Positions 1 to 64,000 of a DNA stretch of 64,000 bases are shown here, one piece after another. The stretch covers positions 1,550,001 to 1,614,000 of the forward strand of contig NZ_AP018738.1 in assembly GCF_000974685.2 (NCBI RefSeq). Direction: 5' to 3'. The first letter of the stretch is position 1. Each line of letters opens with the position of its first letter. The notes under the pieces were generated by a model. The model was not told the origin of the DNA. It worked only from the letters and a program-made list of their open reading frames with translations, and did not search any database. A program made the translations under genes and the position numbers. This DNA is from Ferriphaselus amnicola (lineage in GTDB: Bacteria > Pseudomonadota > Gammaproteobacteria > Burkholderiales > Gallionellaceae).

Positions 1-2
1 CC

Positions 3-326
3 CCATTTGCCGATGTAGAGATCGTAGAGCAACATTTCAGGGAAAAGCCAGAGGTCTCAGGCACAGCACGCAAGATTGCCGAAACGCTAGAAGTCGATGG
101 CGAATGCATCACCTCGTTGCGACTAGGAGGCATCGTCGGGCATCACGAAGTGATTTTTGGTTTCCCTCATCAGACGGTACGCCTCACGCATGACTCCATC
201 CGACGCGAGGCATTCGGCACGGGAGCTGCCTTTGCACTTGAACAACTATCACAGCTAGGGAATGGCTACTATTGCTTTGATGACATTTTATTTAAGTTGA
301 TGCGTACCCAATTATTAAAAGGCTGA
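3..326 (+). CDS. dapB: 4-hydroxy-tetrahydrodipicolinate reductase-like protein, C-terminal part (5' end outside window)
   Basis: The open frame enters at the left edge and ends at TGA 324-326, giving 107 residues of a DapB-type C-terminal domain. DapB reduces dihydrodipicolinate with NAD(P)H in the lysine/diaminopimelate pathway. Visible signatures are EQHFREK (the substrate-binding E-x-H-H-x-x-K region), SGTA, IVGHHEVIFG and a C-terminal RxxFGxGA segment like the usual RMTFANGA. It is not a textbook DapB: the second His of the HH pair is Phe, and the D and P of the usual DAPSGTA motif are missing. It may be a divergent DapB or a related reductase; the missing N-terminus (NAD-binding domain) would decide. 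Confidence 0.65.
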   Translation, partial: PFADVEIVEQHFREKPEVSGTARKIAETLEVDGECITSLRLGGIVGHHEVIFGFPHQTVRLTHDSIRREAFGTGAAFALEQLSQLGNGYYCFDDILFKLMRTQLLKG

Positions 327-934
327 GCCCCCAATTACCGTCCAAAAGGTCTATAACTTAGCATTGCGCCAGCCCTGAATACGACGAATGAAAAGCTCGT
401 CGCACCACTCCAACCAATTTGGCCTGTGTATCTTTCTGCTCGGCTAGAGTCTGTCGGGAATGCGTCCACTACCCTAGAAATATGCCCATTGTTCAAAACG
501 CTTCTCGGAGATTTTCAGCGTATCCCCTATCCCATGCGGCAGCCACAGCCACTGGCAGCTTTGAGATTTGGTTGCCCCCTGAGTCTGCCGCACCACGGAT
601 TGCGAGTCAAAGTCACTCCCGACCTTCATGTCGGGTAAACCACACTCAGTCAGCATATCGCCTAGGGGTAACGTTGCTGCATAGTTGGACATCACTTCCA
701 TCACTGCTCCCTGGCCCAATTTCCGCGTATCCGAAGTGATAAGCAATCCCTTTTTGCTACGCAAGGCACACTATTTGCTCCTCACCTTTGCACAGACTGC
801 GAGCGACTAATTCCCTGTGTTAGCATACCGACCAACGTTTCGTTTAGATACAGTGATGTCCAGCCCAACAATCCACGCCTCACTCACGCATATCCTTTCC
901 GCTTCAACCTCTAGCTCACCCATGGATCAATGAC
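327..934. other. Intergenic region without a convincing gene
   Basis: About 600 bases between the dapB-like gene and nhaD. A 96-codon minus-strand frame (474-764) exists but matches no family I know and has no clear ribosome binding site. Immediately upstream of it on the same strand are further short open stretches broken by stops, so the stretch could be a decayed gene, perhaps an old transposase. The nhaD promoter should lie at the right end; I see no strong sigma-70 match. Confidence 0.4.
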
Positions 935-2218
935 ATGCTTATTTCTCTGATTGTCATATTTATCATCGCTTATGTAGCCATCGCACTTGAACACCCACTA
1001 AAAATCAACAAAGCCGCTCCAGCTCTGATCGGTGCTGGATTGTTGTGGACGATTTATGCCTTATCGGTCAGCGATGCTCATCTGGTTGGCGAGCAACTAG
1101 GCGAGTCAGTCATGGCGACCGCACAAATCGTGTTTTTTCTGATGGGTGCGATGACCATTGTCGAGGTCGTCGATGCTCATAATGGCTTCGATATCATTAC
1201 TCGTCGCATCGCAACGACCCGACTGTCCAGTCTGATGTGGCTGGTAGGGTTTGTGACATTTTCCCTTAGTGCGATACTCGACAATCTGACTACAACCATT
1301 GTGATGATTTCGCTCATGCGCAAACTGCTGGGCAAACATGAAGACCGACTGTTCTTTGCCGGCATTATCGTTATTGCGGCGAATTCTGGTGGCGCTTGGT
1401 CCCCCATCGGTGATGTCACTACCACTATGTTGTGGATTGGCGGCCAGATCACCAGTATCGCCATCATTAAGGGCGTGCTACTGCCCTCGCTTGCCAGCCT
1501 GATAGTACCTTTGGCCATCACCGCCTATCTTCTGCGTGGGCGACCAGTAATTGCCCCCGGACATGTCCACGGTGAAACCCAGTCACACGCTTCCATGTTC
1601 GCGCGCAACTTAGTGTTTTTCACAGGCTTGGGCATTCTGGTGGCTGTACCGGCCTTCAAGACGGTAACGCATCTCCCCCCTTTCATGGGCATCCTGTTCG
1701 GCTTAGGCATCTTGTGGCTAGTGGCTGATCTGGTGCACCGAAATCGGGACAATGACTCAAAGACTCACCTAACTCTGGTTCATGCCCTCAGCAAAATCGA
1801 CATGGGATCGCTGGTATTCTTTATTGGGATTTTGCTGTCGGTGGCGACCTTAGAACATACCAACATTCTTACTTCACTAGCACAGTGGTTAGATCACAGT
1901 CTTGGCAGGCAAGACCTGATTGTGATGCTGATCGGAATCGCTAGTGCCGTGGTGGACAATGTACCTCTGGTTGCCGCTTCAATGGGCATGTATAGCTTGG
2001 CCGAATATCCCACGAACCACTTCCTGTGGGAGTTCCTTGCCTATTGCTCAGGAACCGGCGGATCGATACTGATCATAGGCTCTGCCGCTGGCGTTGCGGC
2101 TATGGGTCTGGAGAAGATCCACTTTTTCTGGTACTTCAAAAACATCAGCGGATTGGCACTGGTCGGTTACTTTGCCGGTGCAGGTGTTTATCTCGTCCAA
2201 TATCAACTACTGCATTGA
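935..2218 (+). CDS. nhaD: Na+/H+ antiporter, NhaD family
   Basis: A 427-residue, almost entirely hydrophobic protein with about 11-12 predicted membrane segments. NhaD antiporters of the ion transporter superfamily exchange cytoplasmic Na+ or Li+ for external H+ at alkaline pH. The N-terminus (EHPLKINKAAPAL), the conserved ILDNLTTTIV stretch near residue 115, NSGGAWSPIGDVTTTMLW near 150 and VVDNVPLVAASMGMY near 330 are typical of the family, where paired Asn/Asp residues in the two half-repeats form the transport site. Length is normal. It is transcribed alone and converges with the methyltransferase gene, with only 15 bp between the stops. The start has a weak ribosome site, so the exact start is less sure than the family. 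Confidence 0.92.
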   Translation: MLISLIVIFIIAYVAIALEHPLKINKAAPALIGAGLLWTIYALSVSDAHLVGEQLGESVMATAQIVFFLMGAMTIVEVVDAHNGFDIITRRIATTRLSSLMWLVGFVTFSLSAILDNLTTTIVMISLMRKLLGKHEDRLFFAGIIVIAANSGGAWSPIGDVTTTMLWIGGQITSIAIIKGVLLPSLASLIVPLAITAYLLRGRPVIAPGHVHGETQSHASMFARNLVFFTGLGILVAVPAFKTVTHLPPFMGILFGLGILWLVADLVHRNRDNDSKTHLTLVHALSKIDMGSLVFFIGILLSVATLEHTNILTSLAQWLDHSLGRQDLIVMLIGIASAVVDNVPLVAASMGMYSLAEYPTNHFLWEFLAYCSGTGGSILIIGSAAGVAAMGLEKIHFFWYFKNISGLALVGYFAGAGVYLVQYQLLH

Positions 2219-2233
2219 GAAACCAACCTGCGC

Positions 2234-3028
2234 CTACATCCGCCAGATATACAGCGAGGAATGATGCAGGTCATCCACCTGCACTGTTTGCTGAGGTGGG
2301 AACTCCGGTACGGCGAAGGTATTGCTGATGAACAGACTGCCGGACTTCATCTCGCGGCGGGCTTTTTCCCACAGTTCGGCCATCGGCACTGGCGACAGGT
2401 AGGCGAACACCACGTCGTATTGCGATAAGTCACAATCCCACAGACTGCCCCAGCGTACATGGCAGTTCGGCTTGAGCCGCAGCCGCAACCAGCTCCATAC
2501 AAAGGGAAGCGGCGCGATCTCCACCCCCAAGTAATGCCCGTCTGGACGCACCGCTGACAAGTGCGCCAATACACCCCCCAAGCCTGAGCCGATGTCCATC
2601 AAGGAAAAGGACTTATCGCGCCCTTCCATGGGCGGCAACAAATCTTCCAATGCACGCCAAACTTTGTGGCTAGAAAGATAGAGCGGCACTTGGGTGCGGA
2701 AGGTGCTCCAGTACACCGCCAACAAGATGAGGAAGATCACCAGATAGAGCGTTGGCGCCACATCCACTGCCAGCATCGCCACTTGCGCGGGGGCGAAGAT
2801 GAACTGGATCGGCACCCACCAACGTGCTTGTCCAGCGAGATGCGAGAGTGTTGCCGCCAATGCCCCGACCACTAGAGCCAAGGAGAGCGGCGTAAAGGGA
2901 ATCGTTGTGAAGCGAGCCAACAGAATGGCTAGAAAGAAGGCGAGGCCTTGTAATAGCAGGGCAATGACGGCGGGAGGCAAACGGCGCGGCAAAGACACGT
3001 TATCGCTGCAAGCCAGCCTCGACTTCAT
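2234..3028 (-). CDS. Membrane-anchored class I SAM-dependent methyltransferase
   Basis: 264 residues. The N-terminal 95 or so residues form about three hydrophobic helices; the rest is a small Rossmann methyltransferase with motif I at MDIGSGLGGVLAHL (about residue 148), an acidic GVEIAP strand and a YDVVFAYLSP strand. This arrangement (membrane anchor, then a class I fold) is typical of poorly characterised proteobacterial methyltransferases; the substrate cannot be read from the sequence. It is last in a minus-strand run and its start overlaps the preceding DJ-1 gene by 29 bp, which suggests translational coupling. Confidence 0.75.
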   Translation of the reverse strand: MKSRLACSDNVSLPRRLPPAVIALLLQGLAFFLAILLARFTTIPFTPLSLALVVGALAATLSHLAGQARWWVPIQFIFAPAQVAMLAVDVAPTLYLVIFLILLAVYWSTFRTQVPLYLSSHKVWRALEDLLPPMEGRDKSFSLMDIGSGLGGVLAHLSAVRPDGHYLGVEIAPLPFVWSWLRLRLKPNCHVRWGSLWDCDLSQYDVVFAYLSPVPMAELWEKARREMKSGSLFISNTFAVPEFPPQQTVQVDDLHHSSLYIWRM

Positions 3029-3542
3029 CGCGCGTTGCCTTGCTGACCAGCCGCTCGATCAACGTCAGCGCAAAATCCATCGCCGTGCCAGGGCCGCGTG
3101 AGGTAATGAGCTTGCCATCCTCGACGATAGCGGCACGCTGTTGCTGCACCTCTGGATAAGCATCCAACGCACCGGGGAAGCTGGTAGCGCGCTTGCCGTC
3201 TAACACTCCGGCCGCAGCAAGTACCGAAGGTGCGGCACAGATCGCCGTCACGTACTTACCCTCGGCAACCATCTTCTTCACCAACCCGATGATGCGGGCA
3301 TCCGCCTTCAGATTGTTGGTACCGGGCTGTCCACCGGGCAGCACCAGCATGTCGAACTCGTGAGTCAGCGCAGCTTCCAGCGTAGTGTCCGGCTGCAACA
3401 TCACACCTCGACTGCCGCGCTGGATCTGGCCATCCAGTCCGGCGATCACCACGGTTAATCCGGCCCGGCGCAACAAATCAGTTACGGTGACAGCCTCCAG
3501 ATCTTCAAATCCCGCCGCCAGCGGCACCAGCACTCGGCTCAT
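3000..3542 (-). CDS. DJ-1/PfpI family protein (YajL/ThiJ-like)
   Basis: 180 residues, the normal length for the bacterial DJ-1 family. The N-terminal VLVPLAAGFEDLEAVT carries the conserved Glu of the active site, MLVLPGGQPGTNNLK is the glycine-rich loop, and TAICAAPSVLAAAG contains the nucleophile-elbow cysteine near residue 102. Members act as oxidative-stress chaperones or glyoxal/deglycase-type enzymes; the exact activity is disputed in the family. Its ATG overlaps the stop of the 133-aa gene upstream, and its 3' end overlaps the methyltransferase start, so the three genes form an operon. Confidence 0.88.
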   Translation of the reverse strand: MSRVLVPLAAGFEDLEAVTVTDLLRRAGLTVVIAGLDGQIQRGSRGVMLQPDTTLEAALTHEFDMLVLPGGQPGTNNLKADARIIGLVKKMVAEGKYVTAICAAPSVLAAAGVLDGKRATSFPGALDAYPEVQQQRAAIVEDGKLITSRGPGTAMDFALTLIERLVSKATRDEVEAGLQR

Positions 3543-3940
3543 GCTTCCAACCCCAGTTGGTAGGCACGCATCAGCGCAGATTTCAGCTGTGGATGCTTGT
3601 CGAGGTTTTCGATACCCATTTCGATCGAAGCGATCACCCGCAGGGTATCCATCTTTTCACTTTCTCCAAGCAATGCCTTATAGCCCTCTAGATCGAACTC
3701 GCCGTCATGCAGGAAATCAGCCGCACGCCCAGTCGCATCCCGAAAAATGATGGGCTCTAGCTCCATCACTTCGAAAATATACGAGTAGGTATCGATGTCG
3801 TGTTCGACCGCCATCACGTTATGCAAGGAAGGCAGATCCAGAAACTTGTCCAATACCTGCTCCAGATCGAGCTGCGACTCCAACTCGTAATTCACTCCTC
3901 GGAAGGAGAACTCGACGCGCGCGACGATGGAGTCTCTCAT
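3539..3940 (-). CDS. Conserved hypothetical acidic protein
   Basis: 133 residues, acidic and mostly helical by eye, with no membrane segment and no catalytic motif I recognise. It overlaps the DJ-1 gene by 4 bp and begins three bases after the yajQ stop, so it is read within the same minus-strand operon. A small cytosolic protein of unknown function, probably lineage-specific. Confidence 0.7.
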   Translation of the reverse strand: MRDSIVARVEFSFRGVNYELESQLDLEQVLDKFLDLPSLHNVMAVEHDIDTYSYIFEVMELEPIIFRDATGRAADFLHDGEFDLEGYKALLGESEKMDTLRVIASIEMGIENLDKHPQLKSALMRAYQLGLEA

Positions 3941-3943
3941 GGC

Positions 3944-4432
3944 TCAGTCGCGAAAGTTCTGATACTGCAAGGGAAAGTCGGTGATGGACTTTTTGATGAA
4001 AGCAATGGCTGCTTGCAAGTCATCACGATTCTTGCCAGTGACACGTACTTCATCACCCTGAATGCTGGCCTGAACCTTTTGCTTACTGTCTTTAATTAGT
4101 TTAACGATCTTTTTCGCCAGTTCGATCTCCACGCCCACCTTCACGGTGCATGCACGCTTGACCTTATTACCACTGACTTTCTCGATCTTGTCGCTGATAT
4201 CCAGACACTTGATGTCCACACCGCGCTTGGTCAGCTTTCCGTTAAGGATGTCTTGCACCTGATCAAGCTGGAATTCGTTGTCAGCATGGATGGTCAGCAC
4301 CAGTTCAGCCTGCTCCACATGGGCACCGGAGCCCTTGAAATCGAAACGCGTACCGACTTCCTTATTGGTCTGCTCGACCGCATTTTTGACTTCGGTCTTT
4401 TCTACTTCGGAAACGATGTCGAAAGATGGCAT
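3944..4432 (-). CDS. yajQ: YajQ family nucleotide-binding protein
   Basis: 162 residues from the ATG at 4432 ([10 protein letters not shown]). The frame extends 14 codons further upstream, but every YajQ I know begins MPSFD, so the inner ATG is chosen. YajQ proteins have two ferredoxin-like (Rossmann-type) domains and bind nucleotides; some bind cyclic di-GMP and act as transcriptional co-regulators. Family marks are RFDFKGS near residue 30, RGVDIKCLD, and the C-terminal [15 protein letters not shown]. It is upstream of the conserved hypothetical and DJ-1 genes. Confidence 0.93.
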
Positions 4433-4485
4433 TATTTTTCCTCGATAAGCTTGTAGCCAAGAGATATTTTGCAACTAGCTAAATG

Positions 4486-4806
4486 TTAGCCAAACGAGCA
4501 AACGTAATCCACCGCGCCTGCGCCGGTGTGGATCTCGAAGCTGCTGTCGGCGGCGACGTTGAAGCTGCTGCCTGCTCCGTAGGTCTTAAAGACGGCTTCG
4601 CCCGCGATCTTGACCTGGCACTCGCCAGCGGTGATCTCCATCAACTCCGGCACGCCGACGTTGAAGGTGAGCTGGCTGTTAGGCAGAACCACACCGACGG
4701 TCTTGCGGCTACCGTCAGGAAAAAACACCGAGTGCGATACGCACTTGCCGTCAAAGAAGACGTTGGACTTAGTGCCAACGCTGACGTTGTTGATTCTATC
4801 TGTCAT
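4486..4806 (-). CDS. ppnP: Pyrimidine/purine nucleoside phosphorylase PpnP
   Basis: 106 residues of a single small cupin domain formerly called UPF0345/YaiE. PpnP phosphorolyses many nucleosides to base and ribose-1-phosphate. Characteristic strings are KSNVFFDGKCVSHSV near the N-terminus, FPDGSRKTVGVVLP, MEITAGECQV and the C-terminal YVCSFG. It is slightly longer than the E. coli protein (94 residues). It lies 12 bp downstream of argG on the same strand and may be cotranscribed with it. Confidence 0.9.
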   Translation of the reverse strand: MTDRINNVSVGTKSNVFFDGKCVSHSVFFPDGSRKTVGVVLPNSQLTFNVGVPELMEITAGECQVKIAGEAVFKTYGAGSSFNVAADSSFEIHTGAGAVDYVCSFG

Positions 4807-4818
4807 GTTGACTCCTTG

Positions 4819-6045
4819 TTATTTACGATTCTTCAGATTCGCCGCGATGCGCATCCGCAGGGCGTTCAGCTTGATGAAGCCGCCCGCATCCTTCTGGTCG
4901 TATGCACCCTTATCGTCCTCAAAGGTGGCGATGGTCGGATCGAACAGCGAATCGGTCTTTGAATCGCGGCCCACCACGATGACGTTGCCCTTGTACAACT
5001 TCACGCGCACCCAGCCGTTGACGGTCTGCTGGGTATGGTCGATCAGCGTTTGCAGCGCGAGGCGTTCCGGGCTCCACCAGTAGCCGTTGTAGATCATCGA
5101 TGCGTAACGCGGCATCAGGTCGTCCTTGAGGTGGGCGACTTCGCGGTCCAGCGTGATGGACTCGATGGCGCGGTGCGCCTTCAGCATGATGGTGCCGCCG
5201 GGGGTCTCGTAGCAGCCGCGCGACTTCATGCCGACGTAGCGGTTCTCCACCAGATCGAGGCGACCGATGCCGTGCTTGCCGCCCAGTTGGTTCAGGGTCG
5301 CCAGCACGGTGGCGGGCGACATGGCCACGCCGTTCAGGGCGACGATGTCGCCGCTCTTGAATTCGATGTCCAGATATTCAGCGGCATCCGGTGCGTTCTC
5401 CGGCGACACCGTCCAGCGCCACATGCTCTCTTCCGCTTCCGCCGCCGGGTCTTCCAGATGGCGGCCTTCGAAACTGATGTGCAACAGATTGGCGTCCATC
5501 GAATACGGGCTGCCGCCGTTGCGGTGCTTCATGTCGATGGGGATGCCGTTGCTCTCGGCGTAAGCCAGCAGCTTCTCGCGGGACAGCAAGTCCCATTCGC
5601 GCCACGGGGCGATGATCTTGATGCCGGGCTTGAGCGCATACGCACCCAGCTCGAAACGGACTTGGTCGTTGCCCTTGCCGGTCGCACCGTGCGACACGGC
5701 ATCTGCGCCGGTGGCGTTGGCGATCTCGACCAAACGCTTGGCGATCAGCGGACGCGCGATGGACGTACCGAGCAGGTATTCGCCCTCGTACACGGTGTTG
5801 GCGCGGAACATCGGGAACACGAAGTCACGCACGAACTCTTCGCGCACGTCGTCGATGAAGATATGCTCCGGCTTGATGCCGAACTTCAGCGCTTTCTGGC
5901 GCGCTGGTTCCAGCTCTTCGCCTTGCCCCAAGTCAGCGGTGAAGGTCACCACTTCGCAGTGATACGTGTCTTGCAGCCACTTGAGGATGACCGAGGTATC
6001 CAGACCGCCCGAATAGGCGAGGACGACTTTGTTGATTTCGCTCAT
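4819..6045 (-). CDS. argG: Argininosuccinate synthase
   Basis: 408 residues, full length. It joins citrulline and aspartate with ATP to argininosuccinate in the cytosolic arginine pathway. The N-terminal [17 protein letters not shown] is the PP-loop ATP-binding motif; [13 protein letters not shown] and the [11 protein letters not shown] segment are family signatures. The gene follows argF on the same strand with a 79-bp gap that holds a dispersed-type inverted repeat. Confidence 0.98.
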
Positions 6046-6065
6046 GCTTCGTTACATCTCCATCT

Positions 6066-6121
6066 TAGGGTGCGCTCGCGCACCATTCATTCAAATTCGT
6101 TGGGGCACAAACGCACCCTAC
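6066..6121. repeat. Intergenic inverted repeat (REP-like)
   Basis: TAGGGTGCG at 6066-6074 is mirrored by CGCACCCTA at 6112-6120, with a G/C-rich inner hairpin. It fills the gap between argF and argG. The GTAGGGTGCG type is a common dispersed element in betaproteobacterial intergenic regions; here it could shape the argF-argG transcript. Confidence 0.5.
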
Positions 6122-6124
6122 AGG

Positions 6125-7045
6125 TTAATTATTCACATTGCCCAGCAGCAAATACTCCATAAGGGCTTTTTGCACGTGCAATCTGTTTTCTGCTTCATCC
6201 CACACGACCGACTGTTTGCCGTCAATCACCGCTGCATCCACCTCCTCGCCGCGATGCGCGGGCAGGCAGTGCATAAACAGCGCATCAGGCTTGGCCACGG
6301 ACATCATTTCGGCATCCACGATCCAGTCAGCGAACGCTTTCCGGCGTGCGTCGTTTTCACGTTCGAAGCCCATCGAGGTCCACACATCGGTAGTGATCAA
6401 ATCGGCGTCGCGGGCGGCATCCATCGGATCGGCGAATTCTTCGTAGTGGTCGGTGCCATATAGCCCAGCGCGCTCCGGCTCGACCTCATAGCCCGGCGGG
6501 GTGGAAACGTGGACGTTGAAATCCAACAGTTCCGCCGCTTGCAGCCAAGTGTTGCAGACATTGTTGGAGTCGCCGATCCAGGCCACGGTCTTGCCTTTGA
6601 TCGAGCCGCGATGCTCGATGTAGGTGTAGATGTCGGCGAGGATCTGGCAGGGATGGTATTCGTTGGTCAGGCCGTTAATGACCGGCACGCGCGAATTCTT
6701 TGCAAAGCGCTCGATGATCTCTTGCTCGAAGGTGCGGATCATCACGATGTCGCTCATGCGCGAGATCACTTGCGCCGCGTCTTCCACCGGCTCACCGCGA
6801 CCAAGCTGAGTGTCGCGCGTATTCAGGTAAATGGCCGAACCGCCCAACTGCTGCATCCCTGCTTCGAAGGATAACCGAGTGCGCGTTGAATTCTTCTCGA
6901 AGATCATCACCAGCGTGCGATCGGACAGTGGATGGTAGGGCTGGTATGCCTTGAAACGCTCTTTGATGATGCGCGTACGCTCGAACACATGGTTCATCTC
7001 GTCCAGCGAAAGATCCTTGAACTGCAAGAAGTGTTTGATGCTCAT
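6125..7045 (-). CDS. argF: Ornithine carbamoyltransferase
   Basis: 306 residues from the ATG at 7045 (MSIKHFLQFK). The nine extra upstream codons are rejected because this ATG overlaps the argD stop as ATGA. The enzyme makes citrulline from ornithine and carbamoyl phosphate. Visible motifs are FEKNSTRTR (carbamoyl-phosphate site), YHPCQILAD, and HCLPAHRGEEVD near the C-terminus with the catalytic Cys. The 4-bp overlap shows translational coupling to argD. Confidence 0.97.
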   Translation of the reverse strand: MSIKHFLQFKDLSLDEMNHVFERTRIIKERFKAYQPYHPLSDRTLVMIFEKNSTRTRLSFEAGMQQLGGSAIYLNTRDTQLGRGEPVEDAAQVISRMSDIVMIRTFEQEIIERFAKNSRVPVINGLTNEYHPCQILADIYTYIEHRGSIKGKTVAWIGDSNNVCNTWLQAAELLDFNVHVSTPPGYEVEPERAGLYGTDHYEEFADPMDAARDADLITTDVWTSMGFERENDARRKAFADWIVDAEMMSVAKPDALFMHCLPAHRGEEVDAAVIDGKQSVVWDEAENRLHVQKALMEYLLLGNVNN

Positions 7046-8211
7046 GACATGAACTCCGTAATCAACGGGCACAGGGTGTCCAACAACTGCTGCGCCTCAG
7101 CCTCAGTGAAAATTAGCGGGGGTAACAAACGCACCACGCTGTCGGCTGTGACGTTAATGAGCAAGCCACGCGCCAGTGCCAACTTCACCAGTTCGCCACA
7201 GGGTTTGGATAGTTCGATGCCTAACATCAAGCCTTGGCCACGTAACGCCACTAAACCCGGATTACCACCGAGGCGCTGTTTGAAGCCTGCCAACAGGAAA
7301 TCCCCAATGGCTGTCGCATGTGCCATCAGTTGGTCGTGCTCGACGATGTCCAGCGTGGCCAGTGCCGCCGTAGTCGCCAGCGGATTTCCACCAAAGGTAG
7401 AGCCATGATTGCCTGGCTTGAAAGTACCCGTCGCCTTACCCGCCGCGAGACAGGCTCCAATCGGCACACCCGAACCCAAACCCTTGGCCAGCGTCATCAC
7501 ATCCGGCAGGATGCCTGTATGCTGAAAAGCGAACCATTTTCCAGTACGTCCTATGCCGCACTGCACTTCGTCTAGCATCAACAACCAGCCATTCTGGTCA
7601 CATATCTGCCGAAGTTGCTCCAGATAATGGATATCCAAAGTGCGGATGCCACCCTCGCCCTGAATCGGCTCAACCAGTACCGCCACCACCTCTGGATTGT
7701 GTTGCGCTACTTGACGAATGGCATCCAGATCGTCGTATGGAACCCGCACGAAGCCCTTCACCAGCGGCTCGAAACCGGCTTGCACCTTGCGATTTCCCGT
7801 GGCAGAAAGCGTTGCCAAAGTACGGCCATGAAATGCCTTTTCCATCACGATGATGTGCGGCGTCTCAACTCCTTTGTTATGGCCGTACATGCGCGCCAAC
7901 TTGATCGCAGCTTCATTTGCTTCGCAACCCGAGTTGCAGATGAACACTTCGTCCATACCAGAAAGAGCAGCTAGCCGATTAGCCAACTGCTCCTGCTCAG
8001 GAATCTGATACACGTTAGATACGTGCATCAGCTTGTTAAGCTGGGTAGAAAGCGCTGTAGTCAAACGCGGGTGCGCATGTCCCAGCGTATTCACTGCGAT
8101 GCCGGACAGTGCATCCAAATAACGCTTGCCATCCGTATCCCAAAGCCAAGCACCTTCACCCCGCTCGAAAGCGATGGGTAGGCGCGCATAAGTGTTCATC
8201 AAGTGCGACAT
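7042..8211 (-). CDS. argD: Acetylornithine aminotransferase
   Basis: 389 residues from the ATG at 8211 (MSHLMNTYARLPIAF); the frame runs 37 codons further upstream but that part is unlike the family and lies in the region after the rpsT terminator. It is a class III PLP aminotransferase converting N-acetylglutamate semialdehyde to N-acetylornithine. LMLDEVQCGIGRTGKWFA and MTLAKGLGSGVPIGA (with the PLP lysine) are clear. It is the first gene of an argD-argF-argG cluster. Confidence 0.95.
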   Translation of the reverse strand: MSHLMNTYARLPIAFERGEGAWLWDTDGKRYLDALSGIAVNTLGHAHPRLTTALSTQLNKLMHVSNVYQIPEQEQLANRLAALSGMDEVFICNSGCEANEAAIKLARMYGHNKGVETPHIIVMEKAFHGRTLATLSATGNRKVQAGFEPLVKGFVRVPYDDLDAIRQVAQHNPEVVAVLVEPIQGEGGIRTLDIHYLEQLRQICDQNGWLLMLDEVQCGIGRTGKWFAFQHTGILPDVMTLAKGLGSGVPIGACLAAGKATGTFKPGNHGSTFGGNPLATTAALATLDIVEHDQLMAHATAIGDFLLAGFKQRLGGNPGLVALRGQGLMLGIELSKPCGELVKLALARGLLINVTADSVVRLLPPLIFTEAEAQQLLDTLCPLITEFMS

Positions 8212-8307
8212 AAATGCAGACGGCGGTCTGACCGCCGTGTGATAAGGGAAAGGTCGTATATTGACCAAACGAGCGCCTTTGCGCAAGTCTGGTGAGACTT
8301 CAAAAAC

Positions 8308-8336
8308 AAAAAGCCGACGCAAGCGTCGGCTTTTTT
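8308..8336 (-). terminator. Rho-independent terminator after rpsT
   Basis: GCCGACGC (8313-8320) and GCGTCGGC (8323-8330) form a GC-rich stem with A-tracts to the left and T-tracts to the right, so it can end transcription on either strand. On the minus strand it lies 19-42 bp past the rpsT stop and upstream of argD. Confidence 0.85.
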
Positions 8337-8354
8337 AGCAACCACTTGCGCAGA

Positions 8355-8618
8355 TTAGGCCATTGCCTTAATCGCGGCGGACAGGCGGCTCTTATGGCGA
8401 GCTGCCTTGTTCTTGTGGATGATCTTCTTATCAGCGATGGAATCGACTACGCTGGTAGAAGCTTGGAACACGGCTTGAGCAGCAGCCTTGTCACCTGCTT
8501 CGATTGCCTTGATGACTTTCTTAACGGCGGTACGCAGCTCAGAACGCAGGCTGGTGTTGTGCTGACGTTGTTTGTCTGCTTGACGTGCACGCTTTCTGGC
8601 TTGTGCGCTATTTGCCAT
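8355..8618 (-). CDS. rpsT: 30S ribosomal protein S20
   Basis: 87 residues, very rich in Ala, Lys and Arg, beginning [21 protein letters not shown]20 is a primary 16S rRNA-binding protein of the small subunit. The start has a clear AAGGAG ribosome site at about 8624-8629. It is a single gene with its own terminator. Confidence 0.98.
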
Positions 8619-8698
8619 GGTTACTCCTTGAATTTGGGTTGCTACGAAAGGCGCGCATTATAAGGACGAGCGAGCACCTTTGCAACCAGTTTGTTTGC

Positions 8699-10450
8699 TC
8701 AGTGTGCCGGGGGCACGACACCTTGCGTCGCGCCACCCTTTCCGTCCGGCACAACCCCACTCGCCGGAGTATTAGCTTTCTTTCCCCACACCCGATCAAT
8801 CAATGGCCCCGCCCTAATACCGATCGCAGCTCCCACTGGACCCAGCAAAGCTGTTCCAATCGCCGCCCCGGCCATTACCCCCCCTGTCGGCCTAACCACC
8901 GGACTGTCCAATGAGCCTGACACCCGAAGTGGGAAGCTGACCAATCCCGCCATCCCTTTCAAATCCATTCCCAATACCCCATCCAACTGCTCCTGCGAGC
9001 TGATGCTCAAATTCCCCTCTGCATTAAATACAGATGCAACAATCTTCAGCTTGCTCAATTGGAAGCCAGCGTTGTCAACCAATATATCGCTAGAAATCTG
9101 ATCGAACTGAATCTTCTTTTCCTGAGTCTTGGGAATGTTGCTATTGACCGCTTCTACCAACTTACTTTCGCCCAACTCGCCATGCCTGATAGTAAACTTA
9201 CCCTCAATCCGTGACTCCCGCGGGAAGTCCCTCAAATGATCCAAATTGATGGAACCTTTGACATTCGCATCCAACACCCCAGAAAGTAGCAATCCATCAT
9301 CCACCGCCCTCACGATAGGCTGGGGATGAACCCCCTTAGGTGACAAATCAAAGCGAAAAATCGAAGTTGCCGGAAGCAAGGTCATCGCCCCCTTCAGCGT
9401 CCCTCCTGCCAGCTTGGCATCCATCTGCTGCAAGCGAATAGCATCTGGAGTGTAGGCAATATGCGTATTTAATTGCTCAAGTTTGAGCGGCTGCTTGGCT
9501 CGCGGCTCGATCTGCAAAGAGAAGTCCGTAGATTTCACATCCGCATCCATAACCAAATGCTCAACCAGTGCATCGGGCGTAGCACCATGCGAGTGAAACA
9601 CCCCATGCCCTTGCAGACTGCCAAACCCAATGACACGCTCATCTAGTGCCTTAATCGCGTGACTCACATTCGAGCCAGCTATATTCACCGCACCACTCAA
9701 CTCCCACTCCGGCTCCCAGTGCAAGCGAGCCTTACCGCGCAAGGTGACGCCCATCAACTTTCCACTAAGCTCTTGTATATCAAAATCCGTGTCAGAAATA
9801 TCACCTATCGCCTTAATTCCCTCCAACTGCATATCAGGAATATCCGGCACAGCCCAACCAGGAGTGGTCGCCACGACATGAAACGTACCATCCGGCCGGG
9901 GCTTCACCTCCGCTGTCAAATCAAACAAGGGAACATGCAGAGAAATTAAGTCAGGGTCATTATTCGCCGTGAAGAGTACCGTCCCTGCAACCCCATCCAG
10001 CGGCATATCTGACACCTCCAAACGAAAACCCTTAAAGTCCAGCCGCTCGACTCGACAATAGACTGGCTCTTGAACTGTGGGCACGGGACTCATCAGCCAC
10101 TCGAACAACTCAGTCACAGCCCCTTCATCCAACTCGCCGCGCTCTATGGCGACCAAGCTTACGACACATTGACTATGAAACAATGAGTTGGCATCAAACC
10201 CCACCTCCAATGTCCCTAGCTTGACTTCCCCCACACGCCCGACTGTAACTCCCTCGATATGCAAATGAGGTGCAGGAAGCAGCTCAATTTTTAGGCGCTC
10301 AATCCTAACTGGACGTTCAACCAATGCGCTAATCACCCGCTCAACCTCGGGAATATAGCGCTCAAACGGAATAAAATACGTCACCGCCAAAAAAATAAAT
10401 AGCAATGCAATCAGGCAAATAAGGACATATTTCAAAAACTTCATCAACAA
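8699..10450 (-). CDS. AsmA family protein
   Basis: 583 residues. One N-terminal membrane helix (about residues 5-27) is followed by a large beta-rich periplasmic region with the family's typical openings (FIPFERYIPEVERVISALV, IEGVTVGRV). AsmA-like proteins are thought to bridge inner and outer membranes and help lipid transport or envelope assembly. The C-terminal 60 residues contain a Gly-rich GAAIGTALLGPVGAAIG stretch. The start may be the second Met (10444). It reads away from tRNA-Asn. Confidence 0.85.
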   Translation of the reverse strand: MLMKFLKYVLICLIALLFIFLAVTYFIPFERYIPEVERVISALVERPVRIERLKIELLPAPHLHIEGVTVGRVGEVKLGTLEVGFDANSLFHSQCVVSLVAIERGELDEGAVTELFEWLMSPVPTVQEPVYCRVERLDFKGFRLEVSDMPLDGVAGTVLFTANNDPDLISLHVPLFDLTAEVKPRPDGTFHVVATTPGWAVPDIPDMQLEGIKAIGDISDTDFDIQELSGKLMGVTLRGKARLHWEPEWELSGAVNIAGSNVSHAIKALDERVIGFGSLQGHGVFHSHGATPDALVEHLVMDADVKSTDFSLQIEPRAKQPLKLEQLNTHIAYTPDAIRLQQMDAKLAGGTLKGAMTLLPATSIFRFDLSPKGVHPQPIVRAVDDGLLLSGVLDANVKGSINLDHLRDFPRESRIEGKFTIRHGELGESKLVEAVNSNIPKTQEKKIQFDQISSDILVDNAGFQLSKLKIVASVFNAEGNLSISSQEQLDGVLGMDLKGMAGLVSFPLRVSGSLDSPVVRPTGGVMAGAAIGTALLGPVGAAIGIRAGPLIDRVWGKKANTPASGVVPDGKGGATQGVVPPAH

Positions 10451-10511
10451 ATATCACCAAGAGTGTTTGACGAATGTTACGTGATTTTGCTATGATTCGC
10501 CCGCTTTCAAT

Positions 10512-10587
10512 TCCCTGATAGCTCAGTCGGTAGAGCGACGGACTGTTAATCCGCAGGTCCCTGGTTCGAGTCCAGGTCGGGGAGCCA
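10512..10587 (+). tRNA. tRNA-Asn (anticodon GTT)
   Basis: 76 bases including the encoded CCA. The acceptor stem TCCCTGA pairs with TCGGGGA, the anticodon loop reads CTGTTAA and the T-arm is CCTGG-TTCGAGT-CCAGG. Its 3' part from 10541 is repeated at 49515, so the phage carries the 3' half and rebuilds an intact tRNA on integration. Confidence 0.98.
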
Positions 10588-10598
10588 AACAAATCAAG
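10541..10598 (+). repeat. attL: left copy of 58-bp att direct repeat
   Basis: Starts inside the tRNA anticodon stem (GACTGTTAAT) and ends in AAACAAATCAAG past the CCA. It is identical to 49515-49572; the flanking bases differ on both sides. Confidence 0.95.
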
Positions 10599-10627
10599 GA
10601 GCTAGATGAAAATCTGGCTCCTTTTTT
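10598..10627 (+). terminator. Phage-supplied terminator for tRNA-Asn
   Basis: GGAGCTAGAT (10598-10607), loop GAAA, ATCTGGCTCC (10612-10621), then six T. It lies just inside the prophage and replaces the chromosomal terminator that is now behind attR. Confidence 0.75.
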
Positions 10628-10637
10628 CTTGCCTAAA

Positions 10638-10667
10638 TTAGACACGATCTTAGACGCGTCTAAGATC
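10638..10667. promoter_or_regulatory. Candidate integrase arm-type binding sites near attL
   Basis: A perfect 22-bp palindrome at 10646-10667 built from GATCTTAGAC and its complement, preceded by a partial copy TTAGACAC. The same TCTTAGAC core occurs twice near attR in inverted orientation, as expected for arm sites of a tyrosine integrase. Confidence 0.5.
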
Positions 10668-10773
10668 AACATCAGATCAATACCAAAACAATAAGCATTA
10701 CCAATGCAATTATCGGTCTATATACGCGCATCCATGTACGTCATAGCGATTAATAAGCACAATAAATTTGTGG

Positions 10774-11073
10774 CCTTCGGAAAAAGGTAACATTGGTAAC
10801 ATAAAATAAAAAACACCAATAGAACGGCTATCCAAAGCCATTCTTATGTGTTTTTGAAAAGGTAACATCTGAGTAATTTAAAGGTAATCTAGTTACTATG
10901 GATAACAGTTACTTTTTATAATTTATTTATCTATATTATTCAGTTAGTTGTGAAAATATTACCTTTTCAGTTACCAATAATTACCTTTCATTGGTAACTG
11001 AATTCATCTATATTAATCAATCAGTTAATCAATATAATAATCACCAATTACCAAGGTTACCTTTTTCCGAAGG
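10774..11073. promoter_or_regulatory. Iteron-like region: possible replication origin of the phage
   Basis: A 26-bp inverted repeat with one mismatch (10774-10799 and 11048-11073; core CCTTCGGAAAAAGGTAAC) brackets about 250 very AT-rich bases holding about a dozen copies of GGTAA(C) in both orientations. Such clustered short repeats in AT-rich DNA fit an origin bound by a phage initiator; P4-type alpha primases bind iterons of this kind. The link to the primase at 41684 is inference. Confidence 0.45.
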
Positions 11074-11235
11074 TCGAAACTGAATCTAGTTATTTGCATG
11101 CGCTTGAACTGTTGTGCATGTGGTGTGCAACAAAATGCACGAAATATTCGCTCCCTATATCTGCCGCCGATTGCCCGTGCTGGCTAATTCCGCCGAGCCA
11201 TGCACCTGCACATTTTTTGGCCTCTAAAGCGGGCA

Positions 11236-11254
11236 GGCGTGGCGGGGTCACGAG
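11236..11254. other. Candidate cos site
   Basis: GGCGTGGCGGGG at 11236-11247 matches, from memory, the first 12 bases of the 19-base cohesive end of phage 186 and differs from P2 at one base; the last seven bases do not match. It lies beside the portal-terminase operon, where cos lies in P2-like phages. Confidence 0.5.
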
Positions 11255-11278
11255 CGCGCGCTGAAGGGTGAGATGAAC

Positions 11279-11311
11279 AAAAAAACCGCCAGACCGGATC
11301 TCGGCTGGCGG
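11279..11311 (-). terminator. Terminator of the leftward terminase-portal-methyltransferase operon
   Basis: Stem CCGCCAG (11286-11292) with CTGGCGG (11305-11311), inner CCG/CGG pairs, and a seven-base A-tract at 11279-11285 that is a T-tract on the minus strand. It lies about 60 bp past the methyltransferase stop. Confidence 0.8.
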
Positions 11312-11372
11312 CTCATTGAATGGGATGACCTCTTGCCAGAGCAGAGCCTCTGGCGATCTCCTCGAATATCAG

Positions 11373-12119
11373 CTACTCATCATTGGGTATCGTGACGATC
11401 ACCGATCGCACCATTGTCCCTGAGGCCTTGAACGCTCCTTCGGGTAGCGCTTCGATGTCTCCGCCGCGCTGACGAATCAGCTCGCGGAAGTCGGCAGTCA
11501 GTTTGTTGTCACGAAATGCCACGCTCGCTGCCATCACCGACACCAGCAGTCCTCCTAGCTTCAGGAACCGCAGCGCGTGAAGCACATGCCGAATGTCGGC
11601 TTGCTTAGCGAACGGTGGGTTCATCACCACACGGTCATAGCTAGCCTCGGGCACTTGAGCCAAGAAATCCATGTGGCGCACCGAACCAAGCCGCACGTCG
11701 CCAGCCAGCGCCACGAAGTTTTCTTCCATCAACTCATAGCAATCAACCCTCGCCCCGGCATCGGCGCAGGCAAATGCAATCGCCCCCTTGCCGGCGCTCG
11801 GCTCCAGCACACGCATTCCATGACTCACGTCGGCCAACTCCATCAGTCGCTCAACCACAGCGGGCGGAGACGGGAAGAAATTGAATTCATCCTTTGGCAC
11901 GTCAACCTCGCCGGACAGGATGATCTGATCAACCCGCGTCGCTGCCTCGTTATCAAACAGGTGCGCCTTCGCCTTCCGGTTCCACTTCCCGCCTGCCGCC
12001 TCCAACACCTTATTCGTCCGCTCATACATCCTGCGGTCAAGTTGTCCGGTCAGCACCAGTGCATGACCGTTGGTTTCTGCGCGACTCAGCACCGCCAACA
12101 CATCATCAACTCGCATCAC
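11373..12119 (-). CDS. Phage N6-adenine DNA methyltransferase
   Basis: 248 residues. The C-terminal two thirds is a class I methyltransferase: motif I is VLEPSAGKGAIAF (about residue 105) and the catalytic motif IV is NPPF in VVMNPPFAKQADI (about residue 166), which indicates amino-methylation, most likely of adenine. The N-terminal part is an unrecognised small domain. Its start overlaps the portal gene stop by 4 bp, so it belongs to the packaging operon. A role in protecting phage DNA from host restriction or marking cos is plausible but not shown. Confidence 0.8.
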   Translation of the reverse strand: MMRVDDVLAVLSRAETNGHALVLTGQLDRRMYERTNKVLEAAGGKWNRKAKAHLFDNEAATRVDQIILSGEVDVPKDEFNFFPSPPAVVERLMELADVSHGMRVLEPSAGKGAIAFACADAGARVDCYELMEENFVALAGDVRLGSVRHMDFLAQVPEASYDRVVMNPPFAKQADIRHVLHALRFLKLGGLLVSVMAASVAFRDNKLTADFRELIRQRGGDIEALPEGAFKASGTMVRSVIVTIPNDE

Positions 12120-13108
12120 TTACCTTTCGCCAACTCGTAAGGATTGAACCGGATCACCTCTTCGCCGATCCAGTCATTCAGCTCAGCCAGACGCGCCATC
12201 AGCGGCGCGATCTCATTGGCCGAGAACACCGCCGCCGCCTTCTCCGCATCGCCGAACCCGCCCGTATTCCCTGGGATGATCCCCATCAGCTGCGGCGGAA
12301 CGCGGTGCGCGGCCAGCTGGTCGTCGCGCGTCACGTTCTTGATGTTGATGAACTCATCCTTCGCGGCCACCTCAGCCACCGGAATCAGCTGAATGCCGTC
12401 CTTCTTCCCGTTGGGCGCATACATGAACAGATTGCGGAAATTGCCCGGCCCCTTCGCCTCCTTCAACGCTTTGCGCAGCGCGTCCACATCCTCTTGTTTC
12501 TGCGCCGCATCGGTCATGTACAAGATGAACCCGGCATGACTGCCATTCTTGTAATACCTCCGCCTGAACAATGTCGCCGCCTCGTTCAACCACGCCGAAT
12601 TCAGCGCCGGAATATATTCAGGAACCCCGTAGATCTCCTGATTGATGTCCGGCTCCATCAAGTGGAACACCGTCCCCTTCGCGAACTCATGCTCGGCATG
12701 CCAAGCATTCACGAAGTAATACTGATCCAGATCATCCACCCCGCGCCGCGTGTACTTCGCCAGCGACGGTTGCAGTTTCAACACCCGGCTGGTCATCGAC
12801 TCCCGGCGCTCCAGATAGGCATTGCCGAAGATGATGTACTCCATCGCGTACCGCGAGAAATCCGACCGCGACAGAAAGCGATGCGGCACGAAGCACGCCG
12901 TTAAAATGTTGCGCTTCACCTGAAGCGCACTCGCATGGTGCACCGATGATCGAGACGACTTCGCCAGCCCCTCCATCGAGATCGGCGGCTCCCACCACTT
13001 CCCTGCCCGGCCGCACTCCAGATAATCCATCAGGTCGCGCTTATCCAGCACCGCCTCGGTATCTCCGAAGGTAAACACCTCGGCAGTCGTTGTTTTAGTT
13101 GTATCCAT
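12116..13108 (-). CDS. Q: Portal protein (P2 gpQ-like)
   Basis: 330 residues of the P2-type PBSX portal family. The portal dodecamer occupies the special vertex of the head, is the channel for DNA packaging and later joins the tail. Typical segments are WWEPPISMEGLAKSSR, the EYIIFGNAYLER stretch and QLMGIIPGNTGGFGDAEKA near the C-terminus. Its ATG shares one base with the terminase stop (TGATG). Confidence 0.93.
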   Translation of the reverse strand: MDTTKTTTAEVFTFGDTEAVLDKRDLMDYLECGRAGKWWEPPISMEGLAKSSRSSVHHASALQVKRNILTACFVPHRFLSRSDFSRYAMEYIIFGNAYLERRESMTSRVLKLQPSLAKYTRRGVDDLDQYYFVNAWHAEHEFAKGTVFHLMEPDINQEIYGVPEYIPALNSAWLNEAATLFRRRYYKNGSHAGFILYMTDAAQKQEDVDALRKALKEAKGPGNFRNLFMYAPNGKKDGIQLIPVAEVAAKDEFINIKNVTRDDQLAAHRVPPQLMGIIPGNTGGFGDAEKAAAVFSANEIAPLMARLAELNDWIGEEVIRFNPYELAKGK

Positions 13109-14862
13109 CAGCTGATCTCCATAATTGAAGAATTAGTAGGTGTACCGCCTTCCAGCGGCTCATTAGAAAGGGCGTGCATCGCCGCCCAAGCCAGATCGGC
13201 GTGGCTGATGTCCTTCGAGCGTCCCGCCTCAAAGGTCACTTGCCTGCCGCTCGCCGTCGTCGTTTTTTTGATCGCCATGAAGCTGGCCGCTACATCTGTC
13301 CAGCCGGCATCGAACTCCAGCCTTCCCTTGTTCACCACATCCAGCGCCTTCAGCACCAGACGAACTTTCACCTCCGGGCTGTAATTGAACGCGCGTGCAC
13401 CGGGATACCACTGAATCACCAGTTGATAGACGGCACTGCCGATGCCGGTAGTGTCGATGCCGATGTAGGTCACGTTGTAGCACTCGGTCACTTTATGGAT
13501 CCGGCGAGCCTGCTCCTCGTAGTCCATGCCTTTGAACTGAACCCGGTCGATGATGCGAAACTTTCCGCCCTGCACTAGCGGCGGCGCGATCACCACCAGC
13601 GCTGCGCTGTCTCCGCTGTTTGACGGGTCATAGCCGATCCACACCTCACGATTTCCCAGCGGGCGCAGCGCGAACGGTTTGAAGTCCTCCCACACCACCC
13701 ACGAATCCACCATGCAGCGCTGCATCACCGCCAGCGGGAACACGCTCTGTCCATCGTCAATGAACTGGCACATCAGCAGATTCAGGAATTCTTCTGGGCT
13801 GTACTCACGGCGCAGCTCATCCACGTCGAACAGATCGCAACCGCCCGCCACCGCATCCAGCACCGTCACCACCTGCCGCCACTGACCGTCCTCGCACGCC
13901 CGACCGCCCTTCAGCGCCTCGTGGCTGATATCGATCATCACCTGGTCGGCCTTCGCCTTGCCCTTGTTCGCCCACGAGCCAGACCAGAACGGATACGCCT
14001 CATGGCTCAGGCTGGAAGGCGTCGAGAAATACGTCTTCCGCCAATGCTTGTGCATCGACATGCCGGAAGTGACCTTGCGGAAATTCTCGAACTTGGGGAT
14101 CCAGAAGTACTCGTCGGTGTAAGTATTGCCGTGATAGCTCTGCGCCGTGTTCGCATTGGTGCCGAGAAAGTACAACTCCGCGCCGTTCGGCAGCACGATC
14201 GGGTCGCCCTGCAACTCGATGTCTGCCGCATCCTTGGCGAACTGCTTGATGTAGCCCTTGAACACATGCGCCTGCGCCTTCGATGCCGAAAGGAAGATCT
14301 GATTCCTCCCCGTCTCCATCGCATCGTCCAGCGCCTCCCGCGCGAAATACCAGGTCGCCCCGATCTGACGGCTCTTCAGGATGTTCCGCGTCCGGCTCTT
14401 GAACCCCTCGCGGTACCAGTGCTTCTGATAGGTGAACAGGCTGTCGATGAACGCCTCGTGCAGCTTCTCCTGCTGCTCCTCGCTGTAGTCGTTGCGCGTC
14501 GCCGCTTTCTTCGGCCCCTTGTTCCGGTTCGCCACCTTAGGATTCAGATCGGCCTCATTCCCACCGCGAGAGAACTTCCTCACCCGCGCCGTGCGCTCCA
14601 TCTGCCGCCCGAGCAGATCGATCTCCTTGAAGTCGCGCCCGTCCTTCTCGTCCTTCATCACCAGCGTCATCAGCCGCGCCTCGATCGCCGCATCCACCCG
14701 CTCCACCGGCTCAGTCTGATCCCAGCCATCACGCCGTTTCCAGCTATGGATCGTCGCAGCGGGCACGTCCAGCATCTCCGCGATGCGTGAAACGCGATAC
14801 CCGTGGAACCAGTACAGGTCACGGGCTTGGCGGCGTGGATCGATGTCGGTGTCGGTAGTCAT
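13108..14862 (-). CDS. P: Terminase large subunit, ATPase (P2 gpP-like)
   Basis: 584 residues, the usual length for gpP. It powers DNA translocation and, with gpM, cuts cos. The N-terminus has a DNA-binding helix-turn-helix (VSRIAEMLDVPAATIHSWKRRDGW), then the ATPase domain with the Walker A-like KSRQIGATWYFARE near residue 165, and a C-terminal nuclease-like domain with IGYDPSNSGDSAALVVI and IGIDTTGIGSAVY. It is the first gene of the leftward packaging operon and diverges from O across 147 bp. Confidence 0.94.
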   Translation of the reverse strand: MTTDTDIDPRRQARDLYWFHGYRVSRIAEMLDVPAATIHSWKRRDGWDQTEPVERVDAAIEARLMTLVMKDEKDGRDFKEIDLLGRQMERTARVRKFSRGGNEADLNPKVANRNKGPKKAATRNDYSEEQQEKLHEAFIDSLFTYQKHWYREGFKSRTRNILKSRQIGATWYFAREALDDAMETGRNQIFLSASKAQAHVFKGYIKQFAKDAADIELQGDPIVLPNGAELYFLGTNANTAQSYHGNTYTDEYFWIPKFENFRKVTSGMSMHKHWRKTYFSTPSSLSHEAYPFWSGSWANKGKAKADQVMIDISHEALKGGRACEDGQWRQVVTVLDAVAGGCDLFDVDELRREYSPEEFLNLLMCQFIDDGQSVFPLAVMQRCMVDSWVVWEDFKPFALRPLGNREVWIGYDPSNSGDSAALVVIAPPLVQGGKFRIIDRVQFKGMDYEEQARRIHKVTECYNVTYIGIDTTGIGSAVYQLVIQWYPGARAFNYSPEVKVRLVLKALDVVNKGRLEFDAGWTDVAASFMAIKKTTTASGRQVTFEAGRSKDISHADLAWAAMHALSNEPLEGGTPTNSSIMEIS

Positions 14863-14884
14863 GCCTTCAGATTACCGCCCCGCA

Positions 14885-14929
14885 CGCGCGCGAAATAAGG
14901 CGGCTTGCTGTGTATTGCGCGCTTAGTGC
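14885..14929 (-). promoter_or_regulatory. Late-operon element upstream of the terminase operon
   Basis: GCTGTGTATTGCGCGCTTAG starting at 14907 resembles the dyads found upstream of V (25575) and FI (29594); a CGCGCGCG block lies 14 bp on the gene side (14885-14892). Spacing to the terminase ATG is the same as for the V copy, about 56 bp from dyad centre to start. It is a candidate site for the Ogr-like activator or a leader hairpin. Confidence 0.45.
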
Positions 14930-15009
14930 CAGCACTCATTGATTAGATAGCCACCGCTCGGCAACCATGCACCCCACAGATTGACCTCCAACCCTATGAG
15001 GAAAACGCC

Positions 15010-15822
15010 ATGCCTATTTCCAAGCCATTTGCCATCGCCACCGAAGGTCCCACCGTTGACGGTCGCAACATCAGCCGCGATTGGATCAGCCAGATGGCCA
15101 AGAACTACGACCCCAAGTCCTACACTGCCGTCGCCAATCTTGAGCACTACCTATCGATGATGCCGGACAGCGTTTTCAGCGCCCATGGAAAAGTCGTCTC
15201 CCTGTCCACGCAGGAAACCGAGCTGATGGGAGAAAAGAAGCTCCAGCTGATGGCTGTGGTGGATGCGAGCGAATACGTAGTCTCCTTGCAAAAGGCGGGC
15301 AAGAAGCTGTTCGCTTCGGTCGAGATCGCCAACAACTTCCTCAACAAAGGCATGGCCTACCTGACCGGGCTCGCCTTTACCGACAACCCAGCCAGCATCG
15401 GCACCGAGAGCATGAAGTTCAGCGCCAAGCCGGAAAACATCTACTCCTTCAGCAACGAGATCAACATCGAATTCGAAGCCGACGCCACCGCACCCATCCT
15501 GGGCGAATCCCTGTTAGCCAAGGTCAAGGAGCTGCTGAACTTCAAGAGCAAGAAAGATGAAGACCGCTTCGCCGATGTCGGTGCCGCCGTTGAAGCCATC
15601 GCCACCTCGCAGCGCGATCTGCTCGACAAATACACCGAGCTGGCCGGTTTAAGCGCCGAGCTGGCCACCGCAAACGAGACCATCACCGCCCTCCAGCAAC
15701 AGGTCGAAAAAGACCGCGCGGAATTCACCGCATTCAAGGAAAAGCTGGACATCACACCCAACGGCACCGGCAACCGCCCAGCCGCCAGCGGTGGCGATGG
15801 CCTGAACAAAACCGACTGCTGA
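15010..15822 (+). CDS. O: Capsid scaffolding protein / protease (P2 gpO-like)
   Basis: 270 residues. gpO scaffolds procapsid assembly and its N-terminal serine protease (family S73) cleaves itself, the capsid protein and the portal. Candidate catalytic residues by comparison with P2 are Asp17 (TVDGRN), His46 (ANLEHY) and Ser103 (FASVEI). The C-terminal part (about 195-255) is a coiled coil, the scaffold region. It is the first gene of the rightward head operon. Confidence 0.93.
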   Translation: MPISKPFAIATEGPTVDGRNISRDWISQMAKNYDPKSYTAVANLEHYLSMMPDSVFSAHGKVVSLSTQETELMGEKKLQLMAVVDASEYVVSLQKAGKKLFASVEIANNFLNKGMAYLTGLAFTDNPASIGTESMKFSAKPENIYSFSNEINIEFEADATAPILGESLLAKVKELLNFKSKKDEDRFADVGAAVEAIATSQRDLLDKYTELAGLSAELATANETITALQQQVEKDRAEFTAFKEKLDITPNGTGNRPAASGGDGLNKTDC

Positions 15823-15847
15823 CCCCATTCATCCACAGGAGAACATG

Positions 15848-16864
15848 ATGCGCACCGAAACACGTAAAAGCTTCAATGACTACAAACAGAACATTGCCTC
15901 ACTGAACGGCATCGAATCCGTCGCCGAAAAATTCGTTATTGCGCCTACTATCCAACAGAAACTGGAAGAACGCATCCAGCAATCCAGCGAATTTCTGAAA
16001 CGCATCAACATCGTGGGCGTAGATGAACAAAAGGGTGAAAAGCTAGGCATGGACGCCGCCAACACCATCGCTGGCCGCACCAACACCGCCAACGCTGACC
16101 GCGTACCCAGCGACATCTCCGCCTTGGACGCCAACGGCTATGAATGCGTGCAGACTAACTTCGACACCGCCATCAAGTACGCCAAGCTGGATGCCTGGGC
16201 TAAGTTCCCCAACTTCCAAACCATGCTTCGCGACGTCATCGTCAAGCGCCAGGCGCTGGATCGCATCATGATCGGCTTCAACGGCACCTCCGCCGCCGCC
16301 GATACTGATCGCACCGCCAACCCGCTGCTGCAAGATGTCAACAAGGGCTGGGTCAAACACATCCGCGAGAACGCCGCCGAGCGCGTCATGAGCGAAGTCG
16401 TAGCCGCATCCAACAAGATCAAAGTCGGCGCAGCCGCTGGCAAGGATTACGAAAACCTCGACGCGCTGGTGTTCGATGCTGCCAACAACCTGATCCACAT
16501 CACCTATCAAGAAGACCCGCGTCTGGTCGTGATCTGCGGCAAGGGGCTGATGGCGGACAAGTACTTCCCCATCATCAATCAGAACCAGCGCCCAGAAGAC
16601 CAACTGGTCATGGACATGCTGATCAGCCAGAAGCGCATCGGCGGCCTGCCCGGCGTACAAGTGCCCTTCTTCCCAGCTAACGCCTTCATGATCACCCCGC
16701 TGGAGAACCTGAGCCTGTACTGGCAGATCGGTGCCCGTCGCCGCACCATCCTCGACAACGCCAAGCGCGACCAGATCGAGAACTACGAGTCCTCGAACGA
16801 GGCCTACGTGGTGGAAGACTACCGCGCCGCCTGCTACGTCGAGAACATCGCGCTGAGCTGGTAA
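15848..16864 (+). CDS. N: Major capsid protein (P2 gpN-like)
   Basis: 338 residues from the second of two adjacent ATGs, which has the better AGGAG spacing and matches the MR-x-ETR start of P2 gpN. It forms the icosahedral head. Strong family similarity runs throughout: FLKRINIVGVDEQKGEKLG, YECVQTNFDT, KRQALDRIMIGFNG, ANPLLQDVNKGW, and RDQIENYESSNEAYVVED at the C-terminus. Confidence 0.96.
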   Translation: MRTETRKSFNDYKQNIASLNGIESVAEKFVIAPTIQQKLEERIQQSSEFLKRINIVGVDEQKGEKLGMDAANTIAGRTNTANADRVPSDISALDANGYECVQTNFDTAIKYAKLDAWAKFPNFQTMLRDVIVKRQALDRIMIGFNGTSAAADTDRTANPLLQDVNKGWVKHIRENAAERVMSEVVAASNKIKVGAAAGKDYENLDALVFDAANNLIHITYQEDPRLVVICGKGLMADKYFPIINQNQRPEDQLVMDMLISQKRIGGLPGVQVPFFPANAFMITPLENLSLYWQIGARRRTILDNAKRDQIENYESSNEAYVVEDYRAACYVENIALSW

Positions 16865-16866
16865 TC

Positions 16867-17562
16867 ATGAGCAGCCCCGCCCGCCGACACTTTGAACGTG
16901 CCACGGCCGCCAAGTCTCAGGCGGCCGAGGCTCCCGCCAACAGCCGTGATGCCACTGGCTACGAGCTCATGCTGCTCAAGCTGGCCGAGGACAAGCGCCG
17001 TCTAAAAGACATCCAGTCCATGGAGCGCAAGGCCGAGGTCAAGCGTGAGCTGCTCCCCGAGTATCAGCCGTGGGTGGAAGGCGTGCTGGCTGGCCAGCAG
17101 GGTGTGCAAGACGATGTGCTGATGACCGTCATGATCTGGCGCATTGATGCCGGCGATCTGTCAGGCGCATTGCTGATCGCGCGGTATGCCATCGAGCACA
17201 AGCTCGCCCTGCCCGATCAGTACAAGCGCACCACGGCCTGCCTCATCGCCGAAGAAGTCTCCGACATCGCCCTGCGCGATCTGGCAGCTTCCGAAGCGGG
17301 CACGCTCGTGGTGGACGCCAACCTGCTGGCTGCTCAGCTCATCTTGTTGGAAGAAATGACCGCCGCAGAGGATATGCCGGACGAAGTGCGTGCCAAGCTG
17401 CAAAAGGCCATCGGCTACGCCATGCGCAGCTTGGACAAACCCGCCGCATTGACCTATCTCAATCGGGCTATCCAGCTGCACGACAAAGTCGGCGTCAAGA
17501 AAGACATCGAGCGCCTAGAGCGCGAGATCAAGAACACGGACGCAGTCGCAGCCGCGTCCTAA
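16867..17562 (+). CDS. M: Terminase small subunit (P2 gpM-like)
   Basis: 231 residues. With gpP it forms the terminase; in P2 gpM is the endonuclease subunit acting at cos. The N-terminus starts MSSPARRHFERATAAKS, typical of the family, and the rest is charged and helical. It begins two bases after the capsid stop. Confidence 0.9.
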   Translation: MSSPARRHFERATAAKSQAAEAPANSRDATGYELMLLKLAEDKRRLKDIQSMERKAEVKRELLPEYQPWVEGVLAGQQGVQDDVLMTVMIWRIDAGDLSGALLIARYAIEHKLALPDQYKRTTACLIAEEVSDIALRDLAASEAGTLVVDANLLAAQLILLEEMTAAEDMPDEVRAKLQKAIGYAMRSLDKPAALTYLNRAIQLHDKVGVKKDIERLEREIKNTDAVAAAS

Positions 17563-17581
17563 CGAGCGTACCCCGCGACCT

Positions 17582-17641
17582 GGCGGCGGGGAGCAAAGAG
17601 CAAGGACTGGTCTCCTCCCGCTGGATGCTCCCCCCACCGCC
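17582..17641. other. Inverted repeat between M and the large fibre gene
   Basis: GGCGGCGGGGAGC (17582-17594) can pair with GCTCCCCCCACCGCC (17627-17641). No T-tract follows, so it is not a simple terminator; it could be a processing or partial-attenuation hairpin, or mark the junction where the fibre gene was inserted. Confidence 0.4.
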
Positions 17642-17657
17642 ACCATGAAGGTGAACC

Positions 17658-20600
17658 ATGAGCACACCGACCGTAAAAGCATCCATCGTACTGACAGATC
17701 ATGCTGGAGCCCCTCTGGTCGGAGCCACTATTACTGCTCAGCTCAATCGTGACGAGATCTACAACGGTCTCATCATCAGCACTAAGGTCACTGAGACGAC
17801 AGACTCTACCGGACTGGCAGTACTCGACCTGTTCCCCAATCAGATCGGGTCTCAATCCAGCAACTACAGCATCCAGATTACCCATAAGGGTAAAAAACAC
17901 CGCTACACAGCAGTCATCCCTAACGCGGACTGTGATCTGGCTATCTGCCTGTCAATGCCCACCTATCCAGGCAAGCCAGATGGACAACTCGCCATCGAGG
18001 CAGCGATCGCAGCCGCTGGCCAGTCTGGAATCTCAGCGGCAGCAGCAGCAAATAGTGCAATAGAAGCCCACAACTCTGAGCTGGCCACATCTGCTGATCG
18101 TGCTGCCACGGGTGCCGACCGCGCCCAGACTGGACTGGATAAGACTGCGACCGCTGCCGACGCACTGGCCACATCTGCTGATCGTGCTGCCACAGGTGCT
18201 GACCGCACTCAGACTGGATTGGATAAGGCTGCGACCGCTGCCGACGCACTGGCCACATCTGCTGATCGTGCTGCCACAGGTGCTGACCGCACTCAGACTG
18301 GATTGGATAAGGCTGCGACCGCTGCCGACGCACTGGCCACATCTGCTGATCGTGTTGCCACGGGTGCCGACCGCGCCCAGACAGGATTGGATAAGGCTGC
18401 GACCGCTGCCGACCGCGTGCAGACCGGATTAGACAAAGCGTCGGTTGACGGCACCGCCGTGGCCGTAGCAGGTAATGCCGCCACAGCCACCACCAAAGCC
18501 GCCGAATCTGTCTCTGCCCGAGACCAAGCCATTGTTGCCAAGGATGCCGCCCTAGCCGCTTGGGTATCGGCCATGCAGCCCGCCGAGACGCTGCCTGCCA
18601 TCTCCAAGACCTTCCACACCTCCACATCCATCGTGCAGCAGATCGTCTATGACACCCGACAGGATTCGGACGGTGGACAGTGGCGCAAACGCTGCCAGCA
18701 CACGAGCTGGTACAAGGAGGCGATCAGCGGTAAGTGGCTTGGTGAAGCTGCGACCGCTGCCGCTGCTTGGGCATTGGCTGGTGCGGTGACAGGGGCGTAT
18801 TTCCACAATACCACGGACGGCAAGTTCTATACGCTGGGCGCAGCTTCTCCAGCAGTCATCGAAACCTTCCGAGGTAACCGCCGAGAGTTCCCAGAGGTCG
18901 TAGCTATCGTGGCTGAGACTAGCAAGGTCGTAATCTATGACATGACCGATCCGACTGTGCCGATGTGGATGGTGTTTGCTGCCACAGCAGCCATCTATTG
19001 GGGAGGAGCGACGATTACGTCAGTTGCGGCTCTGAACGGTAATGTTGTTACAGGTCAATCTTCCACAGTTGGCTACCAGCATCTAAATTTTATTGCAGAT
19101 TACGCAGTTGGGCATAGAAACGACACGATTGGCTATTACGTATCTGGCCTAGTTAATCGCAATGGAGTCACATCAACTCCGAAAACTGGCTACTGGTCTG
19201 CAGCAATAGTCAACGCTTCCGTCAACTCCGTCGCCATGACCGTCCTTCCTGACGCGCCGACTGACATGGCGACAGGTCTGCCGATACCGACGATTGCCGT
19301 GGGCACTGCGGGTGGCGTGAGTGTGATTAAGCACGATGGGACGGTGGTGAATATTACCGAAGTGGCTGGCGCTGGAAGTGCGTATCAAACTGTCACAGAT
19401 GTGCTGTTTGTAGGCGCCAGACTCGTTTTCCAAATGGACGCAAGCACAAGCATTCGTAGGCAAGTGTTTTTCAAGGATGCACCGTTTAGCGCTGGAACAG
19501 TGAACGTTTCAACTCCGTATTCCTATGAGAGATTCATTTCAAATCTGGGGTCGGTTAGCAGCGGTGCAGCACCCTCCCTGATGATTGGGGCGGATGCTTT
19601 TATGAAGGCAACTAAGTTTTCCAAGAATGGTATCGGTGTATCGTTTATAGGTAGCAACAACGGTCTAATGCCCTATCGCTGCAACCAAGCAGATATGAGG
19701 AAAGGCATGGTCGCCGCCATCACCAACGCCTACAACTCAGGCTGGCAGGTAGGGGACTCCCGTGGCGCTTGGCTGGCGGATACTGTGGCTGAGACGGTGA
19801 GTGCGCCTGAGTTGGTGACGAATGGGACGTTTACGGTTGACACTACGGGTTGGGCTGCACCTTTTCAATCCTCGATTGCGTCGGTAGCTGGGCAGTTGGT
19901 TGTCACCTCTACGGGCACAAACCCGTATGCGGTTCAATACAGCATCCCTACAGTAGTAGGTAAAACTTACAATCTCACCTTTGATGCGATTGCTAAGTCG
20001 GCAGGTGTTAGCGCATTAACTGCCTATCTAGGTAGCACCAATGGGTTGGCGCAATCGCAGTATGGTTCGGTGAACTTTACCTCTTTAGGTAGCGGATATA
20101 CTGTGAAATTCGTGGCTACTACCGCAGTACTATGCCTGCAATTTAGCGCAAGTTGTGGCATCGGTGATACATTCACTATTGACAACATCTCCGTCAAAGA
20201 AGTTGCCGCAGACCGTTCGGTAAAAAACAACGGTCTAAACATCGTCGGCAGCCTGACCAAATCCGCCGTAGCCACTGGCAGTCAGTTGATGGCGTGGAGC
20301 GGATTTAACTCAGCCAACTATCTTGAGCAGCCATATTCAGCCAACCTGGATTTCGGCACGGGTGATTTCTGCGTGTCATTCTGGGTCAATCCTAGCGTAG
20401 CGAGTCAGAATGCCACTATCCTTACGCGCAGCCCAGCGGCTCTTTCTGGCAATGCCTTCGCTCTCAATCTAGTCAATGGCGTAGTGCAGCTTGGCCGCTC
20501 GTTGGCGGGTGCAGCGTTCACCAACACCACCTTCGGCTACACGCTACCTGTCGGCCAGTGGACGCTGATGAATCTGGCTCGTGTGTCTGGCGTGATGCAA

Positions 20601-21320
20601 CTGCGCGTGAATGGCGTTCAGCAGGCTACTACGATTGAAGATACCAACAACTACACCAATACCACAGCAGCATTCACCGTTGGTGTTGACTATACTCATG
20701 CCAACCCATTCCAAGGGTCTCTGGCGCTGCTTCGCTCCTCGGCAACTCCAGCCAGCACTGAGCAAGGCCAGTTCCGCTACGAAACGGAGCGCAAACTGTT
20801 TGAACCCGGCGCTCAGTGCCTGATTGATGGCACATCCAGTGGTGTCACCGCCGTGGCTGCCGACGAGGTGACTGGCCTGCTGCATGTCGGTACTTCTTGG
20901 GGTCGCAGCACCTTCAAGGATTTGGTGCGAGTCGAGTCTGAAGCCACGACCAATGGCGCTGCCAAATCCTACTCCGTGTACGACAACCAACTAATCCAAG
21001 CAGGTGCAACTGGCTCTAAGGTGTCGGTGCCAGCCAAGCAAGTGCGAGACGAACTACAACGCGCAGCCGAGCAAGCAGCCATCCTCGGACTCAAGCCACA
21101 GCCCGTCGATTTCACCGCTACCGCAGGTCAGACCGCATTCAAGTTGCCTATGGGTATAAAGCCCATCGGTGAGGTGATGAAGAACGGCACAAGTCTAAGA
21201 GCTACTACTAGTTATATATTGTCATTCGACGGATTCTGCTGGACGGTGAATCTGGTGGCTGCTGCTGCGCTCAACGATTGGGTGCAAGTGATGTGCGTGA
21301 GGGAGAACAAGCTATGGTAA
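17658..21320 (+). CDS. Large tail-fibre-like protein with LamG-type domain and 28-residue repeats
   Basis: 1220 residues. In order: an Ig/carboxypeptidase-regulatory-like beta domain (about 5-95); an Ala/Thr/Asp-rich region with four 28-residue repeats built on ATGADRAQTGLDKA (about 142-255), likely a trimeric helical rod; a region around 300-700 with no family I recognise; a carbohydrate-binding-like beta domain (about 717-850, opening LVTNGTFTVDTTGW); a LamG/concanavalin-like domain (about 885-1050, DFGTGDFCVSFWVNP); and a C-terminal tip (FTATAGQTAFKLP) like those ending many fibres. It probably binds a surface sugar on the host. P2 has no gene here, so this is an insertion in the late operon. 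Confidence 0.75.
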   Translation: MSTPTVKASIVLTDHAGAPLVGATITAQLNRDEIYNGLIISTKVTETTDSTGLAVLDLFPNQIGSQSSNYSIQITHKGKKHRYTAVIPNADCDLAICLSMPTYPGKPDGQLAIEAAIAAAGQSGISAAAAANSAIEAHNSELATSADRAATGADRAQTGLDKTATAADALATSADRAATGADRTQTGLDKAATAADALATSADRAATGADRTQTGLDKAATAADALATSADRVATGADRAQTGLDKAATAADRVQTGLDKASVDGTAVAVAGNAATATTKAAESVSARDQAIVAKDAALAAWVSAMQPAETLPAISKTFHTSTSIVQQIVYDTRQDSDGGQWRKRCQHTSWYKEAISGKWLGEAATAAAAWALAGAVTGAYFHNTTDGKFYTLGAASPAVIETFRGNRREFPEVVAIVAETSKVVIYDMTDPTVPMWMVFAATAAIYWGGATITSVAALNGNVVTGQSSTVGYQHLNFIADYAVGHRNDTIGYYVSGLVNRNGVTSTPKTGYWSAAIVNASVNSVAMTVLPDAPTDMATGLPIPTIAVGTAGGVSVIKHDGTVVNITEVAGAGSAYQTVTDVLFVGARLVFQMDASTSIRRQVFFKDAPFSAGTVNVSTPYSYERFISNLGSVSSGAAPSLMIGADAFMKATKFSKNGIGVSFIGSNNGLMPYRCNQADMRKGMVAAITNAYNSGWQVGDSRGAWLADTVAETVSAPELVTNGTFTVDTTGWAAPFQSSIASVAGQLVVTSTGTNPYAVQYSIPTVVGKTYNLTFDAIAKSAGVSALTAYLGSTNGLAQSQYGSVNFTSLGSGYTVKFVATTAVLCLQFSASCGIGDTFTIDNISVKEVAADRSVKNNGLNIVGSLTKSAVATGSQLMAWSGFNSANYLEQPYSANLDFGTGDFCVSFWVNPSVASQNATILTRSPAALSGNAFALNLVNGVVQLGRSLAGAAFTNTTFGYTLPVGQWTLMNLARVSGVMQLRVNGVQQATTIEDTNNYTNTTAAFTVGVDYTHANPFQGSLALLRSSATPASTEQGQFRYETERKLFEPGAQCLIDGTSSGVTAVAADEVTGLLHVGTSWGRSTFKDLVRVESEATTNGAAKSYSVYDNQLIQAGATGSKVSVPAKQVRDELQRAAEQAAILGLKPQPVDFTATAGQTAFKLPMGIKPIGEVMKNGTSLRATTSYILSFDGFCWTVNLVAAAALNDWVQVMCVRENKLW
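18081..18416 (+). repeat. Four tandem 84-bp repeats inside the fibre gene
   Basis: Units begin CTGGCCACATCTGCTGAT at 18081, 18165, 18249 and 18333, a strict 84-bp period that keeps the reading frame (28 codons each). The middle two are almost identical; the last diverges at its 3' end. Copy number could vary by recombination and lengthen or shorten the rod. Confidence 0.95.
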
Positions 21321-21628
21321 TCAAGATCGACGACCTGCCCGATGACGTGGCCATCAGCCAGCGCGTGATCGACGCGATCCGCTCCAAGTATTCCGAGTCG
21401 CAGGAGATGAAGGTACTGCGCATGGCGCTGGCCTACCCGAACGACGCTGATGCACAGGCACGATTCGCTGAGTACAACGCATTCGTTGAGGCCGTCCGCG
21501 CAGAGGCTGCTCAGGCGCGCATCGACGTGGTAGCACTGGCCGAGCAACGGGCGCTGGAGGCTGCGCAGCAGACCGTGTCCGCGCCAGTGGTGGATGTGCT
21601 GGCTCCTGATCCGGTGGCTGCGCCGTGA
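21314..21628 (+). CDS. Small acidic helical protein after the fibre gene
   Basis: 104 residues from the ATG at 21314, which overlaps the fibre stop (ATGGTAA). It is Ala/Glu-rich and helical, with an N-terminal IKIDDLPDDVAI. It is probably a fibre-associated or assembly chaperone-like protein by position only; no family recognised. Confidence 0.65.
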   Translation: MVIKIDDLPDDVAISQRVIDAIRSKYSESQEMKVLRMALAYPNDADAQARFAEYNAFVEAVRAEAAQARIDVVALAEQRALEAAQQTVSAPVVDVLAPDPVAAP

Positions 21629-21855
21629 GCCGCTTGGCTTACATCCTGTGCCTACTCTCGGCATTTGTTGCCGGGGGTCTAGGTAGCGCGTGGTGGCACA
21701 ACGACATTATTTGGCTGTTTGGGTTCTTCTGCGCAGGTGTGATTTTGTCGGTATTGATTCTGATGGGTTCCGACGAGCGTGTCAGGACGTGGCATTACGT
21801 GGCGACAATCATTTTTTTAATTGCGGTAATTGGCTGGTTAGGAGCGCCGAAATGA
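21625..21855 (+). CDS. Small membrane protein
   Basis: 76 residues from a GTG overlapping the previous stop. It has three hydrophobic helices and a WWHND turn. It resembles small phage inner-membrane proteins; function unknown (possibly superinfection exclusion or a holin-like role). Overlap on both sides places it in the late operon. Confidence 0.6.
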   Translation: MSRLAYILCLLSAFVAGGLGSAWWHNDIIWLFGFFCAGVILSVLILMGSDERVRTWHYVATIIFLIAVIGWLGAPK

Positions 21856-22316
21856 TCTTTCCAGGACAACAACCTACTCCAGCTGATACTCAGGTGATCT
21901 CAAACGGAGATTTCTGGCCAGAGATAGAGCTCGCCACCCTCCGTACAGATCATCGTATTGATGGCACCGTCACCGATCCACGTCTACGCACCGTGGCCAT
22001 CGAAGCCATCGCCACCGTCAATGATGAACTCGAAGCCTGGCGTAGCGCCAAAATGCTCGCTGGATACAGCACGCTGGACGAAGTACCCGCTAAACAGGTG
22101 GATGACACCTCCGTTCTAGTCCACCGCTACCAGCGCGCAGTAGGCTGTCTTGCCAAAGCCATGCTGACTGAGCGCTACCGCGACTTAGACACCACGGCTG
22201 CCGGCAACAAGAAGGCCGACGTGCTGGATCCAACGATTGATGATCTGCGCCGGGATGCTCGCTGGGCGATCAGCGACATCCTCTGCATCGGTCGCAGCAC
22301 GGTGGAGCTGATCTGA
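21852..22316 (+). CDS. L: Head completion/stabilisation protein (P2 gpL-like)
   Basis: 154 residues from the ATG overlapping the previous stop (ATGA). gpL seals the head at the neck. Family marks are FWPEIELATLRTDHRIDGTVT near the N-terminus and HRYQRAVGCLAKAMLTERYRD in the middle. It resumes the P2 gene order after the fibre insertion. Confidence 0.9.
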   Translation: MIFPGQQPTPADTQVISNGDFWPEIELATLRTDHRIDGTVTDPRLRTVAIEAIATVNDELEAWRSAKMLAGYSTLDEVPAKQVDDTSVLVHRYQRAVGCLAKAMLTERYRDLDTTAAGNKKADVLDPTIDDLRRDARWAISDILCIGRSTVELI

Positions 22317-22522
22317 TGCAGGTCATCGCACTCCAAGGGGACACGCTCGATGCCCTGTGCTGGCGGCACTTGGGTACTACCGCAGGCGTCACCGAACAGG
22401 CGCTGGAACTCAACCCCGGTCTGGCTGCCCATGGCCCCATCCTGCCCATGGGGCTCACCGTCACCCTGCCCGACCAAGTGCAGACCCATACCAACAACAC
22501 TCATTTAAACCTCTGGGACTAG
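22316..22522 (+). CDS. X: Tail protein X (P2 gpX-like)
   Basis: 68 residues with a LysM-like opening (IALQGDTLDALCWRHLG) and the LNPGLAAHGPILPMGLTVTLP motif seen in all gpX proteins. An essential P2 tail protein. It shares one base with the L stop (TGATG). Confidence 0.92.
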   Translation: MQVIALQGDTLDALCWRHLGTTAGVTEQALELNPGLAAHGPILPMGLTVTLPDQVQTHTNNTHLNLWD

Positions 22523-22526
22523 GATC

Positions 22527-22859
22527 ATGCTCAACGAAAGCATCGGATTAAAAACCGCCATCGGCCCCGCCATTGCCGGGGTCGTCTCCTATGTGTTCGA
22601 CATCGATGTCGCTGTCCTCATCGCAGCCTTCGCCGGAAGCTGGATGGGCGTAGCGATCTCAGAATCCATGACCGTGAGCCGCGCCGCCTCGTGGATCATT
22701 GGCGGAACAGTCAGCTCAGGCTACCTCACCCCGTTCGCCCTGGTATTCCTCGGCGAGCTACCGCAGCGCCCTGCCGCCGCCATTCTTGGCTTCTTTGCAT
22801 GTCATCAACCCAGCCGCGAATGGCTCATCGAGAAGGTGAAATCATGGATCAACAAATGA
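22527..22859 (+). CDS. Putative holin / phage membrane protein
   Basis: 110 residues with three hydrophobic helices. By position between X and the endolysin it is likely part of the holin pair that opens the inner membrane for lysis. No specific family assigned with certainty. Confidence 0.65.
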   Translation: MLNESIGLKTAIGPAIAGVVSYVFDIDVAVLIAAFAGSWMGVAISESMTVSRAASWIIGGTVSSGYLTPFALVFLGELPQRPAAAILGFFACHQPSREWLIEKVKSWINK

Positions 22860-23104
22860 ATACCCTGCTGGGCTTCGTGATCGGAGCCTACCTGCTGATT
22901 GAGTCATTTGCCGCTGCCGCCCTGCTCGATGCCGCACAACGCATCTCGCGCATCACCAAATACTTTCTCACCGGTGTCATCGGCCTGCTGCTACTCACTC
23001 ACCTCGATGAGATCGACTGGATGCACCTAGTGCTGGCCAGCGCGCTGGCATTCTTCGTGTGGCAGCACACCTTTTACCGCTGGATGAAACGGAGTGGATC
23101 ATGA
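22844..23104 (+). CDS. Second holin-like membrane protein
   Basis: 86 residues from the ATG at 22844, overlapping the previous gene by 16 bp. It has two or three membrane helices and a short basic C-terminus (YRWMKRSGS), as holins often have. Overlaps the endolysin start by 4 bp. Confidence 0.65.
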   Translation: MDQQMNTLLGFVIGAYLLIESFAAAALLDAAQRISRITKYFLTGVIGLLLLTHLDEIDWMHLVLASALAFFVWQHTFYRWMKRSGS

Positions 23105-23901
23105 AACAAGGCGACACCGGAGACGCTGTCCGCGTCCTTCAGCAACAACTCCTGAGCACGGGCTACGGCTTCCCGCTGGTCGTCGATGGCTGGTATGGCG
23201 AATCAACCGAGGAAGCCGTCAAGGACTTCCAGCGCCGCAAGAGCATCGTGGTCGATGGCATCGCTGGCCCCAAGACTCTCGCCCTGCTATCCGGCAAAGC
23301 GGATCCCGGATTTATCAGCCACTTCGATCTTGAGCGTGCCGCCGCCAGACTCGCCGTGCCCGTCGCCTCCATCTGCGCGGTGAATGAAGTCGAGAGCCGT
23401 GGCCACGGATTCCTCGATGATGGCCGCCCGGTCATCCTGTTCGAGCGCCATGTGATGTACCAGCGCTTGGCCGCCAAGGGCATAGAGGTCGAACCCATCT
23501 CCAGACGCTTCCCAAATCTGATCCACACCGCGCGCGGCGGCTATATGGGAGGCTCCGCAGAACACATGCGTCTGGCCGCAGCCAGCCAGATCGACCGCGA
23601 CTGCGCACTGGAATCCTGCTCGTGGGGACTGTTCCAGATCATGGGTTACCACTGGCAGGCGCTTGGGTACGCCACTCTGGACGAATTCACCACCGCCATG
23701 CGTTTGAGCGAATCCGGCCATCTCGATGCCTTCGTGCGCTTCATCCTGTCCGAGCCACCCCTGCTCAAGGCGCTGCGTGCCCGCAAGTGGGCCGACTTCG
23801 CCCGCCTCTACAACGGCCCAGCCTACAAGGACAACCTCTACGACGTGAAGCTCGCCCGTGCCTATGACCGTTACGCCACCACCGAAGGAGCCGCCGCATG
23901 A
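23101..23901 (+). CDS. Endolysin: N-acetylmuramidase with peptidoglycan-binding domain
   Basis: 266 residues. Residues about 1-65 are a PG_binding_1 domain (GDTGDAVRVLQQQLLSTGYG, DGIAGPKTLALL). The rest is the N-acetylmuramidase (DUF3380) domain with the catalytic Glu in VNEVESRGHGFL, FERHVMYQRLA, and WGLFQIMGYHWQALGY. It cleaves the glycan backbone at lysis. No signal peptide, so it needs the holins upstream. Confidence 0.92.
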   Translation: MKQGDTGDAVRVLQQQLLSTGYGFPLVVDGWYGESTEEAVKDFQRRKSIVVDGIAGPKTLALLSGKADPGFISHFDLERAAARLAVPVASICAVNEVESRGHGFLDDGRPVILFERHVMYQRLAAKGIEVEPISRRFPNLIHTARGGYMGGSAEHMRLAAASQIDRDCALESCSWGLFQIMGYHWQALGYATLDEFTTAMRLSESGHLDAFVRFILSEPPLLKALRARKWADFARLYNGPAYKDNLYDVKLARAYDRYATTEGAAA

Positions 23902-24092
23902 ACTACCCCCTCTTATTCCTCATCATCGGCGGGCTGATGGCTGCCCTAGGTTTCTTTTTATGCCTCGATCCTGAGGGTCGTAGTGTATTCAAGGGCGTCG
24001 TTCTGTTGATCGTCGGAGCCATGATCTTCGCATCGAGCCTCATTCGCCTGATCTGGGCGCTACTGACACATCACTCGGGAGCACTATCATGA
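23898..24092 (+). CDS. Small membrane protein of the lysis cluster
   Basis: 64 residues with two membrane helices separated by a short DPEGRS loop, overlapping its neighbours by 4 bp on each side. Possibly an accessory holin or antiholin. Confidence 0.6.
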   Translation: MNYPLLFLIIGGLMAALGFFLCLDPEGRSVFKGVVLLIVGAMIFASSLIRLIWALLTHHSGALS

Positions 24093-24652
24093 GCTGGCTT
24101 CGTGAGAATTGGCGCTGGCTCGGCCTCGCGCTACTAGCCATCTTCGTCACCGCTTGGGTGATGCACCTGCGCCAGCCAGCACCACCCACCACCGTACTGG
24201 CCACAGCGTCAGAGGAAGTGAAGAACGTCCCCCAAGTAGCCGTGCAGATCCAAGCGCCGCTCAAGGTCTATCAGGGGGGAGCCAAGCTCAAGCAGAAGAT
24301 CGCGCTCCCTGCTGAGGTGGTCAACGATGACCGCCAGCACGTCATCGCCAGCAGCACGGTAGATGGGGATGGCCCGCATACCGTCACCACCGTGGTGAAT
24401 AGCCAGACCGGCGAAAGCCATACCTTTATGCGTACCGACCCGCTGCCCTGGTTAGCCTGGGACGATCACGGTGCGATCGGCATCCAAGCCGGCCTGCGCA
24501 ATGGCCAGCAGACCGTGCGGATCAATGCCCGTCAAGGCATCATCAGCATCAAGGCCGTGCATGTCGGTCTGGTCGCCGACCTCAACCAGTCGATCTCCGG
24601 CCCATCCCGCACCGATGCCTTCGTCGGCGTGGGCGCAGAATATAGGTGGTGA
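24089..24652 (+). CDS. Membrane-anchored lysis-cluster protein, spanin-like by position
   Basis: 187 residues: an N-terminal membrane anchor (about 8-24) and a Gln/Val-rich periplasmic part. P2 has LysB/LysC (i-spanin and o-spanin) at this place. No long coiled coil is obvious and I saw no embedded lipoprotein frame, so the spanin role is only positional. Confidence 0.5.
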   Translation: MSWLRENWRWLGLALLAIFVTAWVMHLRQPAPPTTVLATASEEVKNVPQVAVQIQAPLKVYQGGAKLKQKIALPAEVVNDDRQHVIASSTVDGDGPHTVTTVVNSQTGESHTFMRTDPLPWLAWDDHGAIGIQAGLRNGQQTVRINARQGIISIKAVHVGLVADLNQSISGPSRTDAFVGVGAEYRW

Positions 24653-24653
24653 C

Positions 24654-25118
24654 ATGCTGAAACCAAAACTCCTGCGCGACTTCCTCACCGCCCAGCTCCC
24701 GCAGCTGGCGCGCGATCCAGACAAGCTGTTGGTCTTCATCGAGAAGGGGTCGCTGGTCAGCACCCTCGCATCCTCGAACTCTTTCGAGTATCGCTACCAG
24801 CTTGCTCTAGTGCTGACCGACTTCACGGGTGATGCCGACCATCTCATGTTGCCGCTGCTGGTCTGGGTGCGCGAACACCAGTACGACCTACTCGCCGACC
24901 CCTCCAAGCAGGACGGCATCAGATTCGAGTCTGAGATTCTCAACCACGACACCTCCGACATTCGTATCGAGCTCGACCTGTCCGAGCGTGTCCGCGTCGA
25001 GCTTGGCATCGATGGAAGGGTGACCCTCACCCATCTGGACGAACCGCCGCTGGATAACCTCACCGGCCCCAACCCGTGGCAGCTCTACCTCAACGGTGAG
25101 CTGGTCGCCCCAGCATGA
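24654..25118 (+). CDS. R: Tail completion protein (P2 gpR-like)
   Basis: 154 residues from MLKPKLLRDFLTAQLPQL, the usual gpR opening. Mid-protein LPLLVWVREHQYDLL and C-terminal GPNPWQLYLNGELV also match. gpR with gpS completes the tail at the head-proximal end. Overlaps S by 4 bp. Confidence 0.9.
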   Translation: MLKPKLLRDFLTAQLPQLARDPDKLLVFIEKGSLVSTLASSNSFEYRYQLALVLTDFTGDADHLMLPLLVWVREHQYDLLADPSKQDGIRFESEILNHDTSDIRIELDLSERVRVELGIDGRVTLTHLDEPPLDNLTGPNPWQLYLNGELVAPA

Positions 25119-25573
25119 GCGACCTCGCCCCACTGGATGCAGCCCTGTCCGGCCTGATCCAAAACCTCACCGCCACCCAGCGCCGCCAACTCGCCCGCGA
25201 GATCGCCAAGCGCCTGCGCGAGGTGCAGGCCAAGCGCATCGCTGCCCAGCTCGACCCAGACGGCACGCCATTCACCCCGCGCAAACCTCAGCAGCGCCTG
25301 CGTGGTCAGAAAGGCGCACTGCGCCGCACCATGTTCAGCAAGCTGCGCCTTGCCCGTAATCTCAAGGCGGAATCCAGCCCAGACAGCGCCGTGGTCGGCT
25401 TCGTCAGCCGCGTACAGGCCATCGCCCGCGTCCACCACTACGGCTTGCGCGACAAGGTCAACCGCCGGCGCAGCAACCTCGAAGTCCAGTACCCACAACG
25501 CCGCCTGCTCGGTATCGCCGACCGAGAGGTCGAGCTGGTCGGCGACCTAGTGCTGGCTCATCTCGCCAGATGA
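25115..25573 (+). CDS. S: Tail completion protein (P2 gpS-like)
   Basis: 152 residues. AALSGLIQNLTATQRRQLAREIAKRLRE at the N-terminus and VHHYGLRDKVNRR near the middle are typical of the phage virion morphogenesis family. Last gene of the head-lysis-R-S operon. Confidence 0.9.
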   Translation: MSDLAPLDAALSGLIQNLTATQRRQLAREIAKRLREVQAKRIAAQLDPDGTPFTPRKPQQRLRGQKGALRRTMFSKLRLARNLKAESSPDSAVVGFVSRVQAIARVHHYGLRDKVNRRRSNLEVQYPQRRLLGIADREVELVGDLVLAHLAR

Positions 25574-25574
25574 T

Positions 25575-25620
25575 GCTGTAAGTAGCGCGCTCACAGCGAG
25601 AACCGCTACCCGCGCGCGCG
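25575..25620 (+). promoter_or_regulatory. Late-operon element upstream of V
   Basis: GCTGTAAG (25575-25582) and CTCACAGC (25590-25597) form a near-perfect dyad around TAGCGCG; a CGCGCGCGCG block follows at 25611-25620. The same structure precedes FI, and a degenerate inverted copy precedes the terminase gene. TGT and ACA are 13 bases apart, close to the TGT-N12-ACA site of P2 Ogr. It is 22 bp from the V start, so the hairpin could also act in the mRNA leader. Confidence 0.55.
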
Positions 25621-25641
25621 GGGATACGCTCAAATCCCCTC

Positions 25642-26175
25642 ATGGATACCGAACTCGCCCGCCGACTGAAAAACCTCATCCGCATCGGCACCGTGGATGA
25701 GGTTTCGCTCGCCCCTCGCCCGCGCTGCCGCGTGTTGGTCGATGGCGCACTCACTGGCTGGATGCAGATGTCGATGAAGCGCGCCGGCACCACCCGCCGC
25801 TGGGAACCACTCACCGTGGGCGAACAGGTCGTCATCCTCTCCCCATCCGGCACCGCCGAAGCGGGCGTGGTCATCCCGCTGGGTCTTTATTCCAACGCCA
25901 TTGCACCAGCCACGCATAGCCCAGACGTAGATGAGACTACCTACCCAGATGGCGCAGTCATCCGATACAACCACGTCACCGGCGCGCTGAGTGCCACCGG
26001 CATCCAGACCGCCACTGTGCAGGCCGACACGCAGGTCACCGTAGATTGCCCGCTGACTCACTACACCGGCAACATCGTCTGTGATGGCGACGTGGTCGCC
26101 TCCGGTATCAGCCTGATCAACCACACCCACGGAGCCGTGATGCCGGGTGCCGGATCCACAGGAGCACCGCAATGA
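25642..26175 (+). CDS. V: Baseplate spike protein (P2 gpV-like)
   Basis: 177 residues. gpV is the membrane-piercing spike at the tail tip. The N-terminus (ELARRLKNLIRIGTVDEVS) matches P2 gpV; GEQVVILSPSG opens the OB domain; beta repeats follow; and the C-terminal HTHGAVMPG is the metal-binding H-x-H of the spike tip. Confidence 0.93.
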   Translation: MDTELARRLKNLIRIGTVDEVSLAPRPRCRVLVDGALTGWMQMSMKRAGTTRRWEPLTVGEQVVILSPSGTAEAGVVIPLGLYSNAIAPATHSPDVDETTYPDGAVIRYNHVTGALSATGIQTATVQADTQVTVDCPLTHYTGNIVCDGDVVASGISLINHTHGAVMPGAGSTGAPQ

Positions 26176-26534
26176 TCGCCACCGGCATGAGTCGCACGGA
26201 TGGCCGCCGTCTGGATGGACTCGCGCATCTGCGCCAGAGCATTCAGGACATCCTCACCACCTCGGTCGGCAGCAGTGTGATGAACCGCGAGTACGGCTCC
26301 CTTCTGCCCGAACTGATCGATCACCCCGGCCACGGCGGCAACCTGTTACGCCTGATGAGTGCCACCGTCATGGCACTTGGCCGCTGGGAACCTCGCCTCA
26401 GCATCCGCAAGGTCTCCATCACGCTGGGTTCCACCCCCGGCGCATTGACCATTGATCTCGAAGGCACTCGCCGAGAAGGCGCCGCCAGAGGTCAAGCGCT
26501 CTCACTCAACATCCCAATCGGAGGACTGCGATGA
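26172..26534 (+). CDS. W: Baseplate wedge protein (P2 gpW-like)
   Basis: 120 residues of the gp25/W family. NREYGSLLPELIDHPG is the family hallmark. It forms part of the baseplate wedge and overlaps V and J by 4 bp each. Confidence 0.93.
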   Translation: MIATGMSRTDGRRLDGLAHLRQSIQDILTTSVGSSVMNREYGSLLPELIDHPGHGGNLLRLMSATVMALGRWEPRLSIRKVSITLGSTPGALTIDLEGTRREGAARGQALSLNIPIGGLR

Positions 26535-27430
26535 GCGTGGATCTCGACCTGTCACTGCTGCCTGCGCCGAATATCATCGAGCCACTGGACTACGACACCC
26601 TCTTCGCCCAGCAAAAGGCCGACCTGATCGCGCTGCTACCGGAATGCGCGGCCATGCTGGCGCTGGAATCTGAGCCGCTGACCAAACAACTGCGTGTGCT
26701 GGCCTACCGCGAGCTACTGCTGCGCCAGCGCATCAACGAATCCGCCCGTGCGCTCATGCTCACCTTCGCCACCGCTGCCGATCTCGATCACCTAGGCACG
26801 ACCTACCACCGCACTCAGCGCCTGCTCGTAGCCCCCGGCGATCCGACTGCTATCCCACCGGTACCCGATGTCTGGGAGTCGGATAGCGACTACCGGTACC
26901 GCTGCACCCTCGCCCCGAGCGGATACTCGGTGGCGGGTCCATCCGGTGCCTATGAGTACCACGCGATGTCCGCCTCAGGCCTAGTCAAACATGCCGATCC
27001 GGTCTCACCGATACCCGGCTCGGTCGATGTCTATATCCTGTCGAGGACGGGCAATGGCGCACCCGCACAATCCGTGCTCGATGCCGTAACGGCTGCGCTC
27101 AATACCACCAGCGTGCGCCCCCTGTGCGAAGAGGTCACCGTCAAGCCAGCCAGCATCCTCGACTACACCATCGTGGCCACCCTCACCAGCTACGAAGGCG
27201 TCGGCATCGAGCTCGCGCTCGCCACCGCTCAGCAACAAGCGCAGGCCTATGCCGACACCACCCATCGCATTCGCCACGGTGTCTATCTGGCAGGCATCAA
27301 GGCCGCGCTCAAAGTAGCCGGAATCTCTGACGTGGTGCTCACGCAGCCCGCCGCCGATGTGCTCTGTGGAGTCGGCGAGGCAGCCTACTGCACCGGCATC
27401 ACCATCACCTATGGCGGGGTGAAACTGTGA
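26531..27430 (+). CDS. J: Baseplate protein (P2 gpJ-like)
   Basis: 299 residues of the Mu gp47/gpJ family. FATAADLDHLGTTYHRTQRL, FSGYSVAGPSGAYEYHAMSA-type segments and AQAYADTTHRIRHGVYLAGI near the C-terminus are characteristic. It surrounds the spike in the baseplate and links to gpI. Confidence 0.93.
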   Translation: MSVDLDLSLLPAPNIIEPLDYDTLFAQQKADLIALLPECAAMLALESEPLTKQLRVLAYRELLLRQRINESARALMLTFATAADLDHLGTTYHRTQRLLVAPGDPTAIPPVPDVWESDSDYRYRCTLAPSGYSVAGPSGAYEYHAMSASGLVKHADPVSPIPGSVDVYILSRTGNGAPAQSVLDAVTAALNTTSVRPLCEEVTVKPASILDYTIVATLTSYEGVGIELALATAQQQAQAYADTTHRIRHGVYLAGIKAALKVAGISDVVLTQPAADVLCGVGEAAYCTGITITYGGVKL

Positions 27431-27987
27431 ACCTGCTCGCCCATAACGCCAGCAAGCTGGAACGCAACTTGAGCCAACTGGGTGATCGCATCACCGGCCT
27501 GCCCATCCTCCATGCCAGCCTTTGGAACGCCGCCACCTGCCCACTGGCGCTACTGCCCTGGATCGCCGCCGCCCTGAGCGTCGATGAATGGGATGACACG
27601 TGGCCAGAAGCCATGAAGCGCGAAGCCATCGCCACCTCGCTAGACTTTCATCGCATCCAAGGCACTGTTCTGGCAATCCGCAAGACGCTCGATTTCTACG
27701 GACATACCGATGCCGAGATCATCGAGCGCGCTGACTGTGTGCGCCGAGACGGATCAGCGAACAGAAACGGACTCCGCCGACGTGGTGGATTGAGCCAGTG
27801 GGCCACGGTGCGCATCGTCCTGCACCAGCGCATGACCCTCGATCTCGCCGAACAACTACTGCGCCGCATCCAGCATGCCAAGCGGCTGTGCGTCCATGTC
27901 GTCGGCCTCAACGGAAACATCGGCGGACTTCGCCGCAATGGCATTGCCCATCGTGATGGCACACACCATCGCGGATTGATTGCTTAG
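27427..27987 (+). CDS. I: Baseplate/tail protein (P2 gpI-like)
   Basis: 186 residues, usual length. PILHASLWNAATCPLALLPW and DEWDDTWPEAMKREAI are highly conserved in the family. gpI closes the baseplate wedge and holds the tail fibre. Overlaps J by 4 bp. Confidence 0.93.
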   Translation: MNLLAHNASKLERNLSQLGDRITGLPILHASLWNAATCPLALLPWIAAALSVDEWDDTWPEAMKREAIATSLDFHRIQGTVLAIRKTLDFYGHTDAEIIERADCVRRDGSANRNGLRRRGGLSQWATVRIVLHQRMTLDLAEQLLRRIQHAKRLCVHVVGLNGNIGGLRRNGIAHRDGTHHRGLIA

Positions 27988-27996
27988 GAGAAAAGA

Positions 27997-29199
27997 ATGG
28001 CTAATTTAGTCGAAGTATCACAATGGGATCCGGTCTATCAGTTGGAGACCACGGACTTACTCGAAGGCGGTCCAGACGGAATCGATAACGTACAGGGAAA
28101 AGCGCTGGCAAACCGCACGATTTGGCTGAAAAATAAAATCGAGTCATCAGCAAATGACATAGCCTCGGCCGCCATGATAGACCTATCCACCGTGGTAGCC
28201 CCGATGGCAAAGGTCACTGGAACCGTAGAAACGTCTGCTTTCACCATGAATGATGGCCAAGCGATGCGCCTGATAGCGTCGGCAGCATGGAGACTGACTC
28301 ACCATGCTGTGAACTGCAATCTGCCTGGTGGAATCAGCTATACCTGTGAACCTGGTGATCAACTGCTGGTAGTAAATACGGGTGGAGTGAAATATGTAGC
28401 CATCACATCGTCTGGAGGAATTCGGAAACGGCTCACTGCCAACACCACGTGGTACGTGGCGACAACTGGAAACGACGCGACTGGAAATGGATCTTTTGGA
28501 TCGCCGTGGGCCACTATGCAGCATGCCTATGACTGGATTTCGAACAATATTGATGCAAATGGGTTTGTGCCAATAATCAGCGTGGCAAACGGCACCTACG
28601 CCGCCGGAATTATCGCTACTAGGCCGGTTTTTGGAGCACAGAGTGTATCCGTCACAGGTAACGTGGCCACACCAGCTAGTTGCTCAATTGTTTCTACAAC
28701 CACCAGCTGTTTCATGGCTACAAATGGTGCAACCTTAACCATTAGCGGATTTAAGGTATCTACTTCTGGTGCTAATTCATACGGAATCATAGCTACCACT
28801 TTTGGAGTTATTTACACTTCCGCAATGGATTTCGGGGCTTGTACCGTTGCGCACATTACGGCGTCCCTAGGTGGGTATATCACCCTACCTATCGCTTACG
28901 CCATCACTGGGAATGCAACATACCATGTCATTGCGCAATACGGAGGAACCATTCAGATGACATCTGCCACGGCGACCATTGCTGCGGCAAGAGCATTCAC
29001 TTATTTCGTAGCGAGTCATAACGGGCAAGGCGAGGTACTAGCTGCCGGATGGTCTGCAACCGGCGCTGGCGTTGCTGGAACGACCGGACAGAGGTATTAC
29101 GCAACGATGAACGGGGTAATAAATACAAATGGCAGCGGTGCAAACCTGTTCCCCGGATCAATTCCTGGCACTGTGGCTACTGGCGGTCAATACGTTTAA
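27997..29199 (+). CDS. Tail fibre protein (gpH position)
   Basis: 400 residues. The N-terminus (DGIDNVQGKALANRTIWLKNKIE) is the conserved baseplate-attachment part of phage fibres; from about residue 145 (TTWYVATTGNDATGNGS) it becomes a repetitive beta-helix-like region, typical of a pectate-lyase-fold receptor-binding domain. The 3' part is more AT-rich than its neighbours, as expected for an exchanged host-range domain. Confidence 0.85.
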   Translation: MANLVEVSQWDPVYQLETTDLLEGGPDGIDNVQGKALANRTIWLKNKIESSANDIASAAMIDLSTVVAPMAKVTGTVETSAFTMNDGQAMRLIASAAWRLTHHAVNCNLPGGISYTCEPGDQLLVVNTGGVKYVAITSSGGIRKRLTANTTWYVATTGNDATGNGSFGSPWATMQHAYDWISNNIDANGFVPIISVANGTYAAGIIATRPVFGAQSVSVTGNVATPASCSIVSTTTSCFMATNGATLTISGFKVSTSGANSYGIIATTFGVIYTSAMDFGACTVAHITASLGGYITLPIAYAITGNATYHVIAQYGGTIQMTSATATIAAARAFTYFVASHNGQGEVLAAGWSATGAGVAGTTGQRYYATMNGVINTNGSGANLFPGSIPGTVATGGQYV

Positions 29200-29210
29200 G
29201 GAGATACCGA

Positions 29211-29582
29211 ATGTACAACGCATCAAATCATTACTGGATTGTGGGTGGAGACGAATCGAGGCTGTACTCGTCTGCTCGGGCGAAATATGTGCCTGCCGAT
29301 GATGAATTGTATAAGCAGTGGCTGAATAGCGGTATTCCGCCGACGCGGATCCAATCTGAGGAAGATCTGGCCGACGTGATTGGCGAGCAATATCCTCCAG
29401 GCTGGCCAGCACATGTGGTGCGTCAGGAGCGCAACCGCTTGCTGGCTGAAGCTGACATTGCCATCCTAAAGGCCGAGGATGCCGGTAGCGATACCTCTGC
29501 TCTACGCGCCTACCGACAGGCGCTCCGCGATGTGCCTGCGCAGCCAGGATTCCCACAAAACGTCACCTATCCAACGCTGTAA
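29211..29582 (+). CDS. Tail fibre assembly chaperone
   Basis: 123 residues from the ATG at 29211 with an AAGGAG site. The C-terminal half (RQERNRLLAEADIAILKAED, YRQALRDVP) is the PF16778-type phage tail assembly chaperone motif. It probably helps fold the fibre gene just upstream. Confidence 0.85.
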   Translation: MYNASNHYWIVGGDESRLYSSARAKYVPADDELYKQWLNSGIPPTRIQSEEDLADVIGEQYPPGWPAHVVRQERNRLLAEADIAILKAEDAGSDTSALRAYRQALRDVPAQPGFPQNVTYPTL

Positions 29583-29593
29583 ATCATGCTCTT

Positions 29594-29645
29594 GCTGTGA
29601 GTAGCGCGCTCACAGCAAGCACCGCAAGCCAACTCACGCGCGCGC
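29594..29645 (+). promoter_or_regulatory. Late-operon element upstream of FI
   Basis: Perfect 8-bp dyad GCTGTGAG (29594-29601) and CTCACAGC (29609-29616) around TAGCGCG, followed by CGCGCGCGC at 29637-29645. It is nearly identical to the element upstream of V and starts the sheath-tube operon. Confidence 0.6.
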
Positions 29646-29686
29646 AGGCAAGCTAACGTCACTGCCACCCACTCAGGAGAATCAAG

Positions 29687-30859
29687 ATGCCAGCCGATTA
29701 CCACCACGGTGCCCGAGTCGTTGAACTCAACGATGGCGCACGCCCGATCCGTACCGTAGCGACGGCCATCATCGGCCTCGTCTGCACCGCCGCTGATGCG
29801 GATGCCACCGCCTTCCCGCTCAACACCCCAGTGCTGCTCACCAATGTGCAAACTGCCATTGGCAAAGCGGGCGTCGCGGGCACGCTGGCCAAGTCCCTCG
29901 ATGCCATCGCTGACCAAACCAATGCCATCACCGTCGTGGTGCGCGTGGCTGAAGGCGCGAACGAAGCCGAGACCAACAGCAACATCATCGGCACCACCAC
30001 CGTCGATGGCCAGTACACCGGCATGAAAGCGCTACTCGGTGCTCAGGCCAAGGTCGGCGTCAAGCCGCGCATCCTCGCGGTACCGGGTCACGACACCCTC
30101 GCCGTGGCCACCGAACTGGTCGGCATTGCCCAGAAGCTGCGCGCCTTCGCTTACATCGCCGCTCACGGTTGCGCCACCAAGGAAGAAGCCGTCGCCTACC
30201 AAAACAACTTTGGCCAGCGCGAAGTGATGGTGATCTGGCCTGACTTCGTCACCTGGGATACCACACTCAATGCCGCCGCTGCGACCTATGCCACCGCCCG
30301 TGCCTGTGGACTACGTGCCAAGCTGGACAACGACATCGGCTGGCACAAAACCCTCTCCAACATCCCCGTCAACGGCGTATCCGGCCTGACCAAAGACATC
30401 TTCTGGGATCTGCAAGATCCAGCGACCGACGCGGGCTACCTCAACGAGGCGAACGTCACCTGCCTGATTCACAAAGAAGGCTTCCGCTTCTGGGGCTCGC
30501 GCACCTGCTCCACCGACCCGCTGTTCGCCTTCGAGAACTACGTCCGCACCGCCCAAGTGCTGGCCGACACCATCGCCGAAGCGCACCTGTGGGCAGTCGA
30601 TCTGCCGATGAATCCCTCGCTGGCCCGCGACATCATCGAAGGCATCAACGCCAAGTTCCGCGAACTCAAGGGGCTCGGCTACATCATCGACGGCAGCGCC
30701 TGGTACGACGAATCGGTCAACGATCAAGTCACCCTCAAGGCGGGCAAGCTGTACATCGACTACGACTACACCCCGGTACCGCCGCTGGAAAACCTCATGT
30801 TCCGCCAGCGCATCACCGACCGTTACTTGGCCGACTTCGCCGCCCGCATCGGCGCTTGA
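29687..30859 (+). CDS. FI: Tail sheath protein (P2 gpFI-like)
   Basis: 390 residues of the contractile sheath family. Openers YHHGARVVELNDGARPI and TAIIGLVCTA, the FWGSRTCSTDPLFAFENYVRT segment and the C-terminal DYDYTPVPPLENLMFRQRITDRY are typical. It contracts to drive the tube into the host. Confidence 0.96.
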   Translation: MPADYHHGARVVELNDGARPIRTVATAIIGLVCTAADADATAFPLNTPVLLTNVQTAIGKAGVAGTLAKSLDAIADQTNAITVVVRVAEGANEAETNSNIIGTTTVDGQYTGMKALLGAQAKVGVKPRILAVPGHDTLAVATELVGIAQKLRAFAYIAAHGCATKEEAVAYQNNFGQREVMVIWPDFVTWDTTLNAAAATYATARACGLRAKLDNDIGWHKTLSNIPVNGVSGLTKDIFWDLQDPATDAGYLNEANVTCLIHKEGFRFWGSRTCSTDPLFAFENYVRTAQVLADTIAEAHLWAVDLPMNPSLARDIIEGINAKFRELKGLGYIIDGSAWYDESVNDQVTLKAGKLYIDYDYTPVPPLENLMFRQRITDRYLADFAARIGA

Positions 30860-30871
30860 TAGGAGAGCATC

Positions 30872-31381
30872 ATGGCACTGCCCAACAAACTGAAAAACTT
30901 CAACGTCTTCAACGCTGGCAACAGCTACATGGGTCAGGTGGCCGAATTCGCCCTGCCGAAACTCTCCCGCAAGTTCGAGGACTGGCGCGGCGGCGGCATG
31001 AATGGCCCCGTGCCCGTCGATCTAGGCATCGAGAAGCTGGAATCCGAAATGACCTGCGGCGGCTTCATGCGTCAGGTGTTCGAACAGTTCGGTGTCACCA
31101 AAGTGGACGGCGTGATGCTCCGATTCAACGGTGCCTACCAACGCGATGACACCGGCGCAGTCGATGCTGTTGAAGTGGTCGTGCGTGGACGTCATCAAGA
31201 GATCGATGCAGGCAAAGCCAAGGGCGGCGACAACACCGAACTCAAGGTCAAGTCTGGCCTGAGCTACTACAAGCTCAGCATCAACGGCACCGTGCTGATC
31301 GAGATCGACCTCATCAACTTCGTCGAGATCGTCAACGGCGTGGACATCCTCGCCGCCCAGCGCAAAGCCATCGGCCTGTAA
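30872..31381 (+). CDS. FII: Tail tube protein (P2 gpFII-like)
   Basis: 169 residues starting MALPNKLKNFNVFNAGNSYMG, the classic gpFII opening. Forms the inner tail tube. It follows the sheath gene by 12 bp. Confidence 0.96.
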   Translation: MALPNKLKNFNVFNAGNSYMGQVAEFALPKLSRKFEDWRGGGMNGPVPVDLGIEKLESEMTCGGFMRQVFEQFGVTKVDGVMLRFNGAYQRDDTGAVDAVEVVVRGRHQEIDAGKAKGGDNTELKVKSGLSYYKLSINGTVLIEIDLINFVEIVNGVDILAAQRKAIGL

Positions 31382-31400
31382 CTACTCCACCCTCAACATC

Positions 31401-31437
31401 CCCTCTCCCGTGCAGGGAGAGGGCTAGAGAAAGGGTA
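31401..31437. repeat. Dispersed-type intergenic hairpin between FII and E
   Basis: CCCTCTCCC (31401-31409) and GGGAGAGGG (31415-31423) form a perfect 9-bp stem, followed by a partial copy (AGAGAAAGGG). This repeat type is scattered over many proteobacterial chromosomes; its presence inside a phage late operon is unusual and could limit expression of E and T relative to FI/FII. Confidence 0.65.
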
Positions 31438-31462
31438 GAAACCATCACCACCGGAGACTGAC

Positions 31463-31750
31463 ATGAAAACCATCATCCTAGAACAACCCATCGCACGCGG
31501 CGACACCCCGATCACCACCCTCGACTTGCGCAAACCCAACGCTGGCGAACTGCGCGGCCTCAACCTCACCGACCTACTCCAGATGGATGTGGCTGCCCTG
31601 CAACGCGTCCTGCCGCGCATCACCAGCCCGGCACTCACCGAGCACGACGTCGCCCAGATGGACCCTGCCGACCTGATGCAATGCGGATCCGTGGTGGCTG
31701 GTTTTTTGCTGCCGAAAGCCGTGCTGCAAACGGTATCCCAGCCCGTGTAG
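31463..31750 (+). CDS. E: Tail assembly chaperone E (P2 gpE-like)
   Basis: 95 residues. Typical GpE text is TTLDLRKPNAGELRGLNLTDLLQMD and an ALTEHDVAQMDPADLMQ segment. It chaperones the tape measure protein. The slippery run near codon 81 allows the longer E+E' product. Confidence 0.9.
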   Translation: MKTIILEQPIARGDTPITTLDLRKPNAGELRGLNLTDLLQMDVAALQRVLPRITSPALTEHDVAQMDPADLMQCGSVVAGFLLPKAVLQTVSQPV

Positions 31751-31878
31751 AGAGCGCGATGGCCGACCTCGCCATCGTCTTCCACTGGACACCCGCCGAC
31801 ATGTACCCGATGAGCCTAAGCGAACTGATGGACTGGCGCAAACAAGCACGTCAGCGCAATGGAGGAGACGATGCTTGA
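31463..31878 (+). CDS. E': Tail assembly chaperone E+E' (programmed -1 frameshift product)
   Basis: If ribosomes slip back one base at 31702-31708, E is extended in the -1 frame to the TGA at 31876, giving about 138 residues, close to the P2 E+E' length. The E' part carries the conserved AIVFHWTPADMYPMSLSEL of the P2 GpE family. This two-product arrangement from a slippery site is well known for P2 E/E' and lambda G/GT; here it is read from the sequence, not measured. Confidence 0.85.
31702..31708 (+). promoter_or_regulatory. Slippery heptamer T-TTT-TTG for E/E' frameshifting
   Basis: In the E frame the bases read GGT TTT TTG. After a -1 slip the frame continues as TTT TTT GCT into E'. The E' frame is open from before this site, as needed. 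Confidence 0.85.
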
Positions 31879-34600
31879 CCGCCTACAACTCACCGTTCAA
31901 CTCGGCCTGGTTGAAAAGATACTCAAGCCACTGAAGGCTATTCAGGGCGGCAGCAACGAGACCGCCAAGGCACTCAAAGCCGCCAAGGATAAGCTCAAAG
32001 AACTGAACGACCAGCAGAAGAACATCGACGGATTCCGCTCTGCTGCCAAGGGCATTGCCATTCATCGGCAGGAACTCACCAAGGCAGAGGAAAGAATACG
32101 CACCATCAAGCAAGCGATGGAGGCTGCTCAATACCCAACGAAGGCAATGCAGCAAGCCTTCAAAGAGGCCACCACCGAAGCCAACCACCTCAAGGGCAAT
32201 ATCACTCGGCTGACCGAGAAGCAAGAGTTGCTGCGCCGTGAACTGTCTGCCTCAGGTGCAGATACCCATAAGCTCGCCAGCTATCAGCGAGAATTAAAGA
32301 CTCAACTATCTTCATCCACGGCAGAAGTCGATAAGCAGAAGAAGGCACTGGATCAACTCAACGAGAAGATGAATCGCATCCGTGCCACCAAGTATGCCTA
32401 CGAGAAATCAACCCAATTCCGCGACAAGATCGCCGGAGCAGGCGCGACAACCTCCGCTGCGGGAGTAGCGATGGGGCTTCCCATTGTCAAAGTCGTGAAG
32501 GATTACGCCAGCTTTGAAGATGCCATGCTGGGCGTAGCGCGTCAGGTGGACGGTGCCAAAGATGCTAATGGTCGCTACACCCAGACCTACTACGAGATGG
32601 GTGATGCGATCAAAGCCATGTCCGAGCGCATCCCGCTCGCTACCACCGAGATTGCAGCCATCGTCGAGGCCGGTGCACGTGCTGGAATTCAGGGCAAGGA
32701 CAACCTGCTCACCTACGCCGAAACGACCGCCATCATGGCCTCCGCATTCGATCTCCCCGTCGATCAGATTGGTGAAGATGTTGGAAAGATCGCCGGACTG
32801 TACAAGATTCCAATCAAGAGCATTAGCGAGTTGGGCGACACCATCAACTGGCTGGATGACAATGCGCGCTCTAAGAGCGGTGACATCATCGATGTCATGA
32901 AGCGAATCGCCGGTACTGCCGACACAGTAGGCATGAAATACAAAGATGCCGCCGCGCTGGCCAGCACCTTCCTCAGCCTAGGCGCCACGTCCGAGGTATC
33001 CGCAACGGCCTCCAATGCGATCATGACCAACCTCTCGATCGCCACCATGCAACCCAAGCGCTTTCAAGAAGGCCTAGGCATGATCGGCATGAGTGGCAAG
33101 GGTGTGCAGCAAGACATGAGCAAGGATGCGACCGGAACGATTCTCAAAGTGATGGACGCAATCAAGAAGCTACCGCAGGCCAAACAACTCGAAGCCACCA
33201 CCCGACTATTCGGCAAAGAGTTCGGCGACGATGCTGCCAAGCTGGCCGCCAATCTAGGCGAGTACCGCCGCCAGCTTGAGCTAACCAACGCAGCACAGGC
33301 TAAAGGCTCCATGCAGCGCGAGGCCGACTCGCGCAATCAGGCATTGTCTGCCCGCTATGAAATGCTGAAGAGCACCATTTTCAACGTCAGCTCCGCGTTG
33401 GGTGAGTCACTCAAGCCAGCGCTAGTGGACATCATGCAGAGCATCGCCGATGTGCTGAGTAGTGTGCGCGCCTGGACCAAAGAACACCCAGCGCTGACCG
33501 CGAATCTAATCAAAGGTGCTGCGATCATCGCCACCATCGTCACCGTCTTGGGCGCGCTCACTCTGGCCGCCGCCGCCGTGCTGGGGCCGCTCGCTCTGCT
33601 TAAATTATCCATGTCTGTTCTGAGCCTCAACGGATTTGGGCTGACCGCAATGCTCTCAAGGATCGCTCTTACGATTTTGCCAATGGTCAGCTCAGCCGTG
33701 TGGACTCTCGGCGCGGCCATCATGTTTACACCAATAGGCTGGCTGCTAGCCGGAATTGCTGCACTGGCTACATCTGCACTGCTTATTTATAAATACTGGG
33801 AGCCGATCAAGGCATTTTTCGCTGGTTTCTGGGATGGATTTTCAAGTGCTGTTGGCCCAGCATTAAAACAATGGTGGGCCGCATTCAAAGGATTTATCGC
33901 CTCAATGGAGGGGCTGTTTGTATTTGTCCGTCCGATCTTCAATTTCGTGATTAACCTTATTTCAGTGCTATTCGGATGGCTAATAAAACTAATTCAACCC
34001 ATTAGCGATACAGAGAACGCTGCGAGGAATATGGGGGAGTCTTTCGGAATGGTGATCGGCAACATTCTGGCTAATTTAATTGCCATTCCAACAAAGTGTT
34101 TGGAGATAGGTGCGGCGATCATGCACGGTATTGGAAACGGCATACTAAGCGCCTTCGGGTGGGTCGAGGGAATCATATCGCGTGTTGCCGATTTACTTCC
34201 CAGCGCCTTTAAAAATAAGCTCCGCATCCACTCCCCATCCCGTGTCTTCGCTGAGCTGGGCAACTTCACCATGCTTGGCCTTGAGCAAGGCATCATGGGC
34301 GGGAAGGATGGCCCCCTCGGTGCTGTTGCTAAAGTATCCAAGGAACTCGCCGGAATAGGCTTAGGCATCGGTCTCAGTGGCGCAGCCGCCGCGCAGCCGA
34401 TCACGTGGGATACCCGCCCACCGCTCAGCGCATCCGCATCGGGCAGCTCGGTGCAGCAAACCTTTGCACCAGTGATTCAGGTCTATGCTACCCCCGGCAT
34501 GAACGAGCAACAGCTCGCACAAGCGGTGGCGCGTGAACTGGAAAAACTCCAGCGCCAACAGGCCGCCCGCACCCGCAGCCGCCTGAGCGACACGGAGTGA
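31871..34600 (+). CDS. T: Tail tape measure protein (P2 gpT-like)
   Basis: 909 residues from the ATG at 31871, which has GGAGG 8 bp upstream and overlaps the E' stop; an earlier in-frame ATG at 31859 lies inside that ribosome site. The first 190 residues are coiled coil; from about 205 the TP901-type tape measure core follows (KVVKDYASFEDAMLGVARQV); hydrophobic segments lie about 550-640 and 690-770. Its length sets the tail length. Confidence 0.94.
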   Translation: MLDRLQLTVQLGLVEKILKPLKAIQGGSNETAKALKAAKDKLKELNDQQKNIDGFRSAAKGIAIHRQELTKAEERIRTIKQAMEAAQYPTKAMQQAFKEATTEANHLKGNITRLTEKQELLRRELSASGADTHKLASYQRELKTQLSSSTAEVDKQKKALDQLNEKMNRIRATKYAYEKSTQFRDKIAGAGATTSAAGVAMGLPIVKVVKDYASFEDAMLGVARQVDGAKDANGRYTQTYYEMGDAIKAMSERIPLATTEIAAIVEAGARAGIQGKDNLLTYAETTAIMASAFDLPVDQIGEDVGKIAGLYKIPIKSISELGDTINWLDDNARSKSGDIIDVMKRIAGTADTVGMKYKDAAALASTFLSLGATSEVSATASNAIMTNLSIATMQPKRFQEGLGMIGMSGKGVQQDMSKDATGTILKVMDAIKKLPQAKQLEATTRLFGKEFGDDAAKLAANLGEYRRQLELTNAAQAKGSMQREADSRNQALSARYEMLKSTIFNVSSALGESLKPALVDIMQSIADVLSSVRAWTKEHPALTANLIKGAAIIATIVTVLGALTLAAAAVLGPLALLKLSMSVLSLNGFGLTAMLSRIALTILPMVSSAVWTLGAAIMFTPIGWLLAGIAALATSALLIYKYWEPIKAFFAGFWDGFSSAVGPALKQWWAAFKGFIASMEGLFVFVRPIFNFVINLISVLFGWLIKLIQPISDTENAARNMGESFGMVIGNILANLIAIPTKCLEIGAAIMHGIGNGILSAFGWVEGIISRVADLLPSAFKNKLRIHSPSRVFAELGNFTMLGLEQGIMGGKDGPLGAVAKVSKELAGIGLGIGLSGAAAAQPITWDTRPPLSASASGSSVQQTFAPVIQVYATPGMNEQQLAQAVARELEKLQRQQAARTRSRLSDTE

Positions 34601-34607
34601 TGCCGCC

Positions 34608-35045
34608 ATGATGCTCGCCCTCGGCTTCTTCGTGTTTCAGATGGAAACCCTGCCCTATCAATCGTTCAAGCAAAAGCTGGGCTGGCGGCATCCAGCCACG
34701 GCACGGGTCGGCATGCGGCCGGCGCATCAGTACACCGGCCCCGAGGATGAGACCATCACCCTCTCCGGCGTGCTCCTACCTGAGCTGACCGGTGGCCGTC
34801 TATCGCTCGACATGATGCGCTACATGGCTGACCAAGGCGAAGCGTGGCCGCTCATCGAGGGCACGGGGCAGGTCTATGGCTACTACGCCATCGAAGGGCT
34901 GGAGATCAATAAAGAGCTATTCTTTGCGGACGGTTCCGCGCGGCGCTACGACTTCACCCTCTCGCTGATCCGTGTCGGTGATGACGACCTACACCGTCTC
35001 GGCACACTCACCGAAACGCTTAAATCGTTCATCTTCCAGCCATGA
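34608..35045 (+). CDS. U: Tail protein (P2 gpU-like)
   Basis: 145 residues. MLALGFFVFQMETLPYQSF and RPAHQYTGPEDETITLSGVL are conserved in gpU, a tail terminator/baseplate-region protein. Overlaps D by 4 bp. Start could be the second of two adjacent ATGs. Confidence 0.93.
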   Translation: MMLALGFFVFQMETLPYQSFKQKLGWRHPATARVGMRPAHQYTGPEDETITLSGVLLPELTGGRLSLDMMRYMADQGEAWPLIEGTGQVYGYYAIEGLEINKELFFADGSARRYDFTLSLIRVGDDDLHRLGTLTETLKSFIFQP

Positions 35046-36385
35046 AGCATCCAGCACCGGCCTACACCCTGAGCGCCGATGGCACGGACATCACCGGCAA
35101 GCTGCAAGGTCGGCTGGTATCGCTCACGCTCACCGATAACCGTGGCTTCGAAGCCGACCAGCTCGACATCACGCTGGATGATAGCGACGGCCAGCTCGCC
35201 ATCCCACCGCTGGGTGCCTCCATCGCACTCAAGCTCGGCTGGCAGGGTGACGGGCTGGTGGATAAAGGCAGCTACACCGTGGACGAAGTCAGCCACGAAG
35301 GCACACCCGATCAGATCACCCTACGCGCCCGCAGCGCGGATCTGCGCAGCGGACTCACCACCGCCCAAACCCGCTCGTTTCACGGCAAGACCCTCGGCGA
35401 GATCGTCGCCACCATCGCCGCCGAGAATGACCTCAAGCCCAAGGTCAGCGCGTCACTCAGCAGCCAGCTCATCGAGCACCTAGACCAGACCAGCGAATCA
35501 TCCGCCAACCTGCTCACCCGTCTGGCCAACCAGTTCGATGCCGTCGCTACCGTCAAGCAAGGCGCACTGCTCTTCATCGTGGCTGGTGGCGGGGTCACCG
35601 CCAGCGGCAAGCCGCTACCAGCCGTCAACATCGAGCGAAAGGTGGGCGACCGTCACCACTTCAGCCTGGCCGAACGCGGCAACTACACCCACGTCCGCGC
35701 CACCTGGCACGATTACGGTACCGGAACCACTGGAGAAGTGACCTGGAGTCAAGAGGAAGAGGACATTGAGAACGGCAAGCGCCCACCTGCGCCGCCACCC
35801 GTCCCCGTGGGCGAATGGAAGAACCTGAGCACGACCTATAAAACCCGTGATCGCGCCCTAACCGCCGCCCGCAAGGAATGGACTGCGCTCTCGGCTAAAG
35901 AGCCCACGCGCAGCCGCTACGTCGGCGTCCATGCCAAGTATGACGACCGCCACCTCAAGGCCAGCGGTACGGTCAGCTATGGCAAAGCCGATGTCGAGCA
36001 AGCCCAAAACAAAGCGCTCAAACTATCGCAAAAAGACCAAGCCAAACTGACCGAACAGACCCAAACAACTGAGCCCAGCGTCGCCATCGAACCGAGTGCA
36101 GACAGCCTCAAGACCCTGCGCCATGTGTACGAATCGCAGAAGTCAGCCAAACGCGCTGCCCGCGCCAACTGGAGCAAACTCAAGCGCGGCATGGCATCGT
36201 TCAACATCACCCTAGCGCTCGGTCGCCCGGAGATCATCCCCGAGACCCCCGCCACCGTGCAGGGCTACAAACCCCAGATCGACAATACCGACTGGATCGT
36301 CATCAAGGCCACCCACAACCTCAGCAACAGCGGGCTAACCACCGCCCTCGAACTAGAGATCAAAGCGACCGAGCTGGTCGCTTGA
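35042..36385 (+). CDS. D: Baseplate hub protein (P2 gpD-like)
   Basis: 447 residues, longer than P2 gpD (387); a Lys/Gln/Thr-rich insert of about 60 residues near 310-370 (KALKLSQKDQAKLTEQTQ) probably explains the difference. Family marks are YTLSADGTDITGKLQGRL, LTDNRGFEADQLDITLDD and FNITLALGRPEIIPETPATV. gpD is the hub at the tube-spike junction. Last gene of the tail operon. Confidence 0.92.
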   Translation: MKHPAPAYTLSADGTDITGKLQGRLVSLTLTDNRGFEADQLDITLDDSDGQLAIPPLGASIALKLGWQGDGLVDKGSYTVDEVSHEGTPDQITLRARSADLRSGLTTAQTRSFHGKTLGEIVATIAAENDLKPKVSASLSSQLIEHLDQTSESSANLLTRLANQFDAVATVKQGALLFIVAGGGVTASGKPLPAVNIERKVGDRHHFSLAERGNYTHVRATWHDYGTGTTGEVTWSQEEEDIENGKRPPAPPPVPVGEWKNLSTTYKTRDRALTAARKEWTALSAKEPTRSRYVGVHAKYDDRHLKASGTVSYGKADVEQAQNKALKLSQKDQAKLTEQTQTTEPSVAIEPSADSLKTLRHVYESQKSAKRAARANWSKLKRGMASFNITLALGRPEIIPETPATVQGYKPQIDNTDWIVIKATHNLSNSGLTTALELEIKATELVA

Positions 36386-36432
36386 TGTTATCCACAGAAT
36401 CGCGTGGTAACTCTGTGCAAAAGTCACAAAAA

Positions 36433-36460
36433 AGCCCGCGCATCATAACGATGGCGGGCT
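36433..36460. terminator. Bidirectional terminator after D
   Basis: AGCCCGCGCATC (36433-36444) pairs with GATGGCGGGCT (36450-36460), preceded by an A-tract. It lies between the converging tail operon and the lysogenic operon and probably ends both. Confidence 0.8.
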
Positions 36461-36478
36461 GCTTTGAATTTGTACTGT

Positions 36479-36637
36479 TTATCGGCTGAAGTGTCCTACC
36501 AGAACTTTCAATCTTTCCGTTTCCTGGACTGACATCGCCAACCTTTGATCCAGCGCGATCTTTTTCTCCCGGTATCTGAAATACGCCACCACTACAACTA
36601 CAGCAGCAATAAGCGAAATGAGTGTGATAGTTATCAT
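36479..36637 (-). CDS. Small single-pass membrane protein (prophage accessory)
   Basis: 52 residues: an N-terminal membrane helix with five consecutive Val residues (about 4-18), then a basic turn (FRYREKK) and a short amphipathic helix. It starts 5 bp after the HEPN gene, so it is probably the last gene of the repressor operon. Function unknown; topology resembles PspB-like or small-toxin proteins. Confidence 0.6.
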   Translation of the reverse strand: MITITLISLIAAVVVVVAYFRYREKKIALDQRLAMSVQETERLKVLVGHFSR

Positions 36638-36642
36638 GATGC

Positions 36643-37038
36643 TTACAACGCTTTGGCGTTACCTACAATCAGCGCAGCCTTCGCGTAGGTATCTTCCAGC
36701 ACGGTTTTTTCCACTGGATCATTCAAGTTGTAGTCGGCATGCACACGATTCGGCTTGAGCACTTTTCTAGCAACATAGCCAATGGACTGCGCCTTGCGCA
36801 TACGATCAGGTGTTCCGGCGAAACTTTGTGTGCAATCGATGAGACGAGAGTAAACCTGCTCATGGCTTCCCTTAATTCCCTCTCTGGCAGCAGGTAATCC
36901 CAACCTCGTCACAGCATCAAGCGCAGCGTGATAGGCCGCGTAATAAGCGCGATTCACCCCAGTCCTGAAGTCCATCTCAGTGCTACCTTGTTGCCGAATC
37001 GAATCAGCCGCATTAAGAAAATCAGTGGGCTGGATCAT
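36643..37038 (-). CDS. HEPN-domain protein, module A
   Basis: 131 residues. The NRAYYAAYHAA helix (about 29-39) and the R-x-x-ADYN motif (NRVHADYN, near 98) mark the HEPN superfamily of the COG1895-like type, in which ADY replaces the classical R-x4-6-H RNase motif. It overlaps the partner gene by 17 bp, indicating coupled translation. It is homologous to the protein at 60975 (shared FL..A....., R-T-x-x-NRAYY and ADY positions). It probably acts with the upstream helical protein in a defence or toxin-antitoxin pair; activity is inferred. Confidence 0.75.
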   Translation of the reverse strand: MIQPTDFLNAADSIRQQGSTEMDFRTGVNRAYYAAYHAALDAVTRLGLPAAREGIKGSHEQVYSRLIDCTQSFAGTPDRMRKAQSIGYVARKVLKPNRVHADYNLNDPVEKTVLEDTYAKAALIVGNAKAL

Positions 37039-37777
37039 TGGTCATAAATCCGATAAATACGCTCTGTGTAGGAGCATCTGGCAACTCAGCAAACAAGCGC
37101 TCGGTATATTCCCAATCCATCTTTGCCACGGTCGCTGCGGGTAGCGCAATAGGGATCATGATCGTCAATGTATCATCGGATTCAGCAGGCAAAACAGAGG
37201 TGTTCCTAACTACCAGAATATGATGATCACGCATCACTTTCCAAGCCAAATCAAGCATGGCATCAACAGATGCTTGGGAGATATTTCTTCTGGATAAAAT
37301 CTCACCTGCCGTATGAAAAACAGCAAATGTTCTATTGATATGCTCTGTTAATACATTGGCCACGGATAAAGTATGGGTAAACATCTCGAACATTTTAACC
37401 TGAAATAGCCCCTCAGCTAACTCAGACTTACTATCAACCGAACTTGGACATTTGAAATCGAGTCTAGATAACGCCTGCACGGCCTCAGTATAAAAACCCG
37501 CTGTACTATACGAGGCAGCCGCAAATAAAATTGACTCCTCATCCTGATATTTATTCATACAAATCAGGCAAAACCGATTCATCTCATCATGCTTGCCAGT
37601 GAGCGCATAAAACGCCGACATCAACTGATGGTAATCAACCTCATCCGCATGTTTGATGGATTCGATCTCTCTCTTGATCCGCATCATGCTGAAATCAAGA
37701 GGAACAACCATCCCGCGTTTACGAATGGCATTCATCTGCTCCAACAGATCGTTAGTTTTTGGTTGTGCTTGTATCAT
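37022..37777 (-). CDS. Helical partner of HEPN protein, module A
   Basis: 251 residues, mostly helical, with no known catalytic motif; the middle (about 50-110) has TPR-like alternation. The C-terminal third (SQASVDAMLDLAWKVMRDHH, and KMDWEYTERLFAEL) aligns residue by residue with the protein at 60197 (SDSQALSMLDIAGDVLRSRN, EMEWECIGKVME), showing common descent at low identity. It probably binds or controls its HEPN partner. The gene is in the repressor operon, so it should be expressed in lysogens. Confidence 0.7.
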   Translation of the reverse strand: MIQAQPKTNDLLEQMNAIRKRGMVVPLDFSMMRIKREIESIKHADEVDYHQLMSAFYALTGKHDEMNRFCLICMNKYQDEESILFAAASYSTAGFYTEAVQALSRLDFKCPSSVDSKSELAEGLFQVKMFEMFTHTLSVANVLTEHINRTFAVFHTAGEILSRRNISQASVDAMLDLAWKVMRDHHILVVRNTSVLPAESDDTLTIMIPIALPAATVAKMDWEYTERLFAELPDAPTQSVFIGFMTNDPAH

Positions 37778-37784
37778 TACTTCC

Positions 37785-38705
37785 CTACTTTCCCAGCAGC
37801 TTCACAAACTCACTCTCATCAATGATCGTCACGCCATTCGCCTGCGCTTGAGCTACTTTTGCGGGGCCAGCATTTGTACCTGCGCATAAATGAGTCAGGT
37901 TTTTTGTGACGTTTTTTCGCACAACCATATCGAACAGTTCAGCCTGCTCCTCTAGCTCCGCGCGGCGTTCCTTGCTAAACCCTGTAAACAGAATCTCAAT
38001 GCTCTCAGGCTTGTCCTCGATCTCATCATCTGATGACTTCCACCCACGGTTAATCACTACGCCGCCGTTTTGTGGATTCTTTCTCGCGGCCCTAGCCCAT
38101 TGCCTTGGCGATAGCAGCTCGCCCGTTTCACAATCCAGTATGTCCCCGCGCACCCGCCCAATCACAAACGTGCGCTCGTCCTTCGCCTTATGGCAAAAGC
38201 CCTCGAAATATTCATCATCGATAGACTGCACTTCAACCCTGCGGTGGCTGTGGTTTCCTTTGCCATCGAGGTAATCGAATTCGATATTGGCGAGGCAGTG
38301 TGTCTTGCTGCTGGCTATTCGCCTGAGGCTATTGATCTCGCTCTCAAGGTCTGCTTTTTGTTTATGCGGTGATGGGATTTTCTCATTGGGAGTACTCGGC
38401 TCTTGCGGCGGTTCACTCTTTACTCGGAGATCGCAAACTGATCGGTACAGCTTGACCATCCAATAACCGATGGCAACTAATACCCCGATACCCACAATTG
38501 GCGATGCTTCATAAATAGCAGCGGGGACAAATGCAAAAATTATCGCTATAAGACCAGAAACAAATCCAGCAGCATGAGCGATAACCCAATGCTTGCCCGC
38601 ACCGTATCTAATTTTTTGACTGACTACCCACCATGCAAATGGCGGTATTAAAAGGACTGATGCTAAAAGCAATACAGTTCCGCTATTGCTGATGGTTGAT
38701 GCCAT
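37785..38705 (-). CDS. Membrane protein with WYL-like and C-terminal BRCT domains
   Basis: 306 residues. Three membrane helices (about 8-90) are followed by a charged linker (about 95-125), a WYL-like sensor-type domain (about 140-205, FDYLDGKGNHSHRRVEV to FVIGRVRGDILD) and a BRCT domain (about 233-306) with the ligase-like GPAKVAQAQANGVTIIDESEF. BRCT domains bind DNA ends or phosphoproteins; a membrane-anchored BRCT protein in a prophage accessory locus is unusual. No function assigned. Confidence 0.7.
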   Translation of the reverse strand: MASTISNSGTVLLLASVLLIPPFAWWVVSQKIRYGAGKHWVIAHAAGFVSGLIAIIFAFVPAAIYEASPIVGIGVLVAIGYWMVKLYRSVCDLRVKSEPPQEPSTPNEKIPSPHKQKADLESEINSLRRIASSKTHCLANIEFDYLDGKGNHSHRRVEVQSIDDEYFEGFCHKAKDERTFVIGRVRGDILDCETGELLSPRQWARAARKNPQNGGVVINRGWKSSDDEIEDKPESIEILFTGFSKERRAELEEQAELFDMVVRKNVTKNLTHLCAGTNAGPAKVAQAQANGVTIIDESEFVKLLGK

Positions 38706-38707
38706 GA

Positions 38708-39127
38708 CTATTTAGACTCAATATCCCGAGCATCAGGAATGCTGGATGCCAGATCTTTTGCCCTTTGTTCGCTAAGGTCGCCATTTAGTTGAAGCACCAC
38801 ATTGCCTTTGACGAAAACCCATGAAAAGAATAGCGCGCTGGATTTTCCAAGTTCTCGGTAATAGTTTGCTAGACGATTTCTATCCGCCATCTTTTTGCAA
38901 AAAAAAATCCTCCCACCAGCATCGTCTCCTAGCGACAAAATAGCAAAGCGCGCGCCCTCGCAGACATAGGGTGCGGCACCGTAATTCTTGGGCGACATCA
39001 GATACTGGAATTCAATATCTGGGTCATCGAACTTCTCGATAAGTTTATCCATGCTGGGTGATGCTACAGCGCTTGACAAGGTGATGAACTGACCGACAGC
39101 AACAAGTAAAACGGTTATAAATTTCAT
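38708..39127 (-). CDS. Exported hypothetical protein
   Basis: 139 residues with a cleavable-type signal peptide (MKFITVLLVAVGQFITLSSAVA). The mature part has three cysteines and no known family. It lies 12 bp after the repressor gene and two bases before the BRCT protein gene. Likely a lysogenic-conversion periplasmic protein. Confidence 0.65.
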   Translation of the reverse strand: MKFITVLLVAVGQFITLSSAVASPSMDKLIEKFDDPDIEFQYLMSPKNYGAAPYVCEGARFAILSLGDDAGGRIFFCKKMADRNRLANYYRELGKSSALFFSWVFVKGNVVLQLNGDLSEQRAKDLASSIPDARDIESK

Positions 39128-39139
39128 GTTTGGTAATCC

Positions 39140-39481
39140 TTACCCTACTTTTTCATCGCTGCGCGATTGAGCAAGCGCAGACCCAATCGTCTTATAGGTA
39201 GCGCGCGTTTCCTCCGCCATCATCCGATAGGTGCCGACCAAGGCTTGCTCGTCGTAACTCAGATCCGACACGACCGAAGTGCTTCTAACCCCTGTGAGTA
39301 TGTACAGAACATCAGCACCTGATTCAGCAATGGCCGATAGGTAAGCCGCATCTGGTTGTCGTTTATCCTGCTCATAATTAATCTGCGCGCCCTTAAGCAC
39401 GCCACCTATCGCACCAAATTCAGTTTGATTTTTTCCAACTCTCTCGCGCTCTAGGCGCAGTCGTTCGCCAATGGTATTCAA
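39140..39481 (-). CDS. Prophage repressor, XRE/cI-type helix-turn-helix
   Basis: 113 residues from a TTG start. The N-terminal HTH (IGERLRLERERVGKNQTEFGAIGG, then INYEQDKRQPDAAYLSAIAESG) is a short XRE domain, with a helical C-terminus for dimerisation and no peptidase domain, so it is probably not RecA-cleaved. It faces the early operon; a perfect operator dyad lies in the divergent early promoter. It heads a leftward operon of six genes. Confidence 0.85.
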   Translation of the reverse strand: MNTIGERLRLERERVGKNQTEFGAIGGVLKGAQINYEQDKRQPDAAYLSAIAESGADVLYILTGVRSTSVVSDLSYDEQALVGTYRMMAEETRATYKTIGSALAQSRSDEKVG

Positions 39482-39497
39482 TTGATATAAATTCCTA

Positions 39498-39526
39498 TTG
39501 ACAGGTATTCAAACGAATACCATAAT
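39498..39526 (+). promoter_or_regulatory. Early rightward promoter with repressor operator between -35 and -10
   Basis: TTGACA (39498-39503), 17 bp, CATAAT (39521-39526). The spacer is filled by the perfect dyad GGTATTC-AAAC-GAATACC (39504-39521); another GGTATTC half-site lies at 39473-39479 at the repressor start. Repressor bound here would block RNA polymerase. Confidence 0.8.
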
Positions 39527-39558
39527 GCCCACACTCTCACTGTGATTCACATCCTAAC

Positions 39559-39780
39559 ATGAAAAAACAGCGCACCTCCTCAGCCACGCTCAGCCGCGTA
39601 CCAAACTACGGTGGAAGCAATGCGCGCATCTTGATCTCGCTGAAACCAGAAGAACGTGAAGCGCTGATCCGTCAAGCAGCGCTAGAGCAGCGCACCTTCT
39701 CCTCCATGGCGCGCATGTTCATTTTGCGTGGAATGAAGTCAGACATTCCATCAACCGATTCAGGAGACAGCCATGAGTGA
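39559..39780 (+). CDS. Small ribbon-helix-helix-like DNA-binding protein
   Basis: 73 residues, basic N-terminus, then ARILISLKPEEREALIRQAA, the strand-helix-helix pattern of RHH/Arc-type proteins. As the first gene of the early operon it may play the Cox/Apl part (lytic switch and excisionase) but with a different fold. Overlaps the next gene by 8 bp. Confidence 0.6.
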   Translation: MKKQRTSSATLSRVPNYGGSNARILISLKPEEREALIRQAALEQRTFSSMARMFILRGMKSDIPSTDSGDSHE

Positions 39781-40084
39781 TAGATATTTTCAAAGTGCAG
39801 ATGCACTTTCGATATTCACCAACGGGAACCAAGCTGACGAAGAAATCCGGCTTCTGTTCTGTAATAGGCTCATCAGCTTGGCTGATCTTGAAAGCTACCC
39901 ACGCAAGAAGCAATTCATCGAAGCGTTCTCGACAGATGGGGCAGAGGATGCGCGCCGGGCGGAGGCACTGGCTTTGGCTGATGCTTGCATCGTCCCAGCC
40001 AGCTATATCGTGTATTGCGCAGAAATGGCTAATGCCGCTTTTAACCCGTGGGCTGACCACGGCCACCAGCCTGAAATCATCTAG
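39773..40084 (+). CDS. Early hypothetical protein
   Basis: 103 residues, acidic, no motif recognised. Overlaps the RHH gene, so it is in the early operon. Confidence 0.6.
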   Translation: MSDRYFQSADALSIFTNGNQADEEIRLLFCNRLISLADLESYPRKKQFIEAFSTDGAEDARRAEALALADACIVPASYIVYCAEMANAAFNPWADHGHQPEII

Positions 40085-40093
40085 GAGACCAAC

Positions 40094-40657
40094 ATGAGTA
40101 AAGTGAGTGTAGTCATTCAATACGCCGGCCTGTCGCTGCTGGTGACCAAGAACGACACGGGTGAGGATGTCACCCCCCTCAAACCAATCAGCGATCTGTT
40201 CGGTTTGAAGTGGGAAAACCAGCGAGTAAAGGTGACTCACAACCAATTTTTCTCTAAATATTTTGGTATCTGTACCCCCCTTATGGGGGGCGCAGATGGG
40301 CAGAATCGTGAGCAAACTTGCATTCTTGTCTCCCGTGTCGCGGCCTATTTGATGACTATCAGCCCTGAGCGCGTTCGGGCGAATGGAAATGAGTCCGGCG
40401 CGAACTATCTGGAAGCCAAGCTCAACGAGTGGGCCGATGCCCTGCACGATTATGAAGAGCTTGGAATTGCCGTCAAAAAGAACAATCACAGTTCTGCCCA
40501 GCTTGAGTTGGCTCGAATCAACACATCACTCCGCCTAATCGCTGCGAAGCACCGCACCGCGTCATTGGTTGATCGGAAAAGCATTGAGTCGATGCAAGGT
40601 GTACTGGCTAAACACATCGGAATCCCCTTTCAGGCTGATCTGGTAGAACCATCCTAA
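40094..40657 (+). CDS. Phage antirepressor-like protein (P22_AR_N type)
   Basis: 187 residues. The N-terminal 120 residues follow the P22 antirepressor N-terminal pattern (VTPLKPISDLFGLKWENQRVKV, VSRVAAYLMTISPERV, LNEWADALHDYEELG). Such proteins bind and inactivate repressors, or act as early regulators. An AGGAG site precedes the ATG. Confidence 0.75.
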   Translation: MSKVSVVIQYAGLSLLVTKNDTGEDVTPLKPISDLFGLKWENQRVKVTHNQFFSKYFGICTPLMGGADGQNREQTCILVSRVAAYLMTISPERVRANGNESGANYLEAKLNEWADALHDYEELGIAVKKNNHSSAQLELARINTSLRLIAAKHRTASLVDRKSIESMQGVLAKHIGIPFQADLVEPS

Positions 40658-40703
40658 CCTTCCAGACATCAAGTCACTACGTTTGAATTTGAGGGGAACA
40701 ACT

Positions 40704-41156
40704 ATGGACGCACTGGATCTAGCGATACACGGCACCGCGCATGAGGCCAACGGTGGCCTGCCGGCACTGGCGCGGCAGATGGGCGTGGGTGAGCAGGTAT
40801 TACGCAACAAGGTCTGCCCCACCTCCGACACCCACAAGCTCAACCTGCGTGAGGCATTGGCGATGATGCTACTCACTCACGATACCCGCATCCTCGAATG
40901 CCTAGCGCGTGAGCTTGATTGCACCGTTCAGCCGAATCGCTTCCCCGGTGCGCGTGGCATCGTCGATGCGGTGCTGCATTCCGATGTTGAGCATGGTGAT
41001 GTCGCCCGCTCGGTGATGTCTGCGATCTCCGATGGCAAGCTCACTGAGGCCGAACGTGCCGAGTGCCAGGCTCAGATCGCCGAAGCGATCCAGTCACTGC
41101 AAGCCGTCGCCGACGTCGTCCACCGCTCACCTATCATGCTGAGGACAGCCCCATGA
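40704..41156 (+). CDS. CII-like phage regulatory protein
   Basis: 150 residues from the ATG at 40704 with GAGGGG upstream. The pattern (DLAIHGTAHEANGGLPALARQMG, VLRNKVCPTSDTHKLNLREALAMM) is that of the Phage_CP76/186-type CII family, a helix-turn-helix regulator that sets up lysogeny by starting repressor transcription. Its stop overlaps the next ATG. Confidence 0.85.
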   Translation: MDALDLAIHGTAHEANGGLPALARQMGVGEQVLRNKVCPTSDTHKLNLREALAMMLLTHDTRILECLARELDCTVQPNRFPGARGIVDAVLHSDVEHGDVARSVMSAISDGKLTEAERAECQAQIAEAIQSLQAVADVVHRSPIMLRTAP

Positions 41157-41281
41157 AGTCCTCACTGTTTTTTGCGACCGGCGCGCATCGCTTCCCACGA
41201 TGCGTCACGCCACTCTCTCTCCTCTGCCAGCACTCGGCTGTCGGTCGCTTTTTTATTCTGGGTGAGGCCTGTCATGGCTAA
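41153..41281 (+). CDS. Possible small peptide between CII and Ogr genes
   Basis: 42 codons (MKSSLFFATGAHRFPRCVTP) starting on the CII stop (ATGA) and ending on the Ogr-like start (ATGGCTAA). The overlaps on both sides favour translation, perhaps only to couple the two regulators. No family. Confidence 0.35.
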   Translation: MKSSLFFATGAHRFPRCVTPLSLLCQHSAVGRFFILGEACHG

Positions 41282-41549
41282 GAAGACGTACCACGCCCCC
41301 TATAGCCCCTGCCCGCACTGTGGCAATCCATTAAAGACTCGCCTTAGCCGCCAGCTTTCCGAGCTATCTCGCGAGATCACCATGCAGTGCGAGAACCCTG
41401 AGTGCCTATATTGTGCCGTGGTGATTCAGAGCCACCTGCGCGTGCTGCAAAGCAGCATGAACCCGAATCCACGGGTCTTCGTGCCACTCAGTCCTCGCAA
41501 ATATCCGCTCAACCATGATGGGCAGCTAGATCTGCTGAATAACGGTTAG
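41274..41549 (+). CDS. ogr: Ogr/Delta-like late transcription activator
   Basis: 91 residues from the ATG at 41274. CPHCGNPLKTRLSRQLSELS and CENPECLYCAVVIQSH give the C-x2-C ... C-x4-C zinc-finger spacing of P2 Ogr and P4 Delta, which activate late promoters at TGT-N12-ACA sites through RNA polymerase alpha. It probably acts on the repeated elements at 14885, 25575 and 29594. In P2 ogr lies after D; here it is in the early operon. Confidence 0.8.
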   Translation: MAKKTYHAPYSPCPHCGNPLKTRLSRQLSELSREITMQCENPECLYCAVVIQSHLRVLQSSMNPNPRVFVPLSPRKYPLNHDGQLDLLNNG

Positions 41550-41632
41550 GAGCCATGATGCAGATCCACATCGAGTTATCCACTCACCCTCCCCCCTGAT
41601 CGGGGGCGCTTAACCAAATACACCCTGCAAGT

Positions 41633-41665
41633 CACACCATAAATCGGTGTGCTGGGATTTTTTTT
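41633..41665 (+). terminator. Terminator after the early regulator operon
   Basis: CACACC (41633-41638) and GGTGTG (41646-41651), extended by flanking pairs, then eight T at 41658-41665. It separates ogr from the primase; a CCCCCCTGATCGGGGG hairpin lies just upstream. Confidence 0.65.
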
Positions 41666-41683
41666 GCCAAAAAACACAAAACC

Positions 41684-44377
41684 ATGAACCCAAGGCTGCT
41701 CAACGACATCACCCACAGGCTTGAAAACGACTACGGATTCAAGCCCGATGGCGAATACCTCCGCAAAGGCGAGTGCCCCTCATGCCATAAGCGCGAGATG
41801 TACACCAGCGCTGACGAGCCGTGGGTGATCCGCTGCGGTCGGTTGAACAAGTGCGGTGCCGAGTATCACGTTAAAGAGCTCTACCCTGAGATTTTCACCA
41901 ACTGGAGCGAGCGCCATCCGGTAACCACCGAAGAGCCACATGCCGCCGCCGATGCCTATATGCGCGATGGGCGCGGATTCGATTTGGCTAAGGTCAGCGG
42001 CTGGTACACGCAGGAGAGCTACTACAGCCCCGAGCTGAAGCTGGGGTCGGCCACCGTGCGCTTTCCACTGCCCGGCATCGGCTACTGGGAACGCATCATC
42101 GACAAGCCCGAGCGCTTCGGCAAACGCAAGGCCACCTTCCGTGGCGACTACAAGGGATGCTGGTGGTCAGCCCCCGGCCTCGATCTGGAAGCCGACGATG
42201 TCACCGAGCTATGGATCGTCGAAGGCATCTTCGACTGCATCGCCCTGCTCCACCACGGCATCACCAGCGTGAGCGCGCTGACCTGCAACAACTACCCAGC
42301 AAAGTCACTGCTCGCACTGGCTCAAGCGAGACAGGCGCTCGGACGCAAGCTACCCAAACTCGTGTGGGCGATGGATACCGGCAAGGCCGGTGAAGACTAC
42401 ACCCGCAAATTCGTCAGCCGCAGCCGCGAAGATGGCTGGGAATCCGTTGCCGCCCAGCCGCCAACCGGCAAGCTGAAGCTTGATTGGAACGAGCTACACC
42501 AGCGCAATAAGCTCGATAGCAAAATGATCGAGGAATCGCTCTATCGTGGCTCCCTGCTCACCGCCATAAGCGCTCACGAAAAAGCCCTGCTGATGTTCAA
42601 CAAAACAGCCTGGAACACAATTTATTTCGGCTTCGAGAGCAGGTTGTACTGGTTTGAGGTAAACCTAGAAAAATACGGCAAGGCTATGGAAGTACTGGTC
42701 GATTCGTTCAAAGATCTGACAGACGACGAGCGGCGCGAGCGCGCAATGATGGAGTCGCACACCCTGCGTGAGATCGCGAACTTCCTGCCGACTGCACTGT
42801 ACTTTCAGGAAAATAAGCTAACAGATGAGCAGTGGTACTTCTTCAGAGTTGACTTCCCACACAGCGGGGAATCGGTCAAGAAAGCGCTCACTCCACAGCA
42901 GGCATCAAAGTCGGTTGAGTTCAAATCCAATATTTTCTGCGCGCCAGGTGCGTACTACACGGCGAACGCAACTCAGCACGACTTCATGATGAAGCGCTGG
43001 ACGGAAGGCATCAAGGTGGTTGAGGTGCTCGACTCAGTCGGATACAGCAGCACCACGCAGTGCTATGTATTTGGTGATCTAGCCGTTAAGAACGGGAAGT
43101 TATACACGCTAAATGAAGAGGAGTACTTCGAGATAGGGAAGATGTCTATCAAGCTCAAGGCAAGAGCGGTGGAATTGAATATCAACTCGGATCTGAATCA
43201 ATTATCTCGAGACTGGATAGAACTGTTGTGGCAGTGCTATCGCTATAAGGGAATTGCAGTATTGGCATTCTGGCTTGGAAGCCTATTCGCAAAACAGATC
43301 CGCAAGAAGCACAAGTCTTTCCCTTTCCTGGAGTGCGTCGGCGAGCCGGGTTCCGGAAAGTCGACGCTGATCGAGTTCCTGTGGAGTCTGTGCGGGCGCT
43401 CTGACTACGAGGGATTCGACCCCGTGAAATCTTCGAACGCGGCGCGGGCGCGCAACTTCTCGCAGGTGTCCAATCTTCCCATTGTGCTGATGGAGGGTGA
43501 CCGCACCGAGGAAGATCGCTTCAAGCAGAGAGGATTCGACTGGGATGAGCTCAAGCCATTATTCGATGGACGAAGCGTGTACAGCCGTGGCATCAAGAAC
43601 AGCGGAAATGAAACCTATGAGCCGACGTTCGACGGCGCGCTGATTATCAGTCAGAACGCAGAGGTGAAGGCGTCTCCGGCAATGATGGAGCGCATCGTCC
43701 ATATCGAGTTCGACAAATCGTCGCATACGAATGAAACCAAGGATCTGGCCGATGCACTGCGCGATGTCTCAATGGATGATGTTTCTGGGTTCGTTCTCAA
43801 GGCGACCATGGCAGAGAAGAGCATCATGGAAACCTACATCGAGCGCCAAAAGCATTACTACCAGCATATCCGCTCTCTCAAGGGTGTACGTAATGGCCGC
43901 GTGATCCTGAATCACTCGCAACTCAGCGCATTTGTCGACTGCTTGGCCTGCATCCTACCGATCGGGAAGCGCGAGCTTGAGGAAACTCATTCATTCATCG
44001 AATACATAGCCGTTGAGCGTCAGCAGGCGCTGGAAGAAGATCACCGTATTGTCCAGGAATTCTGGGAGACCTACGAATTCCTCAATGGGAACGACGAAAC
44101 ACCGCGCCTAAACCATGCTCGAAAAGAAGAGCTGCAAATCGCAATCAACCTCAATCATTTCGTCGCTGTAGCCTCCGATTTTCGTCAGCAAATACCAGAG
44201 CTTGGCGAGCTGAAAAAGATGCTTAAGACCAGCCGCACGCACAAGTTCGTCGGCATCAAGACGGTGAACAGCGCCATCAATTCCGCCTGGAATGCACGCC
44301 GACGCAACGAAGGCGGTGATGAGAAGCCAGCCACCGTCAAGTGCTGGGTCTTTGAGAACCCGAGCCCCAAGAAATGA
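41684..44377 (+). CDS. Primase-helicase replication protein (zinc finger, toprim, SF3/DnaB-like ATPase)
   Basis: 897 residues. Zinc-finger cysteines C31, C34, C51 and C57; a toprim domain with Glu180 in LWIVEGIFDC and an AMDTGKAGEDY stretch near 230; and a C-terminal ATPase with Walker A GEPGSGKST (553-561) followed by IVLMEGDRTEEDR as Walker B region. It should prime and unwind phage DNA, like P4 alpha, replacing the rolling-circle gpA of P2. The start follows the T-tract of the terminator closely and lacks a strong ribosome site. Confidence 0.85.
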   Translation: MNPRLLNDITHRLENDYGFKPDGEYLRKGECPSCHKREMYTSADEPWVIRCGRLNKCGAEYHVKELYPEIFTNWSERHPVTTEEPHAAADAYMRDGRGFDLAKVSGWYTQESYYSPELKLGSATVRFPLPGIGYWERIIDKPERFGKRKATFRGDYKGCWWSAPGLDLEADDVTELWIVEGIFDCIALLHHGITSVSALTCNNYPAKSLLALAQARQALGRKLPKLVWAMDTGKAGEDYTRKFVSRSREDGWESVAAQPPTGKLKLDWNELHQRNKLDSKMIEESLYRGSLLTAISAHEKALLMFNKTAWNTIYFGFESRLYWFEVNLEKYGKAMEVLVDSFKDLTDDERRERAMMESHTLREIANFLPTALYFQENKLTDEQWYFFRVDFPHSGESVKKALTPQQASKSVEFKSNIFCAPGAYYTANATQHDFMMKRWTEGIKVVEVLDSVGYSSTTQCYVFGDLAVKNGKLYTLNEEEYFEIGKMSIKLKARAVELNINSDLNQLSRDWIELLWQCYRYKGIAVLAFWLGSLFAKQIRKKHKSFPFLECVGEPGSGKSTLIEFLWSLCGRSDYEGFDPVKSSNAARARNFSQVSNLPIVLMEGDRTEEDRFKQRGFDWDELKPLFDGRSVYSRGIKNSGNETYEPTFDGALIISQNAEVKASPAMMERIVHIEFDKSSHTNETKDLADALRDVSMDDVSGFVLKATMAEKSIMETYIERQKHYYQHIRSLKGVRNGRVILNHSQLSAFVDCLACILPIGKRELEETHSFIEYIAVERQQALEEDHRIVQEFWETYEFLNGNDETPRLNHARKEELQIAINLNHFVAVASDFRQQIPELGELKKMLKTSRTHKFVGIKTVNSAINSAWNARRRNEGGDEKPATVKCWVFENPSPKK

Positions 44378-44400
44378 ACCACCCACCAAAGGAGACCACC

Positions 44401-44757
44401 ATGAGACGCTACACCATCACCATCATCAGCGCAGCCGGGCGGGCTGTCCGACATATCATCGCCCAGGCGTTCAACACCCTGTGGGGCGCGCTCTACCTGC
44501 GCCCGCCCAAGGATGACTCCGTGATGCGCGTCATCGAATCCGCCATGCGCGCCATGAACGATGTCGGTCGCCGAGGCGATTCCACCGGCGTGTGGCAGAT
44601 GCGCGAGCTGGAACAAGCCACCGTCCTCGCCGGCATCCACAAAGCCGAAGAGCACCTGCCCAAGATGAACGTGATGGACCTCTACACCTCGTTACAGAAG
44701 TTCAAAACCATGCCAGCGGACAACGGCATCAACCACCATGAAGGAGCGACAGCATGA
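44401..44757 (+). CDS. Phage hypothetical protein
   Basis: 118 residues from the ATG at 44401 (AAGGAG upstream). The first 45 residues are basic with a weakly hydrophobic stretch (ITIISAAGRAV), the rest helical. First of a string of genes each overlapping the next by 4 bp (ATGA). Confidence 0.55.
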   Translation: MRRYTITIISAAGRAVRHIIAQAFNTLWGALYLRPPKDDSVMRVIESAMRAMNDVGRRGDSTGVWQMRELEQATVLAGIHKAEEHLPKMNVMDLYTSLQKFKTMPADNGINHHEGATA

Positions 44758-45005
44758 ACTGCGATTGCCTAACCGAAATAAAAGCGAAGCTGCTTGAGTA
44801 TGTTACTCGTCCAAAATATTTCAAGAAGCCCGTGAAGAGATTGGAGCTCTCGGGGATAACCATGCTTTTACAAGATAACAAGTTCGTCACCAGGACATGC
44901 TCTCAGGTAGAGGTTGAGTTGGAGGGGCAGAAGAAGAAAGAGACCTTCCCGATGGTGCATTCGTTCTGCCCGTACTGCGGGAAGAGTCAGGGAGATAAAG
45001 CATGA
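44754..45005 (+). CDS. Small zinc-ribbon-like hypothetical protein
   Basis: 83 residues with an N-terminal CDC and a C-terminal FCPYCGKS, which together could bind one zinc. Overlaps both neighbours by 4 bp. Function unknown. Confidence 0.55.
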   Translation: MNCDCLTEIKAKLLEYVTRPKYFKKPVKRLELSGITMLLQDNKFVTRTCSQVEVELEGQKKKETFPMVHSFCPYCGKSQGDKA

Positions 45006-45409
45006 ACACAAATCTGAAAGCGTATTTCGTCGAGATGAAGATAACAGCTGTAGTGATGGCCGAAGACAGATTCTCGGCTGTTGTTGAGGCGGAGTCCTTG
45101 ACCAATGAAATCATGATGACTTCCGACGCGAACATCGATCGCGTGGTGTTGGTCGAGAGCCTGGATCAGTTCGCCACGCTCGATCCTGACTGGGATGGCG
45201 AATGTGTACCGTTTGGCTACTACGGCAACACCCGTCTCAAAGACCTGCTGCCACAGGAGAAATGCGCGCAGCCATCACCCAGACGGCCATCCTGCGCCGT
45301 GAATGGTATTCCGGGAAGTGGAATGGTCTGTGGCCGCGTCATTGTCGGGCTCAAAGAATGCTCGCTTCCATTAGGTCACTGTGAGCATCAAGAAGGAGGT
45401 GCAGCATGA
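45002..45409 (+). CDS. Phage hypothetical protein
   Basis: 135 residues with four Cys in the C-terminal third (EKCAQP, PSCAVN, MVCGRV, KECSLP). No family recognised. 4-bp overlap with its neighbours. Confidence 0.55.
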   Translation: MNTNLKAYFVEMKITAVVMAEDRFSAVVEAESLTNEIMMTSDANIDRVVLVESLDQFATLDPDWDGECVPFGYYGNTRLKDLLPQEKCAQPSPRRPSCAVNGIPGSGMVCGRVIVGLKECSLPLGHCEHQEGGAA

Positions 45410-45996
45410 CCCCCAATACCGAACTCTCCCTGCTGCTCCAGTCAGGCAACTACTTCGACCTGATCAACCCGCGTCGCTGCGACATCGAGATCGAGGACAT
45501 CGCCCACGCGCTGGCGCACACTTGCCGCTTCGGTGGCCACACGCGCAAGTTCTACAGCGTGGCGCAGCACAGCGTGCTGGTCAGCAAGCATCTGTATCAA
45601 ATGTCACTTGAGAAAAATACATTCGAGGATACAGGGGGGGTAACTAGAAGAGGATTATGCCTGTCCGGCTTGCTGCACGATGCCGCCGAGGCCTTCATCG
45701 GCGACATCCCCGCGCCGCTCAAACGTCTGCTGCCGGATTACCAGCAGATCGAACAGCGCGTCGAGCAAGCCATCTTCCCCGTCTTTGGCATGCTCTACCC
45801 GCTGCCCGCCGCCGTCAAACATGCCGACCTGCGCCTGCTCGCCACCGAGCGCCGCGACCTGATGCCCGAGCACGACGAAGCATGGGAATGCCTGAGAGGC
45901 ATCGAACCGCTCCCCGACTCCATCGACCCGTGGATCCCGCAGGTCGCCTTCGTCCGGTTCATGGAGCGCTATGAAGAGTTGGGAGGTGTGCTGTGA
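45406..45996 (+). CDS. HD-domain phosphohydrolase (YfbR/5'-deoxynucleotidase-like)
   Basis: 196 residues. HTRKFYSVAQHSVLVSKHL supplies the first His, LLHDAAEAFIGDIPAPLK the HD pair and the second Asp region. The family removes phosphate from deoxynucleotides or related substrates. In a phage it could adjust the dNTP pool or serve as a counter-defence or exclusion function. Confidence 0.8.
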   Translation: MTPNTELSLLLQSGNYFDLINPRRCDIEIEDIAHALAHTCRFGGHTRKFYSVAQHSVLVSKHLYQMSLEKNTFEDTGGVTRRGLCLSGLLHDAAEAFIGDIPAPLKRLLPDYQQIEQRVEQAIFPVFGMLYPLPAAVKHADLRLLATERRDLMPEHDEAWECLRGIEPLPDSIDPWIPQVAFVRFMERYEELGGVL

Positions 45997-46448
45997 AGAT
46001 GGCCAAAGCAAACCAAGCCGACTTGGAAATGGCGATGGAGCTGACCAGCTCCCTTGATGTGCTTACCGGATGGTGGCCAATCGTCCCACTAGCCATCGAA
46101 CAGGTCGGCGATCTTGAAGAAAGTGAACATTTCGACCGCGATGATGCGGAGCAGTGCCAGCGCGTGCTTGGATACCTCCTTGACCTTGCTGACAAGGCTT
46201 CACTGCTGCGCGTCACATTCGGCTGTGCTGTGATGCTCGATCCGACCAATGAGCTGGTTGACCCAGAATCCGACAGCATTGATCACCATCCAAAGCGCCA
46301 GCAGCGCGACGAGCTGCTGGAGGTGCTGAAATCCATCGTCGGAGAGATCGATGGCCCGAATAAACCATTCAGCGCAGATTCCTACCTGCCGCCACATCTG
46401 GTTGAAAAAGCCCGCGCCACCATCGCCAAGACAGGAGGTGCAGCATGA
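45993..46448 (+). CDS. Phage hypothetical protein
   Basis: 151 residues, acidic, helical; overlapping 4 bp at each end. No motif recognised. Confidence 0.5.
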   Translation: MKMAKANQADLEMAMELTSSLDVLTGWWPIVPLAIEQVGDLEESEHFDRDDAEQCQRVLGYLLDLADKASLLRVTFGCAVMLDPTNELVDPESDSIDHHPKRQQRDELLEVLKSIVGEIDGPNKPFSADSYLPPHLVEKARATIAKTGGAA

Positions 46449-46651
46449 GCACAAACTTATTTCCGCACGTTTATGAGCGTCTGATAAAGGAAAACACTGA
46501 TTGGCTGCTGGATGCCACAAAGCACATAGAAAACTCGCTTGAGCGGGAGCACATTATTTCGATAATGAATCACAGCGCAAAAGAATATCGCGAGCGCGGA
46601 TACGAAGAGGCAATGAGTGAGCGTGCGGATGGTAAAGGAGGGAAACCATGA
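46445..46651 (+). CDS. Small phage hypothetical protein
   Basis: 68 residues, highly charged and helical. Overlaps neighbours by 4 bp. No family recognised. Confidence 0.5.
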   Translation: MSTNLFPHVYERLIKENTDWLLDATKHIENSLEREHIISIMNHSAKEYRERGYEEAMSERADGKGGKP

Positions 46652-47307
46652 GCTACCAACTTACTGAGCAATCCTTTCTCAAGGACGTTGCCGATCACCA
46701 GATGCACGTCCTGATGGATAACGGTGTGTACCGGCACATCCGGTTCAAGCAACCAGACACAGGCTGCTACCACTTCGACCTAATCACTTACCCTGGCTAT
46801 CTGGTGTACTCGGGCGATATGGGCTGTTACGTCTTTTCTCGGCTGGACGATATGTTCCAGTTCTTCCGCACTGACCGGTGTGACTTTAACTACAACTCCA
46901 ACGGCCTGAGCATCAACCTCGGATACTGGAGCGAGAAGCTACGCGCCGTGGATGGAAACCGTTCAAATGCCGGTGTTACTGAGTTGGACGAAGATCGCAT
47001 CAGGCAAGTCATCAATGAATACCGACTGAGTTGGGTGCGGAGCTACCGCCATAAGCTAGACAAGGATAATCGTCGCTGGTTGTGGGAGGATGTAGAAAGC
47101 CACGTGCTTGCCAGCGATAACGCCGAAGAAATGCTGCGTTCGGCATACTCCTTCAGCGAGTGGGTAGGTGGCCACAACTTTTGTTTTGATGACCTTTGGG
47201 ATCACGACTTCACAAAGTACACCCACCACTTCCTCTGGTGTTGCTATGCGCTGGCATGGGGCATCCAGCAGTACGACAAGATGAAAGCTTCAGAGGTGTC
47301 AGCATGA
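46648..47307 (+). CDS. Phage hypothetical protein
   Basis: 219 residues, rich in Tyr, Asp and Trp (YVFSRLDDMFQFFR, LDKDNRRWLWEDVES). Cytosolic. 4-bp overlaps on both sides. Not recognised. Confidence 0.55.
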   Translation: MSYQLTEQSFLKDVADHQMHVLMDNGVYRHIRFKQPDTGCYHFDLITYPGYLVYSGDMGCYVFSRLDDMFQFFRTDRCDFNYNSNGLSINLGYWSEKLRAVDGNRSNAGVTELDEDRIRQVINEYRLSWVRSYRHKLDKDNRRWLWEDVESHVLASDNAEEMLRSAYSFSEWVGGHNFCFDDLWDHDFTKYTHHFLWCCYALAWGIQQYDKMKASEVSA

Positions 47308-47660
47308 TCCCCCTCGACTCCATCACCTCACTGCACGTCACACTGTCCATACTGCTGTCGTCCATCACGCCGGACTTCATCAACGGCGGCTTCGAGCTGC
47401 TAGCCGGCTTCTTCGTGCTCAACCACTGCCGGGTACTGCACGCCCACAAGCAAGCGCGCGGCGTGTCGCTGGCCAGCGTGCTGTTCTTCACCCTGTGGGG
47501 GCTGTGGAACCTCTACTACTACCCCTCGCTGCACCAGCCGCTCAGCTACTACGGCGGCTGGTTCGTGGTGGCGGCCAATGCCCTCTACGTCAGCATGATG
47601 GTCAGCTACCGCAGCCGCGAGGATCTGGGCGGCGAGATTTATCTAGGGGTCGGGAAATGA
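47304..47660 (+). CDS. Phage membrane protein
   Basis: 118 residues from the ATGA overlap with the previous stop; about four membrane helices, including a WGLWNLYYYPSLHQPLSYYG turn. Could be an exclusion protein; function unknown. Confidence 0.6.
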   Translation: MIPLDSITSLHVTLSILLSSITPDFINGGFELLAGFFVLNHCRVLHAHKQARGVSLASVLFFTLWGLWNLYYYPSLHQPLSYYGGWFVVAANALYVSMMVSYRSREDLGGEIYLGVGK

Positions 47661-48040
47661 GACCCCTATCCATCCACATCGACCACCTGCGCCAGTTCAG
47701 CGCAGATGGTCAGGTGTATCGCGCGTTCCACTCGTTGATCGTGGCGCGCATGGGGGCGCTGTTGCTGGTACCGATGCACCTTGTGTCTGGACGCATCGAC
47801 ACCGTTGTAGATGGCTGCCCGGTGCCGTGGGAAGAGGTGTATGCGGTGCTGGAGTATCCAGTGCGTCCACAAATGGGCGAGGTGCGCGGCGAGTTGTTCA
47901 AGCGGGTGCAGATGTTGGCTCAGGTGGGCATTGACCCAGCGGACTGCGACATGGATCACATCTCTCCGATGGTGATGGGACGGGAATCGGTGCTGCGCCT
48001 GGTGCATTCCAGCGGGGTCAGATTCGCGGTGGTGCATTGA
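47657..48040 (+). CDS. Phage hypothetical protein
   Basis: 127 residues from the ATGA overlap. Soluble; no motif recognised. Ends directly before the DUF4224 gene. Confidence 0.5.
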   Translation: MRPLSIHIDHLRQFSADGQVYRAFHSLIVARMGALLLVPMHLVSGRIDTVVDGCPVPWEEVYAVLEYPVRPQMGEVRGELFKRVQMLAQVGIDPADCDMDHISPMVMGRESVLRLVHSSGVRFAVVH

Positions 48041-48286
48041 GTGGATCCTATGCCGCCCTGGCTATCACAGGCAGAAATTGACGATCTATGTGCTCCGCTG
48101 ACGCAGTACGCGGCTCAGCTGCGCTTCATTCGCGGGCTGGGGCTAACGGTGCGCACCAAGCCAAACGGTGCTCCATTGCTGATGCGCGCCCACTTCGAGG
48201 AGGTAATGACTCCGGCGAAGAAATCAAAACACACCAAATGCCAGCCTAACAGCGCTGGATTGCGCCTAGCCTACGCGAAGGGGTAG
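48041..48286 (+). CDS. DUF4224-like protein
   Basis: 81 residues from a GTG directly after the previous stop (an ATG nine bases later is possible). LSQAEIDDLCAPLTQYAAQLRFIRGLGLTV is the DUF4224 pattern, a short domain very often encoded next to phage integrases; it may help integration or excision. The integrase ATG follows by one base. Confidence 0.75.
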   Translation: MDPMPPWLSQAEIDDLCAPLTQYAAQLRFIRGLGLTVRTKPNGAPLLMRAHFEEVMTPAKKSKHTKCQPNSAGLRLAYAKG

Positions 48287-48287
48287 T

Positions 48288-49382
48288 ATGGTTCGCATGG
48301 TCGGTCGCCGAAAAAATAATCCCCTCGGTCTTGAGCCTCGCGTCTATCCAAAGCGTGGGGCGTTTTATTACGTCCACCGAGACAATCGGTGGGAACGTCT
48401 CGGCACTGACATTGAGCAGGCCAATAAGCGCGCCAGACTCTACAACGACAGCCAGGGCGAGTACGGCACCATGGCCTACTGGCTCGACATGTTCATCGTC
48501 GATTGCGAGGTTCGCGTCAAATCAAAAAGCCTAGCCCAGCGCACGCTGCAAGATTACCGAGCCGACATCGAGCCGCTCAAGATCTACTTCGCCGCGCCGA
48601 TGCTACCGACCGATATCGAACCAAACCACATCCAGAACTATCTGGAGATAGGCGCGACATCAGGCCGACCGGTACGCGCCAATCGTGAGAAAGCCTGCCT
48701 ATCATCCTGCATCAGCTGGCTGATCCGAACCGGCAAGGTGGACGGCCTAATCGTCAACCCCTGCATGCGCTCCAGCGGCATCAAGCGCAACGCCGAAAAG
48801 AAGCGCGAGCGCTACGTCACCAACGACGAATACCGCGATGTCTATGCCGCCGCACCGCCTCAAGTGCAGGCTATGATGGAATTGACCTACCGCACGCTAC
48901 AGCGACCCGAGAGCGACATCCTCGACTGGACCGTGGCCAACCTAACTATGAAAGACGGCAAGCGCATCCTGCGTGTCAACCAAGGCAAGACAGGCAAGAT
49001 CGTTGACATCGCCCTGCCCGAAGACCTACATGCGTTGCTGCAAAAACTGGTCGGCGACATCCCGCGCATCGGAAAGCCGCTGATCTGCGGAAGTCGCGGA
49101 AAGTACGCTGGCCAGCGCTACACCTACGATGGCATCAGCTCCATGCTCAAGCGCGCGATCGCCAAGGTCAACGCTGAGCGAGTGAAGAACGGCCAACACC
49201 AGATGCCGCCTTTTGGTTTCCGCGACCTCAAGGGAAAAGGCGCGACCGACATGTGGATCTCCGGCATACCCATCGAAGAGATCCAGCTCCTGTGCGGCCA
49301 CGAAGACAAGACCACCACCGAGAAGTACATCAAGCAACGATGGCGTGAAACGGCTCAGCCCAATCGGGTGATGATGGCCTGA
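48288..49382 (+). CDS. int: Tyrosine-type site-specific integrase
   Basis: 364 residues. N-terminal arm-binding domain, SAM-like core-binding domain (about 65-155) and catalytic domain. Candidate active-site residues are R206 (QRPESD), K in QGKTGK, R312 and K315 in FRDLKGKG, H338 in LCGHED and the nucleophile Y347 (TEKYIK). The second arginine of the usual H-x-x-R box is a lysine, which I believe occurs in some DUF4224-associated integrases. The gene lies 132 bp from attR. Confidence 0.93.
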   Translation: MVRMVGRRKNNPLGLEPRVYPKRGAFYYVHRDNRWERLGTDIEQANKRARLYNDSQGEYGTMAYWLDMFIVDCEVRVKSKSLAQRTLQDYRADIEPLKIYFAAPMLPTDIEPNHIQNYLEIGATSGRPVRANREKACLSSCISWLIRTGKVDGLIVNPCMRSSGIKRNAEKKRERYVTNDEYRDVYAAAPPQVQAMMELTYRTLQRPESDILDWTVANLTMKDGKRILRVNQGKTGKIVDIALPEDLHALLQKLVGDIPRIGKPLICGSRGKYAGQRYTYDGISSMLKRAIAKVNAERVKNGQHQMPPFGFRDLKGKGATDMWISGIPIEEIQLLCGHEDKTTTEKYIKQRWRETAQPNRVMMA

Positions 49383-49389
49383 TAAATCT

Positions 49390-49459
49390 GTCTAAGATCG
49401 ACCAAAAACCCAATAAAAACGAGCCCGAACTTACCATAAAACGGCGATTTATCTTAGAC
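49390..49459. promoter_or_regulatory. Candidate integrase arm-type sites near attR
   Basis: GTCTAAGATC (49390-49399) and ATCTTAGAC (49451-49459) face each other and match the palindrome at 10646-10667. Together the sites flank the joined att in the circular phage. Confidence 0.5.
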
Positions 49460-49514
49460 AGGTTCGATGCTGAAACGTAGATATGGCGCGGAATTCAGCC
49501 CAGAACGGACTCCC

Positions 49515-49572
49515 GACTGTTAATCCGCAGGTCCCTGGTTCGAGTCCAGGTCGGGGAGCCAAACAAATCAAG
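49515..49572 (+). repeat. attR: right copy of 58-bp att direct repeat
   Basis: Identical to 10541-10598. It holds the original chromosomal 3' part of tRNA-Asn, now detached from the gene. Confidence 0.95.
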
Positions 49573-49604
49573 CACTTAGTCAGAAATGACTAGGTGCTTT
49601 TTTT
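49571..49604 (+). terminator. Original chromosomal terminator of tRNA-Asn
   Basis: AGCACTTAGTCA, loop GAAA, TGACTAGGTGCT, then a T-tract to 49603. It sits directly after attR, as it would have behind the tRNA before integration. Confidence 0.75.
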
Positions 49605-49687
49605 CATTCCGAGTGATCCAATGCCGAAAAGTCCGAGGGTCGGCATTAAATAATCCGTGGGTGGGGGCATTGTGTGGGGGAGTGATT

Positions 49688-49831
49688 GATTTGGAATACC
49701 AAGGAAAAACAAAAAAAGCCCGGAAAGCCGCATAAACACTAGGTTCAGGGAAAATTCACGAGCAAAGCGGATTTGGAACAAATTAAACAGAAAAGCGCGT
49801 AATCCGCGCTTTTTTGCATTTGATTTGGAAC
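49688..49831 (+). promoter_or_regulatory. Three GATTTGGAA repeats: possible MuA-type end-binding sites
   Basis: GATTTGGAA at 49688, 49770 and 49822; the last two extend to GATTTGGAACA and share a downstream TAAACA. Three spaced sites at the left end resemble the L1-L3 layout of Mu. Confidence 0.5.
49792..49815 (-). terminator. Hairpin after the ORF6C-like gene
   Basis: AAAGCGCG and CGCGCTTT form a stem with A-tract and T-tract on its two sides, about 60 bp past the stop of the 49873-50541 gene. Confidence 0.6.
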
Positions 49832-49872
49832 AGTCTAAACATTAAACTGGCCAAATTTGAACGGGATAAAAT

Positions 49873-50541
49873 CTACTGGCCGGGCTTCTTAGCCATGATA
49901 TACGCATAGGTGCGCTGTAGCTCATCAGTTGCCAGATCGGCAAGCGATTCAGCGCTGAAATTCTTGCGGATGTAGGCTTTATACGCCTCAGGGTCACCAA
50001 GCTGGTTATTGCAGCGTGCTTTAATTGCCCCAATACGCGCAGACCGCCACTGCTTATCTTTCGCAGGCGCTGAAGCCTTGCCGCGCAGAATGGCAATCTG
50101 CTTGCGAACATAGGCCACCGCAGCATCATACCTATCCGCCTGAATCAAATGATATGACGTAACACCTGCGGCCTTGTTGATCCTAGACCATGCTGCACCA
50201 AAGCCAAGAGGCTGCTTTTTAATGGAATTATGGAGCGTTATCCACTCGTCACGCAGCGCAGTCAGCGCGATCTTCTGCTCATTTGAAATCACCCCATCGC
50301 CGGGCGTAACGGTCACGCGCGGGCTGCGTGGTGGCTGCGTGTATTGATGGTTATGGATGTCGCCGCCAGCGATTTGACCTGCGGCCACGCCGTCGCCGTT
50401 GACGTAGATCACATTGCCCGTAGGTGGGGCGGGCTTCTTGCGTGGCGCGCGCTTCGGTTTGACTGGGGCAGCGATTTCAGCGGACGTAGCTTCATTCAGG
50501 GCGGCTTGTAGGCGGACAATCTTTTCATCACGATCAGACAT
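49873..50541 (-). CDS. ORF6C-like phage protein
   Basis: 222 residues from the ATG at 50541 (MSDRDEKIVRLQAALNEA); 33 further upstream codons cross repeated DNA and are rejected. Lys/Pro-rich middle (KPKRAPRKKPAPP), a GDGVAAGQIAGGDIHNH stretch, then a C-terminal helical domain (about 105-222) resembling the ORF6C/KilA-C domain of phage antirepressors. Possibly regulates the lytic-lysogenic choice of the Mu-like phage. Confidence 0.55.
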   Translation of the reverse strand: MSDRDEKIVRLQAALNEATSAEIAAPVKPKRAPRKKPAPPTGNVIYVNGDGVAAGQIAGGDIHNHQYTQPPRSPRVTVTPGDGVISNEQKIALTALRDEWITLHNSIKKQPLGFGAAWSRINKAAGVTSYHLIQADRYDAAVAYVRKQIAILRGKASAPAKDKQWRSARIGAIKARCNNQLGDPEAYKAYIRKNFSAESLADLATDELQRTYAYIMAKKPGQ

Positions 50542-50569
50542 CAAATCTCTCCTTTTTTTTGAGTAAACG

Positions 50570-51061
50570 AAGCGCCAAAGTTTAATTCCGAACTTTGGCG
50601 GTTGGTGCATCCGCAAAACACAACCGCCAAAGTTAAGCAACAGACTGAATTAATACACAAAAACGAAGCAACCGCCAAAGTTCGGAAAAATTAAACTTTG
50701 GCGGTTGAAACCCCTTCAAGCCACCAGTTTCAGCACCGATGAAGTGCAAAAGTTCGACATTAAACTTTTGCACTTGAGGTAACTGCAAAAAGCAACTGCA
50801 AGAGTTTCATAACTAACTAAATCTAAATAAATAAAACGCACAACTGCAAAAGTTCGGAAAAATCGAACTTTTGCAGTTGCATACCCCTTCAAGCTACCAA
50901 TTTCAGCGTCGATGAACCGATAAAGTTCGGCGCGAAACTTTATCGGTTGGCGAAATCGCAAAATTCAACCGATGAAGTTAATCAACCGAATGAATTAAAA
51001 CATAAAAACGACACAACCGATAAAGTTCGGAAAAATTAAACTTTATCGGTTGCCGGTGCCG
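50570..51061. repeat. Three tandem ~172-bp blocks with block-specific 13-mers
   Basis: Each block has two inverted pairs and one lone copy of a 13-mer: AACCGCCAAAGTT in block 1, AACTGCAAAAGTT in block 2, AACCGATAAAGTT in block 3. Main hairpins: 50670-50706, 50841-50879, 51014-51052, at 172-173 bp periods. Each block ends with a copy of the repressor gene's last codons (VLKLVA-stop). See findings. Confidence 0.9.
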
Positions 51062-51463
51062 TTAAGCCACCAGTTTCAGCACCGTCGGGGCGACGATTTT
51101 GACGCGCTCCGCATCCCCTTCCACCAGGTCGAGCAGGGCTAGCACGGCCTTGGCCGCCGCCTCGGGTGGCAACGTTTTTTTCTGTGCGATCTGCCAGCGT
51201 TGCAACTCCGCCACCACCACGGAAATCAGCTCCGGCGTGAGGCCTCCGGAATCCTCTCGGCGACCTTTATATAGGTAGAGCGGATCTGCGCCATGAGAAA
51301 TAAATCTCTCTATAACAAACGCACCAGGTTCTACTTTTCCAAGCTCGTACTTACCCCAAACTTCTCTACTAACTAAGCATATATCAGCAACCGCCTGCTG
51401 AGATAAGCCAAGCCTAGTACGCTCTGTTTTAATCCTGGCCGAAACAAGAGATAAATTTTTCAT
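51062..51463 (-). CDS. Mu-like phage repressor, XRE-type
   Basis: 133 residues. The N-terminal HTH (RIKTERTRLGLSQQAVADIC, VSREVWGKYELGKVEPG) is a clear XRE domain; the C-terminal half is helical, ending APTVLKLVA. It faces the ner-like gene across a promoter/operator, as cI-type repressors do in this phage group. Its last eight codons are duplicated in the downstream blocks. Confidence 0.85.
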   Translation of the reverse strand: MKNLSLVSARIKTERTRLGLSQQAVADICLVSREVWGKYELGKVEPGAFVIERFISHGADPLYLYKGRREDSGGLTPELISVVVAELQRWQIAQKKTLPPEAAAKAVLALLDLVEGDAERVKIVAPTVLKLVA

Positions 51464-51472
51464 ATAACCCCC

Positions 51473-51501
51473 TTGACCATGAGAATCTTATATCTCATAA
51501 T
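51473..51501 (+). promoter_or_regulatory. Early promoter of the Mu-like phage with internal operator
   Basis: TTGACC (51473-51478), 17 bp, CATAAT (51496-51501). The dyad ATGAGA...TCTCAT (51479-51498) fills the spacer; a GAGATA half-site occurs near the repressor start. Confidence 0.7.
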
Positions 51502-51536
51502 CCAACCATCAAATCACAACCAAAAGGAAAACCAAC

Positions 51537-51803
51537 ATGGAAAAGCATAGCACAGCGCAGCTCAAGACTGCTGCCGAAGCGAACGCCGACCTAAAGCGCA
51601 AAGGCATTGCCATCACCGTGTGGGCGCGGGCGCATGGATTAAAAATTTGGGCTGTGCGCGATGTATTGCGCGGCCACCACCAGATGTTGCGCGGAGATGG
51701 CCACAAAGCCGCTGTCCTGCTCGGCATGAAAGAAGGCGAGATCGTCGATCTGCCCACCCCGCCGCGCCGTGCGGCCAATACAGCCAACCATCAGGGAGCT
51801 TAA
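51537..51803 (+). CDS. Ner-like DNA-binding protein
   Basis: 88 residues. ADLKRKGIAITVWARAHGLK and WAVRDVLRGHHQ match the Ner/transcriptional-regulator pattern of Mu-like phages, where Ner turns down early and repressor transcription after induction. First gene of the early operon, with AAGGAAA before the ATG. Confidence 0.75.
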   Translation: MEKHSTAQLKTAAEANADLKRKGIAITVWARAHGLKIWAVRDVLRGHHQMLRGDGHKAAVLLGMKEGEIVDLPTPPRRAANTANHQGA

Positions 51804-51805
51804 TC

Positions 51806-52564
51806 ATGAAAAACCCGACATACGTTCAAATCGACCTCAACGCCGCCCGGAATTACGCCGCTGAGAATGCTGATGCCAGCCTTAAAGAAACTCTCGATAT
51901 GCAAAGCTTTAACGGACACAACCAGATGAGCGTGTATGAGCTCGTGTGTCATACCCATATCAAGGCTGTGCTGAGCTTGGTGCGCTTCGCCTTGGTGCCT
52001 AATCCAGCCGCCTATTGCCGCTCGGTCGCGGTGGTAATGGCACTGCGTGCACTCGAAGATAACCATGACCACATCACCCGTTATGAGGACTATGTAAAAA
52101 TTCTGAGCAGTCTTCATCACTACACCGATGGGACACTCAAGGAATATTTCAAGACTTTCAAATCGTGGGCACTGGCAGAAAACGAGTGGGATAAAACCGG
52201 TCTGCTTGAATCAATTGACGGCTGCGCCGCCACCTTGATGTGCGAGGTGATCGCCGGACTTGAGTATCAATACATCGACGATCTCGATGAGTGCGCACTC
52301 GAAGCTCCGCTCAAAGCATTCATGAACTGGGTTGAACTTTCCGCTCAGTGCGACCCCAGCTTAAAGGCACTAAACGCGATATGTGAGGCGGCACAACGTG
52401 CCGAATACACGTGGCGCAGCGGCACCGGCCTTCATTTTGACTTCATGACCGACCCCATTCTAGCTGCGTATCCTGCCGCCTATAGCGCCACACACGGCCT
52501 GACCAACGACTGCACCGAGCACACGGCCGAAGAAGTGCTGCTGTCCGTCTCGCAGCAAGGCTGA
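51806..52564 (+). CDS. Mu-like early hypothetical protein
   Basis: 252 residues from the ATG at 51806. Helical, with no motif recognised. It lies between ner and the transposase, with 2-3 bp gaps on each side. Confidence 0.6.
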   Translation: MKNPTYVQIDLNAARNYAAENADASLKETLDMQSFNGHNQMSVYELVCHTHIKAVLSLVRFALVPNPAAYCRSVAVVMALRALEDNHDHITRYEDYVKILSSLHHYTDGTLKEYFKTFKSWALAENEWDKTGLLESIDGCAATLMCEVIAGLEYQYIDDLDECALEAPLKAFMNWVELSAQCDPSLKALNAICEAAQRAEYTWRSGTGLHFDFMTDPILAAYPAAYSATHGLTNDCTEHTAEEVLLSVSQQG

Positions 52565-52567
52565 ACC

Positions 52568-54640
52568 ATGCAAACCCTCGCCACCGTCACCTCCAGCGAG
52601 CTGCGCGCCGCGCTGGGCTGGAGCGCGCAGCAGTTCCAGCGCTTCACCACCCGCCCCGAATGGCCCGCCGCCCAAGCGCGCACCGGTCGCGGCGGCGAGA
52701 AGCGCTGGGCGATTGCCGAGCTGCCCGCAACGTTGACGATCAAGGGCAAGGTGGTGAAGGTGCGCGAGGTGGTGCAGCGATTCAAGATCGGCACAGTGGT
52801 ACACGCTGCGGTGGTGGCTGCGCCTGCGCCGATTGCTAGCACCGAAGTGGCTGAAGTTCGCCCAGATCGCTTAGCCGAGCTGACGCAAAAGCAGCGTGAT
52901 GTGCACGGCGCAATCGACCAGATCGTGCGATTCGTGAATGAATATTGCGGCTCACTGGATGCGGCCATCGCCACGCTTAATACTGGGTATGCCTTGGGCA
53001 CGCTCAGCGCTGGCTTGCGCTGGTCTTATGAGCACTGCTGGTTTAAGCCGCGCCCAGGCAGCTCGTTGACGCGCAGCACCTATCACAAGTGGTTGGCCAA
53101 CTTCAAAGTGCGTGGCCATTACGCACCGATGCAGCGAGAAAAAGACTTCAGCATCAAGCCGTGGCACGCAGCAGCCATCGTCTTGCGCCAGCGCCCACAG
53201 GGTAGCCAGTTGAGCTGGATCAGCGCGCAGCTCAATGAGCAGTTTGGCGAAAACGCGCCCAGCTACGATGCACTGCGCCGCTTTCTGACTGAGAAATTCA
53301 GCCAAAAAGACCAATTAAAAGGCCGCTACACCGGCAGCAAGTTGCGCTCACACCTGTTTTATCAGCACCGGACGGCTGAAGGACTTGCCCCAGCGGATGA
53401 GGTACATGCGGACGGATGGAACAGTCACTTTACTGCCCCACACCCTGTCACCGGGGAGTTTGTCACTTACGAAATATGGCACTTCCATGATGTAGCCACG
53501 CGCTATGTCACCACGCCGGGCATTGGCCTGACCGAGAACGCTGAAGTCATTGCCAAAGGGTTGGAAAACGTCATCCGCGAGCTAGGAATTCCGGTGCATC
53601 TGCAAACCGACTCTACCAAGGTGGTACGCGGATCGGAGCGATTCACCAAGGCGATGAATTCGCTGGAAGAGCGGCTGGGTTTCACCTGGGTACACCCACA
53701 AGAGGTGGGTAACTCTCAAGCCAACGGTATCCCGGAAAACTTCAACACCTCGTATCTGGACAAGCGCAGCCGCGAGCTGGCGACCTATCAGAACAAAAAC
53801 AGCATGGACGACTTGACCTTCAAGCGCGTGAAGAAGCTCACCGGCGAAATGGTGAAGGCCGCGAAAGAAGGTGATTCAGCCCTGTGGCTGGCCAAGAAAA
53901 AAGAAGCCACCCGCATGGGTAAAGGGCTGGTGTTTGAGAGCTATGACCAAGCCGTGGACTGGATCCTGCTGATCCACGATGAATACAACGACCGCCCCCA
54001 CCGCGCCCTGCCTCGTGTACGTGATACCGGCACCGGAAAGATGCGCCACCAGACCCCGCGCGAATCACTCAATGAGCACCGCGCCAATGGATGGTCTCCC
54101 ATTGAACTGAGCGAGGCTGAGCTGATTGATGCCTTCAGGCCGCATGTGATCGTGAAGGTCACCCGCGAAACCGTTTCTCCCTACGGCGGGATGCGCTATC
54201 GCAATACTGAGGTGCTTGGGCACTGGAACGGAAAGCAGGTGATCGTCGCTTACGACATCGCGGACTACAGCCAAGTGTGGGTCAAGGGCATGGACGGCAC
54301 GCTGATCTGCGAGGCCAAGTTCGTCGAATCCACCGGCTACCGAACTGACACCGCCAAGAACATGGGTGAGGAAAAACGCATGTTGGCCACCCTGCGTCGC
54401 CTGGATAAAAAGCGTGACCAGGTGCTGGAGCGTGCTGGGGTGAAGGTCATCGAGCATCAAGACCTGAAACCTGTGCAGTTCCCCGAGATTGAGCGCGAGC
54501 CCGAGCTGATTCCGGTGGAGTTCGCGCCTATCGAGCCAGTGCGTGAAATGAGCTGGGACGACACCTGCAAGATGCTGTGGGGAACCCCACCGCCTGAAGA
54601 ATCTGGGGATGACACCCCAAATAAAGTGGCCGCCCGATAG
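52568..54640 (+). CDS. A: DDE transposase (MuA-like)
   Basis: 690 residues. An N-terminal Mu-type winged HTH (ELRAALGWSAQQFQRFTTR) precedes helical DNA-binding domains and an RNase H-like core with candidate catalytic D282 (VHADGWNSHF), D348 (LQTDSTKV) and E390 (GIPENFN). A C-terminal beta-barrel and MuB-interacting tail follow. It joins the phage ends to target DNA. Length is close to Mu A (663). Confidence 0.94.
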   Translation: MQTLATVTSSELRAALGWSAQQFQRFTTRPEWPAAQARTGRGGEKRWAIAELPATLTIKGKVVKVREVVQRFKIGTVVHAAVVAAPAPIASTEVAEVRPDRLAELTQKQRDVHGAIDQIVRFVNEYCGSLDAAIATLNTGYALGTLSAGLRWSYEHCWFKPRPGSSLTRSTYHKWLANFKVRGHYAPMQREKDFSIKPWHAAAIVLRQRPQGSQLSWISAQLNEQFGENAPSYDALRRFLTEKFSQKDQLKGRYTGSKLRSHLFYQHRTAEGLAPADEVHADGWNSHFTAPHPVTGEFVTYEIWHFHDVATRYVTTPGIGLTENAEVIAKGLENVIRELGIPVHLQTDSTKVVRGSERFTKAMNSLEERLGFTWVHPQEVGNSQANGIPENFNTSYLDKRSRELATYQNKNSMDDLTFKRVKKLTGEMVKAAKEGDSALWLAKKKEATRMGKGLVFESYDQAVDWILLIHDEYNDRPHRALPRVRDTGTGKMRHQTPRESLNEHRANGWSPIELSEAELIDAFRPHVIVKVTRETVSPYGGMRYRNTEVLGHWNGKQVIVAYDIADYSQVWVKGMDGTLICEAKFVESTGYRTDTAKNMGEEKRMLATLRRLDKKRDQVLERAGVKVIEHQDLKPVQFPEIEREPELIPVEFAPIEPVREMSWDDTCKMLWGTPPPEESGDDTPNKVAAR

Positions 54641-54693
54641 CGCCAACTATCGAACGGCCTGAGTGCAACTATGAAACGCAAAGGGAGTTTAGC

Positions 54694-55422
54694 ATGAAGA
54701 CGCAATTTGTAAAAAACAGCAATTGGCAGACCTTCGCCACCGCCGTGACCACGCTGGATAACCGGGGATCGAAAGAAGCCTCGATCATCCTGCTGCACGG
54801 TGAGCCGGGCACGGGTAAATCTCGCGCGGTGGATCGCTTTGGCTCGGATCGCAACGGCGTGTATCTGCAAGGGATGCCGGACATGACGGTGAGCTTCACC
54901 ACCGATTATCTGGCCGACAGGCTGTGCGTAAAAGAAGCGCGTGCTTTCGCAAAATATAACGCGATCATCAAGAGCCTGCACGAATCGCAGTCGCCGATCA
55001 TTCTGGATGAGGCGCAGCACGCCGCCATCGGCAAGGCCAAGCCACTGGAATACCTGCGCCGCGTGGCCGAACAAGCCAACGTGCTGCTGGTGCTGGTGTG
55101 CCATACCTCCGAGCGCCACCTGTTCAACGACAACCGCATGGCGCACATCAATACCCGCATCACCTCGCAGCCGAAGTTTCAACTGGCCAATGCGGCCGAC
55201 GTGGCGCACTACCTGCAGGACTTGTGCGAAGTGTCAGTGGATGACGTCATCGCCGAGCAGGTTAGAGCGCAGAGCGAAGGGCGCTACCGCCTCATTAACA
55301 ACGCCATCAAGAGTCTGGAAGCCATCGCCGCGCAGAAAGGAAAGTCGGCCTTGAGCGGGGCGGATGTGAAGGGCGTGAAGCTGTGCCAAGACGTAATGAA
55401 GCAGACTGAGGTGCGTAAATGA
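54694..55422 (+). CDS. B: Transposition activator ATPase (MuB-like)
   Basis: 242 residues of the AAA+ MuB type: Walker A HGEPGTGKS (35-43), Walker B PIILDEAQ (101-108). MuB picks target DNA, stimulates MuA and gives target immunity. It is shorter than Mu B (312), lacking most of the N-terminal domain, as in many Mu-like phages. Overlaps the next gene by 4 bp. Confidence 0.93.
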   Translation: MKTQFVKNSNWQTFATAVTTLDNRGSKEASIILLHGEPGTGKSRAVDRFGSDRNGVYLQGMPDMTVSFTTDYLADRLCVKEARAFAKYNAIIKSLHESQSPIILDEAQHAAIGKAKPLEYLRRVAEQANVLLVLVCHTSERHLFNDNRMAHINTRITSQPKFQLANAADVAHYLQDLCEVSVDDVIAEQVRAQSEGRYRLINNAIKSLEAIAAQKGKSALSGADVKGVKLCQDVMKQTEVRK

Positions 55423-55784
55423 CCAAGGGACAAACTGCCCCACGGACGGTAACCGCTGGCCTGCGCCAACGTGCCTGGTGGATCCTGCGCAATCGCAAGG
55501 AGACCACCCTGCCGCAGTTGCTCAGTACGCTGGCCGATGGCCAAGAGAAAGATGCCACCAGCAATCTGGGTAAATACCTACGGGCACTGGAGCGCGCGGG
55601 CATCGTCAGCCGTGCGGCCAAACGTGTGCCTGGAAACGATCCCACCAGCAACGGCCATATTCGCTACCTGCTTCAAATCGACTGTGGCAGCTCAGCGCCG
55701 GTATATCGCGTCAGCCAAAACGCGGTGTATGCGCCTGATACCCAAACTCTCTACCCGATGGATACGGAGGTGCGCAATGGCTGA
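55419..55784 (+). CDS. Mu-like early protein with winged-helix pattern
   Basis: 121 residues. RQRAWWILRNRKETTLPQLLSTL and GKYLRALERAGIVSRAAK look like a winged-helix DNA-binding domain. Regulatory role likely, target unknown. Confidence 0.65.
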   Translation: MTKGQTAPRTVTAGLRQRAWWILRNRKETTLPQLLSTLADGQEKDATSNLGKYLRALERAGIVSRAAKRVPGNDPTSNGHIRYLLQIDCGSSAPVYRVSQNAVYAPDTQTLYPMDTEVRNG

Positions 55785-56100
55785 TGCAGAGGTTTTGGCT
55801 TGGGCCAAGCGCTACGCCGACCAGCACAGCATCCAGAAGCTTGCGGATCTGGTGGGCTACAAGCGCACCTCCCTGTCGCTCTATCTGAGCGACAAGTATC
55901 CCGCTGACCCCAAGGGCATCGAGCTGGAGTTGCGTCGCCATATGAGCAGCCGGATGTGCCCGTATCTAGAGATTGAAATCATGGCGGACGACTGCGCCCG
56001 ACGCGCCGCACGGCCACGCCCCCATCAAAGTGGAAGCGCGATGGAAGAACACTGGATGGCATGTCAGAACTGTTCAAACAAAGGAGTGAGTCATGAGTGA
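55777..56100 (+). CDS. Mu-like early HTH protein
   Basis: 107 residues from the ATG overlapping the preceding stop by 8 bp. SIQKLADLVGYKRTSLSLYL is a helix-turn-helix; the C-terminus has C-x2-C (MACQNCSNK). Confidence 0.65.
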   Translation: MADAEVLAWAKRYADQHSIQKLADLVGYKRTSLSLYLSDKYPADPKGIELELRRHMSSRMCPYLEIEIMADDCARRAARPRPHQSGSAMEEHWMACQNCSNKGVSHE

Positions 56101-56266
56101 GAACTTCAAAACTTTACTGGGAATCGTGGCCTTTGTTGCTGTGCTGGCCTTCTTCGCCAAGATGGACTACGTCGCCGAACTGGAGACGGAAAACCAGACG
56201 CTGAAGATCAAGGCCGCCCAGTGCCAAGGCAGCAAGGTTGTGTTTGCGGAGAGCCGTGATGAATGA
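56093..56266 (+). CDS. Small single-pass membrane protein
   Basis: 57 residues: membrane helix about 7-22 and a short coiled coil (YVAELETENQTLKIKAAQ) on the outside. Overlaps its neighbours by 8 and 4 bp. Similar small coiled-coil membrane proteins are frequent in Mu-like early regions. Confidence 0.6.
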   Translation: MSENFKTLLGIVAFVAVLAFFAKMDYVAELETENQTLKIKAAQCQGSKVVFAESRDE

Positions 56267-56463
56267 GATCAGATGCCGAGCAAGAAATGTTCGAGGAACG
56301 CGCGGCCATCATGGAATTTTACGGCGGGCTGACGCGCGCCGAGGCCGAGGCGCGGGCGCGCCAAGCACTGCCACCGACCACGCCCGAACTTCCCACCGCC
56401 AAGGCCACAGCGGGCTACTTGGCCTTTAAGGAATTTTGGCATCACCAACGAAAGGAGAAATGA
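56263..56463 (+). CDS. Small Mu-like early protein
   Basis: 66 residues, with a helical EAEARARQALPP stretch. Starts on the previous stop (ATGA). No function known. Confidence 0.55.
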   Translation: MRSDAEQEMFEERAAIMEFYGGLTRAEAEARARQALPPTTPELPTAKATAGYLAFKEFWHHQRKEK

Positions 56464-56464
56464 C

Positions 56465-56977
56465 ATGCCCCCAAAAACTCGACTGAAAGCTAAAGCACAA
56501 ATCGACGTGCCACAAACCACCGCCGAAGCCGCTACCGACATCAAGCAGATCGGCGACCTCCAGCGCCAGATGCTGCGTGAGACCACCGCGATGAACGATG
56601 CCATCGCCGAGATCACCAAGCAATACCAGCCCAGGCTGGAAGAGGCTGGCAAGCAGATCGAGGATCTGCAAAAGGGTGTGCAAGCCTACTGCGAAGCGCA
56701 CCGCGAAGAGCTGTGTGGAAAAGGCAAAAGCAGCAACTTCATTACCGGCGAGGTCGGCTGGCGGCAACGCCCGCCCAGTGTACGCATCACCGGGGCGGAG
56801 GCCGTCATCGAAACGCTGTTTCGGCTAAGGCTGGGGCGCTTCGTGCGCGTCAAAAACGAAGTGGCGAAAGACCTCATCCTCAACGAGCAAGAGGCCGTCA
56901 AAGGTGTGGCGGGCATCGCCGTTGTGACTGGTGTCGAGGATTTCTTCATCGTGCCATTCGAGGTGAATGCGCAATGA
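56465..56977 (+). CDS. gam: Host-nuclease inhibitor Gam
   Basis: 170 residues. Mu Gam-type sequence: a long coiled coil (about 30-80) and GEVGWRQRPPSVRITGAEAV, then FVRVKNEVAKDLILNE. Gam binds DNA ends and blocks exonucleases; it is the Ku-related protein of Mu. Normal length. Confidence 0.92.
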   Translation: MPPKTRLKAKAQIDVPQTTAEAATDIKQIGDLQRQMLRETTAMNDAIAEITKQYQPRLEEAGKQIEDLQKGVQAYCEAHREELCGKGKSSNFITGEVGWRQRPPSVRITGAEAVIETLFRLRLGRFVRVKNEVAKDLILNEQEAVKGVAGIAVVTGVEDFFIVPFEVNAQ

Positions 56978-57117
56978 ATTTGACATGCGCCATTGTCCGG
57001 GATTATTCTGCTCCCGCTGCCCCACATGGGCAGCCGAGTGTCGCAGCTCGGAGACGTAGGCGGACGAACCGCCACCACGGCGGTATTTTTACGTTCGTCA
57101 CCTCAGCACGTTCAAGT

Positions 57118-57197
57118 TTTGGCGGGCTGTGTGGGAGGGCGCAAGCCCTGCCGGTTCCTATGTCCCGGTCTGCGAACCCGCACAGTTCCGCCTCCCC
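57118..57197 (+). ncRNA. C4-like antisense RNA candidate
   Basis: GGCGGGCTGTGTGGG (57121-57135) pairs with CCCGCACAGTTCCGCC (57178-57193); inside are the hairpins AGGGC-GCAA-GCCCT and CCGG...CCGG. The layout and bases resemble, from memory, the C4 antisense RNA of phages P1/P7 and related prophages. Upstream (57030-57100) are further G/C stems with GGCGGAC that could be its targets. Confidence 0.5.
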
Positions 57198-57246
57198 ATT
57201 TCGCAGTGGCGAGTCGGAATCTATTAACCGACATAGGAGATTCGCC

Positions 57247-57561
57247 ATGATTCTGTACACCATCACGCCCACAAAACCGGGCATTCCACCCCTACATAAA
57301 CACGGCGCTTTTGATGACATCGACGAAGCGTTAAATCGAATTCGACTGGCCGCCAGTGCGCTTTCCGGTCTGGGCAGTTTGCTAGAACCCGAGCACACCC
57401 GCGCCGACGAGCAGCTCAACATGGCGCTGCGCTCGCAGGCTTCCGCCGTGTTTGAGTTCTTCGGCCTCATCCTCACTGAAAACCGCGAGATCGCCGTCGA
57501 GGCGGTAAGTCGTCTGCATTTCGACATCGAACATTCAATTCAAGGAGATCAACCATGCTAA
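57247..57561 (+). CDS. Phage hypothetical protein after the C4-like RNA
   Basis: 104 residues from the ATG at 57247 with AGGAG. Helical. Overlaps the next gene by 7 bp. No family recognised; C4-type RNAs often control an adjacent antirepressor gene, so this could be the controlled gene. Confidence 0.55.
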   Translation: MILYTITPTKPGIPPLHKHGAFDDIDEALNRIRLAASALSGLGSLLEPEHTRADEQLNMALRSQASAVFEFFGLILTENREIAVEAVSRLHFDIEHSIQGDQPC

Positions 57562-58118
57562 TCAAAATCACCCTGAGTGGCGTTTCTCCACTGATCTGCA
57601 ACCGATTCACCGAGGCCGCTCAACAGAAGGTTTCTGCCGGAACTACGGTAGCCATTCGCGGTGCGCAAGGCATGCCGCGCGAGCAGGCCGAACCCAAGCT
57701 GTATCTGGATGCGAACAGCAAACCCTGCATTCCCAGCCCGAACCTGATGCGCGCCATCGTTGACGCGGGCACGTTCATCAAATCGGGCAAATCAAAACTT
57801 TCCACCCAGCGCACTAGTCTGGTTCCGGCAGGCATCTCCATTGTGGAGCCAGAGCTACCCATTACGCCGAGCAAGTGGGAGGTGGATAGCCGCTCCGTGG
57901 TCATTCCCGCCACGGGTGGGCGCGTGATGGCGCACCGCCCGCGCTTCGATGAATGGCGCCTCTCGCTCACGCTAGATGTCGATACCGACATGTTTGACGA
58001 AGGTGTTGCCCGTCAACTGGTGGACTTAGCCGGACAGCGCATCGGGCTGGGTGACTTCCGCCCGGCTCGGCGCGGGCCATTCGGACGGTTCCGGGTGGAT
58101 TCTTGGAAAAAGATTTAA
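57555..58118 (+). CDS. Mu-like hypothetical protein
   Basis: 187 residues with an N-terminal LIKITLSGVSPLICNRF and Gly-rich C-terminus (GLGDFRPARRGPFGRF). I do not recognise the family with certainty. Confidence 0.55.
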   Translation: MLIKITLSGVSPLICNRFTEAAQQKVSAGTTVAIRGAQGMPREQAEPKLYLDANSKPCIPSPNLMRAIVDAGTFIKSGKSKLSTQRTSLVPAGISIVEPELPITPSKWEVDSRSVVIPATGGRVMAHRPRFDEWRLSLTLDVDTDMFDEGVARQLVDLAGQRIGLGDFRPARRGPFGRFRVDSWKKI

Positions 58119-58386
58119 GAGTTGAGCGCCTGAGTGTCTAGAGCACCCGAGCGCCAAAACAGCAAAGCGATGCGAAGTGTCGCAATGCAATGCGAGGTGC
58201 GGTATAGCCTTGCAAGGAAAAGCAAACCAAGGGTAGCGAAACCCGGCGCAAGCCGGGTCTGCGGAGTGTGACGGCTCCGCACTGATGAGCAGTCAATCGT
58301 CAATGAGGCATTGCGCGGCCATGCATGGCCAGGCATCGCGCAGCAAGGCTAGGTGCGGCAAACCAAGGGATTTAATAGAGGACATC
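58119..58386. other. Structured leader upstream of gemA and mor
   Basis: 268 bases without a gene. Hairpins: ACCCGGC-GCAA-GCCGGGT (58241-58258), GCGGAG...CTCCGC (58261-58280) and the palindrome GGCCATGCATGGCC (58317-58330), plus repeated GCGATGCGAAG-like strings near 58165-58200. It may be a structured RNA or attenuator. Confidence 0.5.
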
Positions 58387-58833
58387 ATGGGACGACACTA
58401 TCCAAAAGCAACTGATCTTCGCAACCGTGAGCTGGCCTTGATTCATTTGGCCAAGCGTGATCTTTGTCTGTCTGATGATGAATACCGGGCGCTGTTGTGG
58501 AGTGTGGCGCGGGTGAATTCCAGTGCCGATCTGGATTGGCGTGGTCGCAAACTGGTGCTCGACCACTTCTTGAGTTGCGGTTTCAAGGTACAGCGCGCCC
58601 AGCAGCCCGGCCAAACCCACAAGTCACTCGCCGCCGACAAAGCCGCCATCGAACGCAAGATCGGCGCGCAGCTCAAGGCGCTGGACGCAGGCTGGCCGTA
58701 TGCCTACGCCGTGTCTAAACGGCAGTTTCCTGACGTTGCGCGGTTTGAGTTTTTAACTGCCGAGCAGCTCGGCAAGGTAGCCAGCGCCCTAGAGCGCACC
58801 ATTAAATCGCGTCAAACCAAGGCCGCACAATGA
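58387..58833 (+). CDS. gemA: GemA-like protein (Mu gp16 family)
   Basis: 148 residues from the ATG at 58387. RELALIHLAKRDLCLSDDEYRALLWSV and the C-terminal ARFEFLTAEQLGKVASALE are characteristic of DUF1018/GemA. In Mu it changes host gene expression and DNA supercoiling. Overlaps mor by 4 bp. Confidence 0.9.
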   Translation: MGRHYPKATDLRNRELALIHLAKRDLCLSDDEYRALLWSVARVNSSADLDWRGRKLVLDHFLSCGFKVQRAQQPGQTHKSLAADKAAIERKIGAQLKALDAGWPYAYAVSKRQFPDVARFEFLTAEQLGKVASALERTIKSRQTKAAQ

Positions 58834-59219
58834 CCGGCCTTACGCACGCCGATCTGCACTTGCTCCCGCCCAATATGCAATGGGTAGCACGGGTCATCGG
58901 CCTGCCCGCCACGATCAAGTTGGCCAAGGCGCATGGTGGGAGGTTTGTCTATGTCCCCAAGCACGTCAGCCAGGATCACCCCTTGTGTCACCTGATCGGG
59001 GCACAGGCCTTTGCAGCACTGGTGACGGAATACGGCGGAGAGCGCCTCGATGTCGCCAAGTGCGACCGTGCCGCTCAAGCCCTGCGCAATCAGCTCATCC
59101 GCGAAAAACGCCGCGAGGCCTCACAGTCAGACGTGGCCGGTCAGTTTGGCCTAACCGTGCGCCGAGTGAGAGATATAGAGAAGGATATAGTGGAAGATAG
59201 GCAGATTGGGTTGTTCTAA
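58830..59219 (+). CDS. mor: Mor family transcription activator
   Basis: 129 residues of the Mor/C family: GGRFVYVPKHVSQDHPLCHLIG mid-protein and a C-terminal HTH (QSDVAGQFGLTVRRVRDIEKDI). Mor switches on middle transcription in Mu. The genes it should control are not visible next to it. Its stop overlaps the stop of the convergent HEPN gene. Confidence 0.9.
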   Translation: MTGLTHADLHLLPPNMQWVARVIGLPATIKLAKAHGGRFVYVPKHVSQDHPLCHLIGAQAFAALVTEYGGERLDVAKCDRAAQALRNQLIREKRREASQSDVAGQFGLTVRRVRDIEKDIVEDRQIGLF

Positions 59220-59887
59220 ATCGTCCTTCTTCTCCAAGGACTGTTCCCAGTGGAGTTTCCTTGAATGAAGTCAGCCATCCCATTATCTGTGTCGATAACA
59301 AACCTGAGAATCTGATCACGATAGGTAGTGAGCGTATTGATTTGAATATAGCCTGCATCTCTTCCTCGATGAGCTATATCCCCCCTGACAGTCACGAACT
59401 CATTCAAAGCAGTCGCCCCCAGAGTCCATGATTCGGAGATGTCTTCAACTCCAGATAGCCGTTTGAATAATGGGACTAAAATAGTGCTCTTGGGGGTATT
59501 GATAGACTGTGTTGTTTGGATGCAGTGGTTTTCATACACCATTTTCCATCCGTCCCCAGCAAGTTCAAGTGGCTTTAGTTCATGTTTGGACTCTCGTACA
59601 ACTTTTGAAATTTCCCGTTGGACATGCTCAGGCAGTTGATCAGGGCTTGTAGCTCTTGTGCAAAGGACTCTAGCAGTTTCAACAAGCAGTTCCTCAACAT
59701 ACAGCTCCCATGCTGCGCACAGCATTACCACACCACTTCGAGTAATATGACCCAGACCTCTACGCCCAAGCCCATCGTGGTTAAGAGCATTGTGACTTTC
59801 GATGATTCGATCAACATCATCAAGCATCGAGTTTTCAAATTTGCTAAGCGCTGAAGAGGGCATAGAATCCTTTCTAAATGAGTGCAT
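59216..59887 (-). CDS. HEPN-domain protein, RiboL-PSP-HEPN type
   Basis: 223 residues. MLCAAWELYVEELLVETARVL near the centre and TVRGDIAHRGRD near 175 give the R-x4-H motif (R-G-D-I-A-H) of HEPN ribonucleases of the MAE_28990/RiboL-PSP type, which are linked to defence and RNA cleavage. It is read against the Mu-like early operon and the stops overlap, so it belongs to the accessory segment. The start could also be the ATG at 59863. Confidence 0.75.
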   Translation of the reverse strand: MHSFRKDSMPSSALSKFENSMLDDVDRIIESHNALNHDGLGRRGLGHITRSGVVMLCAAWELYVEELLVETARVLCTRATSPDQLPEHVQREISKVVRESKHELKPLELAGDGWKMVYENHCIQTTQSINTPKSTILVPLFKRLSGVEDISESWTLGATALNEFVTVRGDIAHRGRDAGYIQINTLTTYRDQILRFVIDTDNGMADFIQGNSTGNSPWRRRTI

Positions 59888-60196
59888 GTGACAAGCTTAT
59901 CTAACCCCAGCCCACTCTAGGCTTAAACATCACAATGAGTCAATATGGCCAATAGCTTAGCCGAAGAGAAATGGATATAGGCCGAATGGCATATTGAGCA
60001 TAGATTGCTGTTGTGTGATTATGTCGAGGTGTTGGTCGTCTTGGTGGCCGCCTACGCTGTAGCCTTAGGCGGCTGAAGGTATGAGGATGTGCTGTGTTAT
60101 TTTTGCACGGCTAGTATTCTAGGCCACTCATGCTGATGTAAACTGCGAAAAAGTCAGTGAAACTGTAAATTCACGCTCATAGAATAATCATAGTTA
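59888..60196. other. Intergenic region with hairpin and repeat
   Basis: 309 bases without a gene. GCCGCCTA...TAGGCGGC near 60048-60074 forms an 8-bp stem. The 22-bp direct repeat copy at 59973-59994 lies here. The promoter for the helical/HEPN pair is expected at the right end. Confidence 0.6.
59973..59994 (+). repeat. 22-bp repeat, left copy
   Basis: GGATATAGGCCGAATGGCAT and two more bases; matches 61804-61825 with one mismatch. The pair brackets module B. Confidence 0.75.
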
Positions 60197-60982
60197 ATGC
60201 CTGCTCCCCAACTAGACACTGCTTCATTGTTTTATGACCTCAACAGGTTTCGAATTGAGGGGCGACTCTTGACCGATCAATCTGTAATCTCTAAATACGA
60301 GAGGTCAATTGAAGCTATTAAGGCGGGCAAGAACTGTCAGCCCGCCTCGTCGCAGGAGGTTGCATCCTACTATGTCATTCTCGCTTCGCTACGTTGTTTA
60401 ACTGCCGATTTCGGACAGGTAGTCACGCTAGGGGAAAAGGCGCTGAATATGACCCAAGATCCTTATCTCGTTTATAACCAATCTGTAACACTATCTATTT
60501 CCGGTTATTTTTCAAAGGCTAGAGCTACTTTGGATAAAGTGAGTGAGTACGACCTTGCTTCGCTTAGTTTAACGGAAGATGATGGTGTGCGAATTACCTC
60601 GATTCTTCAGGATACAATATCCTTGGACAGGGATGTACTGTCAGATGACAGGGTTCGAGATAGGTTTTCGTATGATGTTGATCGAATTTTGGAGATGCGA
60701 GAAATCCTCTCTGACCTTGGGATAAGTGATTCACAGGCGCTGTCGATGCTTGATATTGCCGGTGATGTACTACGTAGCAGGAATACTTTCCTTGCGCATG
60801 ATTTGTACATTCATACTAATTCCATAGAACGGTATCTTTCTATCAGTTTGCCAGTTTCACTTTCTGCGAGCGAAATCGCAGAAATGGAGTGGGAGTGTAT
60901 TGGCAAGGTAATGGAACAGTATCCTGAGGTTCCATACTCTTCGTTCAATATTGGCTTTACGAGTGCAAACGCTCATGGCTAA
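60197..60982 (+). CDS. Helical partner of HEPN protein, module B
   Basis: 261 residues, helical, no known catalytic motif; TPR-like alternation about 55-120. C-terminal third homologous to the protein at 37022: SMLDIAGDVLRSRN, AEMEWECIGKVMEQ and a closing NIGF match MLDLAWKVMRDHH, AKMDWEYTERLFAE and FIGF. Its stop overlaps the HEPN gene start by 8 bp. Confidence 0.7.
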   Translation: MPAPQLDTASLFYDLNRFRIEGRLLTDQSVISKYERSIEAIKAGKNCQPASSQEVASYYVILASLRCLTADFGQVVTLGEKALNMTQDPYLVYNQSVTLSISGYFSKARATLDKVSEYDLASLSLTEDDGVRITSILQDTISLDRDVLSDDRVRDRFSYDVDRILEMREILSDLGISDSQALSMLDIAGDVLRSRNTFLAHDLYIHTNSIERYLSISLPVSLSASEIAEMEWECIGKVMEQYPEVPYSSFNIGFTSANAHG

Positions 60983-61481
60983 TTGCGCTCAAGATTTCCT
61001 TACCCTTGCCTGCGAGATGCAGGTAAGCGCCACAAACGAAATTGGTATGCGAACAGCGGCGAATAGAGCCTATTATTCTGTATACCACAATGCAAAAAAT
61101 ATAAAGAATTTAGTTAATCTTCCGGATTCGCAGGGTGCTGGTGGGGTTCATGCCAAGCTCTTCCGCTCACTTGAAGAGTGTAAGCCTAGACACTCAAGCA
61201 TGCAGACAGAAATTAGGCAAGTGGGAATCTTCGCAACACGGCAACTTAAGACGCTTAGGACGGATGCAGACTACGATATTGATATAACCTTTGATAAGGT
61301 CAAAATGGATGAGACTATTGCAAAATCACAGTTGCTAATGGGAAAAATCTCTACCATTCTAAGCCAGCACAAACTGCCGAGCCCATCACCAACAACTGAG
61401 GATGAACCTTTGAGTACTGATAAACCCGAGATAGGGGCTCCGGTTCCGCGATCTCGGTTTCATCTCCGTGCGGTTAAATGA
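60975..61481 (+). CDS. HEPN-domain protein, module B
   Basis: 168 residues from the ATG at 60975 (MANCAQDFLTLACEM), chosen because it overlaps the partner stop as ATGGCTAA and aligns with the module A start. RTAANRAYYSVYHNA and LRTDADYDID are the HEPN marks. The C-terminal 35 residues are a Pro/Ser-rich tail absent from module A. A terminator follows within 10 bp. Confidence 0.75.
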   Translation: MANCAQDFLTLACEMQVSATNEIGMRTAANRAYYSVYHNAKNIKNLVNLPDSQGAGGVHAKLFRSLEECKPRHSSMQTEIRQVGIFATRQLKTLRTDADYDIDITFDKVKMDETIAKSQLLMGKISTILSQHKLPSPSPTTEDEPLSTDKPEIGAPVPRSRFHLRAVK

Positions 61482-61486
61482 CATTT

Positions 61487-61513
61487 GAAAAGCCCTGCTT
61501 AGCAGGGCTTTTC
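61487..61513. terminator. Terminator after module B
   Basis: GAAAAGCCCTGCT (61487-61499) and AGCAGGGCTTTTC (61501-61513), a perfect stem with A- and T-tracts; can act both ways. Confidence 0.85.
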
Positions 61514-61889
61514 ATTTCATACTCAAAGGTATAGGCATACTCCACCAATAGAAGCCAAGATTACCCTGCTCCGAACCAGTCCTGCTATAGATACCGGCTT
61601 GATGGGTGTCAATGAGGCATCCGCGACATGATCGCGGTCAGCGAGTTCGTGGTGTTTGCTGTTACGTTAGGATGGAAATAGGCCCTGATGTGCTTCTTGA
61701 CCTTGAAGATCCAGAGATGCCTGGCTTATTGCAGCGGACATGCTTCAGTCTTGGATATGATTTAACTGAGGCAAAGTAATAAATGGCCTATGTCTTGAGA
61801 AAAAGGATATAGGCTGAATGGCATATATTTTGATGCCTAATCATGTGTTCTAATCGCCAGAAATCTTAATCTGAAAGTTAGGTACTGAT
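61514..61889. other. Intergenic region after module B
   Basis: 376 bases. A 35-codon frame (61674-61781, ending LGYDLTEAK) could be a gene remnant; otherwise nothing recognised apart from the repeat at 61804. Confidence 0.5.
61804..61825 (+). repeat. 22-bp repeat, right copy
   Basis: GGATATAGGCTGAATGGCAT and two more bases; one mismatch from 59973-59994. Upstream GAGAAA is shared too. Confidence 0.75.
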
Positions 61890-62927
61890 ATGCAAATTCA
61901 ACAGGCAATTCTGCATCGAATTGAAAAAGAGAAGAACACCAGTGGAACTGGTTCCGCGATTCCAGTTACCCGAACCAGTCAACTTCCCATTGATGGTCGT
62001 CTTGAAAAAATGACCGAGGAAATACTCAAAATATATGGGAAGTCAACGAATGGCTATGGGACATTCAACGCCAATCAGACCTTATATCAATTTCCAGTAA
62101 AGCTTAAAGACTACGTTCTACAGTCTACTGATTTCATTCAATTCACTATAGATACGACCGATCTGATTTCATTAAAAATGGCCGGTGAGGCTTTCTCAAC
62201 TGGCGGATATGTACTAATTCTTCGTTATACAAATCTAGGGCAGGATTGGCTGATGGTAGCCATGCTTAAGCTGAAGCATGGAACTGGAATTAATGAACAG
62301 ACGATGGATCTAAGTGACACATTGAGCTTCGATATTGATCATTTGCATGAGGCTGCGAGAGTTGATCTAGCAAAATGGCAGTCAAATACTCAACCCTACT
62401 TGTCATTTGTCAAGAAACGTCAAACAACCTCGGAGGTTTCAAAATACTTCCGTGAGGCGTTGGGATGCACGGAATATACTGACTCAAAGCATCAGACTAT
62501 CCAGATAAAAAAAGCTTTTGAGGATTATTGCGAAGCAAATTCGTGGAGCAGTGAAAAGAAACGCACGGGTCGCCAGCAGTTCTATGAACATTGCGATGCC
62601 AAGGATAAATCTGGAGAGCCGGTCAATCTCGCAGCTTTGTCTGCGATACTGGACGATCAAAATCCGACATCATTCTCTGAATTTGTGCGAGATAATGACT
62701 ATCAGGTCAATGATACATTTAAGCCTGATCGGGCGACCTTTTCCAAGCTTAATAGAATTTCAAAATCGTTTGGGTCAGTCAAGGTCAGCTTTGAAGTGCA
62801 GGACATTGATAACGGCAAGGTTGCGTACGACCCCGACAACAGATGTTTGGTAATCAGAGATTTGCCAAGTGAATTGATAGACGAAATCAATAAACATAAG
62901 TCCAGTGATGCAACAACTACCGCATGA
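61890..62927 (+). CDS. Nucleoid-associated protein, YejK/NdpA family
   Basis: 345 residues. The PF04245 (37-kDa nucleoid-associated protein) pattern runs through most of it: YQFPVKLKDYVLQSTDFIQF, MVAMLKLKHGTGIN, LHEAARVDLAKW, and FREALGCTEYTDSKHQTIQI. Chromosomal YejK binds DNA and topoisomerase IV/ParE. Here the gene is in an accessory segment and is coupled to a membrane protein gene, so a defence role is likely. Confidence 0.8.
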   Translation: MQIQQAILHRIEKEKNTSGTGSAIPVTRTSQLPIDGRLEKMTEEILKIYGKSTNGYGTFNANQTLYQFPVKLKDYVLQSTDFIQFTIDTTDLISLKMAGEAFSTGGYVLILRYTNLGQDWLMVAMLKLKHGTGINEQTMDLSDTLSFDIDHLHEAARVDLAKWQSNTQPYLSFVKKRQTTSEVSKYFREALGCTEYTDSKHQTIQIKKAFEDYCEANSWSSEKKRTGRQQFYEHCDAKDKSGEPVNLAALSAILDDQNPTSFSEFVRDNDYQVNDTFKPDRATFSKLNRISKSFGSVKVSFEVQDIDNGKVAYDPDNRCLVIRDLPSELIDEINKHKSSDATTTA

Positions 62928-64000
62928 CGATCTCGATCTTGCTATCCTGATATTCAAGCATCTGCGGAATAGCAGGATTGAAGATGGCCATTTATATGGG
63001 ACTCTTGATACATCACTGAGCATTGATGATGTCGCCAATGCTCTTGAAAAAGTGCGTCTTGATGTTACTCACAATACTCACAGTCGCGATATCGAAATGC
63101 GTTTGCCAAGTAATTTCTTCTGTTCAATGGAAGATATACTAAAAGCGCCTTTACGGAGACTCTCCTATCCGGAGCGATTTTATCTGAAGGACATAGACTA
63201 TCAATATTCGGGTGACAGGAACTCTGCACCACAAATTGTGCGTCAATATATTGCTGCCATTCAGTTATTTTCATCCCTAGAAAAATCTGCTGATCACATT
63301 GGCGGTATTGCGGGAGATAAGTCGTTGGTCTTTTTGCAAAAGACAAAAGTTGAAATCTCCTCGAAATACTTCGATAAAGATTTGCGAGATATAAGTCACC
63401 TTTCTGAGTTTGAGTCAGAATACATAAATAGCGACACTCACCAAGAGCAAAAACGAACCATTATCAAGACTGCGCTGTTTGAACTCTTTCAAGGGACTGG
63501 AAAAATAGCGTTTTCTGACGTTCTGGCAAGATTTGATGAGATCTTCGATAAAGTGCAGTCTAGCTATCAGTTGTATGTTGCAGAGTTCTCCTTTCAGAAG
63601 GTGAAGGCTGAGGTAGAGAAAGAGAAGCTTGATGCCATGATCAAGCTAAACAAGGTGTTTTCTGATGTGCAAAGTCAGCTGTTAGCAGTTCCAGTTGCGC
63701 TGGTGCTAGTCGGCGGGCAAATGGAAGACAAAGCTTCATGGACCGGAAAAAACATACTAATCTGGTTAGGTGCTTTAATTTTCGCAATCCTGATGGATTT
63801 ATTAATTCGTAACCAACTACATACGCTAAATGCAGTCAAACAGGAAATTGATCAGCAGCGTCAGCAAATAACGAGCAAATATAGCGCTGTCGCAAATCGA
63901 TTCTCTGGCATATATAAAGACATCAATGATAGACACAATCACCAAAAAGGATTGATCACCACTGTTGATGCTTTAGTTGCAATTGCTCTGACAGTGACGA
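62908..64000 (+). CDS. Membrane protein coupled to the YejK-like gene (3' end outside window)
   Basis: Open from the ATG at 62908 to the window end (364 codons); overlaps the YejK-like gene by 20 bp. The first 250 residues are soluble and charged; membrane helices follow near 256-272 (LLAVPVALVLVGG) and 281-300 (ILIWLGALIFAILMDLL), then a coiled coil (about 305-345), and a third hydrophobic stretch at the edge. An effector with a membrane end is typical of abortive infection systems; function not known. Confidence 0.65.
   Translation, partial: MQQLPHDDLDLAILIFKHLRNSRIEDGHLYGTLDTSLSIDDVANALEKVRLDVTHNTHSRDIEMRLPSNFFCSMEDILKAPLRRLSYPERFYLKDIDYQYSGDRNSAPQIVRQYIAAIQLFSSLEKSADHIGGIAGDKSLVFLQKTKVEISSKYFDKDLRDISHLSEFESEYINSDTHQEQKRTIIKTALFELFQGTGKIAFSDVLARFDEIFDKVQSSYQLYVAEFSFQKVKAEVEKEKLDAMIKLNKVFSDVQSQLLAVPVALVLVGGQMEDKASWTGKNILIWLGALIFAILMDLLIRNQLHTLNAVKQEIDQQRQQITSKYSAVANRFSGIYKDINDRHNHQKGLITTVDALVAIALTVT

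Follow-up and report, generated by a model that had tools for sequence, protein, structure and literature searches.

Why should one bacterial genome carry twice, in two prophage-like regions, a pair of genes in which a HEPN protein follows a larger helical partner, and what might such a pair do? The window analysed, 64,000 nucleotides of Ferriphaselus amnicola (contig NZ_AP018738.1), contains copy A on the reverse strand, composed of Partner-A (37022..37777, 251 aa, a TPR-like solenoid with a C-terminal alpha/beta domain, CTD) and HEPN-A (36643..37038, 131 aa, of HEPN-T type), and copy B on the forward strand, composed of Partner-B (60197..60982, 261 aa) and HEPN-B (60975..61481, 168 aa). The HEPN gene overlaps its partner by 17 bp in copy A and by 8 bp in copy B. 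The four reading frames and their overlaps are as the first-pass annotation had given them, and the motifs that it had listed are present both in the partners (MLDLAWKVMR/MLDIAGDVLR, KMDWE/EMEWE, FIGF/NIGF) and in the HEPN proteins (NRAYYAAYH/NRAYYSVYH, RVHADYN/RTDADYD).

The homology of the two partners, suspected in that annotation, was borne out by BLASTP, with 24% identity over their full length (262 columns, E 7e-16); HEPN-A and HEPN-B are 31% identical over 121 columns (E 1e-19), and both match PHROG 5176 (E 4e-21 and 4e-20). HEPN-A had no match at E<=1 in the complete 2.7 Mb genome beyond the two window copies. In the tree copies A and B form one set with Parazoarcus L034 (96% SH-aLRT), where A stands closer to L034 than to B, which supports the earlier proposal that the two copies are old relatives. 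The location of copy B, formerly described as an accessory segment, was adjusted: the preceding genes match PHROG families of a transposase, a DNA transposition protein and a late transcriptional activator, and we read this segment as a Mu-like early region. A 13-pair stem (7 G-C) with a 3-base loop at 61486..61514, reported by the scan on the reverse strand and lying 5 bp past the HEPN-B stop, is a possible terminator ending module B, where the single hairpin found compares with a shuffle mean of 1.2, so that the count is not above chance. Promoter scans gave nothing exceeding the shuffles.

The AlphaFold2 model of HEPN-B (pLDDT 90.5) has five helices ending by residue 132, the rest being without predicted structure, and its best match among solved folds is 2hsb (Z 14.5, rmsd 2.5, 116 residues aligned; next match Z 11.8), in agreement with the HEPN fold expected from the first reading; the HEPN profile search likewise matched 9xbd/9xbc and 2hsb. 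The conserved residues are R26, H59, R95, D99 and Y100 (HEPN-B numbering). D99 occupies the place where the motif His usually stands, H59 is an alternative conserved His, and the motif reads RxxADY, neither the classical Rx4-6H nor Rx4HxY. H59, R95, D99 and Y100 were each present in 18/18 alignment rows outside the scan-pattern finds, in 45/45, 45/45, 44/45 and 44/45 of the scan-found rows respectively, and in 14/14 MNT-paired rows; the invariance of R31, Y33, Y34 and H38 is no evidence, since these were built into the scan pattern. A rationale for an alternative His in HEPN-T and AbiV proteins is given in the available text of PMC3710099. Since the usual Rx4-6H is lacking, an RNase activity, though plausible, cannot be taken as certain.

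By its sequence and predicted fold the HEPN protein is a divergent HEPN-T/UPF0332-type protein. The window HEPNs had no PF05168 match in Pfam even at E<=5, and are thus HEPN-T-like without being PF05168 members by score; the relatives L034, L069 and L094 match this family below its cutoff. A BFVD search with the HEPN protein gave no match at E<0.001, and 41 HEPN relatives gave a single chance match in NCBIfam (E 0.008). The claim that no described system accounts for the module held in the collections searched: the four window proteins had no usable system-model match in Pfam, PADLOC 2.0 or NCBIfam 20, the module genes being represented in the PADLOC search by the window proteins only, and the weak scores were those of PADLOC HEPN_IX for HEPN-B (E 0.016) and NCBIfam MamA for Partner-A (E 0.004).

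The Partner-B model (pLDDT 87.6) confirmed a helical protein, with helices spanning residues 8-173, and revealed after them a CTD of alpha-beta-beta-alpha-beta order (helix 178-194, strands 204-208 and 213-220, helix 224-241, strand 250-256). The partner profile matched TPR structures, an engineered TPR array at E 7e-77 and, as the best natural one, OGT at E 6e-30, while the sequence models that matched were generic TPR models only; 30 partner relatives likewise gave generic TPR-type models in NCBIfam, each model matching at most 3 of the relatives, and nothing specific. The whole-partner structure search (VIA list) returned mostly TPR and other helical-repeat proteins, the best at Z 9.0, within the repeat background, and two metagenomic siphophage proteins were found in BFVD (E 8e-6 and 2e-5). 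Short partners of eight loci (L014, L015, L043, L048, L068, L070, L097, L109) match the CTD without a TPR-region match; the half-length partners of L050, L053 and L063, which keep a weak TPR remnant (E ~1e-4), were excluded from this CTD-only group. Derivation of the CTD from a decayed MNT domain was ruled out, the MNT motif (GSx10DxD) occurring in 0/30 partners and the CTD-MNT hhalign probability being 0.5%. The small partners of Planctomycete-type HEPNs gave a collinear profile alignment with the CTD, at a probability of only 31%, and a second set gave 0.7%.

The recurrence of the pair was followed with a partner HMM built on 15 window, phage, plasmid and genome sequences (cut-off E<1e-6). 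It matched the adjacent upstream ORF in 30/80 HEPN-anchored loci, which becomes 29/79 for held-out loci, since L036 is the same contig as the training member L011. The genes overlap in 26 of the 30 partner-HEPN loci, in 20 of them by precisely 1 or 4 bases. The CTD HMM, run on the 6,758 ORFs of these 80 loci, gave 47 matches at E<1e-3, and all 47, counting the tandem modules in L068 and L111, lie directly upstream of a HEPN ORF or overlap its start; they include 17 loci outside the training alignment, L041, L047 and L064 among these being near copies of trained loci. For both genes dN/dS was 0.08-0.42 in six close pairs, drawn from three clusters (a seventh pair was saturated), which shows that in close pairs both are under purifying selection.

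The pairing is not strict in either direction. Other HEPN relatives have an MNT partner, a different partner or none: a PHROG 5176 search of 369 genomes gave 8 foreign matches, with a full partner clear in L011 and weak in L013 (E 0.0037), a CTD-only partner in L014 and L015, another protein beside L016, MNT beside L017 and no obvious partner for L018 and L019, and the HEPN of Yersinia phage YP3 had no partner in cis. From the partner side, 22/29 fetched foreign loci had no HEPN nearby, which counts against a strict pair. Of these 22, 18 carry a CTD match at E<1e-3, including L140 and L144, where the sequence stops no more than 160 bp downstream of the partner; the stand-alone partner prevails in several families that do not belong to the window's class. 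HEPN-B was matched in 2/60 relatives' genomes, one being the window's own. Partner matches in 239/398 genomes (4 in the window's own, the two modules among them) were rejected as a prevalence, since many of the listed matches cover the TPR part only.

A partner of ~250 aa lies directly upstream of the HEPN gene in 10/12 opened phage records and 3/4 opened plasmids. Carriage by phages had been proposed and is frequent, with hosts in Acinetobacter, Klebsiella, Pseudomonas and Vibrio, but it is not exclusive: the module is also found on plasmids (one of 10 kb, mobilizable), in a provirus and in chromosomes among housekeeping genes. With the window proteins as queries, neither a tblastn search of phages with P0002 and P0001 nor IMG/VR scans with P0001-P0004 gave relatives; in IMG/VR the PG1 HEPN led to two loci and the L034 HEPN to one. 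The neighbours of 28 genome loci are phage and housekeeping genes mixed (127/145 ORFs from 28/29 loci, L053 being omitted and the other ORFs dropped for size), and among the best 25 of 31 PADLOC families on these 127 neighbours PDC-S03 occurred in 2 and RmrA/RmrT, a type II methyltransferase, RtcR and RTasSbcB once each.

Many phage defences rely on HEPN effectors, which differ in how they are held and released. HepS of Gifsy-1 and AbiV, both with HEPN folds linked to phage defence, match the fold of HEPN-B at Z 7.3 each, within the helical-bundle background, but no sequence match to them was seen and the window HEPNs match nothing in Pfam; AbiV has the alternative His too, according to the available text of PMC3710099. 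The likeness to HEPN-T/UPF0332 (PF05168; 2hsb AF0298; 9xbd) extends to the fold, the D in place of the motif His, the upstream conserved His and the R..ADY-type motif, whereas the partner is no nucleotidyltransferase. HepT/MntA, a HEPN-MNT pair classed as a type VII toxin-antitoxin in the accessible part of PMC11586414, likewise has two genes with the regulator ahead of the HEPN, but differs by its MNT motif and by Rx4HxY in place of RxxADY. MNT-paired HEPN-T rows are split from the rest of the tree by one 99%-supported branch (tree labels combine HMM results with by-eye reading, the CTD of L027, L056 and L067 and the TPR of L013 being without a strong HMM score). The MNT-paired rows of this set are also without Rx4HxY. 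Y100 is present in 87/88 non-MNT HEPN rows, so that a sole role as AMP acceptor is unlikely.

Tha of staphylococcal prophages is, as far as the account in PMC11087260 was available, a HEPN-based defence of prophages that a tail protein sets off, and consists of one protein of ~301 residues with a C-terminal HEPN (R265/H270) and an antisense inhibitor gene, ith. The window HEPNs resemble it as putative HEPN effectors on a prophage, but have 131-168 aa and no motif His, and that part of the Tha account mentions no TPR partner (PMC11087260). The LA2681 family has TPR fusions and operons with TPR, and carries Rx4-6H, in the available text of PMC3710099; the window HEPNs lack Rx4-6H and have no Pfam match. 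Four HEPN systems in DefensePredictor (PMC13092281) and six of 21 in PMC9519451 are known here by their count alone, from the accessible parts of these papers. No description of a HEPN paired with a TPR-CTD protein was found in the literature searched, figures, supplements and subscription papers being outside its reach, and the module has the appearance of a self-limiting system, either toxin-antitoxin or anti-phage, not yet described.

The reading that we favour, with moderate confidence, is a mobile device whose RNase toxin, or effector of abortive infection, would be restrained by the CTD under the control of a TPR sensor, the two replacing the AMP-transferring MNT antitoxin. The HEPN would be the effector, a HEPN-T-type ribonuclease with a putative site formed by H59, R95, D99 and Y100. 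The upstream partner would be synthesised first, and could bind the HEPN through its CTD and keep it inactive, a binding proposed from gene order. The N-terminal TPR solenoid may serve as a variable sensor, which on binding a cue from an infecting phage, at a guess a tail or other structural protein, would release the HEPN; the freed HEPN would then cut RNA and halt growth ahead of phage release.

A plain addiction module, in which a HEPN toxin and a non-enzymatic antitoxin stabilise the mobile element without sensing phages, would fit the plasmid-borne copies, including that on the 10 kb mobilizable plasmid, the tandem copies in L068, L111 and L150, and the regulator gene standing first with tight spacing and overlaps in most loci. 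A solenoid of 250 aa is a large antitoxin, however, many copies are on phages, and the absence of the TPR part from some partners that keep the CTD matches an input domain better; we therefore consider this explanation rather unlikely. The degenerate Rx4-6H would suit a catalytically dead HEPN acting in a counter-defence or regulatory RNA-binding pair, and some degenerate HEPNs are thought to work by binding, as the available text of PMC3710099 has it; but the alternative residues are near-invariant, unlike a decayed site, and this possibility appears decidedly less likely.

The position of the module in several phages would suit a late function, such as that of a tail assembly chaperone, or a part in late RNA processing. 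The tape measure gene adjoins it, or is separated by one or two small genes, in Klebsiella ST405-OXA48phi1.3, Pseudomonas PG1, Acinetobacter Vieuvirus phages, a faecal phage and L115, a plain observation with no chance expectation attached. Against a morphogenesis pair, the module is rare (the PG1 HEPN matched 22 of 50,697 phage records), stands elsewhere in window copy A, Vibrio phage PE001, Klebsiella Chronis and Pseudomonas R656, occurs on plasmids and chromosomes, and flanks the tape measure gene on opposite sides in PG1 and L115, whose HEPNs are 69% identical. We regard this as the least probable of the explanations weighed here, and retain the CTD-held, sensor-gated effector.

A broader reading, which we offer tentatively and with more doubt than confidence, is that the pair belongs to a widespread undescribed mobile immune module: HEPN-T toxins may have exchanged MNT for a binding-only CTD, which later gained a TPR sensor of incoming phage proteins, possibly tail proteins; phages that are not related may exchange the module, next to their tape measure genes, and the sensor half would stand alone in several bacterial families. 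The family as a whole would provide HEPN-T toxins with a non-enzymatic modular regulator having a constant CTD and an optional TPR part, the series of MNT, CTD-only and TPR-CTD partners would offer a natural system for the study of antitoxin replacement, and the module would be a candidate superinfection-exclusion cassette in phages infecting Acinetobacter, Klebsiella, Pseudomonas and Vibrio.

All four open reading frames proposed in the first-pass annotation are present in the window: HEPN-A (36643-37038, minus strand) with partner-A (37022-37777, minus strand) in the P2-like prophage, and partner-B (60197-60982, plus strand) with HEPN-B (60975-61481, plus strand) behind a probable Mu-like early region, the genes overlapping by 17 bp in copy A and by 8 bp in copy B as had been described. 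The HEPN proteins are related (31% identity over 121 columns, E 1e-19), the partners are homologous over almost their full length (24% identity, 262 columns, E 7e-16), and both HEPN proteins match PHROG 5176 (function unknown). On the grounds of these identities and the common PHROG, copies A and B are, judged from their sequences, a truly homologous two-gene unit and not a chance likeness of layout. With HEPN-A as query, HEPN-A and HEPN-B were the sole matches at E<=1 in the complete 2.7 Mb genome, of which the window covers bases 1,550,001-1,614,000.

It had also been stated that no described system was known to carry this partner, and indeed the window proteins match no system model of Pfam, PADLOC 2.0 or NCBIfam 20. 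The relatives gave nothing in NCBIfam beyond generic TPR models and one chance match, and the literature searched, as far as its text was accessible, holds no description of a HEPN paired with a partner made of TPRs and a C-terminal alpha/beta domain (CTD). Since HEPN pairs as such are already known, and HEPNs with TPR are on record for LA2681, the module is ranked as a variant within the known HEPN pairs.

Structure prediction bore out the HEPN fold (pLDDT 90.5; top fold match 2hsb with Z 14.5, the second 11.8), and the HEPN profile matches the PDB structures 9xbd/9xbc and 2hsb. As aligned here, 9xbc carries a Y-to-F change relative to 9xbd in the RxxxDY motif, which hints that the depositors deemed this tyrosine functional; a literature search for a paper on the two entries found none. 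H59, R95, D99 and Y100 (HEPN-B numbering) are conserved in 18/18 rows obtained independently of the scan pattern and in 44-45 of the 45 rows that the scan supplied, and likewise in 24-25 of the 25 rows with another or no partner and in 14/14 rows paired with a nucleotidyltransferase antitoxin (MNT). This pattern marks the module HEPNs as the HEPN-T/AbiV variant; that its site may rest on an alternative His was put forward by Anantharaman et al. (PMC3710099). In a 102-row HEPN tree, where few columns leave the deeper forks unsure, MNT-paired rows are separated from the rest by a branch with 99% SH-aLRT, yet L019 and L073, two loci without MNT label, stand on the MNT side.

The N-terminal half of the partner was identified as TPR by profile (best match an engineered repeat array, E 7e-77; OGT, E 6e-30), and the structural model agrees (pLDDT 87.6, pTM 0.87); the CTD has alpha-beta-beta-alpha-beta topology. 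Because a 30-row partner alignment has zero invariant columns and the nucleotidyltransferase motif occurs in 0/30 partners, we take the partner as a binding protein rather than an enzyme. Among 6,758 ORFs of HEPN-chosen loci the CTD HMM found 47 matches (E<1e-3), all adjoining a HEPN ORF or overlapping its start, including the second tandem modules in L068 and L111; as the loci were picked by HEPN, this shows that CTD placement is specific within such loci, and occurrence elsewhere is still compatible with it. Eight partners are CTD-only, with no TPR-region match in three forward frames over 1.3 kb upstream (L014, L015, L043, L048, L068, L070, L097, L109), and four short ones resemble broken full-length genes (L040, L085, L105, L106). 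Related HEPNs of Planctomycetes, Acidobacteria and other groups are preceded by other short proteins (L069, L052, L071, L094, L104), which may be remote CTD forms.

The proposal that the two genes co-occur elsewhere held when the search was anchored on the HEPN. By tblastn, HEPN-B, the HEPN of Stutzerimonas phage PG1 and a Vibrio HEPN matched 9, 22 and 5 phage records (the sets overlap), and plasmid matches numbered 5 and 2. A partner of ~250 aa lies directly upstream in 10 of the 12 opened phage records (L004-L007, L021-L025, L031), six of which are independent of the first partner HMM, L004-L007 being its sources, and three of which (L022, L024, L031) are near-identical Vieuvirus copies. Yersinia phage YP3 (L003) has a HEPN without partner upstream, and L026 an unrelated-looking 89 aa ORF there. 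In the YP3 stretch at 3371-4348, two nearly identical copies of a small virion gene precede this HEPN. Three of four opened plasmids have the partner upstream; in the fourth, a 201 aa protein beside the HEPN gave no match by the partner HMM. PHROG 5176 is matched in 9/369 genomes of the class, the window's own included, and of the eight foreign loci, one has a clear full partner and another a weak one, two have a CTD-only partner, one an MNT and one some other protein, while no partner is obvious at the remaining two. A GTDB scan for the HEPN pattern reduced 588 matches to 90 relatives, and among the best 80 of these an adjoining upstream partner was detected in 30 loci (E<1e-6, HMM built from 15 other sequences), or 29/79 held-out loci, as L036 and L011 are one and the same contig. 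The genes overlap in 26 of the 30, by exactly 1 or 4 bases in 20; many of the other 50 loci have MNT, short or unrelated proteins upstream. Judged from dN/dS of 0.08-0.42 for partner and HEPN alike in six close pairs, both genes are maintained in the three clusters concerned. Tandem double modules occur in L068, L111 and L150, and at L016 (150-1842) a HEPN-T stands in one row with a 173 aa protein and a presumably TIGR04255-like one, a possible three-gene relative.

Anchored on the partner, the co-occurrence was confined to a minority of loci: a partner-profile search of 398 genomes of the phylum gave 29 foreign loci, seven with an adjacent HEPN, which speaks against a strict two-gene pair and means that the partner exists without adjacent HEPN in some families. 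The 22 HEPN-less loci, of which 18 have a CTD match (E<1e-3), belong to seven families of the same phylum, not the same class, and in two with CTD match (L140, L144) the sequence ends <=160 bp from the partner, so that a HEPN could be cut off. Among 19 stand-alone loci inspected, only L125 and L127 have downstream ORFs that are related to each other. Four further full-length matches all have a HEPN directly downstream (genomes G656, G489, G750 and G593, the last with partner-HEPN twice in tandem), these four being our own selection from a longer match list. Several partner-profile matches per genome were seen in the seven families (L118-L146), whose TPR-CTD protein is possibly a stand-alone family.

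Copy A has on one side a tail gene (35042-36385, PHROG 52), which we take to be gene D of P2, and on the other a repressor-like gene (39140-39481, minus strand) of the same orientation; the minus-strand row consists of repressor, 139 aa protein, BRCT-domain protein, partner and HEPN. The BRCT-domain protein directly upstream of partner-A (37785-38705, minus strand) has hydrophobic stretches towards its N-terminus and the BRCT domain at its C-terminus, and matches the PADLOC candidate PDC-S48 (E 8e-9). Upstream of copy B, PHROG matches to a transposase, a DNA transposition protein and a late transcriptional activator are presumably Mu A, B and Mor. A third HEPN, of RiboL-PSP type (59216-59887, minus strand; PF18735, E 3e-17), lies divergent from module B at ~310 bp. 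A 13-pair stem is found 5 bp downstream of HEPN-B; promoter scans gave no signal exceeding shuffles. After the module come a YejK/NA37 nucleoid-associated protein (61890-62927, plus strand; PF04245) and an ORF of 383 aa, followed by an IS21-like gene pair and by a tyrosine integrase, the last ones identified by eye. The YejK/NA37 protein scores 111 bits, below the cutoff of 330, with NCBIfam NF053868 (nucleoid-associated anti-phage), and a defence role of a YejK domain has been validated in the DefensePredictor study (PMC13092281).

The nearest relative of both copies is L034 (Parazoarcus communis), and a viral contig from IMG/VR (L116) is its counterpart with a 100% identical HEPN. Tape measure genes adjoin phage modules in several lineages; in PG1 and the IMG/VR locus L115, whose HEPNs are 69% identical, the module sits on opposite sides of this gene. 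The suggested placement beside phage genes applies in part to the 28 genome loci, where neighbours match PHROGs for repressors, portal, terminase and tape measure but also Pfam metabolic genes, with few PADLOC matches. Rival readings of such a gene pair are a plain addiction module, a pair serving morphogenesis or an RNA-binding pair. For the prophage HEPN Tha, firing by a tail protein has been shown (PMC11087260). From the phage context and the Tha precedent we infer that the CTD would hold the HEPN in check, the TPR part would gate it and the HEPN would act as an RNase, so that the module is a candidate CTD-held, TPR-gated RNase of abortive infection.
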